Assembly: GCA_038049695.1 (NCBI GenBank)
Contig: CP142457.1
Coordinates: 61,686,501 to 61,750,500, forward strand
Length of the DNA: 64,000 nt
Origin: Cinnamomum chago
Lineage: Eukaryota; Streptophyta; Magnoliopsida; Laurales; Lauraceae
Reading direction: 5' to 3'
Shown here: piece by piece, positions 1 through 64,000 of the stretch
How the letters are laid out: the number at the start of each line of letters is the position of its first letter
How positions within the stretch are numbered: position 1 is the stretch's first letter
Translations under genes and position numbers: made by a program
The notes under the pieces: model-generated
Told to the model about the DNA's origin: nothing
The model's input: the letters and a program-made list of their open reading frames with translations, nothing else
Databases searched by the model: none

Positions 1-442
1 CTTGCATCAACAATTTACAAGGGAGCAACATTACACAAAAAAAAAAAGAAGCATAGATGGATTGTAAATCTCTATGAGAACCTTCCTCTGTGAATAGTAA
101 ATCTTTTATTTTTTTTTCTTAGAGCAACAAAAACGAATAGATATAATTGCACCAGTAGCTCACTATTCAATGAAGCAACATAGATGGATAGATATAATTG
201 TACCAGTAGCTCACTATTCAATGTATTAATTGTATGTACGTTCGCACTGCTTTCTAACTATATCTCCTGCTCTTGGTTCGAATCAAAACGTGTGCCTCAG
301 CATGTATCTCTGCTAATATTAAGTTTGTTAGAGTCGGAAGGCTTTTGCCAAACTCAATACATGTGGGCTTTTATGTGTTTGTCTCTCTGCATGGAGTAGA
401 TATACTTTTTTATACGCAGAGTCAAAACATGGGATGTGACGT

Positions 443-484
<42 letters not shown>

Positions 485-1226
485 GTCGCAGCCATTAGGA
501 TTATTTTAAACTATTGATGAGGGGAGAGTGCTCGTGAACACTTGCTAGCAACAGCTTAACTGTAAAGCAGTGGAATGACTCATAGTAATAGGTAACAGGG
601 CAAGCTATATTACTTTAAATGGAGTTTAGTGAGTTCACATTATCACGTGGTTGATGCGAAGTGGCTTCCACCCCACTAGACTCGTATAAAAAATTCGTGT
701 GGGGGAGGGAGGATTTGTTATTTCGGTTCCAGCTTAGTCAGTGGGACCCCCTCAATTTAATTAGAGAACAGTGCAAAAGAAACCACACACAGGGGACCAG
801 TTTTTGGATAGGAAGGTGAGGAGAGAGAGAGAGAGAGATCGAGCGACAACCTTGACTGGTATTGGTTTGATTGATGGGTGGTGGTATTCGTTGATGGTTT
901 TGGAGCTTTGGCAATGGATTCCTTTTGCCCATAGTAAACATGCGGTTAATTGAAGATTCATGTGCCCCGTTCTCTGCCTCGGTTGCTTTGGCTGCTGCCA
1001 AATTTGACGGTGTTAGAAATTGGGGAACTTTTATCTCCTGTTTGGGTCCAGGATCTGGTGAAGATGTAGTAGACCCACCATTACAAAGTGTGGCTGCTGG
1101 GGATTCAAAGTCTATAAGATGCATTGCAAAATTGACTCTAATTATTGGGCGGATAAAGATGAGTAAAGAACAAAGCTCCTATTAAATGGTGGAATCCAAT
1201 CTGCCCACTACCCACTACGCACTAGG

Positions 1227-1287
<61 letters not shown>

Positions 1288-2121
1288 TTTGCTCTTTGGA
1301 AAAAGAAAAAGAAAAAAAAGAGAAGAAGAAACTAGAAATCTATGATATAAAAGGCCTTAACAAAAATTTAAGTTCATTGAATGAGGTCTGATTATCCATT
1401 TGATAGTATAAAATTAGACCAATGGTGAAATCCAACGAGCCTTTATACAGTCACAAATATTGGAATTCCACAAATAAATCTTTTTCCAATCTCAGTAATT
1501 TTCTAGGGCATGGGGCCCACCTTTAATCAATCCCCTTTCATACATACTGGCCTTTTGAAACAGCACAAGCCGAAATTTACACAGTTCTAGATATTATATT
1601 CACCATTGGATCTTACTATATATATATATATATATTTTTTTTTTTTTTACAGTGTATAACCATTCAATCTTAAGAACTTAAATACTAAAGAAAGATTATG
1701 TGGTCAGGTTGAAATCATTTCCATAGTCCAACTTTCTTTGATTTTCATGCTTCAATGTAAGCTCACTCTAATCGAAACAATTCTCTTTAACACAGTGGGT
1801 CAGTGGGCTTCAAAGACTCTTTCATGTGTCCCATTTAAGGGAAAAATTCCAACTGTTGGTACCTTTAAAGTATTCGGATCCATCAAAATCAGTGGGTAGT
1901 GGATGCATTGGAAGGTGCTTTTTAATCAAAATCGATGCCACAAATTATCACTAAGAGATGGATATAAAACTTCAGATATGCCACTTAGTTATAGTCTTTA
2001 AAAGCTGGAGAACAGATCTCAAAAGAAGTGCAAGACCATTTTGACAGTCGTGATTGTGCCTTTTTACAGAAAGATCTGAGTAGAAAAAAAATAAAAAAAA
2101 ATAAAGAGGATTTTACTTTCT
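1..2121. other. intergenic, no gene recognised
   Basis: AT-rich sequence with two CT microsatellites (449-481, 1229-1286) and an AT run near 1616-1636. Overlapping open frames on both strands at 738-1185 match nothing known. Confidence 0.6.
1229..1286 (+). repeat. CT microsatellite
   Basis: A nearly pure CT run of about 57 bases. A shorter CT run lies at 449-481. Confidence 0.95.
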
Positions 2122-2126
2122 AGGGT

Positions 2127-2540
2127 TGTGACGCCCCGGAATCCCACATCGACTATAGAGAGGAAAGTGAATGAGGTTATATGTAAAGTTTACACCCTTA
2201 CCTTGCATGAGGCATTTTAAAACCTTGTGGCCCTGGAAAAACGTAAAAACTCCGAGGTTAAGCGTGCTTGGGCGGGAGCAGTACTAGAATGGGTGACCTC
2301 CTGTGAAGTCCTCGCGCGTGCACGCGGGCCAAAGCGGACAATATCATGCATGTGTGAAGGGTGGGGCGTTACAAATGGTATCAGAGTCAACTCTCGACTA
2401 GTTCGAGTGTGGGTCCCCTGCCGTGGCTTGCATGAGGCCTTTTAAAACCGTGCGGCCCCGGAAAAACGTAAAAACTCCGAGGTTAAGCGTGCTTGACAAA
2501 GTGGACAATATCATACATGTGTGAAGGGTGGGGCGTTACA
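2127..2540 (+). mobile_element. Cassandra-type TRIM carrying a 5S rRNA-like segment
   Basis: The first LTR (2127-2373) starts TGTGACGCCCCGG and ends GGGCGTTACA. It contains a 5S-like stretch (CCGAGGTTAAGCGTGCTTGG, then GGGTGACCTCC) typical of Cassandra. A Met-tRNA primer site TGGTATCAGAGTC follows at 2376, then a short non-coding spacer and an incomplete second LTR ending at 2540. Perfect 5-bp duplications AGGGT flank it (2122-2126, 2541-2545). Cassandra has no genes of its own and depends on helper elements. Confidence 0.93.
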
Positions 2541-2545
2541 AGGGT

Positions 2546-5500
2546 CCTGACAAAAACATGTAAAATTCCGGCAATAGCAGATTTGCTTGGGATCAAATGC
2601 ATGCAAACGTAATGTCATTCCATAAATACATGGGACCCATTCATTGACAGCGAATCGATCCCATCGACTAGATCTTTCGTGGATGCAACCTTAGTGACTT
2701 GAGATTAGTCTAGCATGATCTTAAGGAAAAATCCAACATCGATCTGTATGCCTGGACAATAGCTAGAAAGTAGAACCACACTGAGTGGATCATGGATGTT
2801 ATTGTCATCTTAAAATGGGTAGATTGATTGGTACATGAGAGAAAGTCCTCATAAAGGAACATAGAATATTTCCCAACAAGAGACAAAGATAGCTGGAACC
2901 AAGTACTCAGAAGGACAATAGTTCCCATGCACTAGTTATATATCCATGTAAATCTTCTTTATTAGTACCTCTCTTTTACGCCACTACAATCATCGAAATG
3001 GCTCATTTGAGCGTCACATCACTTTGTCATGGGGAACCACTTCCATTTGAATATAAACATTATTGTACTCCTAGTGCTGATCCAAATCATTTGAAACTAA
3101 TATATCTCTTGCTTCCTTCTGATCTTATGGTTAACAAATCATCAATCAGTGGGGCTCATCAAATTGGATTAAGATTAAAATCTCTTCCATTAAAAGATGC
3201 TACTGTCGCACAGGTAGTGGAAACTTTTAATGGCACGGTCCTCGCATGCATGTCGACCATACATGGCTTTTGACGGGGAGAGTTTTCTCATTTCAGCAGA
3301 TTCCATGTATAGTGCTCTTGATTTTCATATAGTTATTCTCCATGATCTGCCACCATACTCAATTAAATGGTCATTGGACCTTTATCCACCATTGTATTAA
3401 ATCTAAAAATAATATCGATCTAAACGAACTTTAAGATTGTTAAATCAAAGGCTCTGATGATTTGATGAGGCTGATCTTTACAAGACTCTTACTCATAAAG
3501 ACACCTTTCCAACTATCATAACCTCACTGATAGAAATTCATCCTAGTTGGCCCCATTATTGAAAAGTATTTATATTTTCTCTACCATAACACCTCAAGAT
3601 TTAGATAAAAATGATGAGCTAAGAAAACTTAATATTGTATTAGAGTCCACCGGTCATAAGCTCAAATCCCATGAGGAACATCTCAACACCGAAAAAAGCA
3701 TGTATTGCGAAATCTGCACCAACCGACTTTCACTCGAGATTTATACTATCTTTACTAACGTCACTCGGGTTTTGTGGGAGGAATAGTTTGATGAGAAACC
3801 TTAATACCACAAGAGCTGCACCATGTAGGCTTGGCATGTGATTTGTTTGTAACTGAAAATGTTCCCCAAAACTACTCCCCATATGTATACTTGGGGCGCA
3901 CACTAATTTATGTTTAGAGAGCAAAGAAGATGACTTCTAGTCCGTGACGAAGAAGGGTCCTTGACCAGTTGACCTGTGCAATTCTTTGACATGGTTGATT
4001 ACCCTGCTCTCACGGGTGGTGTTCCAATCCCGCCGTGTCTGTGAGGCAATCAGCAGAAGATAAAAACAAAGAAAGTCTATGACACTGCAAGTGAGACGTT
4101 ACTTGAAAAATAATAATAACAAGTAGTTGGGCCCACCTTTCAAAACCCCAAACTTCTAGTTAACAGTAGGTCGGCACCTATTCATTGTGGACAGACTGAA
4201 GTGGCGGATCCAAAAATTTTATATGAGGAGGGCCAACTTAAACAGATAGTTAAGCTTTGGAGGCAAAGACAAATATTTTCATGTGAACTTTGATGCAGAC
4301 CGATAGTTTTCTTATGGATTTTGGAAGTTACTAAGATCCGATGGGGACATTTGCTATATATATATATATAAATATATAAATATATAGGTCTGCCCCCTAG
4401 GTGAGAGGGATTTTTCAAGTTAATCATATTGGTGATTGGACTTACCATTTGATTTAGCCACTTGTTTTTACTACGAATAACTTGAAAAAAAAGAATGGTT
4501 TGAAAGAAACCTCAAAAGAAGAAGAGGAAGCCAATGGTAAAATGTGAAATTTGTGATCGTTTCAACATTGGGTATCATAATTACTTGAGTGAGTTTTCTT
4601 CTGTTTCAATTAAAAAGGAGGTAGAGTCATTTACCAGTTAGATTTTAGAATGCTTGGCCTCATTTTCAACCTAAATTTAACAGGTGAGCTGTGATTTAAT
4701 AAAATAGATCAGCATAAAACAATCAAGGAGAATCTTAAAATGAAACCATAGGTCCTGTAACCTAGGACCCTTCAAAAATAATTCTTTGCTCTTTTCCTTA
4801 TAGTGGACATATATAAATGAAGTAGGTACTCATTAAAAAGTAATTGAAGTGGCCTTGGCCCTTCTGCAACTTCTAATTTTATCATATAGAGCCGTCTACA
4901 CATACAACTATCAGTAGGTGGATAGAAATAAAAAGGTCTTTTTATCATTGATAAGAGTCAAGTAAGGAATCTAGTAATTTTCAGCTTTGAAGTTTATTGG
5001 TCTTTTCACCGGTTTCTCTTTAATTCAATTCAATCAAAAAAAAAAAAAAAACCACCAATAAACTGCAACCCTACTTATGATTAGTAAGACTTCTCTCTTT
5101 AGATAGGGGCGAACAGGACCGATCATGGATTCTTATCTTGTTAGATCTAATTTGAGTGTAAGAAAAAGAAAGAATACTTAACATGAAACTGATAGATTTA
5201 AAGATATATGATTATTGTTTTAGTGGCATAAGGTGTGGAGTTGCTCCATAAGTCTTGTATTATAAACTCACTCAAATCTATCGATTGTACGTGTGTTTAA
5301 TCATGATGGGCCAAAGACCTAGGGATACCCATATCATCATAGGGGAGAAAAAACTTTTTGTGGTAAAATGGTTAACCATCGAATATTGTATCATGCAACA
5401 GTGGCTCAGACGGTCAACGAATATGCACCTTCACATCTGAGTATAATACCAAGTCGTAGGTTTTTCCTATCCATCTAAAGCTTAATAAAATTCTCACAAG

Positions 5501-6725
5501 CATCCATTAGTGTAATGAGAATGATAGTTTAAAGTAAATCAAAGCTTGAACAAATGGTAAGGTCCAAAAAGGATGAAAGGTACATGCCTTGATAAAACAA
5601 AAGCCACTGTAGCCTTGTCAATTTCATGCAGCAGTGCGGGGCCCACTCCGCTAAACAATAAGGCTCTTACAAGTTACAACGAACAAAGAGTATAATCCAA
5701 AAGCAGAAAAAAAAAAAGAAAGGAACGGAAATGATGCATCCTAAGTCGGCCACACACCTTCCAACGCATTTCTATTTGTCGCAGAGCTGGAAAAGAAGAG
5801 AGAGACAGAAGATGAACAACTGTACGTGCATGCACAAACTCTCTTCAAAGATGCTCCGTGTCGCTTTTTTTCTATTCTACTAGAGACACAAAACCCCCTT
5901 GGTAGCCGGCTTATGTCGGCTTCTGTTTCCGTACCTTAGGGAACTGTTTAGATCTCCGAGCCAGCTGGCAAGCAAGGGAAAGAAAGAGCCGTGTGGGTGC
6001 TACCTCTCCTGACCATCCTTACTAGTGACTGGTGAGTGGTGAGTCTCTCTCTATCTGTATCTCTCAGTCGATAGTCTTTGTATAGAGGAGGAGATTACAG
6101 ATGAGACCTCCATCCGCATGTAGGTTGGTTCTAGGAAAGTACAAGAAGGCAAGATCCTAGGCGTGTGGGCCGTTCTTTGTGTAAATGCTACGTCCCTGCC
6201 TGCGTAGATAGGACTAATAAGCTGTTGTTACCTAGGATTCCAATCTCTGTTTTGTTGTGGTCCAATTAAGGAGTGCCATATAGGGAATGAAAATTTTTGG
6301 AGAGAGATATTGTTTTTTGAGGAGGTGAGATATGACTTCTCCCCCCAAGTGGCACCCCCTTATTAGCCCAAACAGGGTATCCTTGTTTGGCCTATACTGG
6401 TAATTCATTTTCGGTTACTTAACATTATCAACTACCCTCTCTATGTTTTACCAAACAAACAAAATAAGAGAAAAAAAAAAAAAAAAAAAAAAAAAAACAA
6501 GCCTTTGTATGACCATCAAATAGTCGTTGCACATGCCAATTTTCTATCTGGGTCCTACTCCCACCAGCCGAGTGAGGGGATTTTCTTTTGAAACTTATCG
6601 ACATCACAGACTCACCAGCTTCAAAAAAGAAGTTGGAGCTGGATGGTTCACTGCTCTTTAATACGTTGCTCTCAACATCTTTTTGTGGAATCATCATCGT
6701 TAGTGTCGACGACATAGACCAGTTT
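2546..6725. other. intergenic, mostly unique or decayed repeat DNA
   Basis: Apart from the TRIM remnant at 3557-3700 I see no gene. The 91-codon plus frame at 2998-3273 (MAHLSVTSLCHGEPLPFEYK...) has no recognisable domain. A stretch near 4190-4440 resembles the segment at 37870-37975 and may be an old MITE. Confidence 0.5.
3557..3700 (+). mobile_element. TRIM/SMART-like remnant, copy C
   Basis: TATTGAAAAGTATTTATATT, then a CCTCAAGATT-like stretch, AAACTTAATA, and a decayed primer site ATTAGAGTCC with CATAAGCTCAAATCCCATGA line up with copies A and B. Old and partial. Confidence 0.4.
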
Positions 6726-6986
6726 TAGGCTACGTTTGGTCACAGCAACTATTGATAGCGATTGAAGTTATGTAGATGATGTTGCTACTGCTAATGATAA
6801 AAGCTGTTGTTGATGCTAAAAGCTGGGGGGACCGAGATTATGGAATATCAGCGATTTGATGCTCTAGAAGCTGTCGTTATTGCTGTAGCTTGATTTTGTC
6901 TTGTATTTACGTTTGGTGGGCCCCCCAGTGATTTAGCCAATCGCTGTACCAATCGCTAGGAAGTTGTTACAGTCAAACGCACCCTA
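6726..6986. mobile_element. MITE, unassigned
   Basis: TTAGGCTACGTTTGGTCACA at the left and, from the right, TTAGGGTGCGTTTGACTGTA are inverted ends of a 260-bp unit rich in GCTGTT/GATGCT words. No clean target duplication. Similar 30-base stretches around GAGCTGGA and CACTGCTCTTTAAT lie on both sides (about 6635 and 6993), which may reflect an older flanking duplication. Confidence 0.5.
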
Positions 6987-6989
6987 AGA

Positions 6990-9715
6990 AAGGAGCTGGA
7001 GCAGGTAGCACTGCTCTTTAATGCTTCGGGATTCAGTTGTAGGTAGAAAACGAAAAAAGCAATCAATAAAGTTCTTCGTTCGACCTATTTCTCTTTCCCT
7101 ATACTCTTTTCTTATAATTGGATTTTATAGTCATATGTATGCTCGTTTAAGGCTCCACAAACTTTGTCGTATGTCCTGCTCTTTTAAGAAAAAATCATAA
7201 AACCAAAGTATTGCGTCCCTTGGACTTGCAACCACCACGAAGCCAACAAGTCAACTAGTGGTTGGTGGAGCCGGGTTTTTTTTTTTTTTTTTTTTTTTCT
7301 TAGAGGGGGGCAAGTGAAGATTGTCGATGAAAAAAAGAAAATTTGACCATGGGCTCAAATCATATTAAAGGGAAATTCCTTTATTCCTTAATGCGGTCAT
7401 TTCTTTACATTAAAAAAATTCCCTACACAAGAGTCCCACAATAATTTCATGATTCCACTCAGTGGGCCCACATATGAAAAGTCCAAGTCAAAAAAAAAAA
7501 AAAAAAAAGCCTCATGCAGTGTATAGTTCTTGTCATCAGATTTAATTTAAATGGCCCACTATGATCAATAACTTTTAAAACAATCAAATAAAATAAATTT
7601 AAATATTGTATATACTTGAAAGTGGGCATATTGGAGTTAATTTTTTCATAAAAAGGGTATTTTCTGTGGGATCCGGAGTTTCTCAAGTGTGGAGCTTTTT
7701 TATTTTATTTTATGAACATTATGAGTTAATTTTGTTATTACTGATGCTCAACGTAAGGTTGGACAATCTCCTATTAAAGAAGTCTCAGTAGAAGGATATT
7801 CATTTTGAGGCAATTAGGACTTTCATTGGGAGGGAGGGGGGCCACTATGGATTTTCATCTTCTTTATTCAGATTCCTATGAGATGGATATCCATAGAATT
7901 TGGACTTACTAAGGAGATAGACATATTATCTTTTTGTATATACTAGAAAGTGGGCATATTATCTTTTTGGATAAAAGTGATAGACAAAAATGCCCTCATT
8001 ACTTAGAGAGAATCTCCATAAGTTATAAAAGAAAAAGAGAAAGGAGGTTGGGAAAAAATATGATACAATTATATATACTCATCTTACCACTAAAGCAAAG
8101 GAGACAAGTGCTTGTTTGGCAACTCTTATTGGTCTTAAGTAGATCTTAATGAAAATGATCTATTTCAAATGGGTCATATTTGAATTAGATGTTCTTGGAA
8201 CAATGCGTTTGGTAATACAATATAACTGATTGAAATATATTTTTTTAAATCCAATCATAAATGATTTTTCTTTAGTTTCTCCGTTTCCACAAGGAATCCG
8301 AGGCTGATCTTTTACCCCATGGATGACCTATCAAGAGAACGAACGGTTCAGATTATGAAATAGAGTCCCACAAATTTTAGAATAATTGACCAAACAGTCC
8401 ACGCTTTTTTATAAGTTTCTCGAGATCCGAGATAGATCAACGGTTCAAATTTGATCTTGTATTCATTATTTAACTACCCTCTACCCTAGATATCTTACGG
8501 TTTTGATGGTGACTTATTGGTCTAGAATTCAAGGAAAAATAAAAAACATGGACTGTCCAATTTCTACTTTCTTCTACAATGACTTTTACATGTGCAATCC
8601 AATGGTTCCACGATTTTTCACATTTCCTTGATCTATAGACGACATTAGAGGCTAAAAATTGGGCTCATAGCCATTTTCAATCTTCCAAATAATATGAACG
8701 GCTTGGACTGTGATTAAGGAGCCAACAATGTCCAGAATATTACATCAAATGACTCACGGTTTGTTGTACATATCTTGAAATTCGAGAATAATCAAAGGCT
8801 GAAATTTGGACAGGTGGCCATAATTGACCTTATGCACATTTCATAATTGACCTTATGCACATTTCTAGCGGTCTGGATCATGATCATGGGTCCCATAAAT
8901 GTAGAAAATAGAAAAAAAAAAAAACACGGACTGCCCTATGAGGATGTTCAATTCATTGTAGCGCTGGGAGTCTGTCTGCTTAAGTCTAAAACATGTGTTT
9001 AAAATCAACCCACTTTGTTGACTACATGAAAAGGACATGTGATGTCTTAAATTCATTCCAAATGGGCACAGTAAAAGTGGTTCCCAAACGGTTTACAGGC
9101 TGTTTAAAAATGGTTTAAGACAATAAGATAAAAATTTAAGAGACGCCGAACGCCACCAAAGTCTAGAGGGCAAACCTCCCTCCCCCACTCATGCCAAATG
9201 GCGTGCATTGCACCACTTGAGTCAAGGTCATGGGGTCTACAGTCTACACCAACTATTTTAAAAATGTAGTAAAAGAACCATCTATGAATCCTATTTTCAT
9301 GTTTAACCCTAACGAGTGCGATTTTTACCCGAAAGAAAGATTCATGAATGTGGAAGTCAAATAAAAAAAGTCTAAGATGCAAGAATCGAATGCTAGTTGA
9401 GAATCTTTCGAAGGGCCTTTCGCCGAGTGAGTTTTCTTCACTAAATATCTTCATTAAAAGTCATGATTTTTTAAAATATACACCCCACTTTCGCCCAAAA
9501 GAAGGGCTAAAGGGGTATGCTTGTAATTCTACACCGCTACATTATATATCCATTATTAATCTCTCACTCTGAGATTTTATCAGCAAAATATTTGATTACG
9601 ACTTCGTCTTAGTTTATCATCTTAAGGGCCTATTTCGAATATGTTCAATTCTTTTTCAGTAGGGGCGGGGGTTATTTAATAACTCTTAGAGGAGTAAAAT
9701 GTTTTAAATGATTAA
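6990..9715. other. intergenic, decayed repeats
   Basis: Long A and T runs near 7275 and 7490, a 28-base repeat at 7604 and 7932 (ATACTTGAAAGTGGGCATAT type), and a tandem pair GACCTTATGCACATTTC near 8828 and 8851. About 8150-9060 resembles an old interspersed repeat rich in CGGTT/GATC words. No gene seen. Confidence 0.5.
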
Positions 9716-9719
9716 TGAA

Positions 9720-9911
9720 GGTGGCACTGCAAATACAATGTAAGTATCGACCCCGGATCCCTTTTCTTCAGAAACCGAATTTTAAGTTTACTTATGCTAC
9801 GACTTAGGGGCCATAATGATTTTACCCGACTTCTCTCTAGGTCTAGAGGGAATAATTCAGTTCAAATGGTTGAGAATCATCCGTAATAAAATAAAATAAA
9901 ATAAAATAAAA
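9720..9911 (+). mobile_element. SINE, diverged copy with TAAAA-type tail
   Basis: The segment matches the 23354-23576 SINE in its body: TTATGCTACGACTTAGGG, TTTTACCCGAC, GAGGGAATAATTCAGTTCAAATGG and GAGAATCATCCGTAAT, followed by a repeated AAAAT tail. The 5' head is poorly preserved and no clear target duplication was found. Confidence 0.65.
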
Positions 9912-10063
9912 AAACAAAAGAGACCAGAATAATTTTATCATTAATCACCGTGATCGAGCCTTAAAAAGAAGTGATCTAATGTTCATATCAATCTTGAAAG
10001 GTAAAAAAGTTTTATCATTCCATGGCTTTCAAGTTTCAACCCATGTGAAGAAGTGATGAAATG

Positions 10064-10268
10064 ATGATGAAAAACCCCAAAGGGTAGCTCAGTTGGCCCA
10101 GGACTACGGTTTGCACCCGGAGGTTGTGGGTTCGAAACTGCTCTACCACACTGGGGCCACAGGGGGATTTTACCCGGCTTTCTCTCCTGGGCCAGTAGGG
10201 ATTATTCTGGCCCAAAGGGCTAGGAACCCTACGTTATCAAAAAAAAAAAAAACAAAAAAAAAAAAAAA
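10064..10268 (+). mobile_element. tRNA-derived SINE with perfect 19-bp target duplication
   Basis: Box A GGTAGCTCAGTTGG (about 10084) and box B GGGTTCGAAACTGC (about 10128) head a body ending in CCCTACGTTATC and poly(A). The direct repeat GTGAAGAAGTGATGAAATG at 10045-10063 and 10269-10287 is exact. The 3' body resembles that of the SINE at 23354-23576 although the tRNA-like heads differ. Confidence 0.9.
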
Positions 10269-10477
10269 GTGAAGAAGTGATGAAATGGAATGCTCAATGC
10301 AAGGTGGGCACGTGGTCTTGGAACTTCACGGATGGCGCGCGTGTTTGTTAATTGTACTCGATCTTAGCTGCAGTCAAATGCATGCAAATTGCAAAGGCCC
10401 CGTCTGTCGGCTGTCCATCTTTTTTGCATGTGGAAGACGAACGAGCGATCAAGCAGCAAATATATATATATATATAT

Positions 10478-10856
10478 GGGAAATATTCAAGTGAGAACTA
10501 GTTCTCACCTATTATATGAGAACTTTTTTGTTGGGCCCTACTAGCAAGCCATCCAAACCTAGCAACCAATAGAGAACCCCTTTATAGTCACTAATCCCAA
10601 GGATTGGCACACATCCGAATGGACTGAACCGTTGGATCGAGGGTTGAATAATTTTTTGAATATGAAGCCATTAAACTTGTGGGTCACGGATGAAGGGGTT
10701 ATGGGCATGAGTTTGGGGTCAAACTTGATACTTAGGGTGGTCTCACATAGATCTTTCCATCCCCCCTTGTCTCATCCCCAAATGGGGCCCACAATTGGGC
10801 CCCACAAAAAAGTTCTCACATAATATGTGAGAACAGTTCCCACTTGAATATTACCC
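10478..10856. mobile_element. MITE inserted in an AT microsatellite
   Basis: Ends GGGAAATATTCAAGTGAGAA and, from the right, GGGTAATATTCAAGTGGGAA continue as GTTCTCAC words on both sides. AT repeats lie immediately left (10461-10477) and right (10857-10874). The 379-bp unit has no coding capacity. The duplication cannot be sized because the target is itself a repeat. Confidence 0.75.
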
Positions 10857-10874
10857 TATATATATATATATATG

Positions 10875-12039
10875 TTATTTATATATATGATTAGAAAGTA
10901 CTTGTGGTCAAGGTCAAAGACGCTTAAATTCATGCAATCACAACCCAACTGTCCCCACTAGCTCCTGTCCCTCGGAAGCTAAATTGGTCCATGTCTGCTG
11001 TCCTCCCAATCAATCAATGCCTCACCAAGGTCCGAGTTGCCCCATGTCTTTTTGGATGCATTTAGACCTAAGCTTTTCATTGTGAGTATTAATATTTAAG
11101 AAAATTCCTGCGAAATATGTGTGGCATACCAAAAGGACCACGTGGAAATGAAAATTTTGCTCTATATGATATATATCCGAGAATGTTGCACAAATTCCAA
11201 GAGAAAAAATTCTTTTGAGGTAATGTAAAAAAGGTAAACATATGTGATATCCCACAGCCACAATATATGATATCCAACTGGTGAATTGTCATTTTCAAAC
11301 ACTATATAGGAAAGCTTTTTCATTTTCATACAAGCCCATACTGTACAAACTATTTATGTAGGAATTTTTAAAATATTAACGCTCATGAGGGAAAAGTCAA
11401 TTTGTAGGGCAATTGTATCATCAAAATCCTTCTTTTATTTCCCATAGGACACGCCCACACGAACAGAATTTGTTGTATCACATTGGTTGGTGTGTGTATG
11501 TATGTATGTATATCCATTTGATATAAATATAAAATCCTAGTATAAATAATATAGGAAGTTTTTATTTTAACCATTTATTTTGGTGGCATTAGCTTAGATG
11601 ACTTAAAACATTTAATAAATTTGATTAATGGTAATTGGTTAGATTTTGAGGCTCTTACATTTATGACACGTTTATGACACATATGGGTGGAAAGAAAACT
11701 TTCACCACACGTCATATCTTTATTTAAAATAAAGAAGGAACTTCATGGAAGAAAGTTGTTACATTAAGAAATGTTTTTTTTTTCTTTGCCGAGACATTAA
11801 AAAACTCATATAGGAGAATGCCTCTACTTTGCTCGTTTAGAGCAAATCATATTTGCTATACTCAGGGCAGACCCTTTAATTTGTTTTACAATGGCTCCTA
11901 CATTGTGAAACCTAATGCACTAAGGGAGTATGCTATTCTCAATTTCGTGCGGCTTATCTTTTCAACCTCAGACCCACTCAAATTTTACTCTCTTTATGTA
12001 GTGCCTTTGATCCATCAGTTTTCAATTTAATCCTGTCAC
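10875..12039. other. intergenic, no gene recognised
   Basis: AT-rich with scattered short open frames lacking any domain. The stretch 11816-12030 may belong to the LTR-like fragment that follows. Confidence 0.5.
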
Positions 12040-12420
12040 AGGCTCAGCACACTGCTGCACATGTTTCTAATGTAGGACTCATGCCCCTAATAGATCATCT
12101 GTAAATCAGGCCCATATGTGCATACATGCTGATATAGTGCACAAGGATCATGCCACAAATCAAGCTCACAAAGATTGCAAGATTGATGAGGCCAACTCAT
12201 ACAAGATCAGATCGGATCACACCTGATTCTCAAAGATGAGAAAGAAGAGATCATATCACATATGATCCATAAAAGATAAGAAATTAGATTCAATATTCTG
12301 TACACTCATGTAAATCTCTTGTATCATTCTCCACTCATTGTATACAATAAATATATAACTCAACCCAGCTCATATTACACGTTGAGATAGTAAAATCAAA
12401 ATAACTTTATTAGTGTTTTA
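12040..12420 (+). mobile_element. LTR-like retroelement fragment, unassigned
   Basis: AT-rich sequence with a polyadenylation-like AATAAA near the end (about 12346-12351), followed directly by a primer-site-like TATCAGAGCC at 12424, suggests the end of an LTR. No coding region is seen. The 5' border is not defined. Confidence 0.4.
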
Positions 12421-12640
12421 TAGTATCAGAGCCAACCGATCGTGAGTTCAAATCCCTTGAAAAAAAAAAAAAAAAAAAAAGCATGTCGCCAAAAGTGCAC
12501 GGGCCGTGTTCCACCTAAGGGAGAGTATTAAGAAGTGGGCTCCACCCAAGGGAGAATATTGAAAAGTATTTATGCTGCCTTTATTAATGCCTCGAAGTTT
12601 TAGTAACAATGGTTAGTTAAAGAAACTTAATACATATAAC
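12421..12640 (+). mobile_element. TRIM/SMART-like small LTR element, copy A
   Basis: A primer-site-like TATCAGAGCC, an A-rich spacer, a polypurine-like AAGGGAGAG and then a 3' LTR-like segment beginning TATTGAAAAGTATTT match copy B (13192-13397) in order and sequence. Upstream sequence belongs to a different element. Confidence 0.5.
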
Positions 12641-13191
12641 TCGTTGTTGTATTTTTGTAAAACCATACATTTCTATTATAGTACTTCACCCCTTTTAGGC
12701 ATCTATTGTAGGTTTCGTTTTAGGATTTTTTTTAATTTAAATAGTAAATTATTATGATTCAGAGTCGTCCCATTTAAGTTAAGCTCATTATTTTCAAACT
12801 CTCCAGTCACTGGTCAATAAGTTATTTACTTCCCCATTCTGCAGTACGGTTTGGGTTGAAATGTTGCACCCCCTTGATTAAAAAAAGAAAAAAACAGGCT
12901 TAAAGTGATGTCCTTGTGATGTTATGAATAATCTTTTGGAAGGGATGACATGCATGCAGATGTTCGGAGGCCATACCATTGCATTCTTGTGAGGTGATGC
13001 TCAATGATCTGTCCAGTAGAATATTTCTGCTGCCTCTATCATTTCACGATACTCTGAACTTTAAAGAAAAATAAAGAAATTGGTACTTTCGCGTGCTCTC
13101 TTTAAAAAAAGAAAAATTGTCTTAAGCGTTATTGGCATGGCAAGACCTGATAGGGAGATGACTTAGATTTTGTATTTTTGACAACCGTCTA

Positions 13192-13397
13192 TATTGAAAA
13201 GTATTTTCACTGCTTCTACTAACGCTTTGAGGTTCTGGTAGGAATGACTAGCTAAAGAAATTTAATATGGTATCAGAGCCAATCGGTTGTGAGTTCGAAT
13301 CCCGAGAGGAATGACTTGGTGCAAAAAAAAAAAAAAAAATGCGTGTCGCCAAAAGTGCGCCGGCCGGGTTCCACCTGAGGGGGAGTATTAAGAAGTG
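13192..13397 (+). mobile_element. TRIM/SMART-like small LTR element, copy B
   Basis: A 76-bp LTR-like segment (13192-13267) is followed by the primer site TGGTATCAGAGCC (13268-13280), an A-rich spacer, a polypurine tract GAGGGGGAG (13377-13385) and the start of a second LTR-like segment. Related copies lie at 12421-12640 and 3557-3700. It is non-coding. Confidence 0.6.
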
Positions 13398-14064
13398 ACG
13401 AATCTCACAATTACAAAAAAACTTAGATTTTCCTCCCCATATATCCCCTACCTAAAGATTGAAGTTGCCTTGTGTCGTTTCACACTTCAACAACTTCACA
13501 CCGTTATTTACAACAAGCTCAATCCAGCGCTTGACTCCTCAAATCTTCTTTGCAAGAAGAAGATGATCTTCGATCTACAAGGGATGCAAAAGAACGTGGC
13601 TCTCTAGCTTCTTTGCAAGAAGAAGATGATCTTCGATCTACAAGGGATGCAAAAGAACGTGGCTCTCTAGCGTACTTAACAGCACAACTCATTCATAAAT
13701 CTCTAGAGAAGATTTCTCTCAATTAAATTTTTAACTCAGAATTTTGAGAGGTGATGTCTACCTTTAGAATAGCCCTTAGGTTGTACTTAAGGTTGTCTAA
13801 CTAGATTAGGATTAAAACAAGCAGTTTAGGCACAATTACAAATAAGTTCCTAATTTAACTTGGACTCTGCCGTCTTATCCGCTCGAGCAAACCCCATTAT
13901 GAAAGTTTCGAAAATTCAGCACGTCGATTTCAACTAGCTTTCTTCTTCTGTGTCATTCTCGTCTTCTATCATTAGAGTCATTTTCTAAATAAAGAATACA
14001 ACTCAATGGACCCTAGAGTTTTGTCCAACCCATGAATTAGCCAATAAACAAAAACCTAACATAT
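13398..14064 (-). mobile_element. diverged LTR related to the solo LTR at 21269-22238
   Basis: On the minus strand TGTTAGGTTTTTG, TTGGCTAATTCATGGGTTGG, ACAAAAC and ATTGAGTTGTATTC match the first 100 bases of the LTR at 21269. A GCTCGAGCGG motif and a CTCTAGAGATT leader-like stretch occur in the same order. No target duplication was found. It contains the 63-64-bp tandem duplication at 13545-13671. Confidence 0.5.
13545..13671 (+). repeat. recent 63-64-bp tandem duplication
   Basis: Two adjacent copies (13545-13608, 13609-13671) starting TTCTTTGCAAGAAG and ending GTGGCTCTCTAGC differ by one base in an A run. Confidence 0.9.
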
Positions 14065-16950
14065 ATCATTAGTTGTTCTGCTTACATCAATTTAAATCAT
14101 AACACATGGTAAATATTTCTCTGTTGAATGTCATTTCAAGGCCTATGTTGGTATCTTCAGCATGAAAAGTGCCATCCCACATAAGCAATTGTGAAAGAAA
14201 TTTGTCCAACTAAATTTCGAGTCGATCTTTTAAAACTTAAAAATAGTCATCCTACTAAATGAGGGGGCCCATGGGCTTCCCAAGGCTTGCCTTAAACCTG
14301 CCCATTTAGTTAGTGGAAGTAATTTTAATATCCTAATACAGCCCACCCAGCCCATTTGCACAATATATACCTAGGACCAGCCCATTTAGCAACGAGGCTA
14401 GAAAATCAGGCCTGGATACAGCCCATGGGCCCAGAAATTGATCCTAAGTCCAGCCAATGTAGACCAGGCTCGGGTCAACCTTCGGCTGTCTCAACACATG
14501 AGCACCCTTAATTTGCACCATGTGTTGGGCCCATGGCCTGAACAAGCACAAAAACTTGGCCTGATTGTTAAGAAGATCGGCCATGGTCCTTTATGTGCTT
14601 AAAGGTATGGACTAAGCTGACTTATTTAGCCAAAATAAGGATATATTTTTGCTTATGAGTGGGCCTGTTCATGACTTTCAGGCTTGTGGGCTGGATCAAG
14701 GTCTAAAACTTAGGCCTGATGGTTAAAAAGCAGAGCTTGGACAAGCTTCGGCCTGGGTTGACCTGGCACATGACAACCTCTTCTATGAATTATAATTTGA
14801 GATTGGGTTTGGTTTCATGGATTTCATACCCGAGGACCCCACAACTATTTATTGCACATGTGTATATGTATATTAAATGTAATAAATATATTATATTAAG
14901 ATGTAAGGGTTTTATATCATGAGTTTGAAAATAATGGGGCCCCGTCGACTCAACTCTAGGCCATTTTATTCTTTTTTTATAAGTAACGGTAAATTAAATC
15001 AAGGAGATAACAACATTACGAGGATAGCCACCTTTAAGCAAAAACTTGCTTAGCTACTTTGAAAATTTAGAACAATTTGCTTCCCTACTTCAGACTTCTC
15101 TAGCTACACAAACACACCATAAATGCATTGAACTGATAATTAATTCTCAATGAAATCTAATGTATTATATAATGCAAATGAGACATTTATTGGTCTTATC
15201 CGGTCAAAGATATTCTAAGAAGTCTTGTACGGGAGAACTATGAATTCTCCAAATGTTGTTTTCTAAGTGGTTTCTATCTTTCTCAAGTAAAGTCCAGCAT
15301 TATAGAAGTTGAAATTCTTCAAACTTTAAGGGTATGATTATGTGAACGGATTTTTCACGGAAACAGAGTGAACTAAATAGAATTTTAAGAATCACCCTAT
15401 TCCCATAATATCACCGTAACATTCAATTGAGAAAAGATACCAATTTATACAATGAGGAGCAACCCTGATCGATAATTATTCAAAATGCAAATTACCTAAA
15501 ATCTCTAACAACCAAATTAATCCTTATCTTAGATACTAATCTCTAACAAACTAGCACCTTTGTTTGGTGTCCTGTCAATTCATCCCGTCCAAAATTTCAA
15601 GCAACTTGTCACAATGATATTTTCTCCTCGACCAAGATCCAAGTTTCTCACCTCCCCCGAGTGCCACAGTTTCCTCTTCCGCTGACACCTGTAGGAACTA
15701 AAAGGCCCAAATTTAATTTTCAGGAGATTGTTTTGTTCAAACTCAAAGTTCCAAAACATGTTTTGACATCAACGTCAAGAAATTTCAACACTTGCATTTG
15801 TCATGTGAGCTTAACTCCAAATGAACAGGCCCTAAACCAAATTTGGATTTTACAGATGGCCCTCAGCTGATGAAATTATCTCTCCTTATTGGTGACCCAA
15901 ACTTCCCCAAAAAAACATAATCTGTAATCTGTATTCCTTGACAATGAAATTAACCTCTCATTTTCGTCGGTCAAATTTGGGCAAATGAAAGATGGGGAAC
16001 AATTAAATGAGGACAAGGGAATACTACTGTAGTAAGGAAAAGGAAACGAAAAGGATGCTGTGAATTTTCAAACACGTTGGGGAGGACCGAGAAGAAACGT
16101 TTCCTTAGACTTTTTTGTCGAAACCAGTTATCAACTGTACGAATCCGCCCTCGGGTCCGCCTTCCGAGAATGCGGTGCATGTGTTCCGGAAATGCAATTC
16201 CTCGGTGGTTTCCGTTCGCCTTCTGCATGCTCGAGAGATCGCCGATTTGCACGACTACAGCATTATATGGAAACAAAGCCATAATGAGACAGACGACACT
16301 TTTGTATAAATATTTGTTAATTAGATTGTAAACTATATAAGAATTGCTATTAAGCCCACCCGTCCTACCTAAAAAATTTGACAAATCCAAAAATTTTATG
16401 TTGGTTTTAGAAGAGGAGCCGAAATATTTGTATGAGTTTTGGAGGCGGACTCAAATCCTGAGGGGTATGATTGCCTTCATAACCCTATATGTTACTATGC
16501 CCCTCCCAACGAGCTTACTGCAAGTGCACAGTCCAACTTTACGGGGACCACTTAAGCTTTTGGTTGACTAGTCCACCGCATTTGATAAACTTATCATCAA
16601 ATGATATGTCATCAAATGATTTGACATCATATCTAGTTTTACACGAGTTTCAAAAACATCTATGGTCAAGATATTAATAGAAGTTAGCGGTGTTAAATTA
16701 AGAGCTATGATAATCTGATGGGGGTGGGATATTTTTTATTTCACTTTCCATCATGCACAAGGAGACCTCTCTATCTACCTCATTCTATTCATAAAAATAT
16801 ATCTAAATGAGTCACACAAGCTGTATAGGCATCTAAACAATATACAGCATGCTCAGATGTGAACATTTACATGTCCCTCTCCTCCTGCTACCCTCCTACT
16901 ACGCCTTCTCATAGTCGATGTGGACGATCAGCCCCTAACCGTACTAAAGA
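14065..16950. other. intergenic upstream of CYP707A
   Basis: About 14250-14760 repeats GGGCCCA/GGCCTG/AGCCCAT words and looks like a decayed repeat. The 15971-16390 stretch is open on both strands at once without a recognisable domain. No gene supported. Confidence 0.5.
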
Positions 16951-16955
16951 CACGT

Positions 16956-16992
<37 letters not shown>

Positions 16993-16995
16993 GTG
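16951..16995 (+). promoter_or_regulatory. G-box/ABRE-like ACGT motifs flanking a CT microsatellite
   Basis: CACGTG (16951-16956) and ACGTG (16991-16995) bracket an uninterrupted CT run about 75-115 bases upstream of the TATA box of CYP707A. ACGT-core elements are bound by bZIP factors of the ABF/AREB class, and CYP707A genes are known to be ABA-induced, so these are reasonable feedback sites. Occupancy is not shown by sequence. The CT run could also act as a pyrimidine-patch core promoter element. Confidence 0.5.
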
Positions 16996-17065
16996 AGCTG
17001 GAGAGAGGGATTCCTTGGGTGGGATTCGAGCTGTATTCCTAATCACTCTCCTACTTAATTTTCCT

Positions 17066-17072
17066 TATAAAT
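17066..17072 (+). promoter_or_regulatory. TATA box of the CYP707A gene
   Basis: TATAAAT lies about 100 bases before the start codon, in a context that would place transcription start near 17095-17100. The match and position are seen; function is inferred. Confidence 0.6.
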
Positions 17073-17167
17073 ACCCCATCTTCCTCTTCACTACAACCAT
17101 CCAAGCTGCTTCTTCTTTATTTCATTTCATTCAAATTCACATATCTTCTTCCAAAAACGCTTGTGCA

Positions 17168-19690
17168 ATGAATAGCACCATGTTTTCTATTCTTCTCTTC
17201 TTGCCCATCATTGTCTTTCTCTTCTTTTTCCTTCTCCGGAAATCCAATACAGGAGGAAAGAAATGGACTTTACCTCCCGGTTCCTTAGGCTGGCCTTACA
17301 TAGGAGAAACCTTCCAACTCTACTCTCAGAACCCAAATGTTTTCTTTGCTTCCAAACAGAAAAGGTATCTCTCTCTCAGTTGTACTATACAACATTGCAC
17401 AGTAAATTAAAGAGAAGAATGTGATGGGCCTTTTTTTTTTCTTCTTCCTTAATATGCCTTAAAACTAAAACAGAAGAAATGGGCCCCTTCCATTTTGCTA
17501 CAGTTCAAGTGCCATTCCTATCCTTTCTTTGTTTAATTGCCTTTTTTTTTCAGATATGGCCACATATTCAAGACCCACATATTGGGGTGTCCTTGTGTGA
17601 TGATCTCGAGCCCTGAGGCAGTGAAATTCGTTATGGTCACTAGAGCTCATCTGTTCAAACCCACCTTTCCGGCGAGCAAAGAGCGAATGCTGGGTCGACA
17701 GGCTCTCTTCTTTCAGCAAGGAGAGTACCACTCCAAATTGAGGAAGCTTGTCATGAGGGCAGTCATGCCGGAGACACTCAGGGGCCTAGTTTCAGATGTT
17801 GAAACGATCGTAGTAAATTCTCTTGCGTCGTGGGAAGGACGTGAAATCAACACTTTTCAAGAGATGAAGACGGTAAGCTTATTTCCATATGATTACTAAG
17901 CTTACCTCTTTCCTTCTTTGTTTTTCTTCAACAGAGCACCATAACCGACTCTGTTTCTCTTTAGAAAAAAAACAAATCAATAGCTTCGTGATGAATTACT
18001 ACTACAAAGGCATGAGGGTTCCTTATGAGTAACTAGTAACAACCTCAGCTGAGGTTGAACTTCAATTATAATCCATGATAACTTGTGTTTGCACGAGTAA
18101 TTTAGCTCCCTCAGAGTGCCCCTGCCTTTCATTGATGTACCCAAGTTTTGGGGAATTCAGTTTGCTTCTCAAAGCTTAGGAAGCAAATCAACAAATTTTA
18201 TTTTTTTTTAAAAGATGATTTTTAAGTTAGTTTCATTGGAAATGATTAGTGGGACTTACATGGTTTTACAAATCTCTGTCTTCTCACTTGCCCTTTTTCC
18301 ATCATCTTCTGCCTTACAGTATGCATTCAATGTGGCTCTGCTTTCCATATTTGGAAAAGATGAGGTTCTCTACAGAGAAGAGCTCAAAAGCTGCTACTAC
18401 ATCCTAGAGAAGGGTTATAATTCGATGCCCATCAACCTTCCAGGGACCCTCTTCCACAAGGCGATGAAGGCGAGGAAGCAGCTGGCTCGCATCGTGGGTC
18501 AGATCATATCTTCTAGGAGGCAGATGAAGGAAGAGAGAAATGACCTGCTTGGGTCGTTCATGGGACAGAAAGAAGCCCTCACTGATGAGCAGATCATCGA
18601 CAACATGATCGGTGTCATCTTTGCCGCAAGGGATACCACTGCCAGCGTCCTTACATGGATTGTCAAGTACCTCGGAGAGAATCCAAGCATCCTACAAGCT
18701 GTCGCTGTAATCATCTTAATCCTCTAAACACCTCAACATTTCATGATAACTAGGCTGTCTTATTATTCCTCTCCTGGTTAAAAGAAACGAATTCCAGTCT
18801 GAATTTTGTTGTTTTTACTGTATAATTACAGGGGGAACAAGAGGAAATCATGAAGAGAAGGAAGGGTGATGGAGAGAGGTCACTGACATGGGCAGACACC
18901 AAGAACATGCCCATAACCTCAAGGGTGATTCAAGAGACAATGAGGGTTGCTTCAGTCCTATCTTTCACTTTCAGAGAAGCAGTGGAAGATGTGGAGTATG
19001 AAGGTTGGTATTCCAATTCCAAATCAATTTGAAAGGATTTTGGGAAATTGCAATGAAACTAGCAGCAGCAGTGCTGTACTCCTTTTCTATTCAGTTAAAA
19101 TCTCATTTTTCTTTGACCTTTTCAGGTTATCTAATACCAAAAGGGTGGAAGGTTTTGCCCCTGTTCAGGAATATTCACCACAGCCCAGAAAACTTTACTG
19201 ACCCAGAGAAATTTGATCCCTCCAGATTTGAGGTACTGTTCATTGAACTTGCTAAAAGAAGAAGAAAAAAAAAAACAGAGGAACCCAAAGATGGAATATT
19301 GGAATAGCTGTTATTGGCTGGGCCTACTCCATTATTTTGGTGATTGAATTGTTTTGATTTGTTGGTCTTACAGGCTGCACCAAAGCCCAACACTTTCTTG
19401 CCATTTGGCAATGGCATCCACTCCTGCCCTGGAAATGAATTAGCAAAGCTGGAGAAGTTGGTCCTCCTCCATCACCTTACCACAAAGTACAGGTAATCAC
19501 TGTTAAACATCTGTCAGTCCATTCTTTTTTTCTTTTTGTCTTTATGTGACATGGATGATGAGTGACTGACTCATTTGGTTTGTTTTTAAATTACAGGTGG
19601 TCTGTGATGGGCCCACAGAGTGAAATACAGTATGCCCCATTTGCACTTCCCCAGAATGGGCTCCCCATCAAATTCTCTCTCAAGACATGA
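17168..19690 (+). CDS. CYP707A: abscisic acid 8'-hydroxylase, cytochrome P450 CYP707A family
   Basis: This enzyme starts ABA catabolism: it hydroxylates ABA at C-8', giving phaseic acid, at the ER membrane. Seven coding exons (17168-17364, 17554-17872, 18320-18706, 18832-19003, 19126-19232, 19374-19492, 19597-19690) join with GT-AG introns and kept phase into 1395 nt, 464 residues, near the family length. An N-terminal hydrophobic anchor (about residues 5-23) precedes the proline-rich hinge [14 protein letters not shown]. The I-helix oxygen-binding motif AARDTT lies at about 274-279, the K-helix ETMR at 336-339, FDPSRFE near 388-394 and the haem loop [13 protein letters not shown] at 402-414, with Cys412 as haem ligand. 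Long stretches match what I remember of CYP707A ([33 protein letters not shown]). The start is the first ATG after a TATA box. It looks intact; the CYP707A1-A4 subclass is not resolved. Confidence 0.95.
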
Positions 19691-21199
19691 AAATCTGATC
19701 CCAATTCCGCTGGTTTCGAATGGATAGAGAGGATTATAGAGAAACCTCTTGGAAATATCTGGTCCATGACACTCCATACAAAGGGAGCATCTTGAAATTA
19801 ATCTCAGATTCTGACAAGAGACTTGGGATGGTTAATAAGGCTTTTCCACCACAGAAGAAAGGTGGCGTAGAGACTCGAAGAGTCAACACAGGAGGATGAT
19901 CTTACAATTAAACTCAAATTCCCTATGTATTTCCTTTTTTTTTTTTTGGGAGGACGAAGGACTCCCAGAAAAAGAATTAAGGGTGAAAATGCATATTAAA
20001 AGAGCAGTAGTTAAGATTTATTGCTTATCCACCAACCCCAAAGGGGAAGGGGATATGAAATTTGTACAAGCCTTTTCATATTAAGAGTGACAGAGGATGT
20101 GTTGCTGCAAATGTATTCAAGTGAAGAACATTTCCAACTACTTTTGTCCAATTTTCTTTTATCTTCTTAGTTATGACTCACTCACACACTCTATATAAGT
20201 CCCTAACTACCGTAACTATGGTGGGGTTTTAATCCTAGTTGTTTTTGTGGAAAAGAAGGTGCCTCAACATTGAGCTAACAATGGGTTCACTCTAATTGAA
20301 CTTCTAAATGAGCTTAGTTCAGCTTGATCACAGATATGATGCTTCTTGCAAGGTGCAATGTCTCCCATTTCAACCGCACCTCAAATCTACACATCCTGCC
20401 TCCCTTTGGAGGACTTACATCTCCAGATGGACCTCTTTGGGATATACCTTCTGGACACAAACCCACTATTATATTCTCCACAACCACTACGAGATTGACC
20501 TTCCAAATACTGCAATAACAAAAATCAAATAGAAAATCTTATTTCCAATTAGTAAATACAAAAGGCAAGGAATGGCAACCGGTTGGATTTAGGAAAGGGT
20601 TAATCCTAACCTAGCCCACCCAGAATCACACCTGTCTTGCTCCATACCTGCCTCCTTCACAGGTTTAGAATACGTGATATTAAATCCTATCCATGACAGG
20701 CACGGATTAGGTGTGGGTGATGTTGCCTATAGACGGTGTAAGGGGAAGATTACCCTAGCCAACTGTGGATCTTGGTCTTTTGAGAAATGTACAAGGTCCA
20801 ATTTTAAAAAAATAATAAAGTGATAAATTAAGAGAAATTCATTCGAGATGGTCTAAACATGTTCAATGCAAGCCACATGTTCAATTTTTGCAAGAAGGGT
20901 TGTGAATCACTTTCACACCTTCGTAGGCGTGAAAATTCTAGAGCATAAGAAGACATCTCAACACAGGACTCACAAAGCGCCCCTTCAGTGCTGGGAATAC
21001 AAAATTCATATGAACCAAACTCAGTAATAGCCCAATAGGAGACATCAACTACGTACTAAATGCACCATTATCATCAAGTGGGTAAGAAGTGGAACAAAAT
21101 ACATTAATAATCCCAAGCACACCAATCTAGAAAGGACAATTTATTTCTCCAGACAGTTTACCATCTTGTAATAATTTCATAAGATGGAAAGTAGAAATC
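19691..21199. other. intergenic between CYP707A and the kinase pseudogene
   Basis: The first few hundred bases are probably CYP707A 3'UTR. No further gene seen. The two genes converge here. Confidence 0.5.
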
Positions 21200-21268
21200 A
21201 GAATGATCCATGTCAAGAGTAATTTCATTAAGAGGGGATGGGGAAATCAGATTAAACCATGGCAATTG

Positions 21269-22238
21269 TGTAAAGTTTTTAGTTGGCTAATTCATAGGTG
21301 TTTGGACAAAACAGGGTTTCTTAAAATCTTGTATTGAGTCTAGGAAAGGACTGTAAGAGTTCTAAACAGAAAGTGATCTAAAGAGCTCAGATTCTGCTGA
21401 TTTGAATTGGTCGCTCGAGCGATCATACATCCGCTCAAGCGGACCAAATAGAGTTTCATTCGCTCGACCCATCAATGTTATGGAATGAAGTTTTGAAGTT
21501 CGCACGACAATCGCTCGAGCGAACCTCTCACAGAGAGTTGTTCGCTCGACCGCATGTTATTGTTCGCTCGACCATCGATCCAGTGCGCTGTTCGTCTGTT
21601 TCCAGAGTGCAGGTCGCTCGAGCGAACCCTATGACCGCTCGAGCGAACCTGGAAATTCTAAATTAGGAAGAACTCCTCTTATTAATTTCAATGAAGGAAG
21701 TTACCTGTTTGAAGAAGCCTTGGTTGCATGGAATTTCTCCTATAAATAGGCTTTTCATCTCTCCTCTCTACACAACTCTGAATTAGAAGGAATCTATGAG
21801 TGTGAGAGTTTGAGAGATCCATTGTTCTGCCCCAAGGCTGCCATTACTGTTACTATGCTGATGATTCAAGTCTTGGTTTGATTCCACTACTTCTCTTGAA
21901 GACTCTGTTGTTCAAGCGCGATGAAGGTGTACGGCGAGCAGTCGGCAAGTTCTATATAGTCCTTAGGTTGAGTCAGCAACTGGGAAAGGATTGTGAGTTT
22001 TCTTATAACTTTCAATTCATAGTGCTTGGTTGTCTGTTGGTCTAGACGATAATGCCCGTGGTTTTTTTCCCGAGTAGGGTTTTCCATGTATAAATCCTGT
22101 ATCCTTCTCTCTCGTGTGGTTTGATTGCTTTAACCTGGATTAGGGTTAACTATTAGATTAATCACATTTTATAGATATTCGTCTGAGATCGTATTAGTGG
22201 GACCTCTGCCTGTGTTAAGGAAAGATTAAGTATTTTCA
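21269..22238 (+). mobile_element. solo LTR, probably Ty1/copia
   Basis: A 970-bp unit begins TG (21269) and ends CA (22238), flanked by perfect 5-bp duplications AATTG (21264-21268 and 22239-22243). Inside are a TATA-like CCTATAAATAGG near 21749-21760 and a leader-like tract in the second half. No internal retroelement genes are present, so it is a solo LTR left by recombination. It interrupts the last exon of the kinase pseudogene. A cluster of CGCTCGAGCG-type palindromic motifs lies at about 21410-21655. The superfamily is inferred from size and style. Age cannot be read from a single LTR. Confidence 0.8.
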
Positions 22239-23353
22239 AATTGGCTACGCCGTCATCATTCATTAGAGGTGGCCTTGCTGCTGCCTGAGAGCTCCTATTG
22301 TCATATGAGCCATCGTTTCAGCCACATCAGAAACTCGGTCTGAAGCTTTGTTTAAACCTGTAACAGCACCAAAATGCTACATTAGCATATCGATAGAGAT
22401 GGAGATGAAAAGGCCATTCAAGAAGGCAGAGTATATGCTCTCCAAACAAATATGCATGTAATAAAATCCCTAAAAAACCCTTGACCCAGAGCTACTTCAA
22501 AAAAGAAAAGTTACTGGAACTGGGCCAAAATAAGCAGCACAACATTAGGAGGCCCAACAATAAATGTTGAAATAGAATAGGGAAGCTGCGATATATAGGC
22601 CCAAGAATTAAGGTTGAGATAGAACACGCGATACATCCCCAAACCCTCTGTTTCATATGAATGCAGAAGTTTCTCTTAATCATGCACAATATACATACAT
22701 AAAAATAGTTCTATGAGGGCACCTGGAAGAGACATGAGAACTTTACTAGTATAGCACAGAAGGGTCATGTCGTAATGGCTGTATATAATTAGAAGAATGA
22801 CATAGGAGCACAATAAAATAGTCCTAGCTCACCTGTATAATTACTCTGCCTAAAGTACTAATCTTCACAGAACATAAGTTGCTTGCAGGTTTTGCCTTTA
22901 GATAAAGTTGCAGAATATCTTTTAGAACACGTCTGACCTAAAGCTCCTTCCACCCCAGCTAAGGATTTTAAGAATAATACAAGTGTCAAAATTAAAATGT
23001 GACAATTGAAATGCAATGGTTTTCAACCAAAGAAAGTAGATTTAAGACAAACCATGTGGAGTTCTAGGGGCTGCTGCTCTCAAGCAAAGTGATGGTGGAA
23101 CATAGGAGCAAGGCTGCTATATCCAAAAGTAATAAAAATGCACTCAAGATAGATTTTGGGAAAAGGAAAAAAAAAAAAAAAGGGAAGGATATGATGGACT
23201 ATCTCACTCATTTCATCTTGACTCTATAAAAAAAATTTGTCACCTGGAAGAATGAATGCTGAAGGGTCTCTGCTCCTGTAGGCCTCTTGCACGGATCCCA
23301 TGAACATAGAGACTGAAAATACATAAATGAATGCATGAGTAAGGAATTCTCAT

Positions 23354-23576
23354 TAACCCCAAGGGGTTGGCCGAGTGGTCAGCACCACTGTTCCTCTCTA
23401 TTCTAGAGTTAGAGGTTCTGGTATCGACTCCCGGTTCCCTCCTCTTAAGGAACCGAAGGTTGAGTCCACTTGTGCTACCACCTAGGGCTCACAGGGGTTT
23501 TATCCGGTTTCTCTCTGGGCCCGGAGGGAATAATCTAGTCCAAAGGATTGAGAACCCTCCGTTAGCAAAAAAAAAA
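23354..23576 (+). mobile_element. SINE with tRNA-Leu/Ser-like head and perfect 15-bp target duplication
   Basis: The head GGTTGGCCGAGTGGTC is a box A of tRNA-Leu/Ser style, and GGTATCGACTCC about 60 bases on serves as box B. A tRNA-unrelated body follows, ending in GAACCCTCCGTTAGC and a poly(A) of about ten. It is flanked by the direct repeat GTAAGGAATTCTCAT (23339-23353 and 23577-23591), the mark of LINE-driven insertion. It lies between kinase exons 23244-23312 and 23783-23848, so it is intronic to the dead gene. Confidence 0.9.
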
Positions 23577-24554
23577 GTAAGGAATTCTCATCAGCAACTT
23601 GTAATCAATCCCAAGGACATAATCCCATATCCCAGAAATGCTGAAATTCCATCCCATAAATTTGCAATGACAGCCCCTAAAAAAAAGGTATTCAATGGGC
23701 TGTTCACAGAATACTAATTTGGTAAATAACACAAAACATGGGCAAAAAACTATGTATGCAAGCTTCTCCAAGTTGTACTCACTGAGATGAGGCTAATTGC
23801 ATCTTTACTGGCTGATGGTATTAGAACTGAAAGATGGAGTATTGAAACCTGAATGGTCAATTTATCAACAAACGAATTGATCAAGTCTAAGGATTCTCAA
23901 CAGAATTTAGACCCATATGCTCGGAACTATACATACATAAATTTATGCAAATCTAACGTTTAGGGTCAAAAATCAAAGGAAGCCCAATAGAGAGCATGGT
24001 TTGGTTCCTATGAAATAAGAAAGTAAAACGGTAACAACGCAACAACAGATAAATTTGAGAAAAGAAATATCTGTGAGCAAGGTTCTGAAAATTGGAAGTG
24101 TCGTAAATCTTTCTAGGAATTAGGATTGAATTAAAGCATTGAATCATATTGTAAAGTATTTAATTTTTAGATGCAGAAATATTCAAAAACAAAAAACAAA
24201 AACAAGAAAAAAAGACTAAATACTATAATTCATCCATATCATCAATACAGTGGCAATCAAGTTTACAGGTTTTATATATGTTGCTATGGAATTCTGTAGT
24301 TAAGAAAACCACATATTTAACTGCTGAATCCCAGAAGCTATGCAATAATGAAACATTGTTTTGGAAATCACACTAGATGTTCAGAAATTTTAAGTGATAT
24401 CCAAGTGCCAAAAATCGATAACTAGTCATGAAATGAGAAGCTAGAAGAATCTAAGCCCATATTATGTAGTGTTTCATAATTAAGAATCATGACCTCAATA
24501 TTAAGCTGCCGAGCTAGCTAACAATAAACAACACCATATTCAAGTCACAACTGT

Positions 24555-24715
24555 GCCAATCCATTGGTAGCTCAGTGGTGGGGGCACCTCCCTCTCCACA
24601 GAAACGAGGGATCGATCACTGGCTGTACTTGTAGCACTAATGGTTAAGAGAATTAGGTTAAGGTGTGTGTGGGTGTGAAAATGTGAGTATTTACCAGAGG
24701 CCCCCAAAAAAGAAG
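24555..24715 (+). mobile_element. tRNA-derived SINE, short or diverged copy
   Basis: GGTAGCTCAGTGGTGG (box A) and GAGGGATCGATC (box B-like) lie at the right spacing, followed by a T/G-rich body and a short A-rich end. Near-identical flanks AAGTCACAACTGTG (from 24542) and AAGTCAAACCTGTG (from 24716) look like a diverged target duplication. Its A-rich end abuts the 3' border of kinase exon 24725-24834. Confidence 0.6.
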
Positions 24716-25366
24716 AAGTCAAACCTGTGGAAATTCATCTTTTGATCGCTCTTGCAAGTTGCAGTCCTTCAGCCCAAGAACTCTGAGTGGGCCTACCTAT
24801 CACACTGCATATTTTACAAATCTCATCTGCTTCACTGCATAGTGTAAGGAAACTATATCAGCCAAATAAAGCCCAGAAATTCTGAGTGGAATCATCTACA
24901 TTGGCACTTAGCATAAGGAAACTATATCACAAACACCAGTAAAATCTTTGCATATAGTACAGCTTACATATAAGCATACCTTGACCCAGGAAAAAGAGGG
25001 TGCAGTGTAAACATCTCAGCCATGATAGCACCCATTGCCCACATGTCTGAAAGTATAATTGAAGAAATGATATGAACACGATCAAAAAGTAAATTGTGAA
25101 TAATACAACCAAAATCCATTTCATTTTCTACTTAGATTGCAGTCATCCATATAAGAACAATATAGAGAAGTTATGTAGATACCCCAACGAAGGTTTCTCG
25201 AAAGTCAAGCTCTTTAGACCTCTCACTGATATCAAGAAGTTGTGTTGGTATTGAATACACTGTAGGATTAAACCAGGTTAGTGCAGTTGTATGCAATGAG
25301 TGATGAGATATAAAATACAATTAGATAGCTTACTGATATAACTGTAATATAGATCCAACACCAATT

Positions 25367-25620
25367 TCAGGACAAATTTGTATCAGGCTCTCTCTGATGA
25401 TCATGTAAGAGAAGTTGGCCACTATGAGCAGTTGACAAATGAAACCAGAATGAATTCTCTGAGAATGAGAAACCACAAGCCAAGAATCTCCTGGGATAAC
25501 AAGAATGAATACTGGCTGCAGTGTGACCAAAGGCACATGTGCTCCATATCTTGAGTGATTTAGTTGAGCCCTCAAGAACACAGTGGAGTGCGATCTGGCA
25601 GAAGAAAAATAACAAATTTC
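25367..25620 (-). other. possible exon fragment of unknown type
   Basis: After a good acceptor (TTCTTCTGCCAG) the minus strand reads IALHCVLEGSTKSLKIWSTC, AFGHTAASIHSCYPRRFLAC, GFSFSENSFWFHLSTAHSGQ, then LLLHDHQREPDTNL and a stop. No family is recognised, and two other frames are also open. It does not fit the kinase 5' exons expected here. Confidence 0.2.
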
Positions 25621-26044
25621 ACAAGGCCGCACCCATTATCAAAATCAGTTAGCACAGGCAACAGGTCATAAGCTCAGCACATAAAGAATAATAACTTGAT
25701 ACTGGTCAAAATGTATTAAACATGGAAAAAGAAATCTACCCTACATTTTGAATGACCATGATACTAGTACAAACATATTATGGAAACAGAAATCTGCTCG
25801 ATGTCATTTTGACAGTGCTACATGCAGTTCTAAGTACATCTATATTGGGTCACCCTCTCATGCACACCCTTATCATGCAAACCCCATGCGAACTCCCTTT
25901 TGGGGCCCACCAGAGGCCATGACAATCATGGGAAGGTGGAGGATCGAAAGGCCTGGATGGCACCAACCTATTGGCAAAATCTCAAGGTCATTACATCATC
26001 CTAACCCCTTGATCCACAGCCCCCAAGTTTAATAGTTTGAAAAT

Positions 26045-26296
26045 TCATTATTTTTCTATGATTTCAATCCAATGGTGAGTAACATTTGGAAGAGTGACAA
26101 ACCAGGGCTTGTGACTAATTCGATAGAGAGCAACAATATTATCAGAAGGCTCTTGATTGGAAAACACAGAAAAATGGCTTTCCAGTTGGGTGAAAAGAAT
26201 AGTTAGGCCTGGATTAGCAAAAACAGGCGCAACAAAAAAGCCCAAACTTGCTCCCCTTGAGAAACTCTCCGACTGAAAAGAAATGGGACCCACTAA
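26045..26296 (-). pseudogene. open coding-like segment on the other side of the solo LTR, unidentified
   Basis: Minus strand, immediately past the LTR, a possible acceptor (TTTCTTTTCAG) precedes an 80-codon open frame: SESFSRGASLGFFVAPVFAN, PGLTILFTQLESHFSVFSNQ, EPSDNIVALYRISHKPWFVT, LPNVTHHWIEIIEK, then TAA. It may be the last exon of the gene whose other piece is at 28552-28960. Function unknown; it could also be chance. Confidence 0.3.
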
Positions 26297-26301
26297 TTTG
26301 A

Positions 26302-28546
26302 TGTCACGACCCGGACCCGATATCACAGTCATTAGGGTTAACCCCCGGGTCGCGATGTTAATCATACTTACTCCCGTAAACCCCGAATTAATCGAAGTTA
26401 AACGAAGTCTACAAGGGATCTTGCATATGTACCTGTCAATGTACATTGCGGAATATACAATAATATACATTGACACCTATTTAACAAACTCATTTGCATT
26501 GAAATGTAAATCTCACTTTACATCGTTTCAGTTTTCCTATATCAACCACTGCATATTTAAAATACAATGCAAGGGACATCTTTCTAATACTTACAATACC
26601 AAAATGAATATATAAAATACTTTCTAAAACATTTCCAAAATATTCTATGCTATCCTCTCTCAAATCACGTCCATTCGGCTAAACCTCCTGGATGTATCGA
26701 ATGGGCCTCCTCTGCTGGCGGGGCGGTCTTGGAGGGACCGGCACGGGCAACTGAGCCTGTAACATCATCAGTAATACCATGAACACGACGGTTCAACAAG
26801 ATATATACATATGATGATGGCATGTTTGACAATCCCTGACAATTCATTGTTTAACAGTTCTAAACAATTCCAATATAATCCTTGTGTAATTACAAATACA
26901 AATAATAATGACAATGTCATTAATAGCTACACTAGTATTGGTTTCAACTCCATTCAGTTCTTCCAAACGGAAGCATTTCATATTCCTTTCAATTCTTCCA
27001 AAGGGAAGCATTTCATATTCATTCAATTACATTCAGCATTTATTAGGACTCGTCAGTCCTTTGACCTTTCGGTCCAATGCGGTGAGATCTCCCAATGTCT
27101 TGATCAGAGATCACTGGTGTCTCACGGAGCTCTGGACGCTCCCCAATCTCATCTACTGCAGTAGGAATAGTCATTCCAGTTACTTTTCGTAACCGTTCAT
27201 TTATCACTTCATTCAATTCAATTCAATTCAATAAGGAGTTCGGAAACCGCTAGGTAGTGCCAGACTTATTAACAATTTCTATTAATCTCAATCTCATTCT
27301 AAACCAATCCTCTAACCAACCCTTACGTGAACGGTGGTTATTAATGCATGTATTACTATCGATGACATTATTTTTAGTGACATTTATGCATTGAAATAAC
27401 CCTCGTAGCACTTAGGAAGGTTTAAACATGACTAACATTAATCTCTAAGCTTAAACTTTTAATCTCGGAAAGTCGGACATTAAAATGCACTTTCCAAAGA
27501 AATTCAGTGGGCCGGGTCGACTGCAGTTGTAAAGGAAAAAGGAATGAACAGTATTTTGGTCAGGCCATTTCGGGCCTGACCCAGTGGGCCCGGTCGACCG
27601 GCCACATTGCAGAAACAGAACAGTGTTCTGTTCTGCAGTGCAGTGAAGGGCTTTCATCCCTTGTTCTCTTTGTACCTGCTGAACCTGATTGACACTCATT
27701 TTACGAACTTCACAAAAGTAATCCAAGACTATTAATCGAACTAATCTATACCTACTTATCTTAATCCATTACATTAATTATATAACCTAAATAAGGTTCT
27801 AAAATCCACAAATCACTTTAACATGTGATTCATCATTTCTTTCCATTAAAATCAATGAAAATACCTTAACAAGCATAACCATATGTATTTACTTGCCTTT
27901 GTTTGAAGGTTGATAGAGACAAACCCCTCCTTTGCTTGGATTTAGCTTGGATTGAGTGTAACTTCCTTAACTTGAAGCTTTGATTTCAATATCACTTCAA
28001 GAAGAGGATGAGAAGGTGTGATTCCTCTTCACTTCAATCACCCCAACACACACTTGATGAGAAACGGAGGAAGAAAGAAGAGAAAATGGTGAAAGAAGAT
28101 GTTGCCTAGGGTTTCATGAGATGAATGAAGGCATTAGGTTATATAAGCTTAAGTTTTGCATTAAGCTCCCCTTTAATTCCTTTAATTCCAATTCAAGTCA
28201 ATTCGATGTCCATTTAATCCGATATTCATCGAATCCATTCAAACCTTTTATGAAATTCGTCGTACTCGTCGAGATACACATGTTGGTATCAAGACTTTCC
28301 AACTTCGACAAAATACATACAAATCCGTATTTATACACAATTCCTTCATTTGCTCATTTGAGCTTCATTTCCACTCTATTCCATTCTTAAGCTTAGTTAC
28401 TATTTCATTAAGTCTCAGTTAGTCATTTAGGCTACTTTCAATTCATTTAGGCATTAAACTACCATTAATTCACTTAAATTGACTTAATTAACCTTAAGCT
28501 CAATTAATTAGAGTTAATCGTGATTAACTCGGGACGGAGCCTAACA
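26302..28546 (-). mobile_element. solo LTR, large, probably Ty3/gypsy
   Basis: Read on the minus strand, a 2245-bp unit begins TGTTAGGCTCCG and ends GGGTCGTGACA, flanked by perfect 5-bp duplications TTTGA (26297-26301 and 28547-28551). No internal retroelement region is seen. It is the same family as the unit at 40735-43205: shared start region, shared ATACGGA-rich segment with a GATACCAA block, and shared end. It splits coding-like sequence of an unidentified minus-strand gene. Age cannot be taken from a solo LTR. Confidence 0.85.
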
Positions 28547-28551
28547 TTTGA

Positions 28552-28960
28552 CAAGCTGCATACCGCCGGGCAAGGGACTGGGCACATCTAGCTATGCATT
28601 TGGCCAAGTCGTCAGGCCAGCTATTAGCTCCCAGAGAAACTGAAGCATTAATTTTCTCCATCCTATCCAGGAAATGGATATCCACACCATCCATCTCACA
28701 TCTTCCTCTACCAGTAAAGGGGTTGGACGAACCAACTAGAACCACATGGATGGCACCGTTGCCTATCTTTGCTGCAGACCTATTCTCATGCCTACAAAAG
28801 TAGGCTTTGAAAGAGACAACTGATCAGTATAACACCTTATTCCTGCAACCACAGAGGCATTGATGAGATCAGCACCAGGATCCATGCCTCTCGCTATTTC
28901 AGACATATGCGTGTTGTGTAGGAAGGACAATGAGATGGTAGGAAGGACAATGAGATGGTA
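28552..28960 (-). pseudogene. coding-like segment of an unidentified gene, interrupted
   Basis: The minus strand holds two well-composed stretches: ARGMDPGADLINASVVAG, IRCYTDQLSLSKPTF (about 28920-28810), and, in another frame after a possible acceptor TTTTGTAG, HENRSAAKIGNGAIHVVLVG, SSNPFTGRGRCEMDGVDIHF, LDRMEKINASVSLGANSW, PDDLAKCIARCAQSLARRY. They run into the solo LTR at 28546. I do not recognise the family. Composition and the frame change suggest true exons joined by an intron. Whether any product is made is doubtful given the LTR and the LINE upstream. Confidence 0.45.
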
Positions 28961-28999
28961 GACTATTTGCTTGTGCATTACGAGTTCTCTTATTCTTTG

Positions 29000-29780
29000 T
29001 GGTGTAGGTGTGGAAAGAAAGAGACAATATAATTTTCAGAGGGTCTTTGTTGCCTGTGGAAGATATAGAGCAATTGGTGGTGGTTCAGATTGCAAAATGA
29101 GCTTCCTTCAAGTAGGAGTTTGACATTGCAAAACTTTACAGTGTGTTGTATAACTGGGAGGCTTCCTTATATTGTAGGGTAAAGAAGATAAAAAAGGTGG
29201 TGCATTGGATTCCTCCCAATGTAGGGGTGTTGAAGTTTAATGTGGATGAGGTAGCTAAATGAAAGCATGGGCCGGCGGGTATTGGTGAGGTGCTTCACGA
29301 TAGTGGAGGGCTTGTGTTGGTAATGTTTTCCAAGCATGTTAGGATTATGGAGTCTAATGAGGTGGAGGTGTTGGCTATCCTAAAAGCTGTTTGAGTTTTT
29401 GCCTCTTCCTCATTTCATTCAAGGTTAGAGGAAGAAAGCAATTCTCTCAATGTTATTTCGTGGGTATCCTCTTCGGCTGTCATTCCTTGGAGATTTCAAT
29501 TTTACCATAATGAGATTAGAGCTTCAATGTCCTCGATTCAAGTGAAGTTTCAACATGTTGGGAGATAAGGAAATGATTTTGCTAATTCGTTAGCTAAGCA
29601 AGCAGTTGATAGGTCTTCTAATTTGGTGTGATGTTTCTTTGTTTTTTCCTTTTCCTTTTCATGGTATTATTCTTTTATACCATCGTGCTCTTGCTCTGTT
29701 TTGTTTGTTTTGGTGGGCTTCTTGTATCTTGCTTTCTCTTTTAATATAGTTTATCATTACTGATAAAAAAAAAAAAAACT
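29000..29780 (+). mobile_element. LINE (L1-type) 3' fragment with RNase H domain remnant
   Basis: From 29208 the plus strand reads WIPPNVGVLKFNVDEV, then AGIGEVLHDSGGLVLVMFSK, ESNEVEVLAILKAV and GNDFANSLAKQAVDRSSNLV: the RNase H domain found at the end of plant L1 ORF2. The first Asp (NVD) and Glu (NEVE) of the catalytic set are kept; the later Asp appears as Asn in NDFANSLA. In-frame stops show it is dead. A 3'UTR (CTTTCTCTTTTAATATAGTT) and poly(A) at 29766-29779 close it. The 5' limit is approximate. Confidence 0.75.
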
Positions 29781-32589
29781 AATTCAACAGAGAGGGTGAG
29801 TGGGTGTGAGGTTTTAAGTTGATCATTGGGGCACTAGGTGGGCCCCACATACATGGTGAATCTCCATGCTACCATCTGTGGAGAGGACTGCCGTATATAT
29901 AAATACACACGCACGCACAAACAGCAAGGTTAGAGTGTCAACTGGTAGATCCAGTCGAAAAGAGAAATGCATATGGAACCTATTTTTGGATATGATAAAA
30001 ACTTGGATCCAGTTCCTAAAAATAGTTCTGAATATTTGTGGATCTGAATCCAAATCAAGACATGTCCAGATTTGATAATATGGATCTGGACCCCACTACA
30101 GCCCAAATATACAAGTCTTGGCTTACAACCCAACTTAAGCCATTAAACCTCTTTTCAGGTCCAGATCCAACTATGGTGATCAATGGATGTCTGATTACCC
30201 TGTTGTTTTTGAAGGTTCCAACCTGAGAATCCAGGCAAGGCCCCCCTTTTAGACCCAATTAATAATCATTAATCTTTCAGATCAGACTAGTTGATCATCT
30301 CATCTAATTTTCATTTCTCTTAACAAGTGGGTCATTGTGGGACCCATACACACGCTGTTTAGGTTCATGCTACATATCCAGGTTAGTCAAGGAATGCCCC
30401 AATTTATCATGAATTTTCAGAAACATGTAATTGACCTTTGGAAATTCAAATTGTGTTTAGTTGTCAATCCAAAAATAAGGAGAAAAAAAAAAAATGGTTA
30501 CTGTCTCTAGCATCACACATTTCCTGGGCCACTCATTTAGGAGTTACAAGGAACCAAACACCCCCTAAGAAGATGCCAACTCCAGAATCATAGTAACCTG
30601 AGAGTAAACTGAAATATTAGCATGGCTAAGAAAAAACCCCTAAACTCCCAGTTCTAGAATTGAAACAAATCCTTGAACAGGAATGGAATTCTTCAAATCA
30701 CAAGCCCTAGGAGTAGGAACATATACACCAGACATCAGACATAACAAGAAAACTCAAGCATAGTTCACAAGGATTAGAACTATAAGCAGAGAGGCCCTCG
30801 ACTTTGTTAAAGGAAATTCCCAATACAATAATATTCACTAATCACTAACAACGTGAATCCCACAAACAAACCTGAACTTCTTCATCAGAAGAAAACACAA
30901 TGAGTTGGGGAAATTCATGGTCCTCTGGTTATTCTAGGGTTTCCATTCAACATATTCCATTTCCAGTCACAAACCACAGCCCAATTTAACATATGAATCA
31001 TTGATCCGAAAGTGCCCTAATCACCCAAACTGATGCTCTCGGATCAATCAAACCCCCCCAAATAAGCAAATTAAGCACCACCCATCAATCATCAATCAAT
31101 CGAAAGCACAAAAAACCCCACAAGGAAACCCTTAAACAATCAAAATCTTCTCAATAACAAGAATCAAAATCGAGAATTTGCAAACCCTAGAATTAACAAA
31201 ATCAGAATCATTAAAAACAACGGAATGAAACGAGCACAAATCCTCTGATTCGAATGATCAACAGAACCACCAAAATCATTGAAGAATTCTGGAATTCGCT
31301 CGTAACAGAATCTGAAATTTGATACCTCTAGGCCATCAGTACTCTCTTCCTCTTCCGCAATCCAAGAACCAAAATACAAATAAAACACAGACCCAAATTC
31401 TATTTATAATTTCTATTTTATTTACTTAAATTATTATTATTTTCAGTAATAAAGGTTTGAAGTAAAATCTCATTGGACCTTCTGAAGATAAAAAAAAATG
31501 CCCTCAAATTCTAATATCCATAAAAAAAACCCTAACTTTAAGTTTTTTTTTTTTAGTCGATATCTCTGGTTAGGGCTTTTTTGTTTTCATCGATTTTGAA
31601 ATTTGAGGGTCTTTTTGGTATCCACGGGATTGAAGGAAATTTTCAGTGGAGGTTTTTTTTTTTTTTTTTTTTTTTGAGATAATTAGTCAGAGGTCTCTCG
31701 TTACGGTTTTGTAAAGGCGACATATTTTGGCAAGAGGTCCACATCAGAAATTTGGAATTTCCAAATTTCTTTTTTATTTTACGTAAAAAGATGAGAGCAT
31801 AATAGGTTGAAATGGGAAAAAAAAAATTCTTACTACTTTATTGATGTTGTATGTGATGAAACTCCATGGGCTGAATTACATGGGAAGAGTTTTATTTGTA
31901 GACCATTAATCTTATCTAAACAATAACAAGTAATTCTATTTAGATATGGAGGTGACACAGGTTGGCCGGCCAACAACCTCATTACACAGGACTCATCGTC
32001 ATGGTATACATAAAAATCATAGACCCCTCACTTCTTGGCATACGGATTATACAATTGATTGATTGAACTAATGATTATTAGGCAGTTCATTACAAATTTC
32101 ACTCCTGAATATTTTCGATAATATGAAAGTACTCAGTAGGAAAAGAACAAATCAAAAACAAAAACTTGACTGCCATTGATATCTTAAGCGTGTTTATTGC
32201 ATACAAGAATCTTTCAGCACTGCTACTTGGCCCGACCTGGGGGACCGCAACCCTGGGATCCAACGGTCCTCCCTGGGGATCGGGCCAGAACCCGGTCCCC
32301 CAGAATCGGGCTACTTAGACTTTTTCAGAATCTTTTTAGTAGTATATATCATCAGTTCCATTACTTAAAACAAAAAAGAAGACGACTATTTGCAGTAAAA
32401 AAAAAAATTAAAAATTCAATGAATTGAACCAGATATCTTTCTTATGAATGAGATGCCCTTGTGACTCATGACCCCTTTCTTCTATCATGAAGAGTGGTCT
32501 GCAGCAGTCTACAATGAATTTGAAACAACAAATATAGATGCAATTTCACTCCAGGAGCCTCTAGAGGGGCCTACTTTCACAGTTTTGTT
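29781..32589. other. intergenic downstream of PMT; leader-like segment near 31.3 kb
   Basis: No coding region. On the minus strand about 31385-31320 a stretch ending GGCCTAGAG followed by GTATCA resembles a non-coding first exon with donor site, perhaps of the lost or broken gene to its left. The 82-bp palindromic insertion at 32229 lies near the right end. Confidence 0.4.
32229..32311. mobile_element. 82-83-bp GC-rich palindromic insertion with TACTT flanks
   Basis: Imperfect inverted ends GCCCGA..CTGGGGGACCG and CGGTCCCCCAG..TCGGGC enclose a GC-rich centre. Direct repeats TACTT (or CTACTT) flank it at 32223-32228 and 32311-32316. It lies about 280 bases past the PMT stop codon. Similar in build, not in sequence, to the unit at 46501. 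Confidence 0.6.
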
Positions 32590-35500
32590 TCATCTAATAT
32601 GTGATGTGGGAATCGAAAACTCCTTCTGGCAGATCAGGATCACCTCATTTTCTGAGTCATCTTCATTTTTATTTTTCTGGCAGCTCCATCTCATCCCTTT
32701 GGCAATGTTTAATATAGCATCCGAGAAATAGCTTGATTCATATATAATTGCATACCCGTTCGGACGGAGAATGCGGTCCATCTCTAGGAGTACATATTTC
32801 ATATTGCACCTGCCACAATGTTCATTATGCGAGCATAAGCAATCTTGTAGTTCTATGCATATGAATATAAGTATAACCAGCTCCATAAATAAACAGGCGT
32901 GTGGAATTGAATACACAAGAATTCCTGGTCAAATGAGCTACAGTAAAGAGTTTTAAAAGAGGTGAGGGTGGATGATTTAAGGTAGAGATAAAGTAGAATT
33001 TGAATTACTAGGTTGATGTCTTGGTATTCATTTCTCATCTCCCCCTAAATCATTTTCCACTAAAGAAGAGATTATTTGTTGTCAATTTCAATATTCACCT
33101 TTTCTCTTCCTTTTTAACTACTTTTAGAAAAACAGGTCTTAGGATTCCTAGAAATTCATTCACATGATACGAATAGACATTGGGAAACTTGACTCAAAAG
33201 TCACTAAGAGGCAGGGTTGCAGACTTGCAGTGTATTAGAAGCAATTTCTATCTCATAAGAATATGACAGTGTAGTTTAGGTGTGATTTTGGTGTTTAGAT
33301 TTCAGTTGCAATCAAAAGCAACCGAATATCTGATGACCTTCCTTGTGATAGAGAAACAGCAAAAACATTCACTTCCTCTTCTTTCCATTGGTAACATTAT
33401 GGAACTTGAAGGAAATCTTTCTCCTGTGCAAGAGCAGGGCCCACTGGTGGAAAACACCCCTGAGTGGTCCAAGAGAATATTGTCCGTGACTTGAACCCAC
33501 AACCTATAGTGAGCACCTTCCACTATGCCATGGCCTCTTCCCATGAAACACTAACAAATGTGTTCTCTTCATTGTTCCAACAGAAAAAAAAAAAAAAAAA
33601 AAAATTCCTCTAAAAGCAGTTAACAAATTACCTGTGACTTTCATCGGTGATGAGGCCATCGAGATGCAAGAGATCATATGTTCGAGGATATGTTGAGAAT
33701 GCCTCACACCTACGCAAGGAAAATGGAACCGGAACCATTAGCTGACAATGGAGTCCTATGTTCTGGTATCATGCAACTAAGCAGGGACATAAATGAATAT
33801 ACTAGAAACTCTGCAATGTTAGTATTCTTCAAAATGTAGGAGTTAATACATGATATATGCAAGTTGTATGTGGCATTCACATACCAATCATGATATGTTC
33901 CAATCAGTCCTCTGTCAAAAACCACACCAAGTGAATTTGCACTGTAGGTAGAAACCACATTTATAACCCACACAGGATCATCAATAAGCGCAGCAGCGAA
34001 ACCTCCATACACTGTGTTCATGTCCATGACATTTCTTATCTCATCAGTTCCAAGCACAGGCAACAAAGTCTTGTAATGCTTCACCCTCGACTTCCATTTT
34101 TTCTCGTCTTGCTTAAATGCACCAGAAGTCCCACCAGGAATCATAGAAATGCGCTCAGAGGCGATATGCAACCGCTCAGGCCATTTAGGAGTAGCTTCCA
34201 ATCCAGTTTTCTCAAATCCCTGGCTTGGAACTAGGCAAGGACGGAGTGGTATGTACCATGCTGCATCCGGTTCAGTGCCATCATCGCACTTTGGAGGGTA
34301 GACATCAGGATTATCATGCTGAACATAGCAACTTTCATCAGAGGATTTCTGCCATACAGCAATATCATCCTTTTGATTGTATAGTTTGAAGCACATGCTT
34401 GCTAGCATCTTTTGTAACTTCTCATAATTTGACTCCAGCTCTTCGACAGTTCTATTCCATCCTTCCCATTTGTTCTGGTAGTTCACTGGGGGGCCGGAGA
34501 GGACCCAGAAGCCTCCTGGACGGAGTATACGGTGAATCTCTAGAAGGTAAATCCCACCTGAAACAGAACACATTTCTACATATAAGAGAGGTTGAATTGC
34601 AATAGAAAAGTGTGCAGTAACAATTTTTATCTGCTCACTACAGTTACACCCAGAAGAGAATATCCCACACTTTTAGATGGTGATCACCAAGAATTGGAAG
34701 GATAGAGTCACACCCACACTCCCATAAACAAAATTACAGTAATTCAAAAATTAAATTCTAAACACTGTGTGCTTATTTTTTAGTGCTATTTGACCTTACT
34801 AAAAAGGAATTCTGCTATTGTAACACATTGGCTTTTGATGGGTGCCCCATTCAAATCCAAGTTTTAAATTAAGAATCAAAACAAAGCAATCTAAAATAGG
34901 AAAGTAAATTACCAAATTCTGTCCAAGGGATAAGACATCTAGCGCAGTGAGCCATATCGAATGAACTGGATGGAAAAGGAAGGCGCTGTGTTGACATGAT
35001 ACCCAGGATTGCTGGGATTCCACGTTCCAGTGCAAACTGAACTTGAGCCTCATGATTATCTCTTGGTGCTAGAGAAACGGCTAAAATTCCGCGGTCCAAC
35101 AAATCACCTCCCCAACTTGCAACCTAAAATGCGGATCGTTGCACCAATTAGGAAAATTTTAGATTGGTAGATTCTACAACTAGAGCAACCAAAGGGCAAA
35201 AGGCAAAGGGCAAAGAGAACAACTACTACATAGTCAGTTATCATAATAAAATGTGAAAAAACATTTAAGGTAGTTTGTCTTTTATGTATGTGGTGTGAAT
35301 ACGGTATTTACATATATAAGTGTCACACATGTGAAACAAATTACCATGTTTATTTGGAAGCACAATTTTTACGTGTAAACATTGAATGATTCAGATTACA
35401 TGTGTAAAATTTTCATTTTCTCAAAATATACGAAACTTTAGGACATGAAAATAAACATTTTGGGATTTAATGGTTTGCATTAAAAATTTGGAGCCCACAA

Positions 35501-36898
35501 GAGTTGCACCAGTGCCTCTTTCAGGCATGAGGCATCTAACCAATACACGCCTTAAAAATATAGAGAGAGCAGCCCATGCATGGATTGTGGATATGCAACA
35601 TATATTCACTTGACTTTTCTAACAGAGGCATTGGCTCCTGCACTTTATATTGGCACTCTAAAAGCTACGTTTTCCAAGATGCCATTATTTACTCAGCAAA
35701 AAATGAAAAAGATGCAATTCTTACTGTAAAGTGGAGCACACAAAAAAAACCCGAGATACACCAATGACAACCATCATATAAACATGCAAGAATGAATTAT
35801 AGCAAAACACTTACCCCACATCCCGTATCAATAGCAGTCCGGATTGTTCCATCTTTCATACCAGGAATCAATTCTTGCATTTGATCCACATAGCGCCCAA
35901 CCCCATTAGGGAACATTGTACCTCCACCAGGGAATAGGAACTTCTCCTCTGCCTCATCTTTCCTTAGCCAATTCTGATCGGGTTTGTTGTCATTAATCCA
36001 AAAGTGTGGCACATTTCTGAAATATGAAGAAGGAAAATTATGAAAAATCACTATCGATAATGGAGCAGTTCAAGCGCAAAACGAATAAAACAAATATTCA
36101 AAAAAAAAAAAAAATGTTGACATCACTTCATCCAACATTCATCTCTGCTATTTGGCCATGCGATTGGTGTCTTGTAGCCGAATGGTATAGGCACTAGACA
36201 TTCTTCCCTTTCTGACATTGGAGGGCAGTGTCGCTCCATAAAAGCGAGTTTATGGACACTATATTTCTTCCATCTCTGCAACAACAAAAAATTAGATAGC
36301 ATGTGAAATTGGTGCACATAACATGAAACATTCCATTATCAAACAAATCATACATGCACATAGTCATGTGTAAATCAAACTAATTTTTAAAGCCTCAAAG
36401 TTCAATGATTTTCTAATAGCAGAAATCTTTGTGATTAAATTCAATAGTCGATCATGGTATATCAGTGTCAAATTAGGTGATTTCCAAATTCCTGCCTGCG
36501 TGGAAGGGTTAGTTTGGAGTGGAGGAAGTGGTTAAGATTGACTCTGAATGTTTTAAATTAATTATCAGTGGGTTCATTGTACAAAATAGAACTAGGGTGC
36601 ATTTCTTGTGTGAATATATTAGAAAATATACCATTGGATCCGTGCATGGAGTGCGGTCTTCACAGCATTCACACTCAGGAAATTCAATTGGTTCAACTTG
36701 AAGTGAGGCAAGTGTGACTGCCTTTGGTTCAATTGGTTCAAGTTGTAATGCGTGGCTGACATCCTCTTTTTGGAGTTTATTCGCAGGGAAATAAATCCCT
36801 CCAAGATAGAAAGAAAATCCACAAAATACTAATAGCATTATAGTCATTGGAACCCGTCGATCCGGATAAGGAGATGGCCTTAGATCTTTACTTTTCAT
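32590..36898 (-). CDS. probable Golgi methyltransferase of the PMT family (PMT20/21, ERD3-like)
   Basis: Putative SAM-dependent methyltransferase (DUF248/Methyltransf_29), a type II Golgi membrane protein linked to cell-wall polysaccharide methylation in this family. Minus-strand exons 36632-36898, 36127-36275, 35815-36016, 34913-35123, 33885-34557, 33632-33709 and 32590-32809 keep phase over 1800 nt, 599 residues, the usual size. A short basic cytosolic tail precedes one membrane segment (about residues 17-38). Then come [11 protein letters not shown], the SAM motif [16 protein letters not shown] (about 200-215), [52 protein letters not shown] (about 450) and [12 protein letters not shown]. 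Most of it reads like PMT20/21. One oddity is RDECWMKNVPHFW, where I remember RDECWYRNVP in relatives. Otherwise it looks intact. The donor substrate is not known from sequence. Confidence 0.93.
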
Positions 36899-36917
36899 CC
36901 TTTCTTTTGTCAGACTA

Positions 36918-38433
36918 TCTGCATGAGAACAAGAAAATGATGAGCTTTGGTACAGCAGAACTACATAGATGCATGAAACAAACTAAATTTGGCAATAAAA
37001 ATGAATTGTACAAAACAATGGCAATTCAAAATTTAAATTTTTTTTTATCATGCTACCATCGCAAAGCCAGCAATTCTAATGTGATCCATGAAACAAAACT
37101 AGATGTGGTTACAATACTCAACATCACTAGTTGATAATGAATTTTTCAAAGATAAGATTACTTCCCTTTTTTTCAAATGATCTTTTTACATATCACTAGA
37201 AAATTGTTCAACCTTTGATCATTCTTTAAAAACACTTCAATATACCTTTAAAACTAGGCAAAAGAAGTTTCTAGAGGCATTTCGCACTGCCAAAGTTCTT
37301 ATTGGAAATTGATCGGCCACTACAAACGCAAATAGGATAAGATCGCTCTGCACTAATCCGAGAAAATGGACGAGCACCTAATGGCAACTGCTTAGATTAC
37401 TTGGACCAAATTCTGATAAAGATTTCCTCCCTCTCTCTCTCTCTTTTGTTCATTACCATGGATTGGAGACTGGAGTGTCGAGGATAAAAGCTAACCTCTT
37501 TTAACCTGCACTTAGTTATTAATTGTAATTGCAGGTTCTCTTATATAAAGCATGTATCCTGATGCAAGAATAATAAGAGAATAAATTACTCTTTCTTAAG
37601 TTACTTTCTTTTATATGGTATCAGAGAAACATCGATCTAGGACCTTCTTCTCTCTGTTTTTTTTTTTTGTACTCATATTTGCTCTAATGGCTGCCTCTTC
37701 TTCAACCTCTCAATCCTCTACTACCCCATCTACCAACCCCCAACAATAGCAATTCCATTGCTTAGTCCCTTCCCATTCCATCCAATGTTGGTCAATTCCT
37801 CCCAGTAAAACTCCCATCCCATCCAATGTTGGAAAGTTTTCTCTCCTTCTCCATGGCCATGACCTCATGGCAGTGGCAGAGCCAAGATTTTCTTTCAGAG
37901 GAGGCAAGGATGATCAACCAATACATTAGTGGGGCCCACTTATGAAAAGTCTAAATCATCAAAAAAAAAAAAAAAATGTCTCTTCCCTCATAATCTTCCT
38001 AATATTTCACATTAATAGCCCACAATTAGAATGATAACTTTATATAGATCAATTTGGTAGGGGGCCTAGATTGTTTTAGAGTGAAATTTCTAACAAATTT
38101 TAAGACCCACTGATGTTGCCTACACAGCAGAGATCGGAAAAACTGAAGAGAAAATAAAGAATGATAGAAAAGCACTATGATAATGGGCCTACAACATGAG
38201 CCAACCACACAAAAATGTTAATGGGCCTTTAGCAAAGAGACATGCAGAAAGAAGATAAATACCAACAGCCACAAAGACGACAACAACGATAGCAAGGTGG
38301 TAATAAGAACAACAACAATAGCAATGAAGAAGATAACGAGAACATCCAAAAAGATCCGATAGAAGAAAGTATAAGAAACCTGGAACAAAACAAAACCACA
38401 ACATGGAAAGAGAAGCATTAGATCAAAAGTACC
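36918..38433 (-). other. probable 5'UTR intron of the PMT gene
   Basis: On the minus strand, CTGCAAAACCAG followed by GTACTTTT (donor at 38432-38431) and CTCATGCAG before ATAGTC (acceptor at 36920-36919) fit a leader intron ending 20 bases before the start codon. It would hold the copia fragment at 37.4-37.9 kb and an AT-rich stretch. Inferred from splice signals only. Confidence 0.5.
37400..37870 (+). mobile_element. Ty1/copia 5' fragment (LTR end, primer site, gag start)
   Basis: An LTR-like tract with a leader is followed by the primer site TGGTATCAGAGAA (37617-37629) and then an ATG at 37687 whose reading, MAASSSTSQSSTTPSTNPQQ, is typical of copia gag starts. The rest of the element is absent. 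It lies in the probable 5'UTR intron of the PMT gene, antisense to it. Confidence 0.65.
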
Positions 38434-38702
38434 TGGTTTTGCAGATTGCAGTTCTTCTTGCTATCTTCCCAAACAACCCAGAGTGAGTCTCTTGAACGAG
38501 ATGGAAATAGAAATTCTAGCCAGAATCGATGATGGAGTCAGTGTCGTCTGAGCTTGTTCTACTTTGCCGCGTGCCAATCTCAATTGAGGTCAAAGGCAGA
38601 TTGAGAATAACGGCAGAGAGATACCCGGCTACAAATTTAAGAAGTTGTAATCCACTTGGACTAGTTAGTTGAATACCGAGAATTTGCAGGCACTTATTTA
38701 GT

Positions 38703-38710
38703 TATTTATA
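38703..38710 (-). promoter_or_regulatory. candidate TATA box of the PMT gene
   Basis: TATAAATA on the minus strand lies about 270 bases upstream of the inferred leader-intron donor, consistent with a start near 38675. No other evidence. Confidence 0.4.
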
Positions 38711-38834
38711 GCTTTTGCTTGCTAATAGGACTCCTAGGACTCCTGTTTTGATTGGGCCGTACAAGTTACAAATCTCTTCAACTTACAATTAATCAAGGGA
38801 GGGTATTCCAGTGCTATCTTATCTCTGTTAAGTG

Positions 38835-39232
38835 TTGGGGTGCAGAAAAAAAAAAAAAAAAAAAAAACAAATAAATTGCTAAATCAATCTGGACCGGATT
38901 GATTTTGTACTAAACGAGGTCGGTTTTGGATTTTCTTCAAATCGATCGGTTTGATTTTCAGTGTAGATGCAGTTAAATTGACCAAACCAAACCGAACCAA
39001 ACCAATTATATAAATATATATATTTTTATAAAATATATAAAGAAATATAAAAAATTACTTGAACTACGTTACTAAGTCCAATGTCTCTCACCAATTGAAC
39101 TACGAACTGGTTCCTTTTGGATCCGTTCGACCACACGTTCGGTTCAGTTTGGAAAAATATTATAAAACTGATGGATTCAATTTGGTTGATCATTTCAACC
39201 AAACAAATCCGAACCAACCATGTGCACCCCCA
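38835..39232. mobile_element. hAT-type MITE with perfect 8-bp target duplication
   Basis: A 398-bp unit with ends TTGGGGTGCA and, from the right, TGGGGGTGCA is flanked by GTTAAGTG on both sides (38827-38834 and 39233-39240). An 8-bp duplication and GGGGTGCA ends point to hAT. It has no coding capacity. Confidence 0.85.
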
Positions 39233-39240
39233 GTTAAGTG

Positions 39241-40524
39241 GAAGTTTCACTTCTTAGAAGTAGAGAATGTTGTAAGGTTTAGATAATTTGGAGGCCCACC
39301 TAATTAAACTGCACATATGGTCATTTCATCATACAAAATGATTGATTGACCCCAAGACAAAAATGATTCATAATATGACCAATGCATGATTAGCAGTACA
39401 AGGAATTCCTTAGAAAAAATAATAATACAAGAAGTTGTGATTTATATATTATTTATATGGCCAGTTTTATGGTTCAATCAATCTTACTAGCAAAATGTGC
39501 CCCTGCTACGCATGGACAATATAATTTATAATTCAAAATTATAAACATATAAATTATTTAAAAAAATATTCTTTTTCTTGATCAAATGTTATAATTTATA
39601 TATTTACAAAAATAGAAATATAATAAGATCTAAACCTAACATCAAAACTAATTAATAATGTTAAAAAAATGAAATGGATCACAGATTACCCGAAATCTAT
39701 AAAGAACTAAAAAAAAAAAAATGGAAATAAGGTGAAGAAGAGAAAATCTTACAATGTAAGAAGAAAATATGAATCATAGACCAATATCATTCGAATTTCC
39801 TAAAAAAAATTAAAAATCATTAAAAAAAGAAAGAGAATAAAAGCATAAGATTTGCCAATATTAACCTTTGAATGGGATAAGGAAATCACAATTTTTTGTT
39901 ACCAATGTTTTAATTGAGTAATTTTTTATTACATAGCAATCAATTGTATTATATACCAATCAAATGGGCCCATGCTAGGTCCGAGCAAAAAAAAAATTTC
40001 AATAATCAAAATTTTACTAAAAAATGAATAAAACCTTAATTTAACCTCAAAATAAGAAATTATAACTTATGCCTTAAAGTAAAATGAAAATTCAGAAATA
40101 CATATATATATATATATATATCAATTAACATTTCAATCATGCAACCAAAACATGAACAATAAAAAAAAACTCAAATCACGTATGAGGCTACAAGAATGGA
40201 GGTTGATTGGCTGGGTATGATGGGCTTGATGAAGATGAAATAAGGTAATAATGATGGTGGCTGGTTTTATTTGTTGGTGCAGGAAACTGTGATAGTCAAG
40301 GAGAAAGTTGGGTTCTGCATAAAGTCAAGGTGAGTTGTTTTCAGAAGTGGGCACTGAGATTAGGTTGATGAATTTGCATGGAGAAAGAGATGGCAGAGAT
40401 AGCTCAGTTTGGGGCTTCTGATGTAACGGTGAAGTGATCACACCATCAAATCACACCATCATATCCCTTTGATGAAAAAGAAAGGCAGGGCAACTTTCAA
40501 GAAAATGCAACCATCAAACTCAAG
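39241..40524. other. intergenic, AT-rich, no gene
   Basis: Very AT-rich, with an AT microsatellite at about 40100-40121. Nothing coding recognised. Confidence 0.6.
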
Positions 40525-40642
40525 GTTTTTTTTTTTCTTTTTTCCAAGGGAGGGTTAGGCTAATCCCTCCAGACCCAAGAGAGAAGCCAAGTAAAATTTC
40601 CTGTGGACTGGACCTTCGGTTCCTAACCACTCGTCCAACCCC
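40525..40642 (-). mobile_element. SINE, minus-strand copy
   Basis: Read on the minus strand: GGGGTTGGACGAGTGGTTAG (box A-like head), GAACCGAAGGTCC, TTTTACTTGGCTTCTCTCTTGGG, GGAGGGATTAGCCTAACCC, then an A-rich tail that appears as the T-rich run at 40527-40540. It shares its body with the SINEs at 9720 and 23354 but is shorter. Confidence 0.6.
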
Positions 40643-40734
40643 TCGTATAAGCTTCTTAGGATTCAAAGAGAGTACTATGCAAAATATTCAGTTGAAAAAT
40701 AAGAACTCAAATCCGGAAAGTATCTTTATATTCT

Positions 40735-43205
40735 TGTTACACCACGACCCAAACTAATCATGATTAAGGCTAATTAATTGAAATTAATGCTAATTAAGCA
40801 TGTATAAATGGATTAATCAAGGTTAATGACCAAAGAGAGACAAATTAGTCTCAGATGATGCATTAAGCATAATGAAATGAAATTGAGTTGGTTAAAATGA
40901 GTTTAGACTCAAACAAGGTAGACTAAGGACTTTTCCGTAAATACGGATTTTTCCGTATTTCGTCAAATACGGAAATTCTTGATACCAACGCGTGTATCTC
41001 AAATAGTACGTTAACTTTCATAATAGACGCGGTTCCATTTGACCTCAAATGGACCAAGTGAGACTTCATTTGACTCAATATGTAATAAAGCTTATTAAGA
41101 GGGGGTTTTTGTGTAAAGGAACCCTATATTAGAATGAAATGAATCATTCATTCATTTTTCACTTCAACAACCCTAGACTCATCCTCATCTCCTTCCTTTT
41201 CTCTTCCATTCCTCTTTATCAAGAGTGAGAATAGGAGTGCTTAAGTGGCTTTGAGTGAGGAAACTCCATCTTCATCTTCTTTCTCAAGTCATTCCTTCAT
41301 TTTTGAAGCAATAGAGCTTGAAAGAGAACTCAAGATCTCTTTGCTTGGAGCCACAAGTAAGTAGTTGGTCTCACCTTAGAATTTCCAAGTTCTATTGAGT
41401 AGATAGAAGTGGTGTATAGCACAAATAGCTCATAGATTTGTGTATTTCATGTTTTCTTGGAGTTTAGGGTTTTCATCTCAAAAGCAAGCTAAGGAAAGAG
41501 GGCTTTTGATACTAAACTCTAAGAGAGGTAAGTATATACATTTCTAGTGATTTATGATTTTATAGAACTTGTATGAACTCAAGGAGTTCAAAAATATGGA
41601 TTTTGTTCAGAACTTCTGAAGCTCAAAAAAGAGCTTCTGGGTGAATTTTGGCTAGCCGCAAGGCTAACCGCGAAGCTAACCGCCAGAAAACCCCAATTTG
41701 ATCGGTCTCTGGTAAGCTAACCGCCGAATTTCGGCTAGCCGAAAGGTAACCGCTGAGCTGACCGAAATTGAGTCAGAAATCCCTGTCAGAAAAATCAGCT
41801 TCTGGAAAGCTGACCATAAGCTAACCGAACTTGGTTCGGCTAGCCGCCAACAAGGTTTCGACTAACCACCAGTGCAGTTTCGGCTAACCGCCAAGTAGCC
41901 GTCAAGGTAACCGAACCTGACCAAAATTATTCACAGTGAGTTTTGGATTGTTGCGTGAACTAAGATCGCTTATGTGATCATAGATACTCATCATGTAGTT
42001 AAGACGAGTCGTAGGGTAATTGTGATTGATCTAAATGGAAAGCCTAGTCGTTGAGGCTAATATTAGTGATATCTAAACCTTCATAAGTGTTAGCTAAGGT
42101 ATCTAATGCACAAACTAATTACAGTAATGTCATCCACAATAACACGTGCATTGATAACGAGCGTTTCACTCATTGTTTAGTTTAGATGATTGTTTTAAAG
42201 GGCATTACATAGTGGTTTCTTCAGCTCGTTATTGAGCTACACCGAATTGACATTGAACTCATACTGAATTGATGAATGAGTACTAAATATGGTATTGAAT
42301 AATGAATAGTTACTAAAGGTAACAATGAGTAAATGATTAATCCTGCAGCAGCAGATGGATTTGGGGCGTTCCAGAGCTCCGTGGTGATGCTAGTTGTCCC
42401 TGACCCAGACACTAGTAAGTCCCACATATTCCGATCATATCTATGGATATTGATTGATGTCTTCCATTCGGAAGATGAATCCTTCCTTTGAGGGAAGATG
42501 GTAAATGAAATTAAATGAATGAATAAAAGTTATAATAGTGACTATCTTGTAAATGTCTATTGATCAACTCTTGTGTTTTCCTATTGTCATTGTAGGAATT
42601 ATCTAGATTTGTCTAAAATGGTAATTGTTACCAAATGGATTTAATGAATTCGGTATATGTATTATCATGTGTTATTACTAGATCTGTTTATACATTGTTG
42701 AACCGTCGTGTTCACTAGTGTTATTGATGGCATTACAGGCCCAATTGCCCCTACCGGTGCAGCTGCGCCCCCAGCACCAGCGGAAGAGACCACTCCGGTT
42801 CCTCTAGGAAGACTAATCGAATGGAACGGTCGAGATGCCATTTAATATGGGCATCCGAGTGCGAGAAAGAGCTATAATATTTTGAGAAATGTTTTTGAAA
42901 CGTTATTTTGTACATTCATTTATGAAATGTAATTAATTGATATTGTATGGTGTTGGATATGCACCAATTGACAAACTATGATGGAAATGATGCATGTATA
43001 AGAACTTTATTTTTTTGTATACATGTAAATTCGTAAATTGGTATTGTCAAATATAGATATTTCCGTAAAATTTGTGTATTTGACAGGTTTATTGAGAATG
43101 ATATCCCTTGTGGATTCCGTTTTAACTTCGGCTAATTCGGAGTTTACGGGAGTACGTATGGGCTCACGGCTCGGGATTATCGTAATACGGGCCCGGATCG
43201 TGACA
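40735..43205 (+). mobile_element. solo LTR, large, same family as 26302-28546
   Basis: A 2471-bp unit from TGTTACACCACGACC to GGATCGTGACA is flanked by perfect ATTCT duplications (40730-40734 and 43206-43210). No internal coding region is present. Around 41640-41930 it carries a dense cluster of GGCTAGCCG and GCTAACCG motifs not found in the sister copy. It lies between the PMT and DUR3 genes. Confidence 0.85.
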
Positions 43206-43210
43206 ATTCT

Positions 43211-43554
43211 TTATCTTCTTCAATTTGAAAATACACGTACAATATTTCTTTGCATCTTTTTTATGTGTTTCTATGTCTATTTTATTTGCATGAGTATTGT
43301 CTTCTTACTTTAACCAAGAATACAATGTTTTCTTTATAAAAATCAATCTCTAGTGACAGTGGATAACTTACTTGAAACAAAGAATGTATTGCTTTCTTCG
43401 TAAAAAATCAATCCGATCTATGAGATGCTCCTGTGATGAGGTTGAGCGTGATGAAGCTGATGTTGAGATCGAGAGATAAAAGTGTTGCAAACTTTGTTCT
43501 TGGAGACAGATAGAGATAGAGAGAGCTGTGAGTTTCTCATTGCAAACTTGGAGG

Positions 43555-43629
<75 letters not shown>

Positions 43630-45652
43630 GAGCATGAGATCAATTCTAAATCTTTTCTTATCTAGATGGGCAACTTGTTGTTTGAAAATTGAATTTAAAA
43701 TTTCAATGTATATGTGATTGAGTCCAGCTCAAAATCGAAATTGAGAGTGGAATGCAATTGCATAAAATTGGTATTCAATTTCGAAATCAAATACCCAAAA
43801 GTCATATATAGCGTCCATATAAGCTGGGGCCATAGATCATTAAAAATGGGCCCACCGTTGAGTTTCTATTTCTCTTTTTTTTTTTTTACAATTCTCCACT
43901 CACGATGTACCTCTTCACCTCTAACAAGTTTTGAAAAGCCATAATGTACATGGGTAAAACCGTCATTCTCACTTTTATAGGAATCTATTTTATTTTCATT
44001 TCGGTTACGTTTGATAACAAAATTTGTAGTGAAAATATTTCCGCTTTCACGATTTTGTGCTGAATCTAAATTTGACAATCACATATCATTGTTGATTTTT
44101 TACTCCTTAGATCTGATCCCCCCAATGAATATCCTCAATTGAAAGGAAATAGGTATAAAAGCCCAAATCTCACCCCTATTCGGAAATCATCCCTCCTCTC
44201 AATATCCCTCGCAAATGACTCCCACAAAGAAGGTCTTCATTAATGTGTCTCTCTCTCTCTCTCTCATTTATCCGTCATAGGCCTCATATTAAGTGGGTTG
44301 TTTCATATCTACCGAGTTTGGTGTTCAAAACCAAATTATATCAATCGGGGTGCCCTAAATGGACGATTTATAGGCAATCTATTAAATATCTATTCAATTG
44401 CTACCCCAAACTTATCTCTTAAAATCTATTAATCTCTACCCCATAAAATCTTTCTAATTTGTTAAACTCGGCATGCCTACTCGCAACCAAGTGAAATCTC
44501 TTTATTCATTCCCATGATTTCTTTCTAAAATCTCTTTAATCTCTTTTAATAATTTCCATGTCCATGCAACATCTACTAGCTCCTAAAATCTCTTTGGTAT
44601 TAATGTCTTACATTTATCTTTCTTGATTTGATCTAATTGAGAATCAATTATAAATCTTGCTTTAAAATGCCATATCTACCCTATGATATGCAATTTCTAT
44701 TCTCTCTCATATGGCTACTATATAAGGCCCATCACCGATTTCTGGAAGATGTTTTTCGTGCTTTTTAATATTGCTAAACCCCATAGTTTTTTTTTTTTAT
44801 ATACATTTACTTCTATTCTAATTTTTACATTCATAATTATTTTACTTATTTGCTTAAAAATTATATGAAAAATCAAAATAAGTGGAAATTAGAAATTTGA
44901 ATTTTGTTTATAAATTGTGTGAGTTAACTATTTTTTTTTCTCCTATATATTTTAATATATAAAATGTAGCAATGATAAATGATATAATTGTTTTTCATTT
45001 AGATTTATTTCCTTTTCAATAATATGTGACAAAAACTTGATATACTTTTTTTACTATTAAGCCTGAGCTTAGCACGGACTTTTGTTGCTAGCATGGATTA
45101 AAAAAGTTTTCCCGTTTTCACAATTCTAACCAATGATGAAATGTGATGAATTCTTAATTATAAGAATCCTCAGCAAATATTTTTCTTTCCCCAGTAAGAA
45201 ATTTTAAATCCTCCGCAGGTATTCTCCTCCTGTTACCAAACCTACTCTTTCTACCAACTTTTTTCTCACTCCGCAAATTTAAGGCGGCAATAAGTGTAAC
45301 CGTGTGATTCGTTCGTTTCTTCATTTTTCAAACAGCGTGGCAGTTCTGTTTGCCGTTTTCTGACTCGATAGTAAAAAAAAAGGGCCGCCCAAGATTCTCC
45401 CAAGATTCTTTTTCCACCCAAGATACTCTCGATCTACTCTTAGTTTGACTTTCATACTCGTACGTCGATACTGATGCACAGATATCTCCTCTTATCCCCA
45501 CTCATTCTATATGATCCATTGCTTTTGGGAGGTGGCAGATAGATGTGGGCTAAAATCAATTGCAGTAGGAGCAGAATACAAAGGGAGAGAATACTACTCT
45601 TTTGACTCTTCAGTTACCTTTCATCAGACTCCCTACTCTTCTTTTTCTCTGT
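43211..45652. other. intergenic upstream of DUR3
   Basis: Contains the GA microsatellite, poly(T) runs and AT-rich sequence. No TATA box could be chosen with confidence; the DUR3 leader probably starts between 45450 and 45600. Confidence 0.5.
43555..43626 (+). repeat. GA microsatellite
   Basis: About 70 bases of pure GA upstream of DUR3. Any open frame here encodes only Leu/Ser repeats. Confidence 0.95.
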
Positions 45653-52026
<6,374 letters not shown>

Positions 52027-55000
52027 ATCATCCAATCTGCATTTCTGGAAATTTCGTTGTGATCGTTTTAGTGCCGGAGGCTGTGGTCCAGATTTGAAAG
52101 CATGTTGCAGACCACTGCATACAAGTAGGGTGAATCTCCTTTGGCACATTGTATAGACATGGTGAGTTATGATATCTGCTAAAGGGACTTCAACCTCATG
52201 TATCAGAATCTCACCTGTTTGTCTTTCCTCAATAAATAGTACATGCCTGTGTTGTGTTCCTTGCCTTGGTTTCCCGTGGTTCCATGTAACTGAAACTGTG
52301 ATGTTCATGGGATAATAAGCACCCAAGTTAATATATAGTGTAAGGACCTGTGAATAACTGTCCAGAACTCCACCATTGCCAATTCATGCCATCAAACGTT
52401 AAATCCATTAAATCAAGTGCTACTATAATCTGGTGGAGCTGATTTTTTTTTTTATCCACCTTGTCCATGAGGAGACCTTTCAATCTGCCCTTCTCACATG
52501 GGGAAACTTGAATCTAAGTGGGCCCCTCCCGCTGGACTGCATATAGCTTGTAAGCAGTCTTCCAATAGGTGAACATTTCCCAGCAAATCCAGTAGTTTAT
52601 GTATCTCTAATTAAGCTTGAAGTTCCTGAACTGTGCATCTAATAGACAGTCAGGAATCGCAAAATGGTATGCCTCATTCATAGGACCTGTGCACCCAATA
52701 TAATATTAACATGCTAGCTGCTCGCTTCAGTTGGCCAGGAAGACTCTCACTGGGCTTTTGAAATCGGATTTGACCATCCATTTCTTCATCAGAGAGACCA
52801 ATCACTGTGATGTATTTGTCACGTGAGACTTCTTGACTGTGGGCCACCATTGTCAGTTGCCTGCTGCTTCAATTTAGCACCACTATTAAAGGCACAAGTG
52901 GGGCTCACCTTTGGATAATAAGATATAATCGGTTTTCATCTTATGGATTTGGGCAATATTTATGTCTCATCAGAATGGGTGATGGGGGTGTGTCGACTGT
53001 TTGAATTTTTGAATGGTGGACCTCATACGAGGGCCTCTTATAAAGGCACTTTTTACCTCTCTCAAAGATGAAGTGTACCATACCAAAGACCGAACAAGTA
53101 TGGGGTGCTACAGAGTCCAAGCTATTCCCCCTGTCATCTTAAGTGGACCAATCACAGTCTGCCATGTCACTATGGGAATGCCTACCTTTCACGTGGACAG
53201 GTGGCAGCCATCCCCACAATGAGTGGTGGACTATAATTGGTCCACTCACAGTCACCTTGGGTCAAAAGGCTAGAGGAACCCAATGTACAGTAGACATGAA
53301 TAACCACCAAATCACCCAAAGAATCTTCCTATATCCTTGGTAAAAGCCCATTTCAGCATGGTCTGGCCTGATTGACTAAATAGGTGGGCTTGGCCTTAAC
53401 ATTTATGGCTCATGTCGGGCTTGAACTTAAAACTTTTTAAGTGCATCTCAAGGTGGAGTCCGCTGGTTTCTTGGCACCCCCGCCCAGGGGGCTGAGACTC
53501 TACAGCAACTTACTAGAAATCTAGATAACTCAAAATGGAGGCTTGTATATGGAAATTAGTCAAACTTTTAATTTAGTTAGAGATTGGCCATTGTCAGATA
53601 ATGACCCTTCTGCAATTCTCTATCATCAGGATTGAATGATTCATAGTAAAGCAATTGTTTCACTTCATAGATCTCAGTTTCATTCTGCAAAGGTCGCATA
53701 CTTTCATTAAGAAATCATTCTGCAAAGGTCGCATACTTTCATTAAGAAATGAAGTGTCATTTTTGTGAACCAGCTATTTACATCTCCAAAAAGTATGCCT
53801 TGTGGCAACTCTTACCAACAAGGCAACCATGCGCACTTGGTGAGACCAAGTTGAAATTAAAAATAACATCTCCTTCAAGAGGCAAGAGCACATGAGCACT
53901 ACTCATTATTATCCTGGACTTTGGGCAGCAAAACATTGAGATTTCACTTGCCAATTCAGTTGATCAGGCAAATGAATCATGCATTTGCTTGTAAACCAGT
54001 TTCATTAGTTTAGATTAACCCAAATATGTGAGATCCATATGAGCTGAGCACTAATGGCTAGCTGAAGGTGACCCAGCAGGGTCTCATAGATAAAGGCATC
54101 CATTGATCTTCATGATTGACCACCCTTACCTTCTTATCACCCCACTATTAGACTGTAGATTTCCATCAATGAAAGCAGGTCGCCTAATGGTCATTCTATT
54201 CAATTCAAGGATACAAATGCCACTTCATTATTTCCTATTACAATAAATACCACCACTGCCTCTATATAGAACTTTCTTTTGGTAAACATCTATAAAGAAT
54301 TAGAACCAGTTTAGATAAACGTGTCTTCCTGGTTACCCTGAAGCAACTTCCACTTGACCATGCAGAGGAAACTTCAATAGAGAAAAAATAGAATTTGCCT
54401 ATAAGAGCACGTACATAAGGTAAAGGTACCATTGTAATCCGCAAACAGGATCATGAAACAAGTGGATAGCTTAATTTAGTTCGTGAGGCGCACTTAGATG
54501 CAAATTTACCCATAAATAGAGGGCAATTGAAAAGGTTTCCTCTTGAACAAGGTAGCTCCTGCAGAGTATACTAGCTTAAGGACGGACCTTAAAAATTTAA
54601 TGGCATCTTAACCATAGATTTTCTGCATAAAATTTGGACCTGATTCGAGACCATGGAATAAAAAAGTATCCAAGGGACTGCACTGATGAAAGGTGGCCCA
54701 AGTAGGCCCCTCAGTGCTGGATTGCACTTGCAATGGCTCGTCCAAGAACATTTTCCATAAGTGGCTATCTACTCGTCACATCACTAATTACAAAATTGAG
54801 CCATTTAGCTACCAAGACCAGAGCAACTTGAAACAAGCAGGTAGCATCACACCTGTTTATCCACAACCTTAAAAGAGTATAATGATACTTGTTTTTCTTA
54901 GTTGTTGAAGATTTACCTAAATTAGATTTAGATAATCTTTTTTCTTTATCAAATTAGGATTGGTTATCAATGGCTTTGTTATTAACTTTGATCAAATTAG

Positions 55001-55155
55001 GGTTGGTTATGAATGGCTTGATCTCTATCAGAACTAATGTACCACAAGCAAAACACATGTAAGCTAAACAACCAAGTTTCAAGCCAACACTAGATATTAC
55101 TGTTTTGTTCATAACATAAACTGAAATAAACATCACTAAGACAAGGGTAAGAAAA
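52027..55155. other. intergenic between convergent DUR3 and ACBP
   Basis: DUR3 3'UTR at the left. An inverted pair AGTGGACCAAT/ATTGGTCCACT at about 53142 and 53234 and a 36-bp tandem near 53680 are the only structures seen. No gene. Confidence 0.5.
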
Positions 55156-58100
55156 TCAAGCAGCCACAGACGCAGCAACTTCCTCCTGTAGCTGCTTTAC
55201 CTTGGTGATGTAGTCACTCATGGCTTCATCAGTCGACTTTCCTGTATAGGGAGCAATTGTAAGAATCAATCAATCATAAAAAATAAAATATAGATACTGC
55301 AAAATGCTTTGACTCAAGTGATATTACCATACCTTCAGCAACCTTCCATGCATCCCACTTCGCTCTGTCCTTGATATTGAACATCCCCGGACGGGCTACA
55401 AAGAGGGAAGGAAAAATAAATTCAAAGCACATAGCATTTTATCTCTTCAACAATCACTTGATCATCTTCTGATCAGGATATTTTTTTCCCCTCACCCTCC
55501 CCTCTCCAGATAGGAGATACTACAGCACTCCTACATGGTTTTGCCATGTGGAAGAGTTCATCGGTGATATTTCGCTTGCCAAAATTTTTTCAAGAGGATA
55601 CTCTTGTGGAACTGTTTGGAAAATTTCATTTGTAAAGTTACTGCTAGTAAGCTTGTTCCATAGAAATCTACATATTATTTCAGCATATCTTGACATAGGG
55701 ACACATGCAAACCTTTGCGCAATTACGCATTGAGAGAGAGAGAGAGAGAGTAGAATCATTTAAATTGGTCACATAGTTATTCTATTATTACGTACTGGTA
55801 TTCACTGGTCCAACTGTAGCTTGCTTGTAATTTGCATAGAGAATGAGTTTGTTTTCATTTGAAATAGTTTCTGGTAAGGCCTTAGCTTTCTCAGCATACT
55901 CTTCGAACTCCTCCTGCAGAAAATCCCAAACCAAATCCATCCACAAAACCAATAATCACTTATTTAGTCAAAAATTGAAAAGCCATTTCAAAGCAGTATG
56001 TTCTAGATGAACCCATAAAAGATAGCTAATCGTCACAAATCTAGTAAAAAACTAAAAACATATCAAGAAAGATCATTGGTTTAAATAATGGCTCCTGGCA
56101 ATAATGATGTTTTTCGCAACACCAAAAAAAAAAAAAAAAGACAGAAGAAGAAGAAGAAGATAGATTACATTCGCATAATGGTTCTCAAACTGATGGAAAT
56201 ATTCATTTTTTATGGTTGCTAACATTTTAGATGTAAGGGGGAAAAAGTAAAAGGATTAGAAGGCAACACTAGTGAATGTAATGATGCTCTAATTAAAATT
56301 TGAAATCATTACAAACAAACTTGTAATGGTGATGACCAAAAATGCAACATAACCACGTCATATTAAAATCATGAGAAAGGCAGTCACCCTCAAATACCAG
56401 AAATGATGAATCGGCCTCTGGTGTAAATAAGATAAAATCATCAATGCACATATGGATACTTGTCCACCAGTATTGACAGCCCTTTGACCAGCAATTTACC
56501 TCATACTACTTTGTAAACAGTTTTCCCAGTATCCAAACCTAATATTGTGCAGTACTGAAAATGCTTTGATGCTATAATTATGTACCATAAATACCTCGTA
56601 GCACCTCACATATTTTACTTGAATGTCATATTCCTGAATCCTTTTGGTATTATTAAACCATTTCTAATATAATGCCTACATAGGCTACACTACAAATGTC
56701 ATTCTTATAAGAGTTCAACTTTCATGCAAGAATTGCTTGTGTTATCTAGCTATCCATTTTCTGGCAATTGCAACAACCAAAATTAACAAATAAATATAAT
56801 TACTGGATGATTGGAAGCTGACAAATAGAGTTGAATATAACCAGTAATTCTCATTTTATGATTCAATACCAACATTCAATGATCAGGACTAATGATTGAT
56901 GCATTAAGCAAAACATTTAAACCACCTACAACCCATCCAAGATAGCATCATCCACTGGATGAACAAAGCAAACCATCACCGCATTTTTGCATGTACATGA
57001 ATGCTGAGGTCTTGGGGGGAAGTCCCACCATGTGGGATTCCACATATAAGTAAGTACACGTGTCATTATGGTGCAGCAGATGCATAAGATTAGCATAAAT
57101 TTTATAACATCATAAAATCACAAACATCTCCAACTTTCTCATCTTAAATCGCTATTCCAAACCCCATATTCCATAATAGAAGATTCACATGCTCATGCAA
57201 AGCTATCTGATGAATTGAAAGGTTGGAAGCCTTGGATCTTAGTGTTATGATAATAGAAATCAGTAACTAAGTTAGGATAAGAATCTGATTGGGTCAAGCT
57301 TAGTTCTAGATAGGGCAATAAACAATCTAAAATCAGGGCCAAGTGCAGAAGCCAGAAATTGCAGCAGGTTGGGTCAATTGCAAATCAGTTCATATGAAGG
57401 GTCCAAGGGAGTAACGTGGCAGGTTGCAGATTGCCCTTGTGTGATGGGAAAATGGTAAATTTTTTTATGGGAACATGGGTAAGATCAAAGATGTTGGAAT
57501 GAATTTGGGCTGATGACCAATGGAATTAAGGGTATTGCCCGTACAACTGCCATTAAACCAGACATTTGCCCTTGAGTGGTCAAAAATTTAAGTATTTCCC
57601 ACATAGCCGTTCATGCGATAACCTAGGGCCGTGTGATATTGGACATATCGTCTTGTGCGATATCCTAGGGCTATGCGATATCACATTGTTATTGTACAAA
57701 TAACTCTACAAGAAATATTTCAACTTTGACTGTTTTGGGGCAAATGACAGGCCTAAAGTAGGGTAGCAAATGGGGCAATTCACAGTCGGAACCATTCTGA
57801 ACCCGTACCCAGACCCGTTTCTAAACAACGGTTCTCGTTCCGGGTCCAATTCTAACTCAGAACTTCTTTTGTTGGCTCTAGACCTGGTTTGCCCAGTTCC
57901 TATAGGAGGACCGGAACCAGGTCCGACTAGAGGACTAAAATCTAGTTCTAACTTCTTTTCATTTCTTTTATTTTTTTTCTTAAAATAAAGATACCATTCA
58001 GCTTATAATAGTATATCAAGTCAAATACCTACCTGATTAAACATAAAATTGTAAAAAAAATAAAAAAAATGATTTTAAGAAACAGTTTACAACATTAAAG

Positions 58101-58800
58101 GCTTGTATGCTGCATCCGGACCACCCAAAATAGGTTCCAAACACATTTCTTCCGGGTCAAAAACTCCATATAATTGGAGAATCGGGATACCCGTTTGCAT
58201 CCCTATGTCCAAGGGCAGTTGTACTGTAAAAACCCCTCTGATACCATGATAAAATTAAGAGATTTTACTAAATCTAAGCTGTATCCCATTTTATAGAGCA
58301 GAACGCAGAACGCTAAAACTTCATAGCAAGAGGACTTTCCCAATCTCTGCATGTCTGACAACTACTTCCGATTAGAAAGAAAATCCAATGCAATCAAAGA
58401 AAAGGGACGATGATCCAAACAGTTTAAGGTCTGGAAGATTAAACTAAAACTTTATCTCTTTAATTCGATCTATCAACATTACATAATTTCAAGAGAAGGA
58501 ATTGCAGAACCAGAGAATCAGATCAAACAACTCTAAAAAAAAAAAAAAAGCCCTTTTCAGTCACTGCACGTTGAAATCTCGCTAGATCTGAGAATAACAC
58601 AACAGTTCCAAGATCCGATTTCTTAGATACATGTAAAAATCGCTCAACTGCAAACGCAGAAACAGCATACGAAGTATCAAACATGGAAACTTCAGATCAA
58701 ATTCCATTCCATGACATGAACTGAGATCTGTAGCTAGGAACTTGAAATTTTCCAAAAAGAAGAAGAGAATCGGATAAAATCAACGTACCTTCAAGCCCAT
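55156..58800 (-). CDS. ACBP6: 10-kDa cytosolic acyl-CoA-binding protein (ACBP6-like)
   Basis: Binds medium- to long-chain acyl-CoA esters in the cytosol, buffering and shuttling them between plastid and ER. Minus-strand exons 58789-58800 (only MGLK), 55796-55913, 55333-55395 and 55156-55241 keep phase over 279 nt, giving 92 residues, the usual plant size. The single ACB domain fills the protein: LILYANYKQATVGPVN, TTRPGMFNIKDRAKWDAW, then STDEAMSDYITKVKQL. Residues matching the ligand contacts of animal ACBP are Tyr30, Lys34, Lys56 and Tyr75. Asn32 in YANYKQ replaces the Leu of the common YGLYKQ. Intron 1 is 2.9 kb and contains a MITE. The very short first exon is supported by the MGLKEEFEE reading. 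Looks intact. Confidence 0.95.
57759..58205. mobile_element. hAT-like MITE in ACBP intron 1
   Basis: Inverted ends TAGGGTAGCAAATGGG and, from the right, TAGGGATGCAAACGGG bound 447 bp rich in GGGTCC/GGAACC-type words. Such ends are common on non-autonomous hAT elements. The 8-base flanks do not match well, so the target duplication is decayed or the border is off by a few bases. Confidence 0.6.
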
Positions 58801-59704
58801 GTCTGTCACTCTTTTTCCCTCCTCTTCTTCTTCGCTTTCGCTCCCTTCGAATGGCGCAGATCCAAAGGAAGCTCACACATGATTAAGTAGATGGATGCGG
58901 CAAAATAGCCCTCGGATTTCTCAGAAATTACGAAATTGGGACTCTCTCGTGAGTCATGAAAAGGTATGATGGAGTCGGGATCCGGATCTTGGAGTAGTAC
59001 AAAGTGTGGGGTCACATTATTAAATCCAAATTACTCATTTTGTGTCGGTTTGAATAGACGTCTCGGAAGTGATTGGGGATGGGCCATTTATTTACAACTA
59101 AACGCCCTAACTCAGGTTAATTAAAACTTAATAATTATATAACTATGTATGGAAAATATTATCATATAGTTACTAATTCTGAGGTTTGCCACCCATCTAA
59201 ATAAATTTTACCGTTGTAAGCTCGTTATAAAAGTAGTTCGGTAAATTCAACACACTCATAATTGAGAGGTGTTGCCATCTAATTTCACCCACAAGGCATT
59301 TCCTAAGTTTAAAATAAAATTATTAATAGGTAGCCCAATCTAAATAAGAGAAGCGAGTTTTGTAAATGAATTGAATTAATCAGAGGGGATGTTTGTTTGT
59401 TGGAATTGAATTTAAGGAATTCTTTGTAATTTTTTATATGGTATCCAGCTCCTGGGATCCTCAATGATCATATCCATCAATGGGAGGAGCCGGATTGGAC
59501 ATGCAATTGCTCACATGAGATCATTTTTAAAAAAAAATGAGGCTCCTCTAACATAATTGAAATATATCAAATGCAAGATCAGTAAATAGAGTGATTTTTT
59601 TTTCCTTTTTCCTCGTCTTTAACATAACATGTGATATAAGATGATTGGGGTTTTATCAATATATAAAGTGGAGATATAAGTACTTCAAGAATATATACTA
59701 CACT

Positions 59705-59812
59705 ACCACATTAGGGTCATAGGGGATTAATCCGACTCCCCTTGTGCCCGTAGAAATTAGTTTAGCCCGAATAACTGAGACGTCATCCGTTATTTAAATT
59801 AAAAAAAAAAGG
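59705..59812 (+). mobile_element. SINE 3' fragment (Au-like body)
   Basis: The order CATTAGGGTCATAGGGGATT, CCGACTCCCC, TGTGCCCGTAGAAATTAG, TTTAGCCCGAATAACTGAGA, CGTCATCCGTTAT, then A-rich end, parallels the 3' part of the other SINEs here and of Au-type plant SINEs. No tRNA-like head is recognisable. Confidence 0.45.
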
Positions 59813-60473
59813 ACTTTGTTAGAAGTTAATTCACCTATGCAACTACCGGGTATTTATTATTATGTTCTCTTAATTATTTCCTTGGTTGATCATTTATGAA
59901 TTTTTACCCTTTTTACTCTTTAATTTAACTATTTTCACAGCTAATTTCTGACAAAAAGTTCAAGGATTCAATTGATCAAACAAACGGCCCTCAATCTGAG
60001 GCAGCACAGACATTCAGACTGGGAGTAGAGTAGTGAACAGCATCCAACCACGTTGGTTTTCATTTGCTCCACGAATCTGAGCATGGAAAATGCCACCATA
60101 CCGTACATGATGTAGATGGGTTCCCCCGTGCCGTCCCACATTAGCTAGCCATGTGCTGGCTGTGTCAAAACAGGCATAAATGATCTCTGATGAAACAAAT
60201 GGATACTGGAAGAGATAATCATCACATGGCAATGGCATGATGGCACTCAGCTGAAGACATGTATTTTATCTCCATGCCATGCCTATCCAAGGTACAAGTT
60301 AGTTGCGACCCTGATATAGGCCATCTGAACCACTGATCCTATTGGTGGTGGGTCCAATATGGGTACGCCTACTGTTGAGGCAAAGTGCTTCATGTTCATG
60401 GTTCCTTTTATAGACACATACAGGGTTTTAGATGGTTGCAAGTTTTTGTTGGGGATTTGTCAAAGGGACAGAT

Positions 60474-60565
60474 GGTTGTTGGTTTGAAGCTGGATGAGAG
60501 AGGGTAGCTCGTCCACCGGGTTGTTGGTTTGAAGCTGGATGGGAGAGGGTAGCTCGTCCACCTCA
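60474..60565 (+). repeat. 45-bp tandem duplication
   Basis: GTTGTTGGTTTGAAGCTGGA through AGCTCGTCCACC occurs twice in tandem with one or two differences. Other small tandem copies: 20 bp at 28919-28960, about 36 bp at 53680-53752, 17 bp at 63732-63768. Confidence 0.85.
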
Positions 60566-61787
60566 ACCACTTGGGAACTAGATTTGAGTAGACCAAAACA
60601 TGTTAACAGTTAAAGCCAATAACCCTTGTTTGCCGCTAATAATTTTAAAATTTAAGATTTCAAATGCTCCATCGAGAACCAACGACCACTAGTGTAAATA
60701 AATTTTCAACATACGGAACTCGAGTCACAAATTCCTTCAAACATATGTATAAGCTCGCTAGATATCACACTTCAACTTTCTTAGAGATAATAAATGCATC
60801 TTCTTTCCAAATTTAACCTTTTAACTCCAAAGTCATTTGCAATGTCCTTTTATCTAGGGAAGAAAAAATAAGGCCTCATCTCAACAATTTTCCCACATAA
60901 ATATAAAATTGATCGTCTAAATTTGATTAAGATTAAATAAATAAATAAATAGTAAAAAATTAAATCGCATCAAATGATATGGCTCTTATAGCTGATACAA
61001 CTCTTTATTTGAAATAGTATTTGGCTAAGGTAGGAATAATAGCACATGCATGGATGCACTCTTTTTTCTTAAATGGCCAATTCAACAAAGGGAAAGATTG
61101 AATTGAGGTAAAATGTAAGGATTTCTCATATATTCGTAGAGAGATTATTTTGAATGATTTATATTATAATAGGTGAGCCAGGCCCCAGTGTGGAGAATCT
61201 AGATTTAATGACTAAAAGATAGGCGTGCCATACTGTGTGGTCTACCTTTTCCTCCCACGGGCTTAGAGAAAAAGGTCTATGCCAAACTAAAATATATTAT
61301 TAATTTTAAGATATTTTCTACTGATCATAGAAAAAGTTTAATTTCTATAGAAAACAAAAAAAGTCTAATTAATTTAAATATGTAATACTAAAGTAATATT
61401 AATATTAGTACAAATATATAAGAAATCATCAAATTTTACCTCTATCCAAGCTTTTCCTACCGTTGGATTGGCCATTTAAAAAAAAAAAAAAAAAAGAGTG
61501 TATCCATGCATGTGCTATTATTCCTACTTTGGCCAAATACTATTTCAATTAAAGAGTTGTATCAACCATAAAAGCCATATCATTTGATGCAATTTAATTT
61601 TTTATTTATTAATTTTAATTAAATTCATAGATGATCCATTTAAAGGTGGGTCCCACTGCAATTCAAGGCGCAATGATTATATAAGAAAAATGTTAATTTG
61701 AAAGTTGTTATTAGAGAGGTTAGAAACCTAGGGGAGCCCTTGTAAGCATTTTGAGAGGTGGGTCTCATTTTATATTTAGAGTAATGC

Positions 61788-61916
61788 TACATGGACAAAC
61801 TTTTTGGCCAGAATTTTGGCCAAACCCCATGGTTTGCATTGAATATCATAGTGATATTCAATGCAAAACCATGGGGGTTGGCCAAAATTCTGGCCAAAAA
61901 GTTTGTCCAAGTAGAC
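61788..61916. mobile_element. near-perfect palindromic MITE
   Basis: CTACATGGACAAACTTTTTG... reads back as its own complement to the mirrored end CAAAAAGTTTGTCCAAGTAG; almost the whole 125-bp unit is one hairpin with a small centre near 61850. No clear duplication at the ends. It sits in a segment of the right arm that the left arm of the larger inverted repeat lacks. Confidence 0.7.
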
Positions 61917-62006
61917 TTTTTGTTATATTTATGTGGGAAAATTGTTGAGGTGGGGGCCTTATGTTTTTTTCTTTAGAAGATAAAAAGGCATTGCAAATGA
62001 CTCTTA

Positions 62007-62891
62007 GGGGTCGTTTGTTTCGTGTGAAAGTGATTCACATGTGTAAATGACCCACATGTGAGTCATTTGCATATGTAAATGACTCTCATGTGGATCAGAT
62101 TCCATTGTTTGTTACCAGTATAACATTTCACATGTGAATCTATGAATAGGTTGTAGATTGTTTGATGATATCTCAATATCCAAGCAACATCAATGGTTGA
62201 AAATTGGACACATGACCATGTTTGAGCTGTGGAAGAATATGAATGGTCCTGATTTTACAAGTGGGCCCCATAACATTAAAAAAATCATAAAAGGCGGACT
62301 AAGTATGTTAGTAACAATATGTTGTATATTGTTTGATGATATCTCAACCTCCATGCATCATCAACGGTTGAAAATTAGACACATGGCCGTGGTTGAGCTT
62401 CTGAAGAATATGAACGGTCCTGATTTTACAGTTGGGTCCTAGAAAAAAAAATCATAAAAGGCAGACTGGGTATGTTAGTAACAATAGATTAATCCAACGA
62501 CTGTGATTATGTTGATGATATCTCAACCTCTATGCGTCATCAACGGTTGAAAATTGGACACATGGCCGTGTTTGAGCTTCTTAAGAGAATGAATGGTCCG
62601 GATGTTACAAGTGGGGCCCAAAAAAAAAAAAAGGCGGACTGCTCATAATGGTTGTAGTAGTCCACCTTGTGACAGTGGTGTGTGAAACATTTTCACACCT
62701 CTTGAGGTGTGAAACATTTTCACACCTCTTGAGGTGTGAAAATCTAAAGCACAAAAGGGGCTATGTTTCACACCATTTACATAGCTACTTTACATATGTG
62801 AATCAAAATCACACCAAATAAATATGATCTATGTGTATCCATTACCCATATGATTCAATTGCATTTGTAAATGAAAAAAGCAAACATCCCC
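62007..62891. mobile_element. PIF/Harbinger-type MITE with internal tandem repeats
   Basis: Ends GGGGTCGTTTG and, from the right, GGGGATGTTTG are flanked by TTA on both sides (62004-62006 and 62892-62894), as for PIF/Harbinger. Inside are three tandem units of about 170 bp (from about 62155, 62325 and 62506), each with GATGATATCTCAA, GGTTGAAAATT and GAATGGTCC-type words, and outer parts rich in TTCACATGTG/CACATGTGAA. No transposase. It is inserted in the right arm of a larger inverted repeat. Confidence 0.75.
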
Positions 62892-63483
62892 TTAAGTTGA
62901 AAGGATAAATTTGGAAAGAAAACGCATTTATTATCTGTAGGGAAGTTTTGCAAGATGTAAATGCCGTTTGAAATTCCCCTAAACTCGTGGTGACAGCTCA
63001 TTGGATATGCTTGTACCGAAGATTGCCCCTTAGTCAATAATAAAGAGAAGGAAAATAAAACGTTATCATTAAGATTGTATTAACTGCCCCATGTGAGACC
63101 AATCATACTTGATGGTTTTTCATAGTGCAATTCACTAGGGTTGTTGATTGTGATAGGTGATTTAAATATGGAGAATGGAGGTTGGGGAGGGTGAATTTTG
63201 GACCCACGACATGACAATTTCTTTCTTCTTTGGATTGCTTAATAGGTAGGACCCGGAGCAAACAAAGTGATTAATTAGTCAAGGATGATGTGGTTCACAG
63301 AGGGATGGATTCTAGAAAGGTGGACCCAATGCAGGGGTTTTTTCAAATGGCATGCCACCCTGCATCTTAATCATCCTCTCTCTTCAACAATTTTTTTTTT
63401 TTTTTTTTTGAAGAGAATCGTATATGATTTTTTACAAAGGGTCTGACGCCAGTTTCTTCAGAATGGCAGCTGCCTTGAAAGTA

Positions 63484-63702
63484 TCATCCGGTAATAACCA
63501 TAAAATTCACAGCACTTATCCCTGTCTTGAGTTCTCCATCAGGTGCACCTCGATCATTTATCTGCCACCAAACGGTCCTAGCTGTCTCATTTGTGGCTTG
63601 CAACAGTCTAACATTAAATAAGGGATAAGGGCCAAATGGAATGGTTAGGTTCACAGATGGGTGAGAATCTTGGAGTGATTTGAAAGAGAGAGCCAACTGC
63701 AT
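63484..63702 (-). other. possible exon at the right edge, unidentified
   Basis: A 72-codon minus-strand frame reads MQLALSFKSLQDSHPSVNLT, IPFGPYPLFNVRLLQATNET, ARTVWWQINDRGAPDGELKT, GISAVNFMVITG and then stops. The composition is protein-like, but I recognise no family and a plus-strand frame overlaps it. If real, the gene could extend past the window. Confidence 0.25.
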
Positions 63703-64000
63703 GTCTGTTTGAATTAGTGGGCGGCCCCCACATAGGATAGGACAACCGAATAGGATAGGACAACCGAATTTATAGGATCCAAACAGGTAGCTTGCTCACC
63801 ACAAGTCAACTCTGGATAGCATTCAGTGCTTTTTGGCTGTTGCCATAGGAAAAATCAAACAAAATCATCCATTTTTGTTCAAATGTGACTGTTGGCATCC
63901 AAATCTTTAGAAGTTAACCACAGCAAGGTGTGTTACTTCTAATCAGGTTTCCAGTCAAAATGTTCATGACCACTTCCACTTTGCCTTTGGCATGTACTTA

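Follow-up and report, generated by a model that had tools for sequence, protein, structure and literature searches.

A CYP707A–PMT–DUR3–ACBP neighbourhood with a decaying kinase relic in Cinnamomum chago: a probable case of gene shedding after genome doubling

Gene loss after polyploidy is a well-known process, and Ku and colleagues are said to have described in 2000 a 'network of synteny' between tomato and Arabidopsis. Within fractionated paleopolyploid blocks of angiosperms, one segment can unite genes that elsewhere are split among duplicated segments, and gene relics are to be expected. Passages of one study, for example, describe Amborella contigs with genes distributed among two or three subgenomes of Vitis (PMC3219971).

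The segments most readily compared with the block described here are an Arabidopsis alpha pair, At4g19110–19230 and At5g45340–45430, both of which carry a MAK-like kinase and a CYP707A gene; PMT21/ERD3 lies on one of them and DUR3 on the other. By AGI number, the order on chromosome 4 is kinase (19110), PMT (19120) and CYP707A (19230), and that on chromosome 5 is CYP707A (45340), DUR3 (which we take to be At5g45380) and kinase (45430). CYP707A1 and CYP707A3 are among the pairs assigned to the alpha whole-genome duplication (PMC5604286, Table 2); a table and its footnote in PMC2075485 place At4g19110 and At5g45430 outside Blanc and Wolfe's list but take synteny and homology as a sign that they are recent duplicates that were retained. 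As duplicates of one another, these segments amount to one ancestral observation rather than two. ACBP6 (AT1G31812) is on chromosome 1 instead, where, judging from the gene numbers, PMT20 (At1g31850) is presumably its neighbour. One listing likewise gives At1g31850 as PMT20, and one classification gives ERD3 as At4g19120 (Group V, 10 members, among 29 Arabidopsis PMTs). A literature search found no paper that treats the Arabidopsis PMT, DUR3 and ACBP loci jointly, and none of the three Arabidopsis locus ranges is named in PMC12377758.

Partial versions of this linkage occur in other plants. On rice chromosome 2 are a CDKF kinase (Os02g0700600) and OsABA8ox1 (LOC_Os02g47470); the latter, which we take to be Os02g0703600, is near the kinase. 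The grape CYP707A gene VIT_18s0001g10500, on chromosome 18, is five numbers away from ABF2 (VIT_18s0001g10450), and the paper that lists them names just these two genes there, not the block; this site presumably corresponds to another Arabidopsis region, that of CYP707A4 and ABF4, and thus neither supports nor tests the block. On tomato chromosome 8, an ABA 8'-hydroxylase 3 (Solyc08g075320, given only as a P450 in PMC5449478), a urea proton symporter (Solyc08g075570, which PMC10061692 contains without a name; PMC13390592 has SlDUR3 without a gene number) and an ACBP matched to AT1G31812/ACBP6 (Solyc08g075690) follow one another by gene number.

Gene content of the window

The window, that is, the whole stretch of 64,000 nucleotides analysed here, contains four intact multi-exon genes and one relic, which from left to right are CYP707A, the kinase relic, PMT, DUR3 and ACBP:

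17168–19690, plus strand: CYP707A (ABA 8'-hydroxylase type P450), intact, 464 aa, 7 exons (17168–17364, 17554–17872, 18320–18706, 18832–19003, 19126–19232, 19374–19492, 19597–19690)
25046–23042, minus strand: MAK/CDK-like (CDKF;4-type) kinase relic that keeps introns and five exons from the C-terminal half (A 25046–24980; B 24834–24725, with an in-frame TGA; C 23848–23783; D 23312–23244; E 23113–23042, with a stop at its end)
22880–22975 (limits approximate), minus strand: possible additional exon encoding the relic's C-terminal tail (GVEGALGQTCSKRYSATLSKGK...)
36898–32590, minus strand: PMT20/21 (ERD3)-type putative methyltransferase, intact, 599 aa, 7 exons (36898–36632, 36275–36127, 36016–35815, 35123–34913, 34557–33885, 33709–33632, 32809–32590)
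45653–52026, plus strand: DUR3 urea-proton symporter, intact, 718 aa, 9 exons (45653–45850, 47090–47197, 47271–47366, 47497–47579, 47669–47889, 49417–49679, 50255–50493, 50580–51229, 51728–52026)
58800–55156, minus strand: 10-kDa acyl-CoA-binding protein (ACBP, ACBP6 type), intact, 92 aa, single ACBP domain, stop at end, exons 58800–58789, 55913–55796, 55395–55333 and 55241–55156

The CYP707A, PMT and DUR3 models give full-length open reading frames, and all 20 of their 20 modelled junctions are GT-AG. The spliced CYP707A model is free of internal stops and has a full-length P450 domain (PF00067, E 1.1e-72, residues 36–454) that includes the heme-binding region with its heme loop; its assignment to CYP707A follows what we take to be family motifs. 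The methyltransferase, which we presume to be of the PMT20/21 type, has a full-length Methyltransf_29 domain (PF03141, positions 2–506 of 506, E 2.9e-205). Residues 9–707 of the DUR3 model align to PDB chain 9x5u, which is named DUR3 (1269 bits; 554 of 704 aligned positions identical, 78.7%), and the gene is thereby predicted to encode a full-length urea-proton symporter. The ACBP gene starts with a 12-base exon at 58800, ATGGGCTTGAAG followed by GT, and three more exons complete its open reading frame; the product matches PF00887 over positions 2–76 of 76 (E 1.1e-27) and PDB chains 6kf8 and 5h3i at 139 bits.

No further gene was found by a six-frame Pfam scan of positions 1–17002, 20001–32500, 37001–45500, 52030–55100 and 58801–64000, plus a few single-strand stretches; the same scan also missed the short exons of the kinase relic, so that it cannot serve to exclude other small genes or relics. 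Several candidates were dropped: DUF3915 and Atrophin-1 (weak matches, below cut-off, on GA/CT runs), Pro-kuma_activ (below cut-off) and Peptidase_C71 (E 0.13). A minus-strand open frame at 63487–63795 has no Pfam match, and its five PDB matches, at E 0.62–0.69, were taken as chance.

The kinase relic and its surroundings

A preliminary description of this DNA had listed five genes in the order given above. That order stands as long as the relic is counted, as do the four intact genes; the kinase does not stand as a gene, its C-terminal half being the only part that is certain. The evidence for this comes from tblastn searches in which the query was a hand-entered kinase sequence and in which 200 shuffled queries served as controls. 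For the C-terminal half, the top four matches score 51.6, 50.1, 46.2 and 36.2 bits, as against 26.9 bits for the best of the shuffled queries; the N-terminal half gives no match above 22.7 bits in the window, a level reached by 73 of the 200 shuffled queries. Moreover, an exact-motif scan of the window in six frames found zero occurrences of H[RK]D[LI]K and of DFGLA. The relic, whose best PDB matches are to CDK2, covers only positions 179–263 of the 263 in the Pkinase profile and lacks a complete kinase domain (i.e., glycine loop, HRD and DFG). The possible tail exon presumably resembles the tail of the MAK/CDKF;4-type family.

Three kinds of repeat or retroelement-like sequence lie near the relic and the PMT gene:

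23421–23576: short repeat copy within the intron that separates exons C and D of the relic, from self-comparison
26363–28526: old repeat copy, inverted relative to 40755–43160
29242–29604, plus strand: RNase H domain (RVT_3), degenerate and interrupted by three stops, in the stretch that separates relic and PMT gene
40755–43160: second, inverted copy of the old repeat, from self-comparison

The short repeat recurs at 9744–9896 and 10143–10248, with 75% and 81% identity. The old repeat pair brackets the PMT gene and consists of four matching pieces of 68–86% identity in a consistent inverted order. The RNase H domain (PF13456, E 1.5e-9, with the stops read as G) is probably a retroelement remnant.

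The relic's introns retain GT-AG signals, and its five exons are in their original order. Because the introns remain, a processed retrocopy is ruled out as the origin of the fragment. It might instead have been transposed to its place beside the PMT gene (captured by a DNA transposon, for instance) and so not be a syntenic relic, as could be suspected from the presence of only an internal-to-C-terminal part and from the old repeats and degenerate RNase H domain nearby. We regard this as unlikely, however, given the ordered exons with their splice signals, the adjacency of kinase and PMT on Arabidopsis chromosome 4 as well, and the failure to find clear terminal inverted repeats flanking the relic among the 25 longest of 59 inverted pairs within 20500–32500 (these 25 being 20–37 nt long and 70–91% complementary, many of them A/T runs).

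Age and rearrangement of the block

The linkage of the block's genes looks old. It could be a coincidence, or have arisen independently in the lineage of the window, inasmuch as gene density is low and just five loci were compared; this is very improbable, since parts of the linkage recur in tomato, rice and Arabidopsis. Under random gene order, each of these partial linkages would have a rough chance of about 0.0007–0.011, a range that assumes copy numbers and gene totals and applies to hand-picked examples rather than to a genome-wide count. Tomato agrees with the window in the order of CYP707A, DUR3 and ACBP, which there extend over 37 gene-number steps, a looser span.

The preliminary description went further, proposing that the window keeps the pre-duplication arrangement and that the Arabidopsis segments were sorted out of it by later loss. 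Shared ancestral linkage is borne out by the Arabidopsis pairs, tomato chromosome 8 and rice chromosome 2; the claim of a pre-duplication arrangement has only partial support, with the kinase half lost and the order different. A window that preserved all five genes in their ancestral arrangement, with Arabidopsis derived by interleaved loss alone, would account for the presence in one place of genes that Arabidopsis has on three segments, for a kinase that adjoins PMT both here and as At4g19110/At4g19120, and for the CYP-DUR3-ACBP order shared with tomato. Against it, the copy in the window is itself fractionated, having lost its kinase. Furthermore, neither Arabidopsis segment has the window's order, CYP-kinase-PMT-DUR3: among the genes compared, AGI numbers put the kinase at the greatest distance from CYP707A on both segments, and in the window it is the closest to CYP707A, so that loss alone cannot convert one order into the other, and the window does not have an order from which both segments could be obtained in that way. 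An intact ancestral arrangement is accordingly improbable. A single inversion would reconcile the window and Arabidopsis orders.

The window, then, is probably one copy of an old angiosperm neighbourhood of CYP707A, MAK-like kinase, PMT, DUR3 and small ACBP genes, the members of which were lost differentially after whole-genome duplications and of which the kinase decayed here. Following such duplications, copies of the neighbourhood would have shed different members in each lineage, in Arabidopsis leaving the members over three short segments; in the window copy, the 5' half of the kinase would have been lost while the remainder decayed in place, a loss presumably tolerated because another copy exists in the plant. 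The difference between the window order and that of Arabidopsis would go back to an inversion or to a relocation of CYP707A. Like other fractionated blocks, it unites genes split elsewhere; it differs in being a named five-family block with a half-lost kinase, whose gene order takes an inversion to match that of Arabidopsis. More tentatively, fractionation may still be in progress after the plant's own later doubling, with an intact kinase on a sister segment and the window copy losing its own, though we would put this at somewhat short of an even chance. If it is true, an inversion of the kinase-PMT-DUR3 stretch would predate or postdate that doubling and could mark a deep branching.

The window thus looks like an ordinary case of gene shedding after genome doubling rather than an untouched ancestral arrangement, and the general view is unchanged by it. 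That a block is 'uniting' does not make it ancestral, and both relics and gene order should be checked before such a claim is made. The block, which combines a gene of ABA catabolism with genes for urea uptake and a lipid carrier, provides one more worked example of a linkage group, one that may be older than the monocot–eudicot split.

Gene models and their setting

The preliminary description had placed five genes in order in this block. Full models were recovered, in that order, for CYP707A, a PMT20/21-type methyltransferase (PMT), DUR3 and a 10-kDa ACBP, but the MAK-like (CDKF;4-type) kinase assigned to the interval between CYP707A and PMT is represented by a relic only.

Intact genes of the block
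17168-19690, plus strand: CYP707A, 7 exons, 464 aa
36898-32590, minus strand: PMT, 7 exons, 599 aa
45653-52026, plus strand: DUR3, 9 exons, 718 aa
58800-55156, minus strand: ACBP, start exon and three further exons, 92 aa, stop present

GT-AG is found at 20/20 junctions of the CYP707A, DUR3 and PMT models. The expected junction peptide is matched fully at 18 of these 20 junctions, and at 70/82 and 85/88 positions at the remaining two; because these peptides derive in part from the window's own frames and otherwise from family background, such scores are not independent proof of the models. Independent proof lies in the open frames and the splice signals. CYP707A matches the Pfam p450 family (E 1.1e-72), PMT matches Methyltransf_29 over positions 2-506 of 506 (E 2.9e-205), and ACBP matches its own family (E 1.1e-27). 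DUR3 residues 9-707 align at 1269 bits with PDB chain 9x5u (named DUR3), with identity at 554 of 704 aligned positions. The ACBP start exon at 58800, the end coordinate given in the preliminary description, reads ATGGGCTTGAAG and is followed by GT.

The gene content is plant-type. G+C stays at 0.34-0.41 in 4-kb bins across the 64 kb, making the window A/T-rich, and there is no tRNA gene and no Rfam family at gathering score. Upstream of CYP707A lies a long stretch (1-17002) without a recognisable gene, within which a search of all six frames that ignored stop codons, and is blind to short exons, found zero Pfam families at cut-off; there, at 13545-13671, a 63-bp unit is duplicated in tandem with 100% identical copies, perhaps a recent event. 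At the other end, 60774-62947 consists of nested inverted repeats, with AGATAATAAATGC common to both ends and a tandem array of ~170-bp units (62145-62632) inside; by its structure this is probably a non-coding DNA transposon. A minus-strand open frame of 103 aa (63487-63795), which includes HPSVNLTIPFGPYPLFNVRLLQATNETARTVWWQINDRG, resembles a conserved exon; it has no Pfam match, and its PDB matches are only at E 0.62-0.69.

The kinase relic

The MAK-like kinase in the window is no longer a gene. With a MAK-like query, minus-strand matches were confined to the query's second half, at 51.6, 50.1, 46.2 and 36.2 bits versus a top score of 26.9 among 200 shuffled queries; the best N-terminal match in the window (22.7 bits) was equalled by 73/200 shuffled queries. 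The exact motifs H[RK]D[LI]K and DFGLA are absent from all single frames of the window, a scan that an exon-split motif would escape.

Relic and adjoining features
25046-24980, minus strand: exon A, AG acceptor, GT donor
24834-24725, minus strand: exon B, AG acceptor, GT donor, in-frame TGA
23848-23783, minus strand: exon C, AG acceptor, GT donor
23421-23576: short repeat copy, within the C/D intron
23312-23244, minus strand: exon D, AG acceptor, GT donor
23113-23042, minus strand: exon E, AG acceptor, terminates in stop
29242-29604: degenerate RNase H domain, three stops, beyond the relic's 5' end

The TGA in exon B lies just upstream of that exon's donor and, judged against the family sequence, the defect resembles a single-base frameshift. 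When the exons are joined and the frame is switched at this TGA, they match positions 179-263 of 263 of the Pkinase profile (44 bits, cut-off 31.7), with CDK2 chains as top PDB matches. A processed retrocopy is ruled out as the origin of the relic because introns are retained, and no clear terminal inverted repeats surround it among the 25 longest of 59 inverted pairs. The short repeat also occurs at 9744-9896 and 10143-10248, the copies being 75% and 81% alike in self-comparison.

Gene order and partial linkages

AGI numbers ascend along each Arabidopsis chromosome. By these numbers the chr4 order is kinase (19110), PMT (19120), CYP (19230) and the chr5 order CYP (45340), DUR3 (45380), kinase (45430), so that the kinase is outermost counted from CYP707A in both segments, while the window reads CYP-kinase-PMT-DUR3-ACBP. 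On two counts the proposal that the window preserves the pre-duplication arrangement does not hold as it stands: the kinase has been lost from this copy, and the order disagrees with both segments. Since the kinase was lost, the block is itself a fractionated copy. The chr4 and chr5 segments are copies of one ancestor; combined by distance, a step that is itself an inference, they would read CYP-DUR3-PMT-kinase. One reversal of kinase-PMT-DUR3 exactly reconciles the window with this merged order, which is suggestive but not strong, as it is one of six orders for three genes. An old inverted repeat pair (26363-28526 and 40755-43160; 68-86% identity in four pieces by self-comparison) flanks PMT, and a pair of this kind could promote inversion by recombination; DUR3 lies outside this pair, yet is part of the inferred inversion.

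At1g31850 and At5g45380 are taken, as in the preliminary description, to be PMT20 and DUR3, and rice LOC_Os02g47470 (OsABA8ox1) is presumed to be Os02g0703600. Two papers mention PMT20 alongside At1g31850. The linked loci considered in tomato, rice and Arabidopsis are chosen examples; the chance of each such closeness under random gene order is roughly 0.0007 to 0.011 (copy numbers and gene totals assumed). A published table of P450 duplicates places the pair AT4G19230 (CYP707A1) and AT5G45340 (CYP707A3) in its alpha section (PMC5604286). At4g19110 and At5g45430 are listed as mutual duplicates (PMC2075485; also PMC3426882); they are missing from Blanc and Wolfe's analysis, and synteny and homology suggest retained recent duplicates (PMC2075485). 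ERD3 is At4g19120 (PMC2148111). Tomato Solyc08g075320 is annotated as abscisic acid 8'-hydroxylase 3 (PMC10100220), Solyc08g075570 as a urea proton symporter (PMC8952246) and Solyc08g075690 as an acyl-CoA-binding protein paired with AT1G31812 ACBP6 (PMC7352395); their gene-number order, CYP-DUR3-ACBP, is that of the window, is equally compatible with the merged Arabidopsis order and does not discriminate between the two. In rice, Os02g0700600 carries a CDKF label (PMC12325677), OsABA8ox1 is given as LOC_Os02g47470 and the number Os02g0703600 is present in the same paper (PMC10889564).

Probable fractionation of a linked gene set

In searched article texts (most data of this sort reside in supplements), no paper was found joining two of At1g31812, At1g31850, At4g19120 and At5g45380, and none among the matches listed is obviously about the CYP707A-kinase-PMT-DUR3-ACBP block. 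The arrangement is best read as the outcome of a standard process, in which a linked gene set would have been duplicated and different copies would then have lost different members. On this reading, loss of the kinase within the window took the form of removal of its 5' half together with point decay, amid old repeats, and a sister kinase copy may have made it tolerable. Outgroup segments with genes spread across post-polyploidy subgenomes are a documented pattern, as in a comparison of Amborella contigs with Vitis (PMC3219971).
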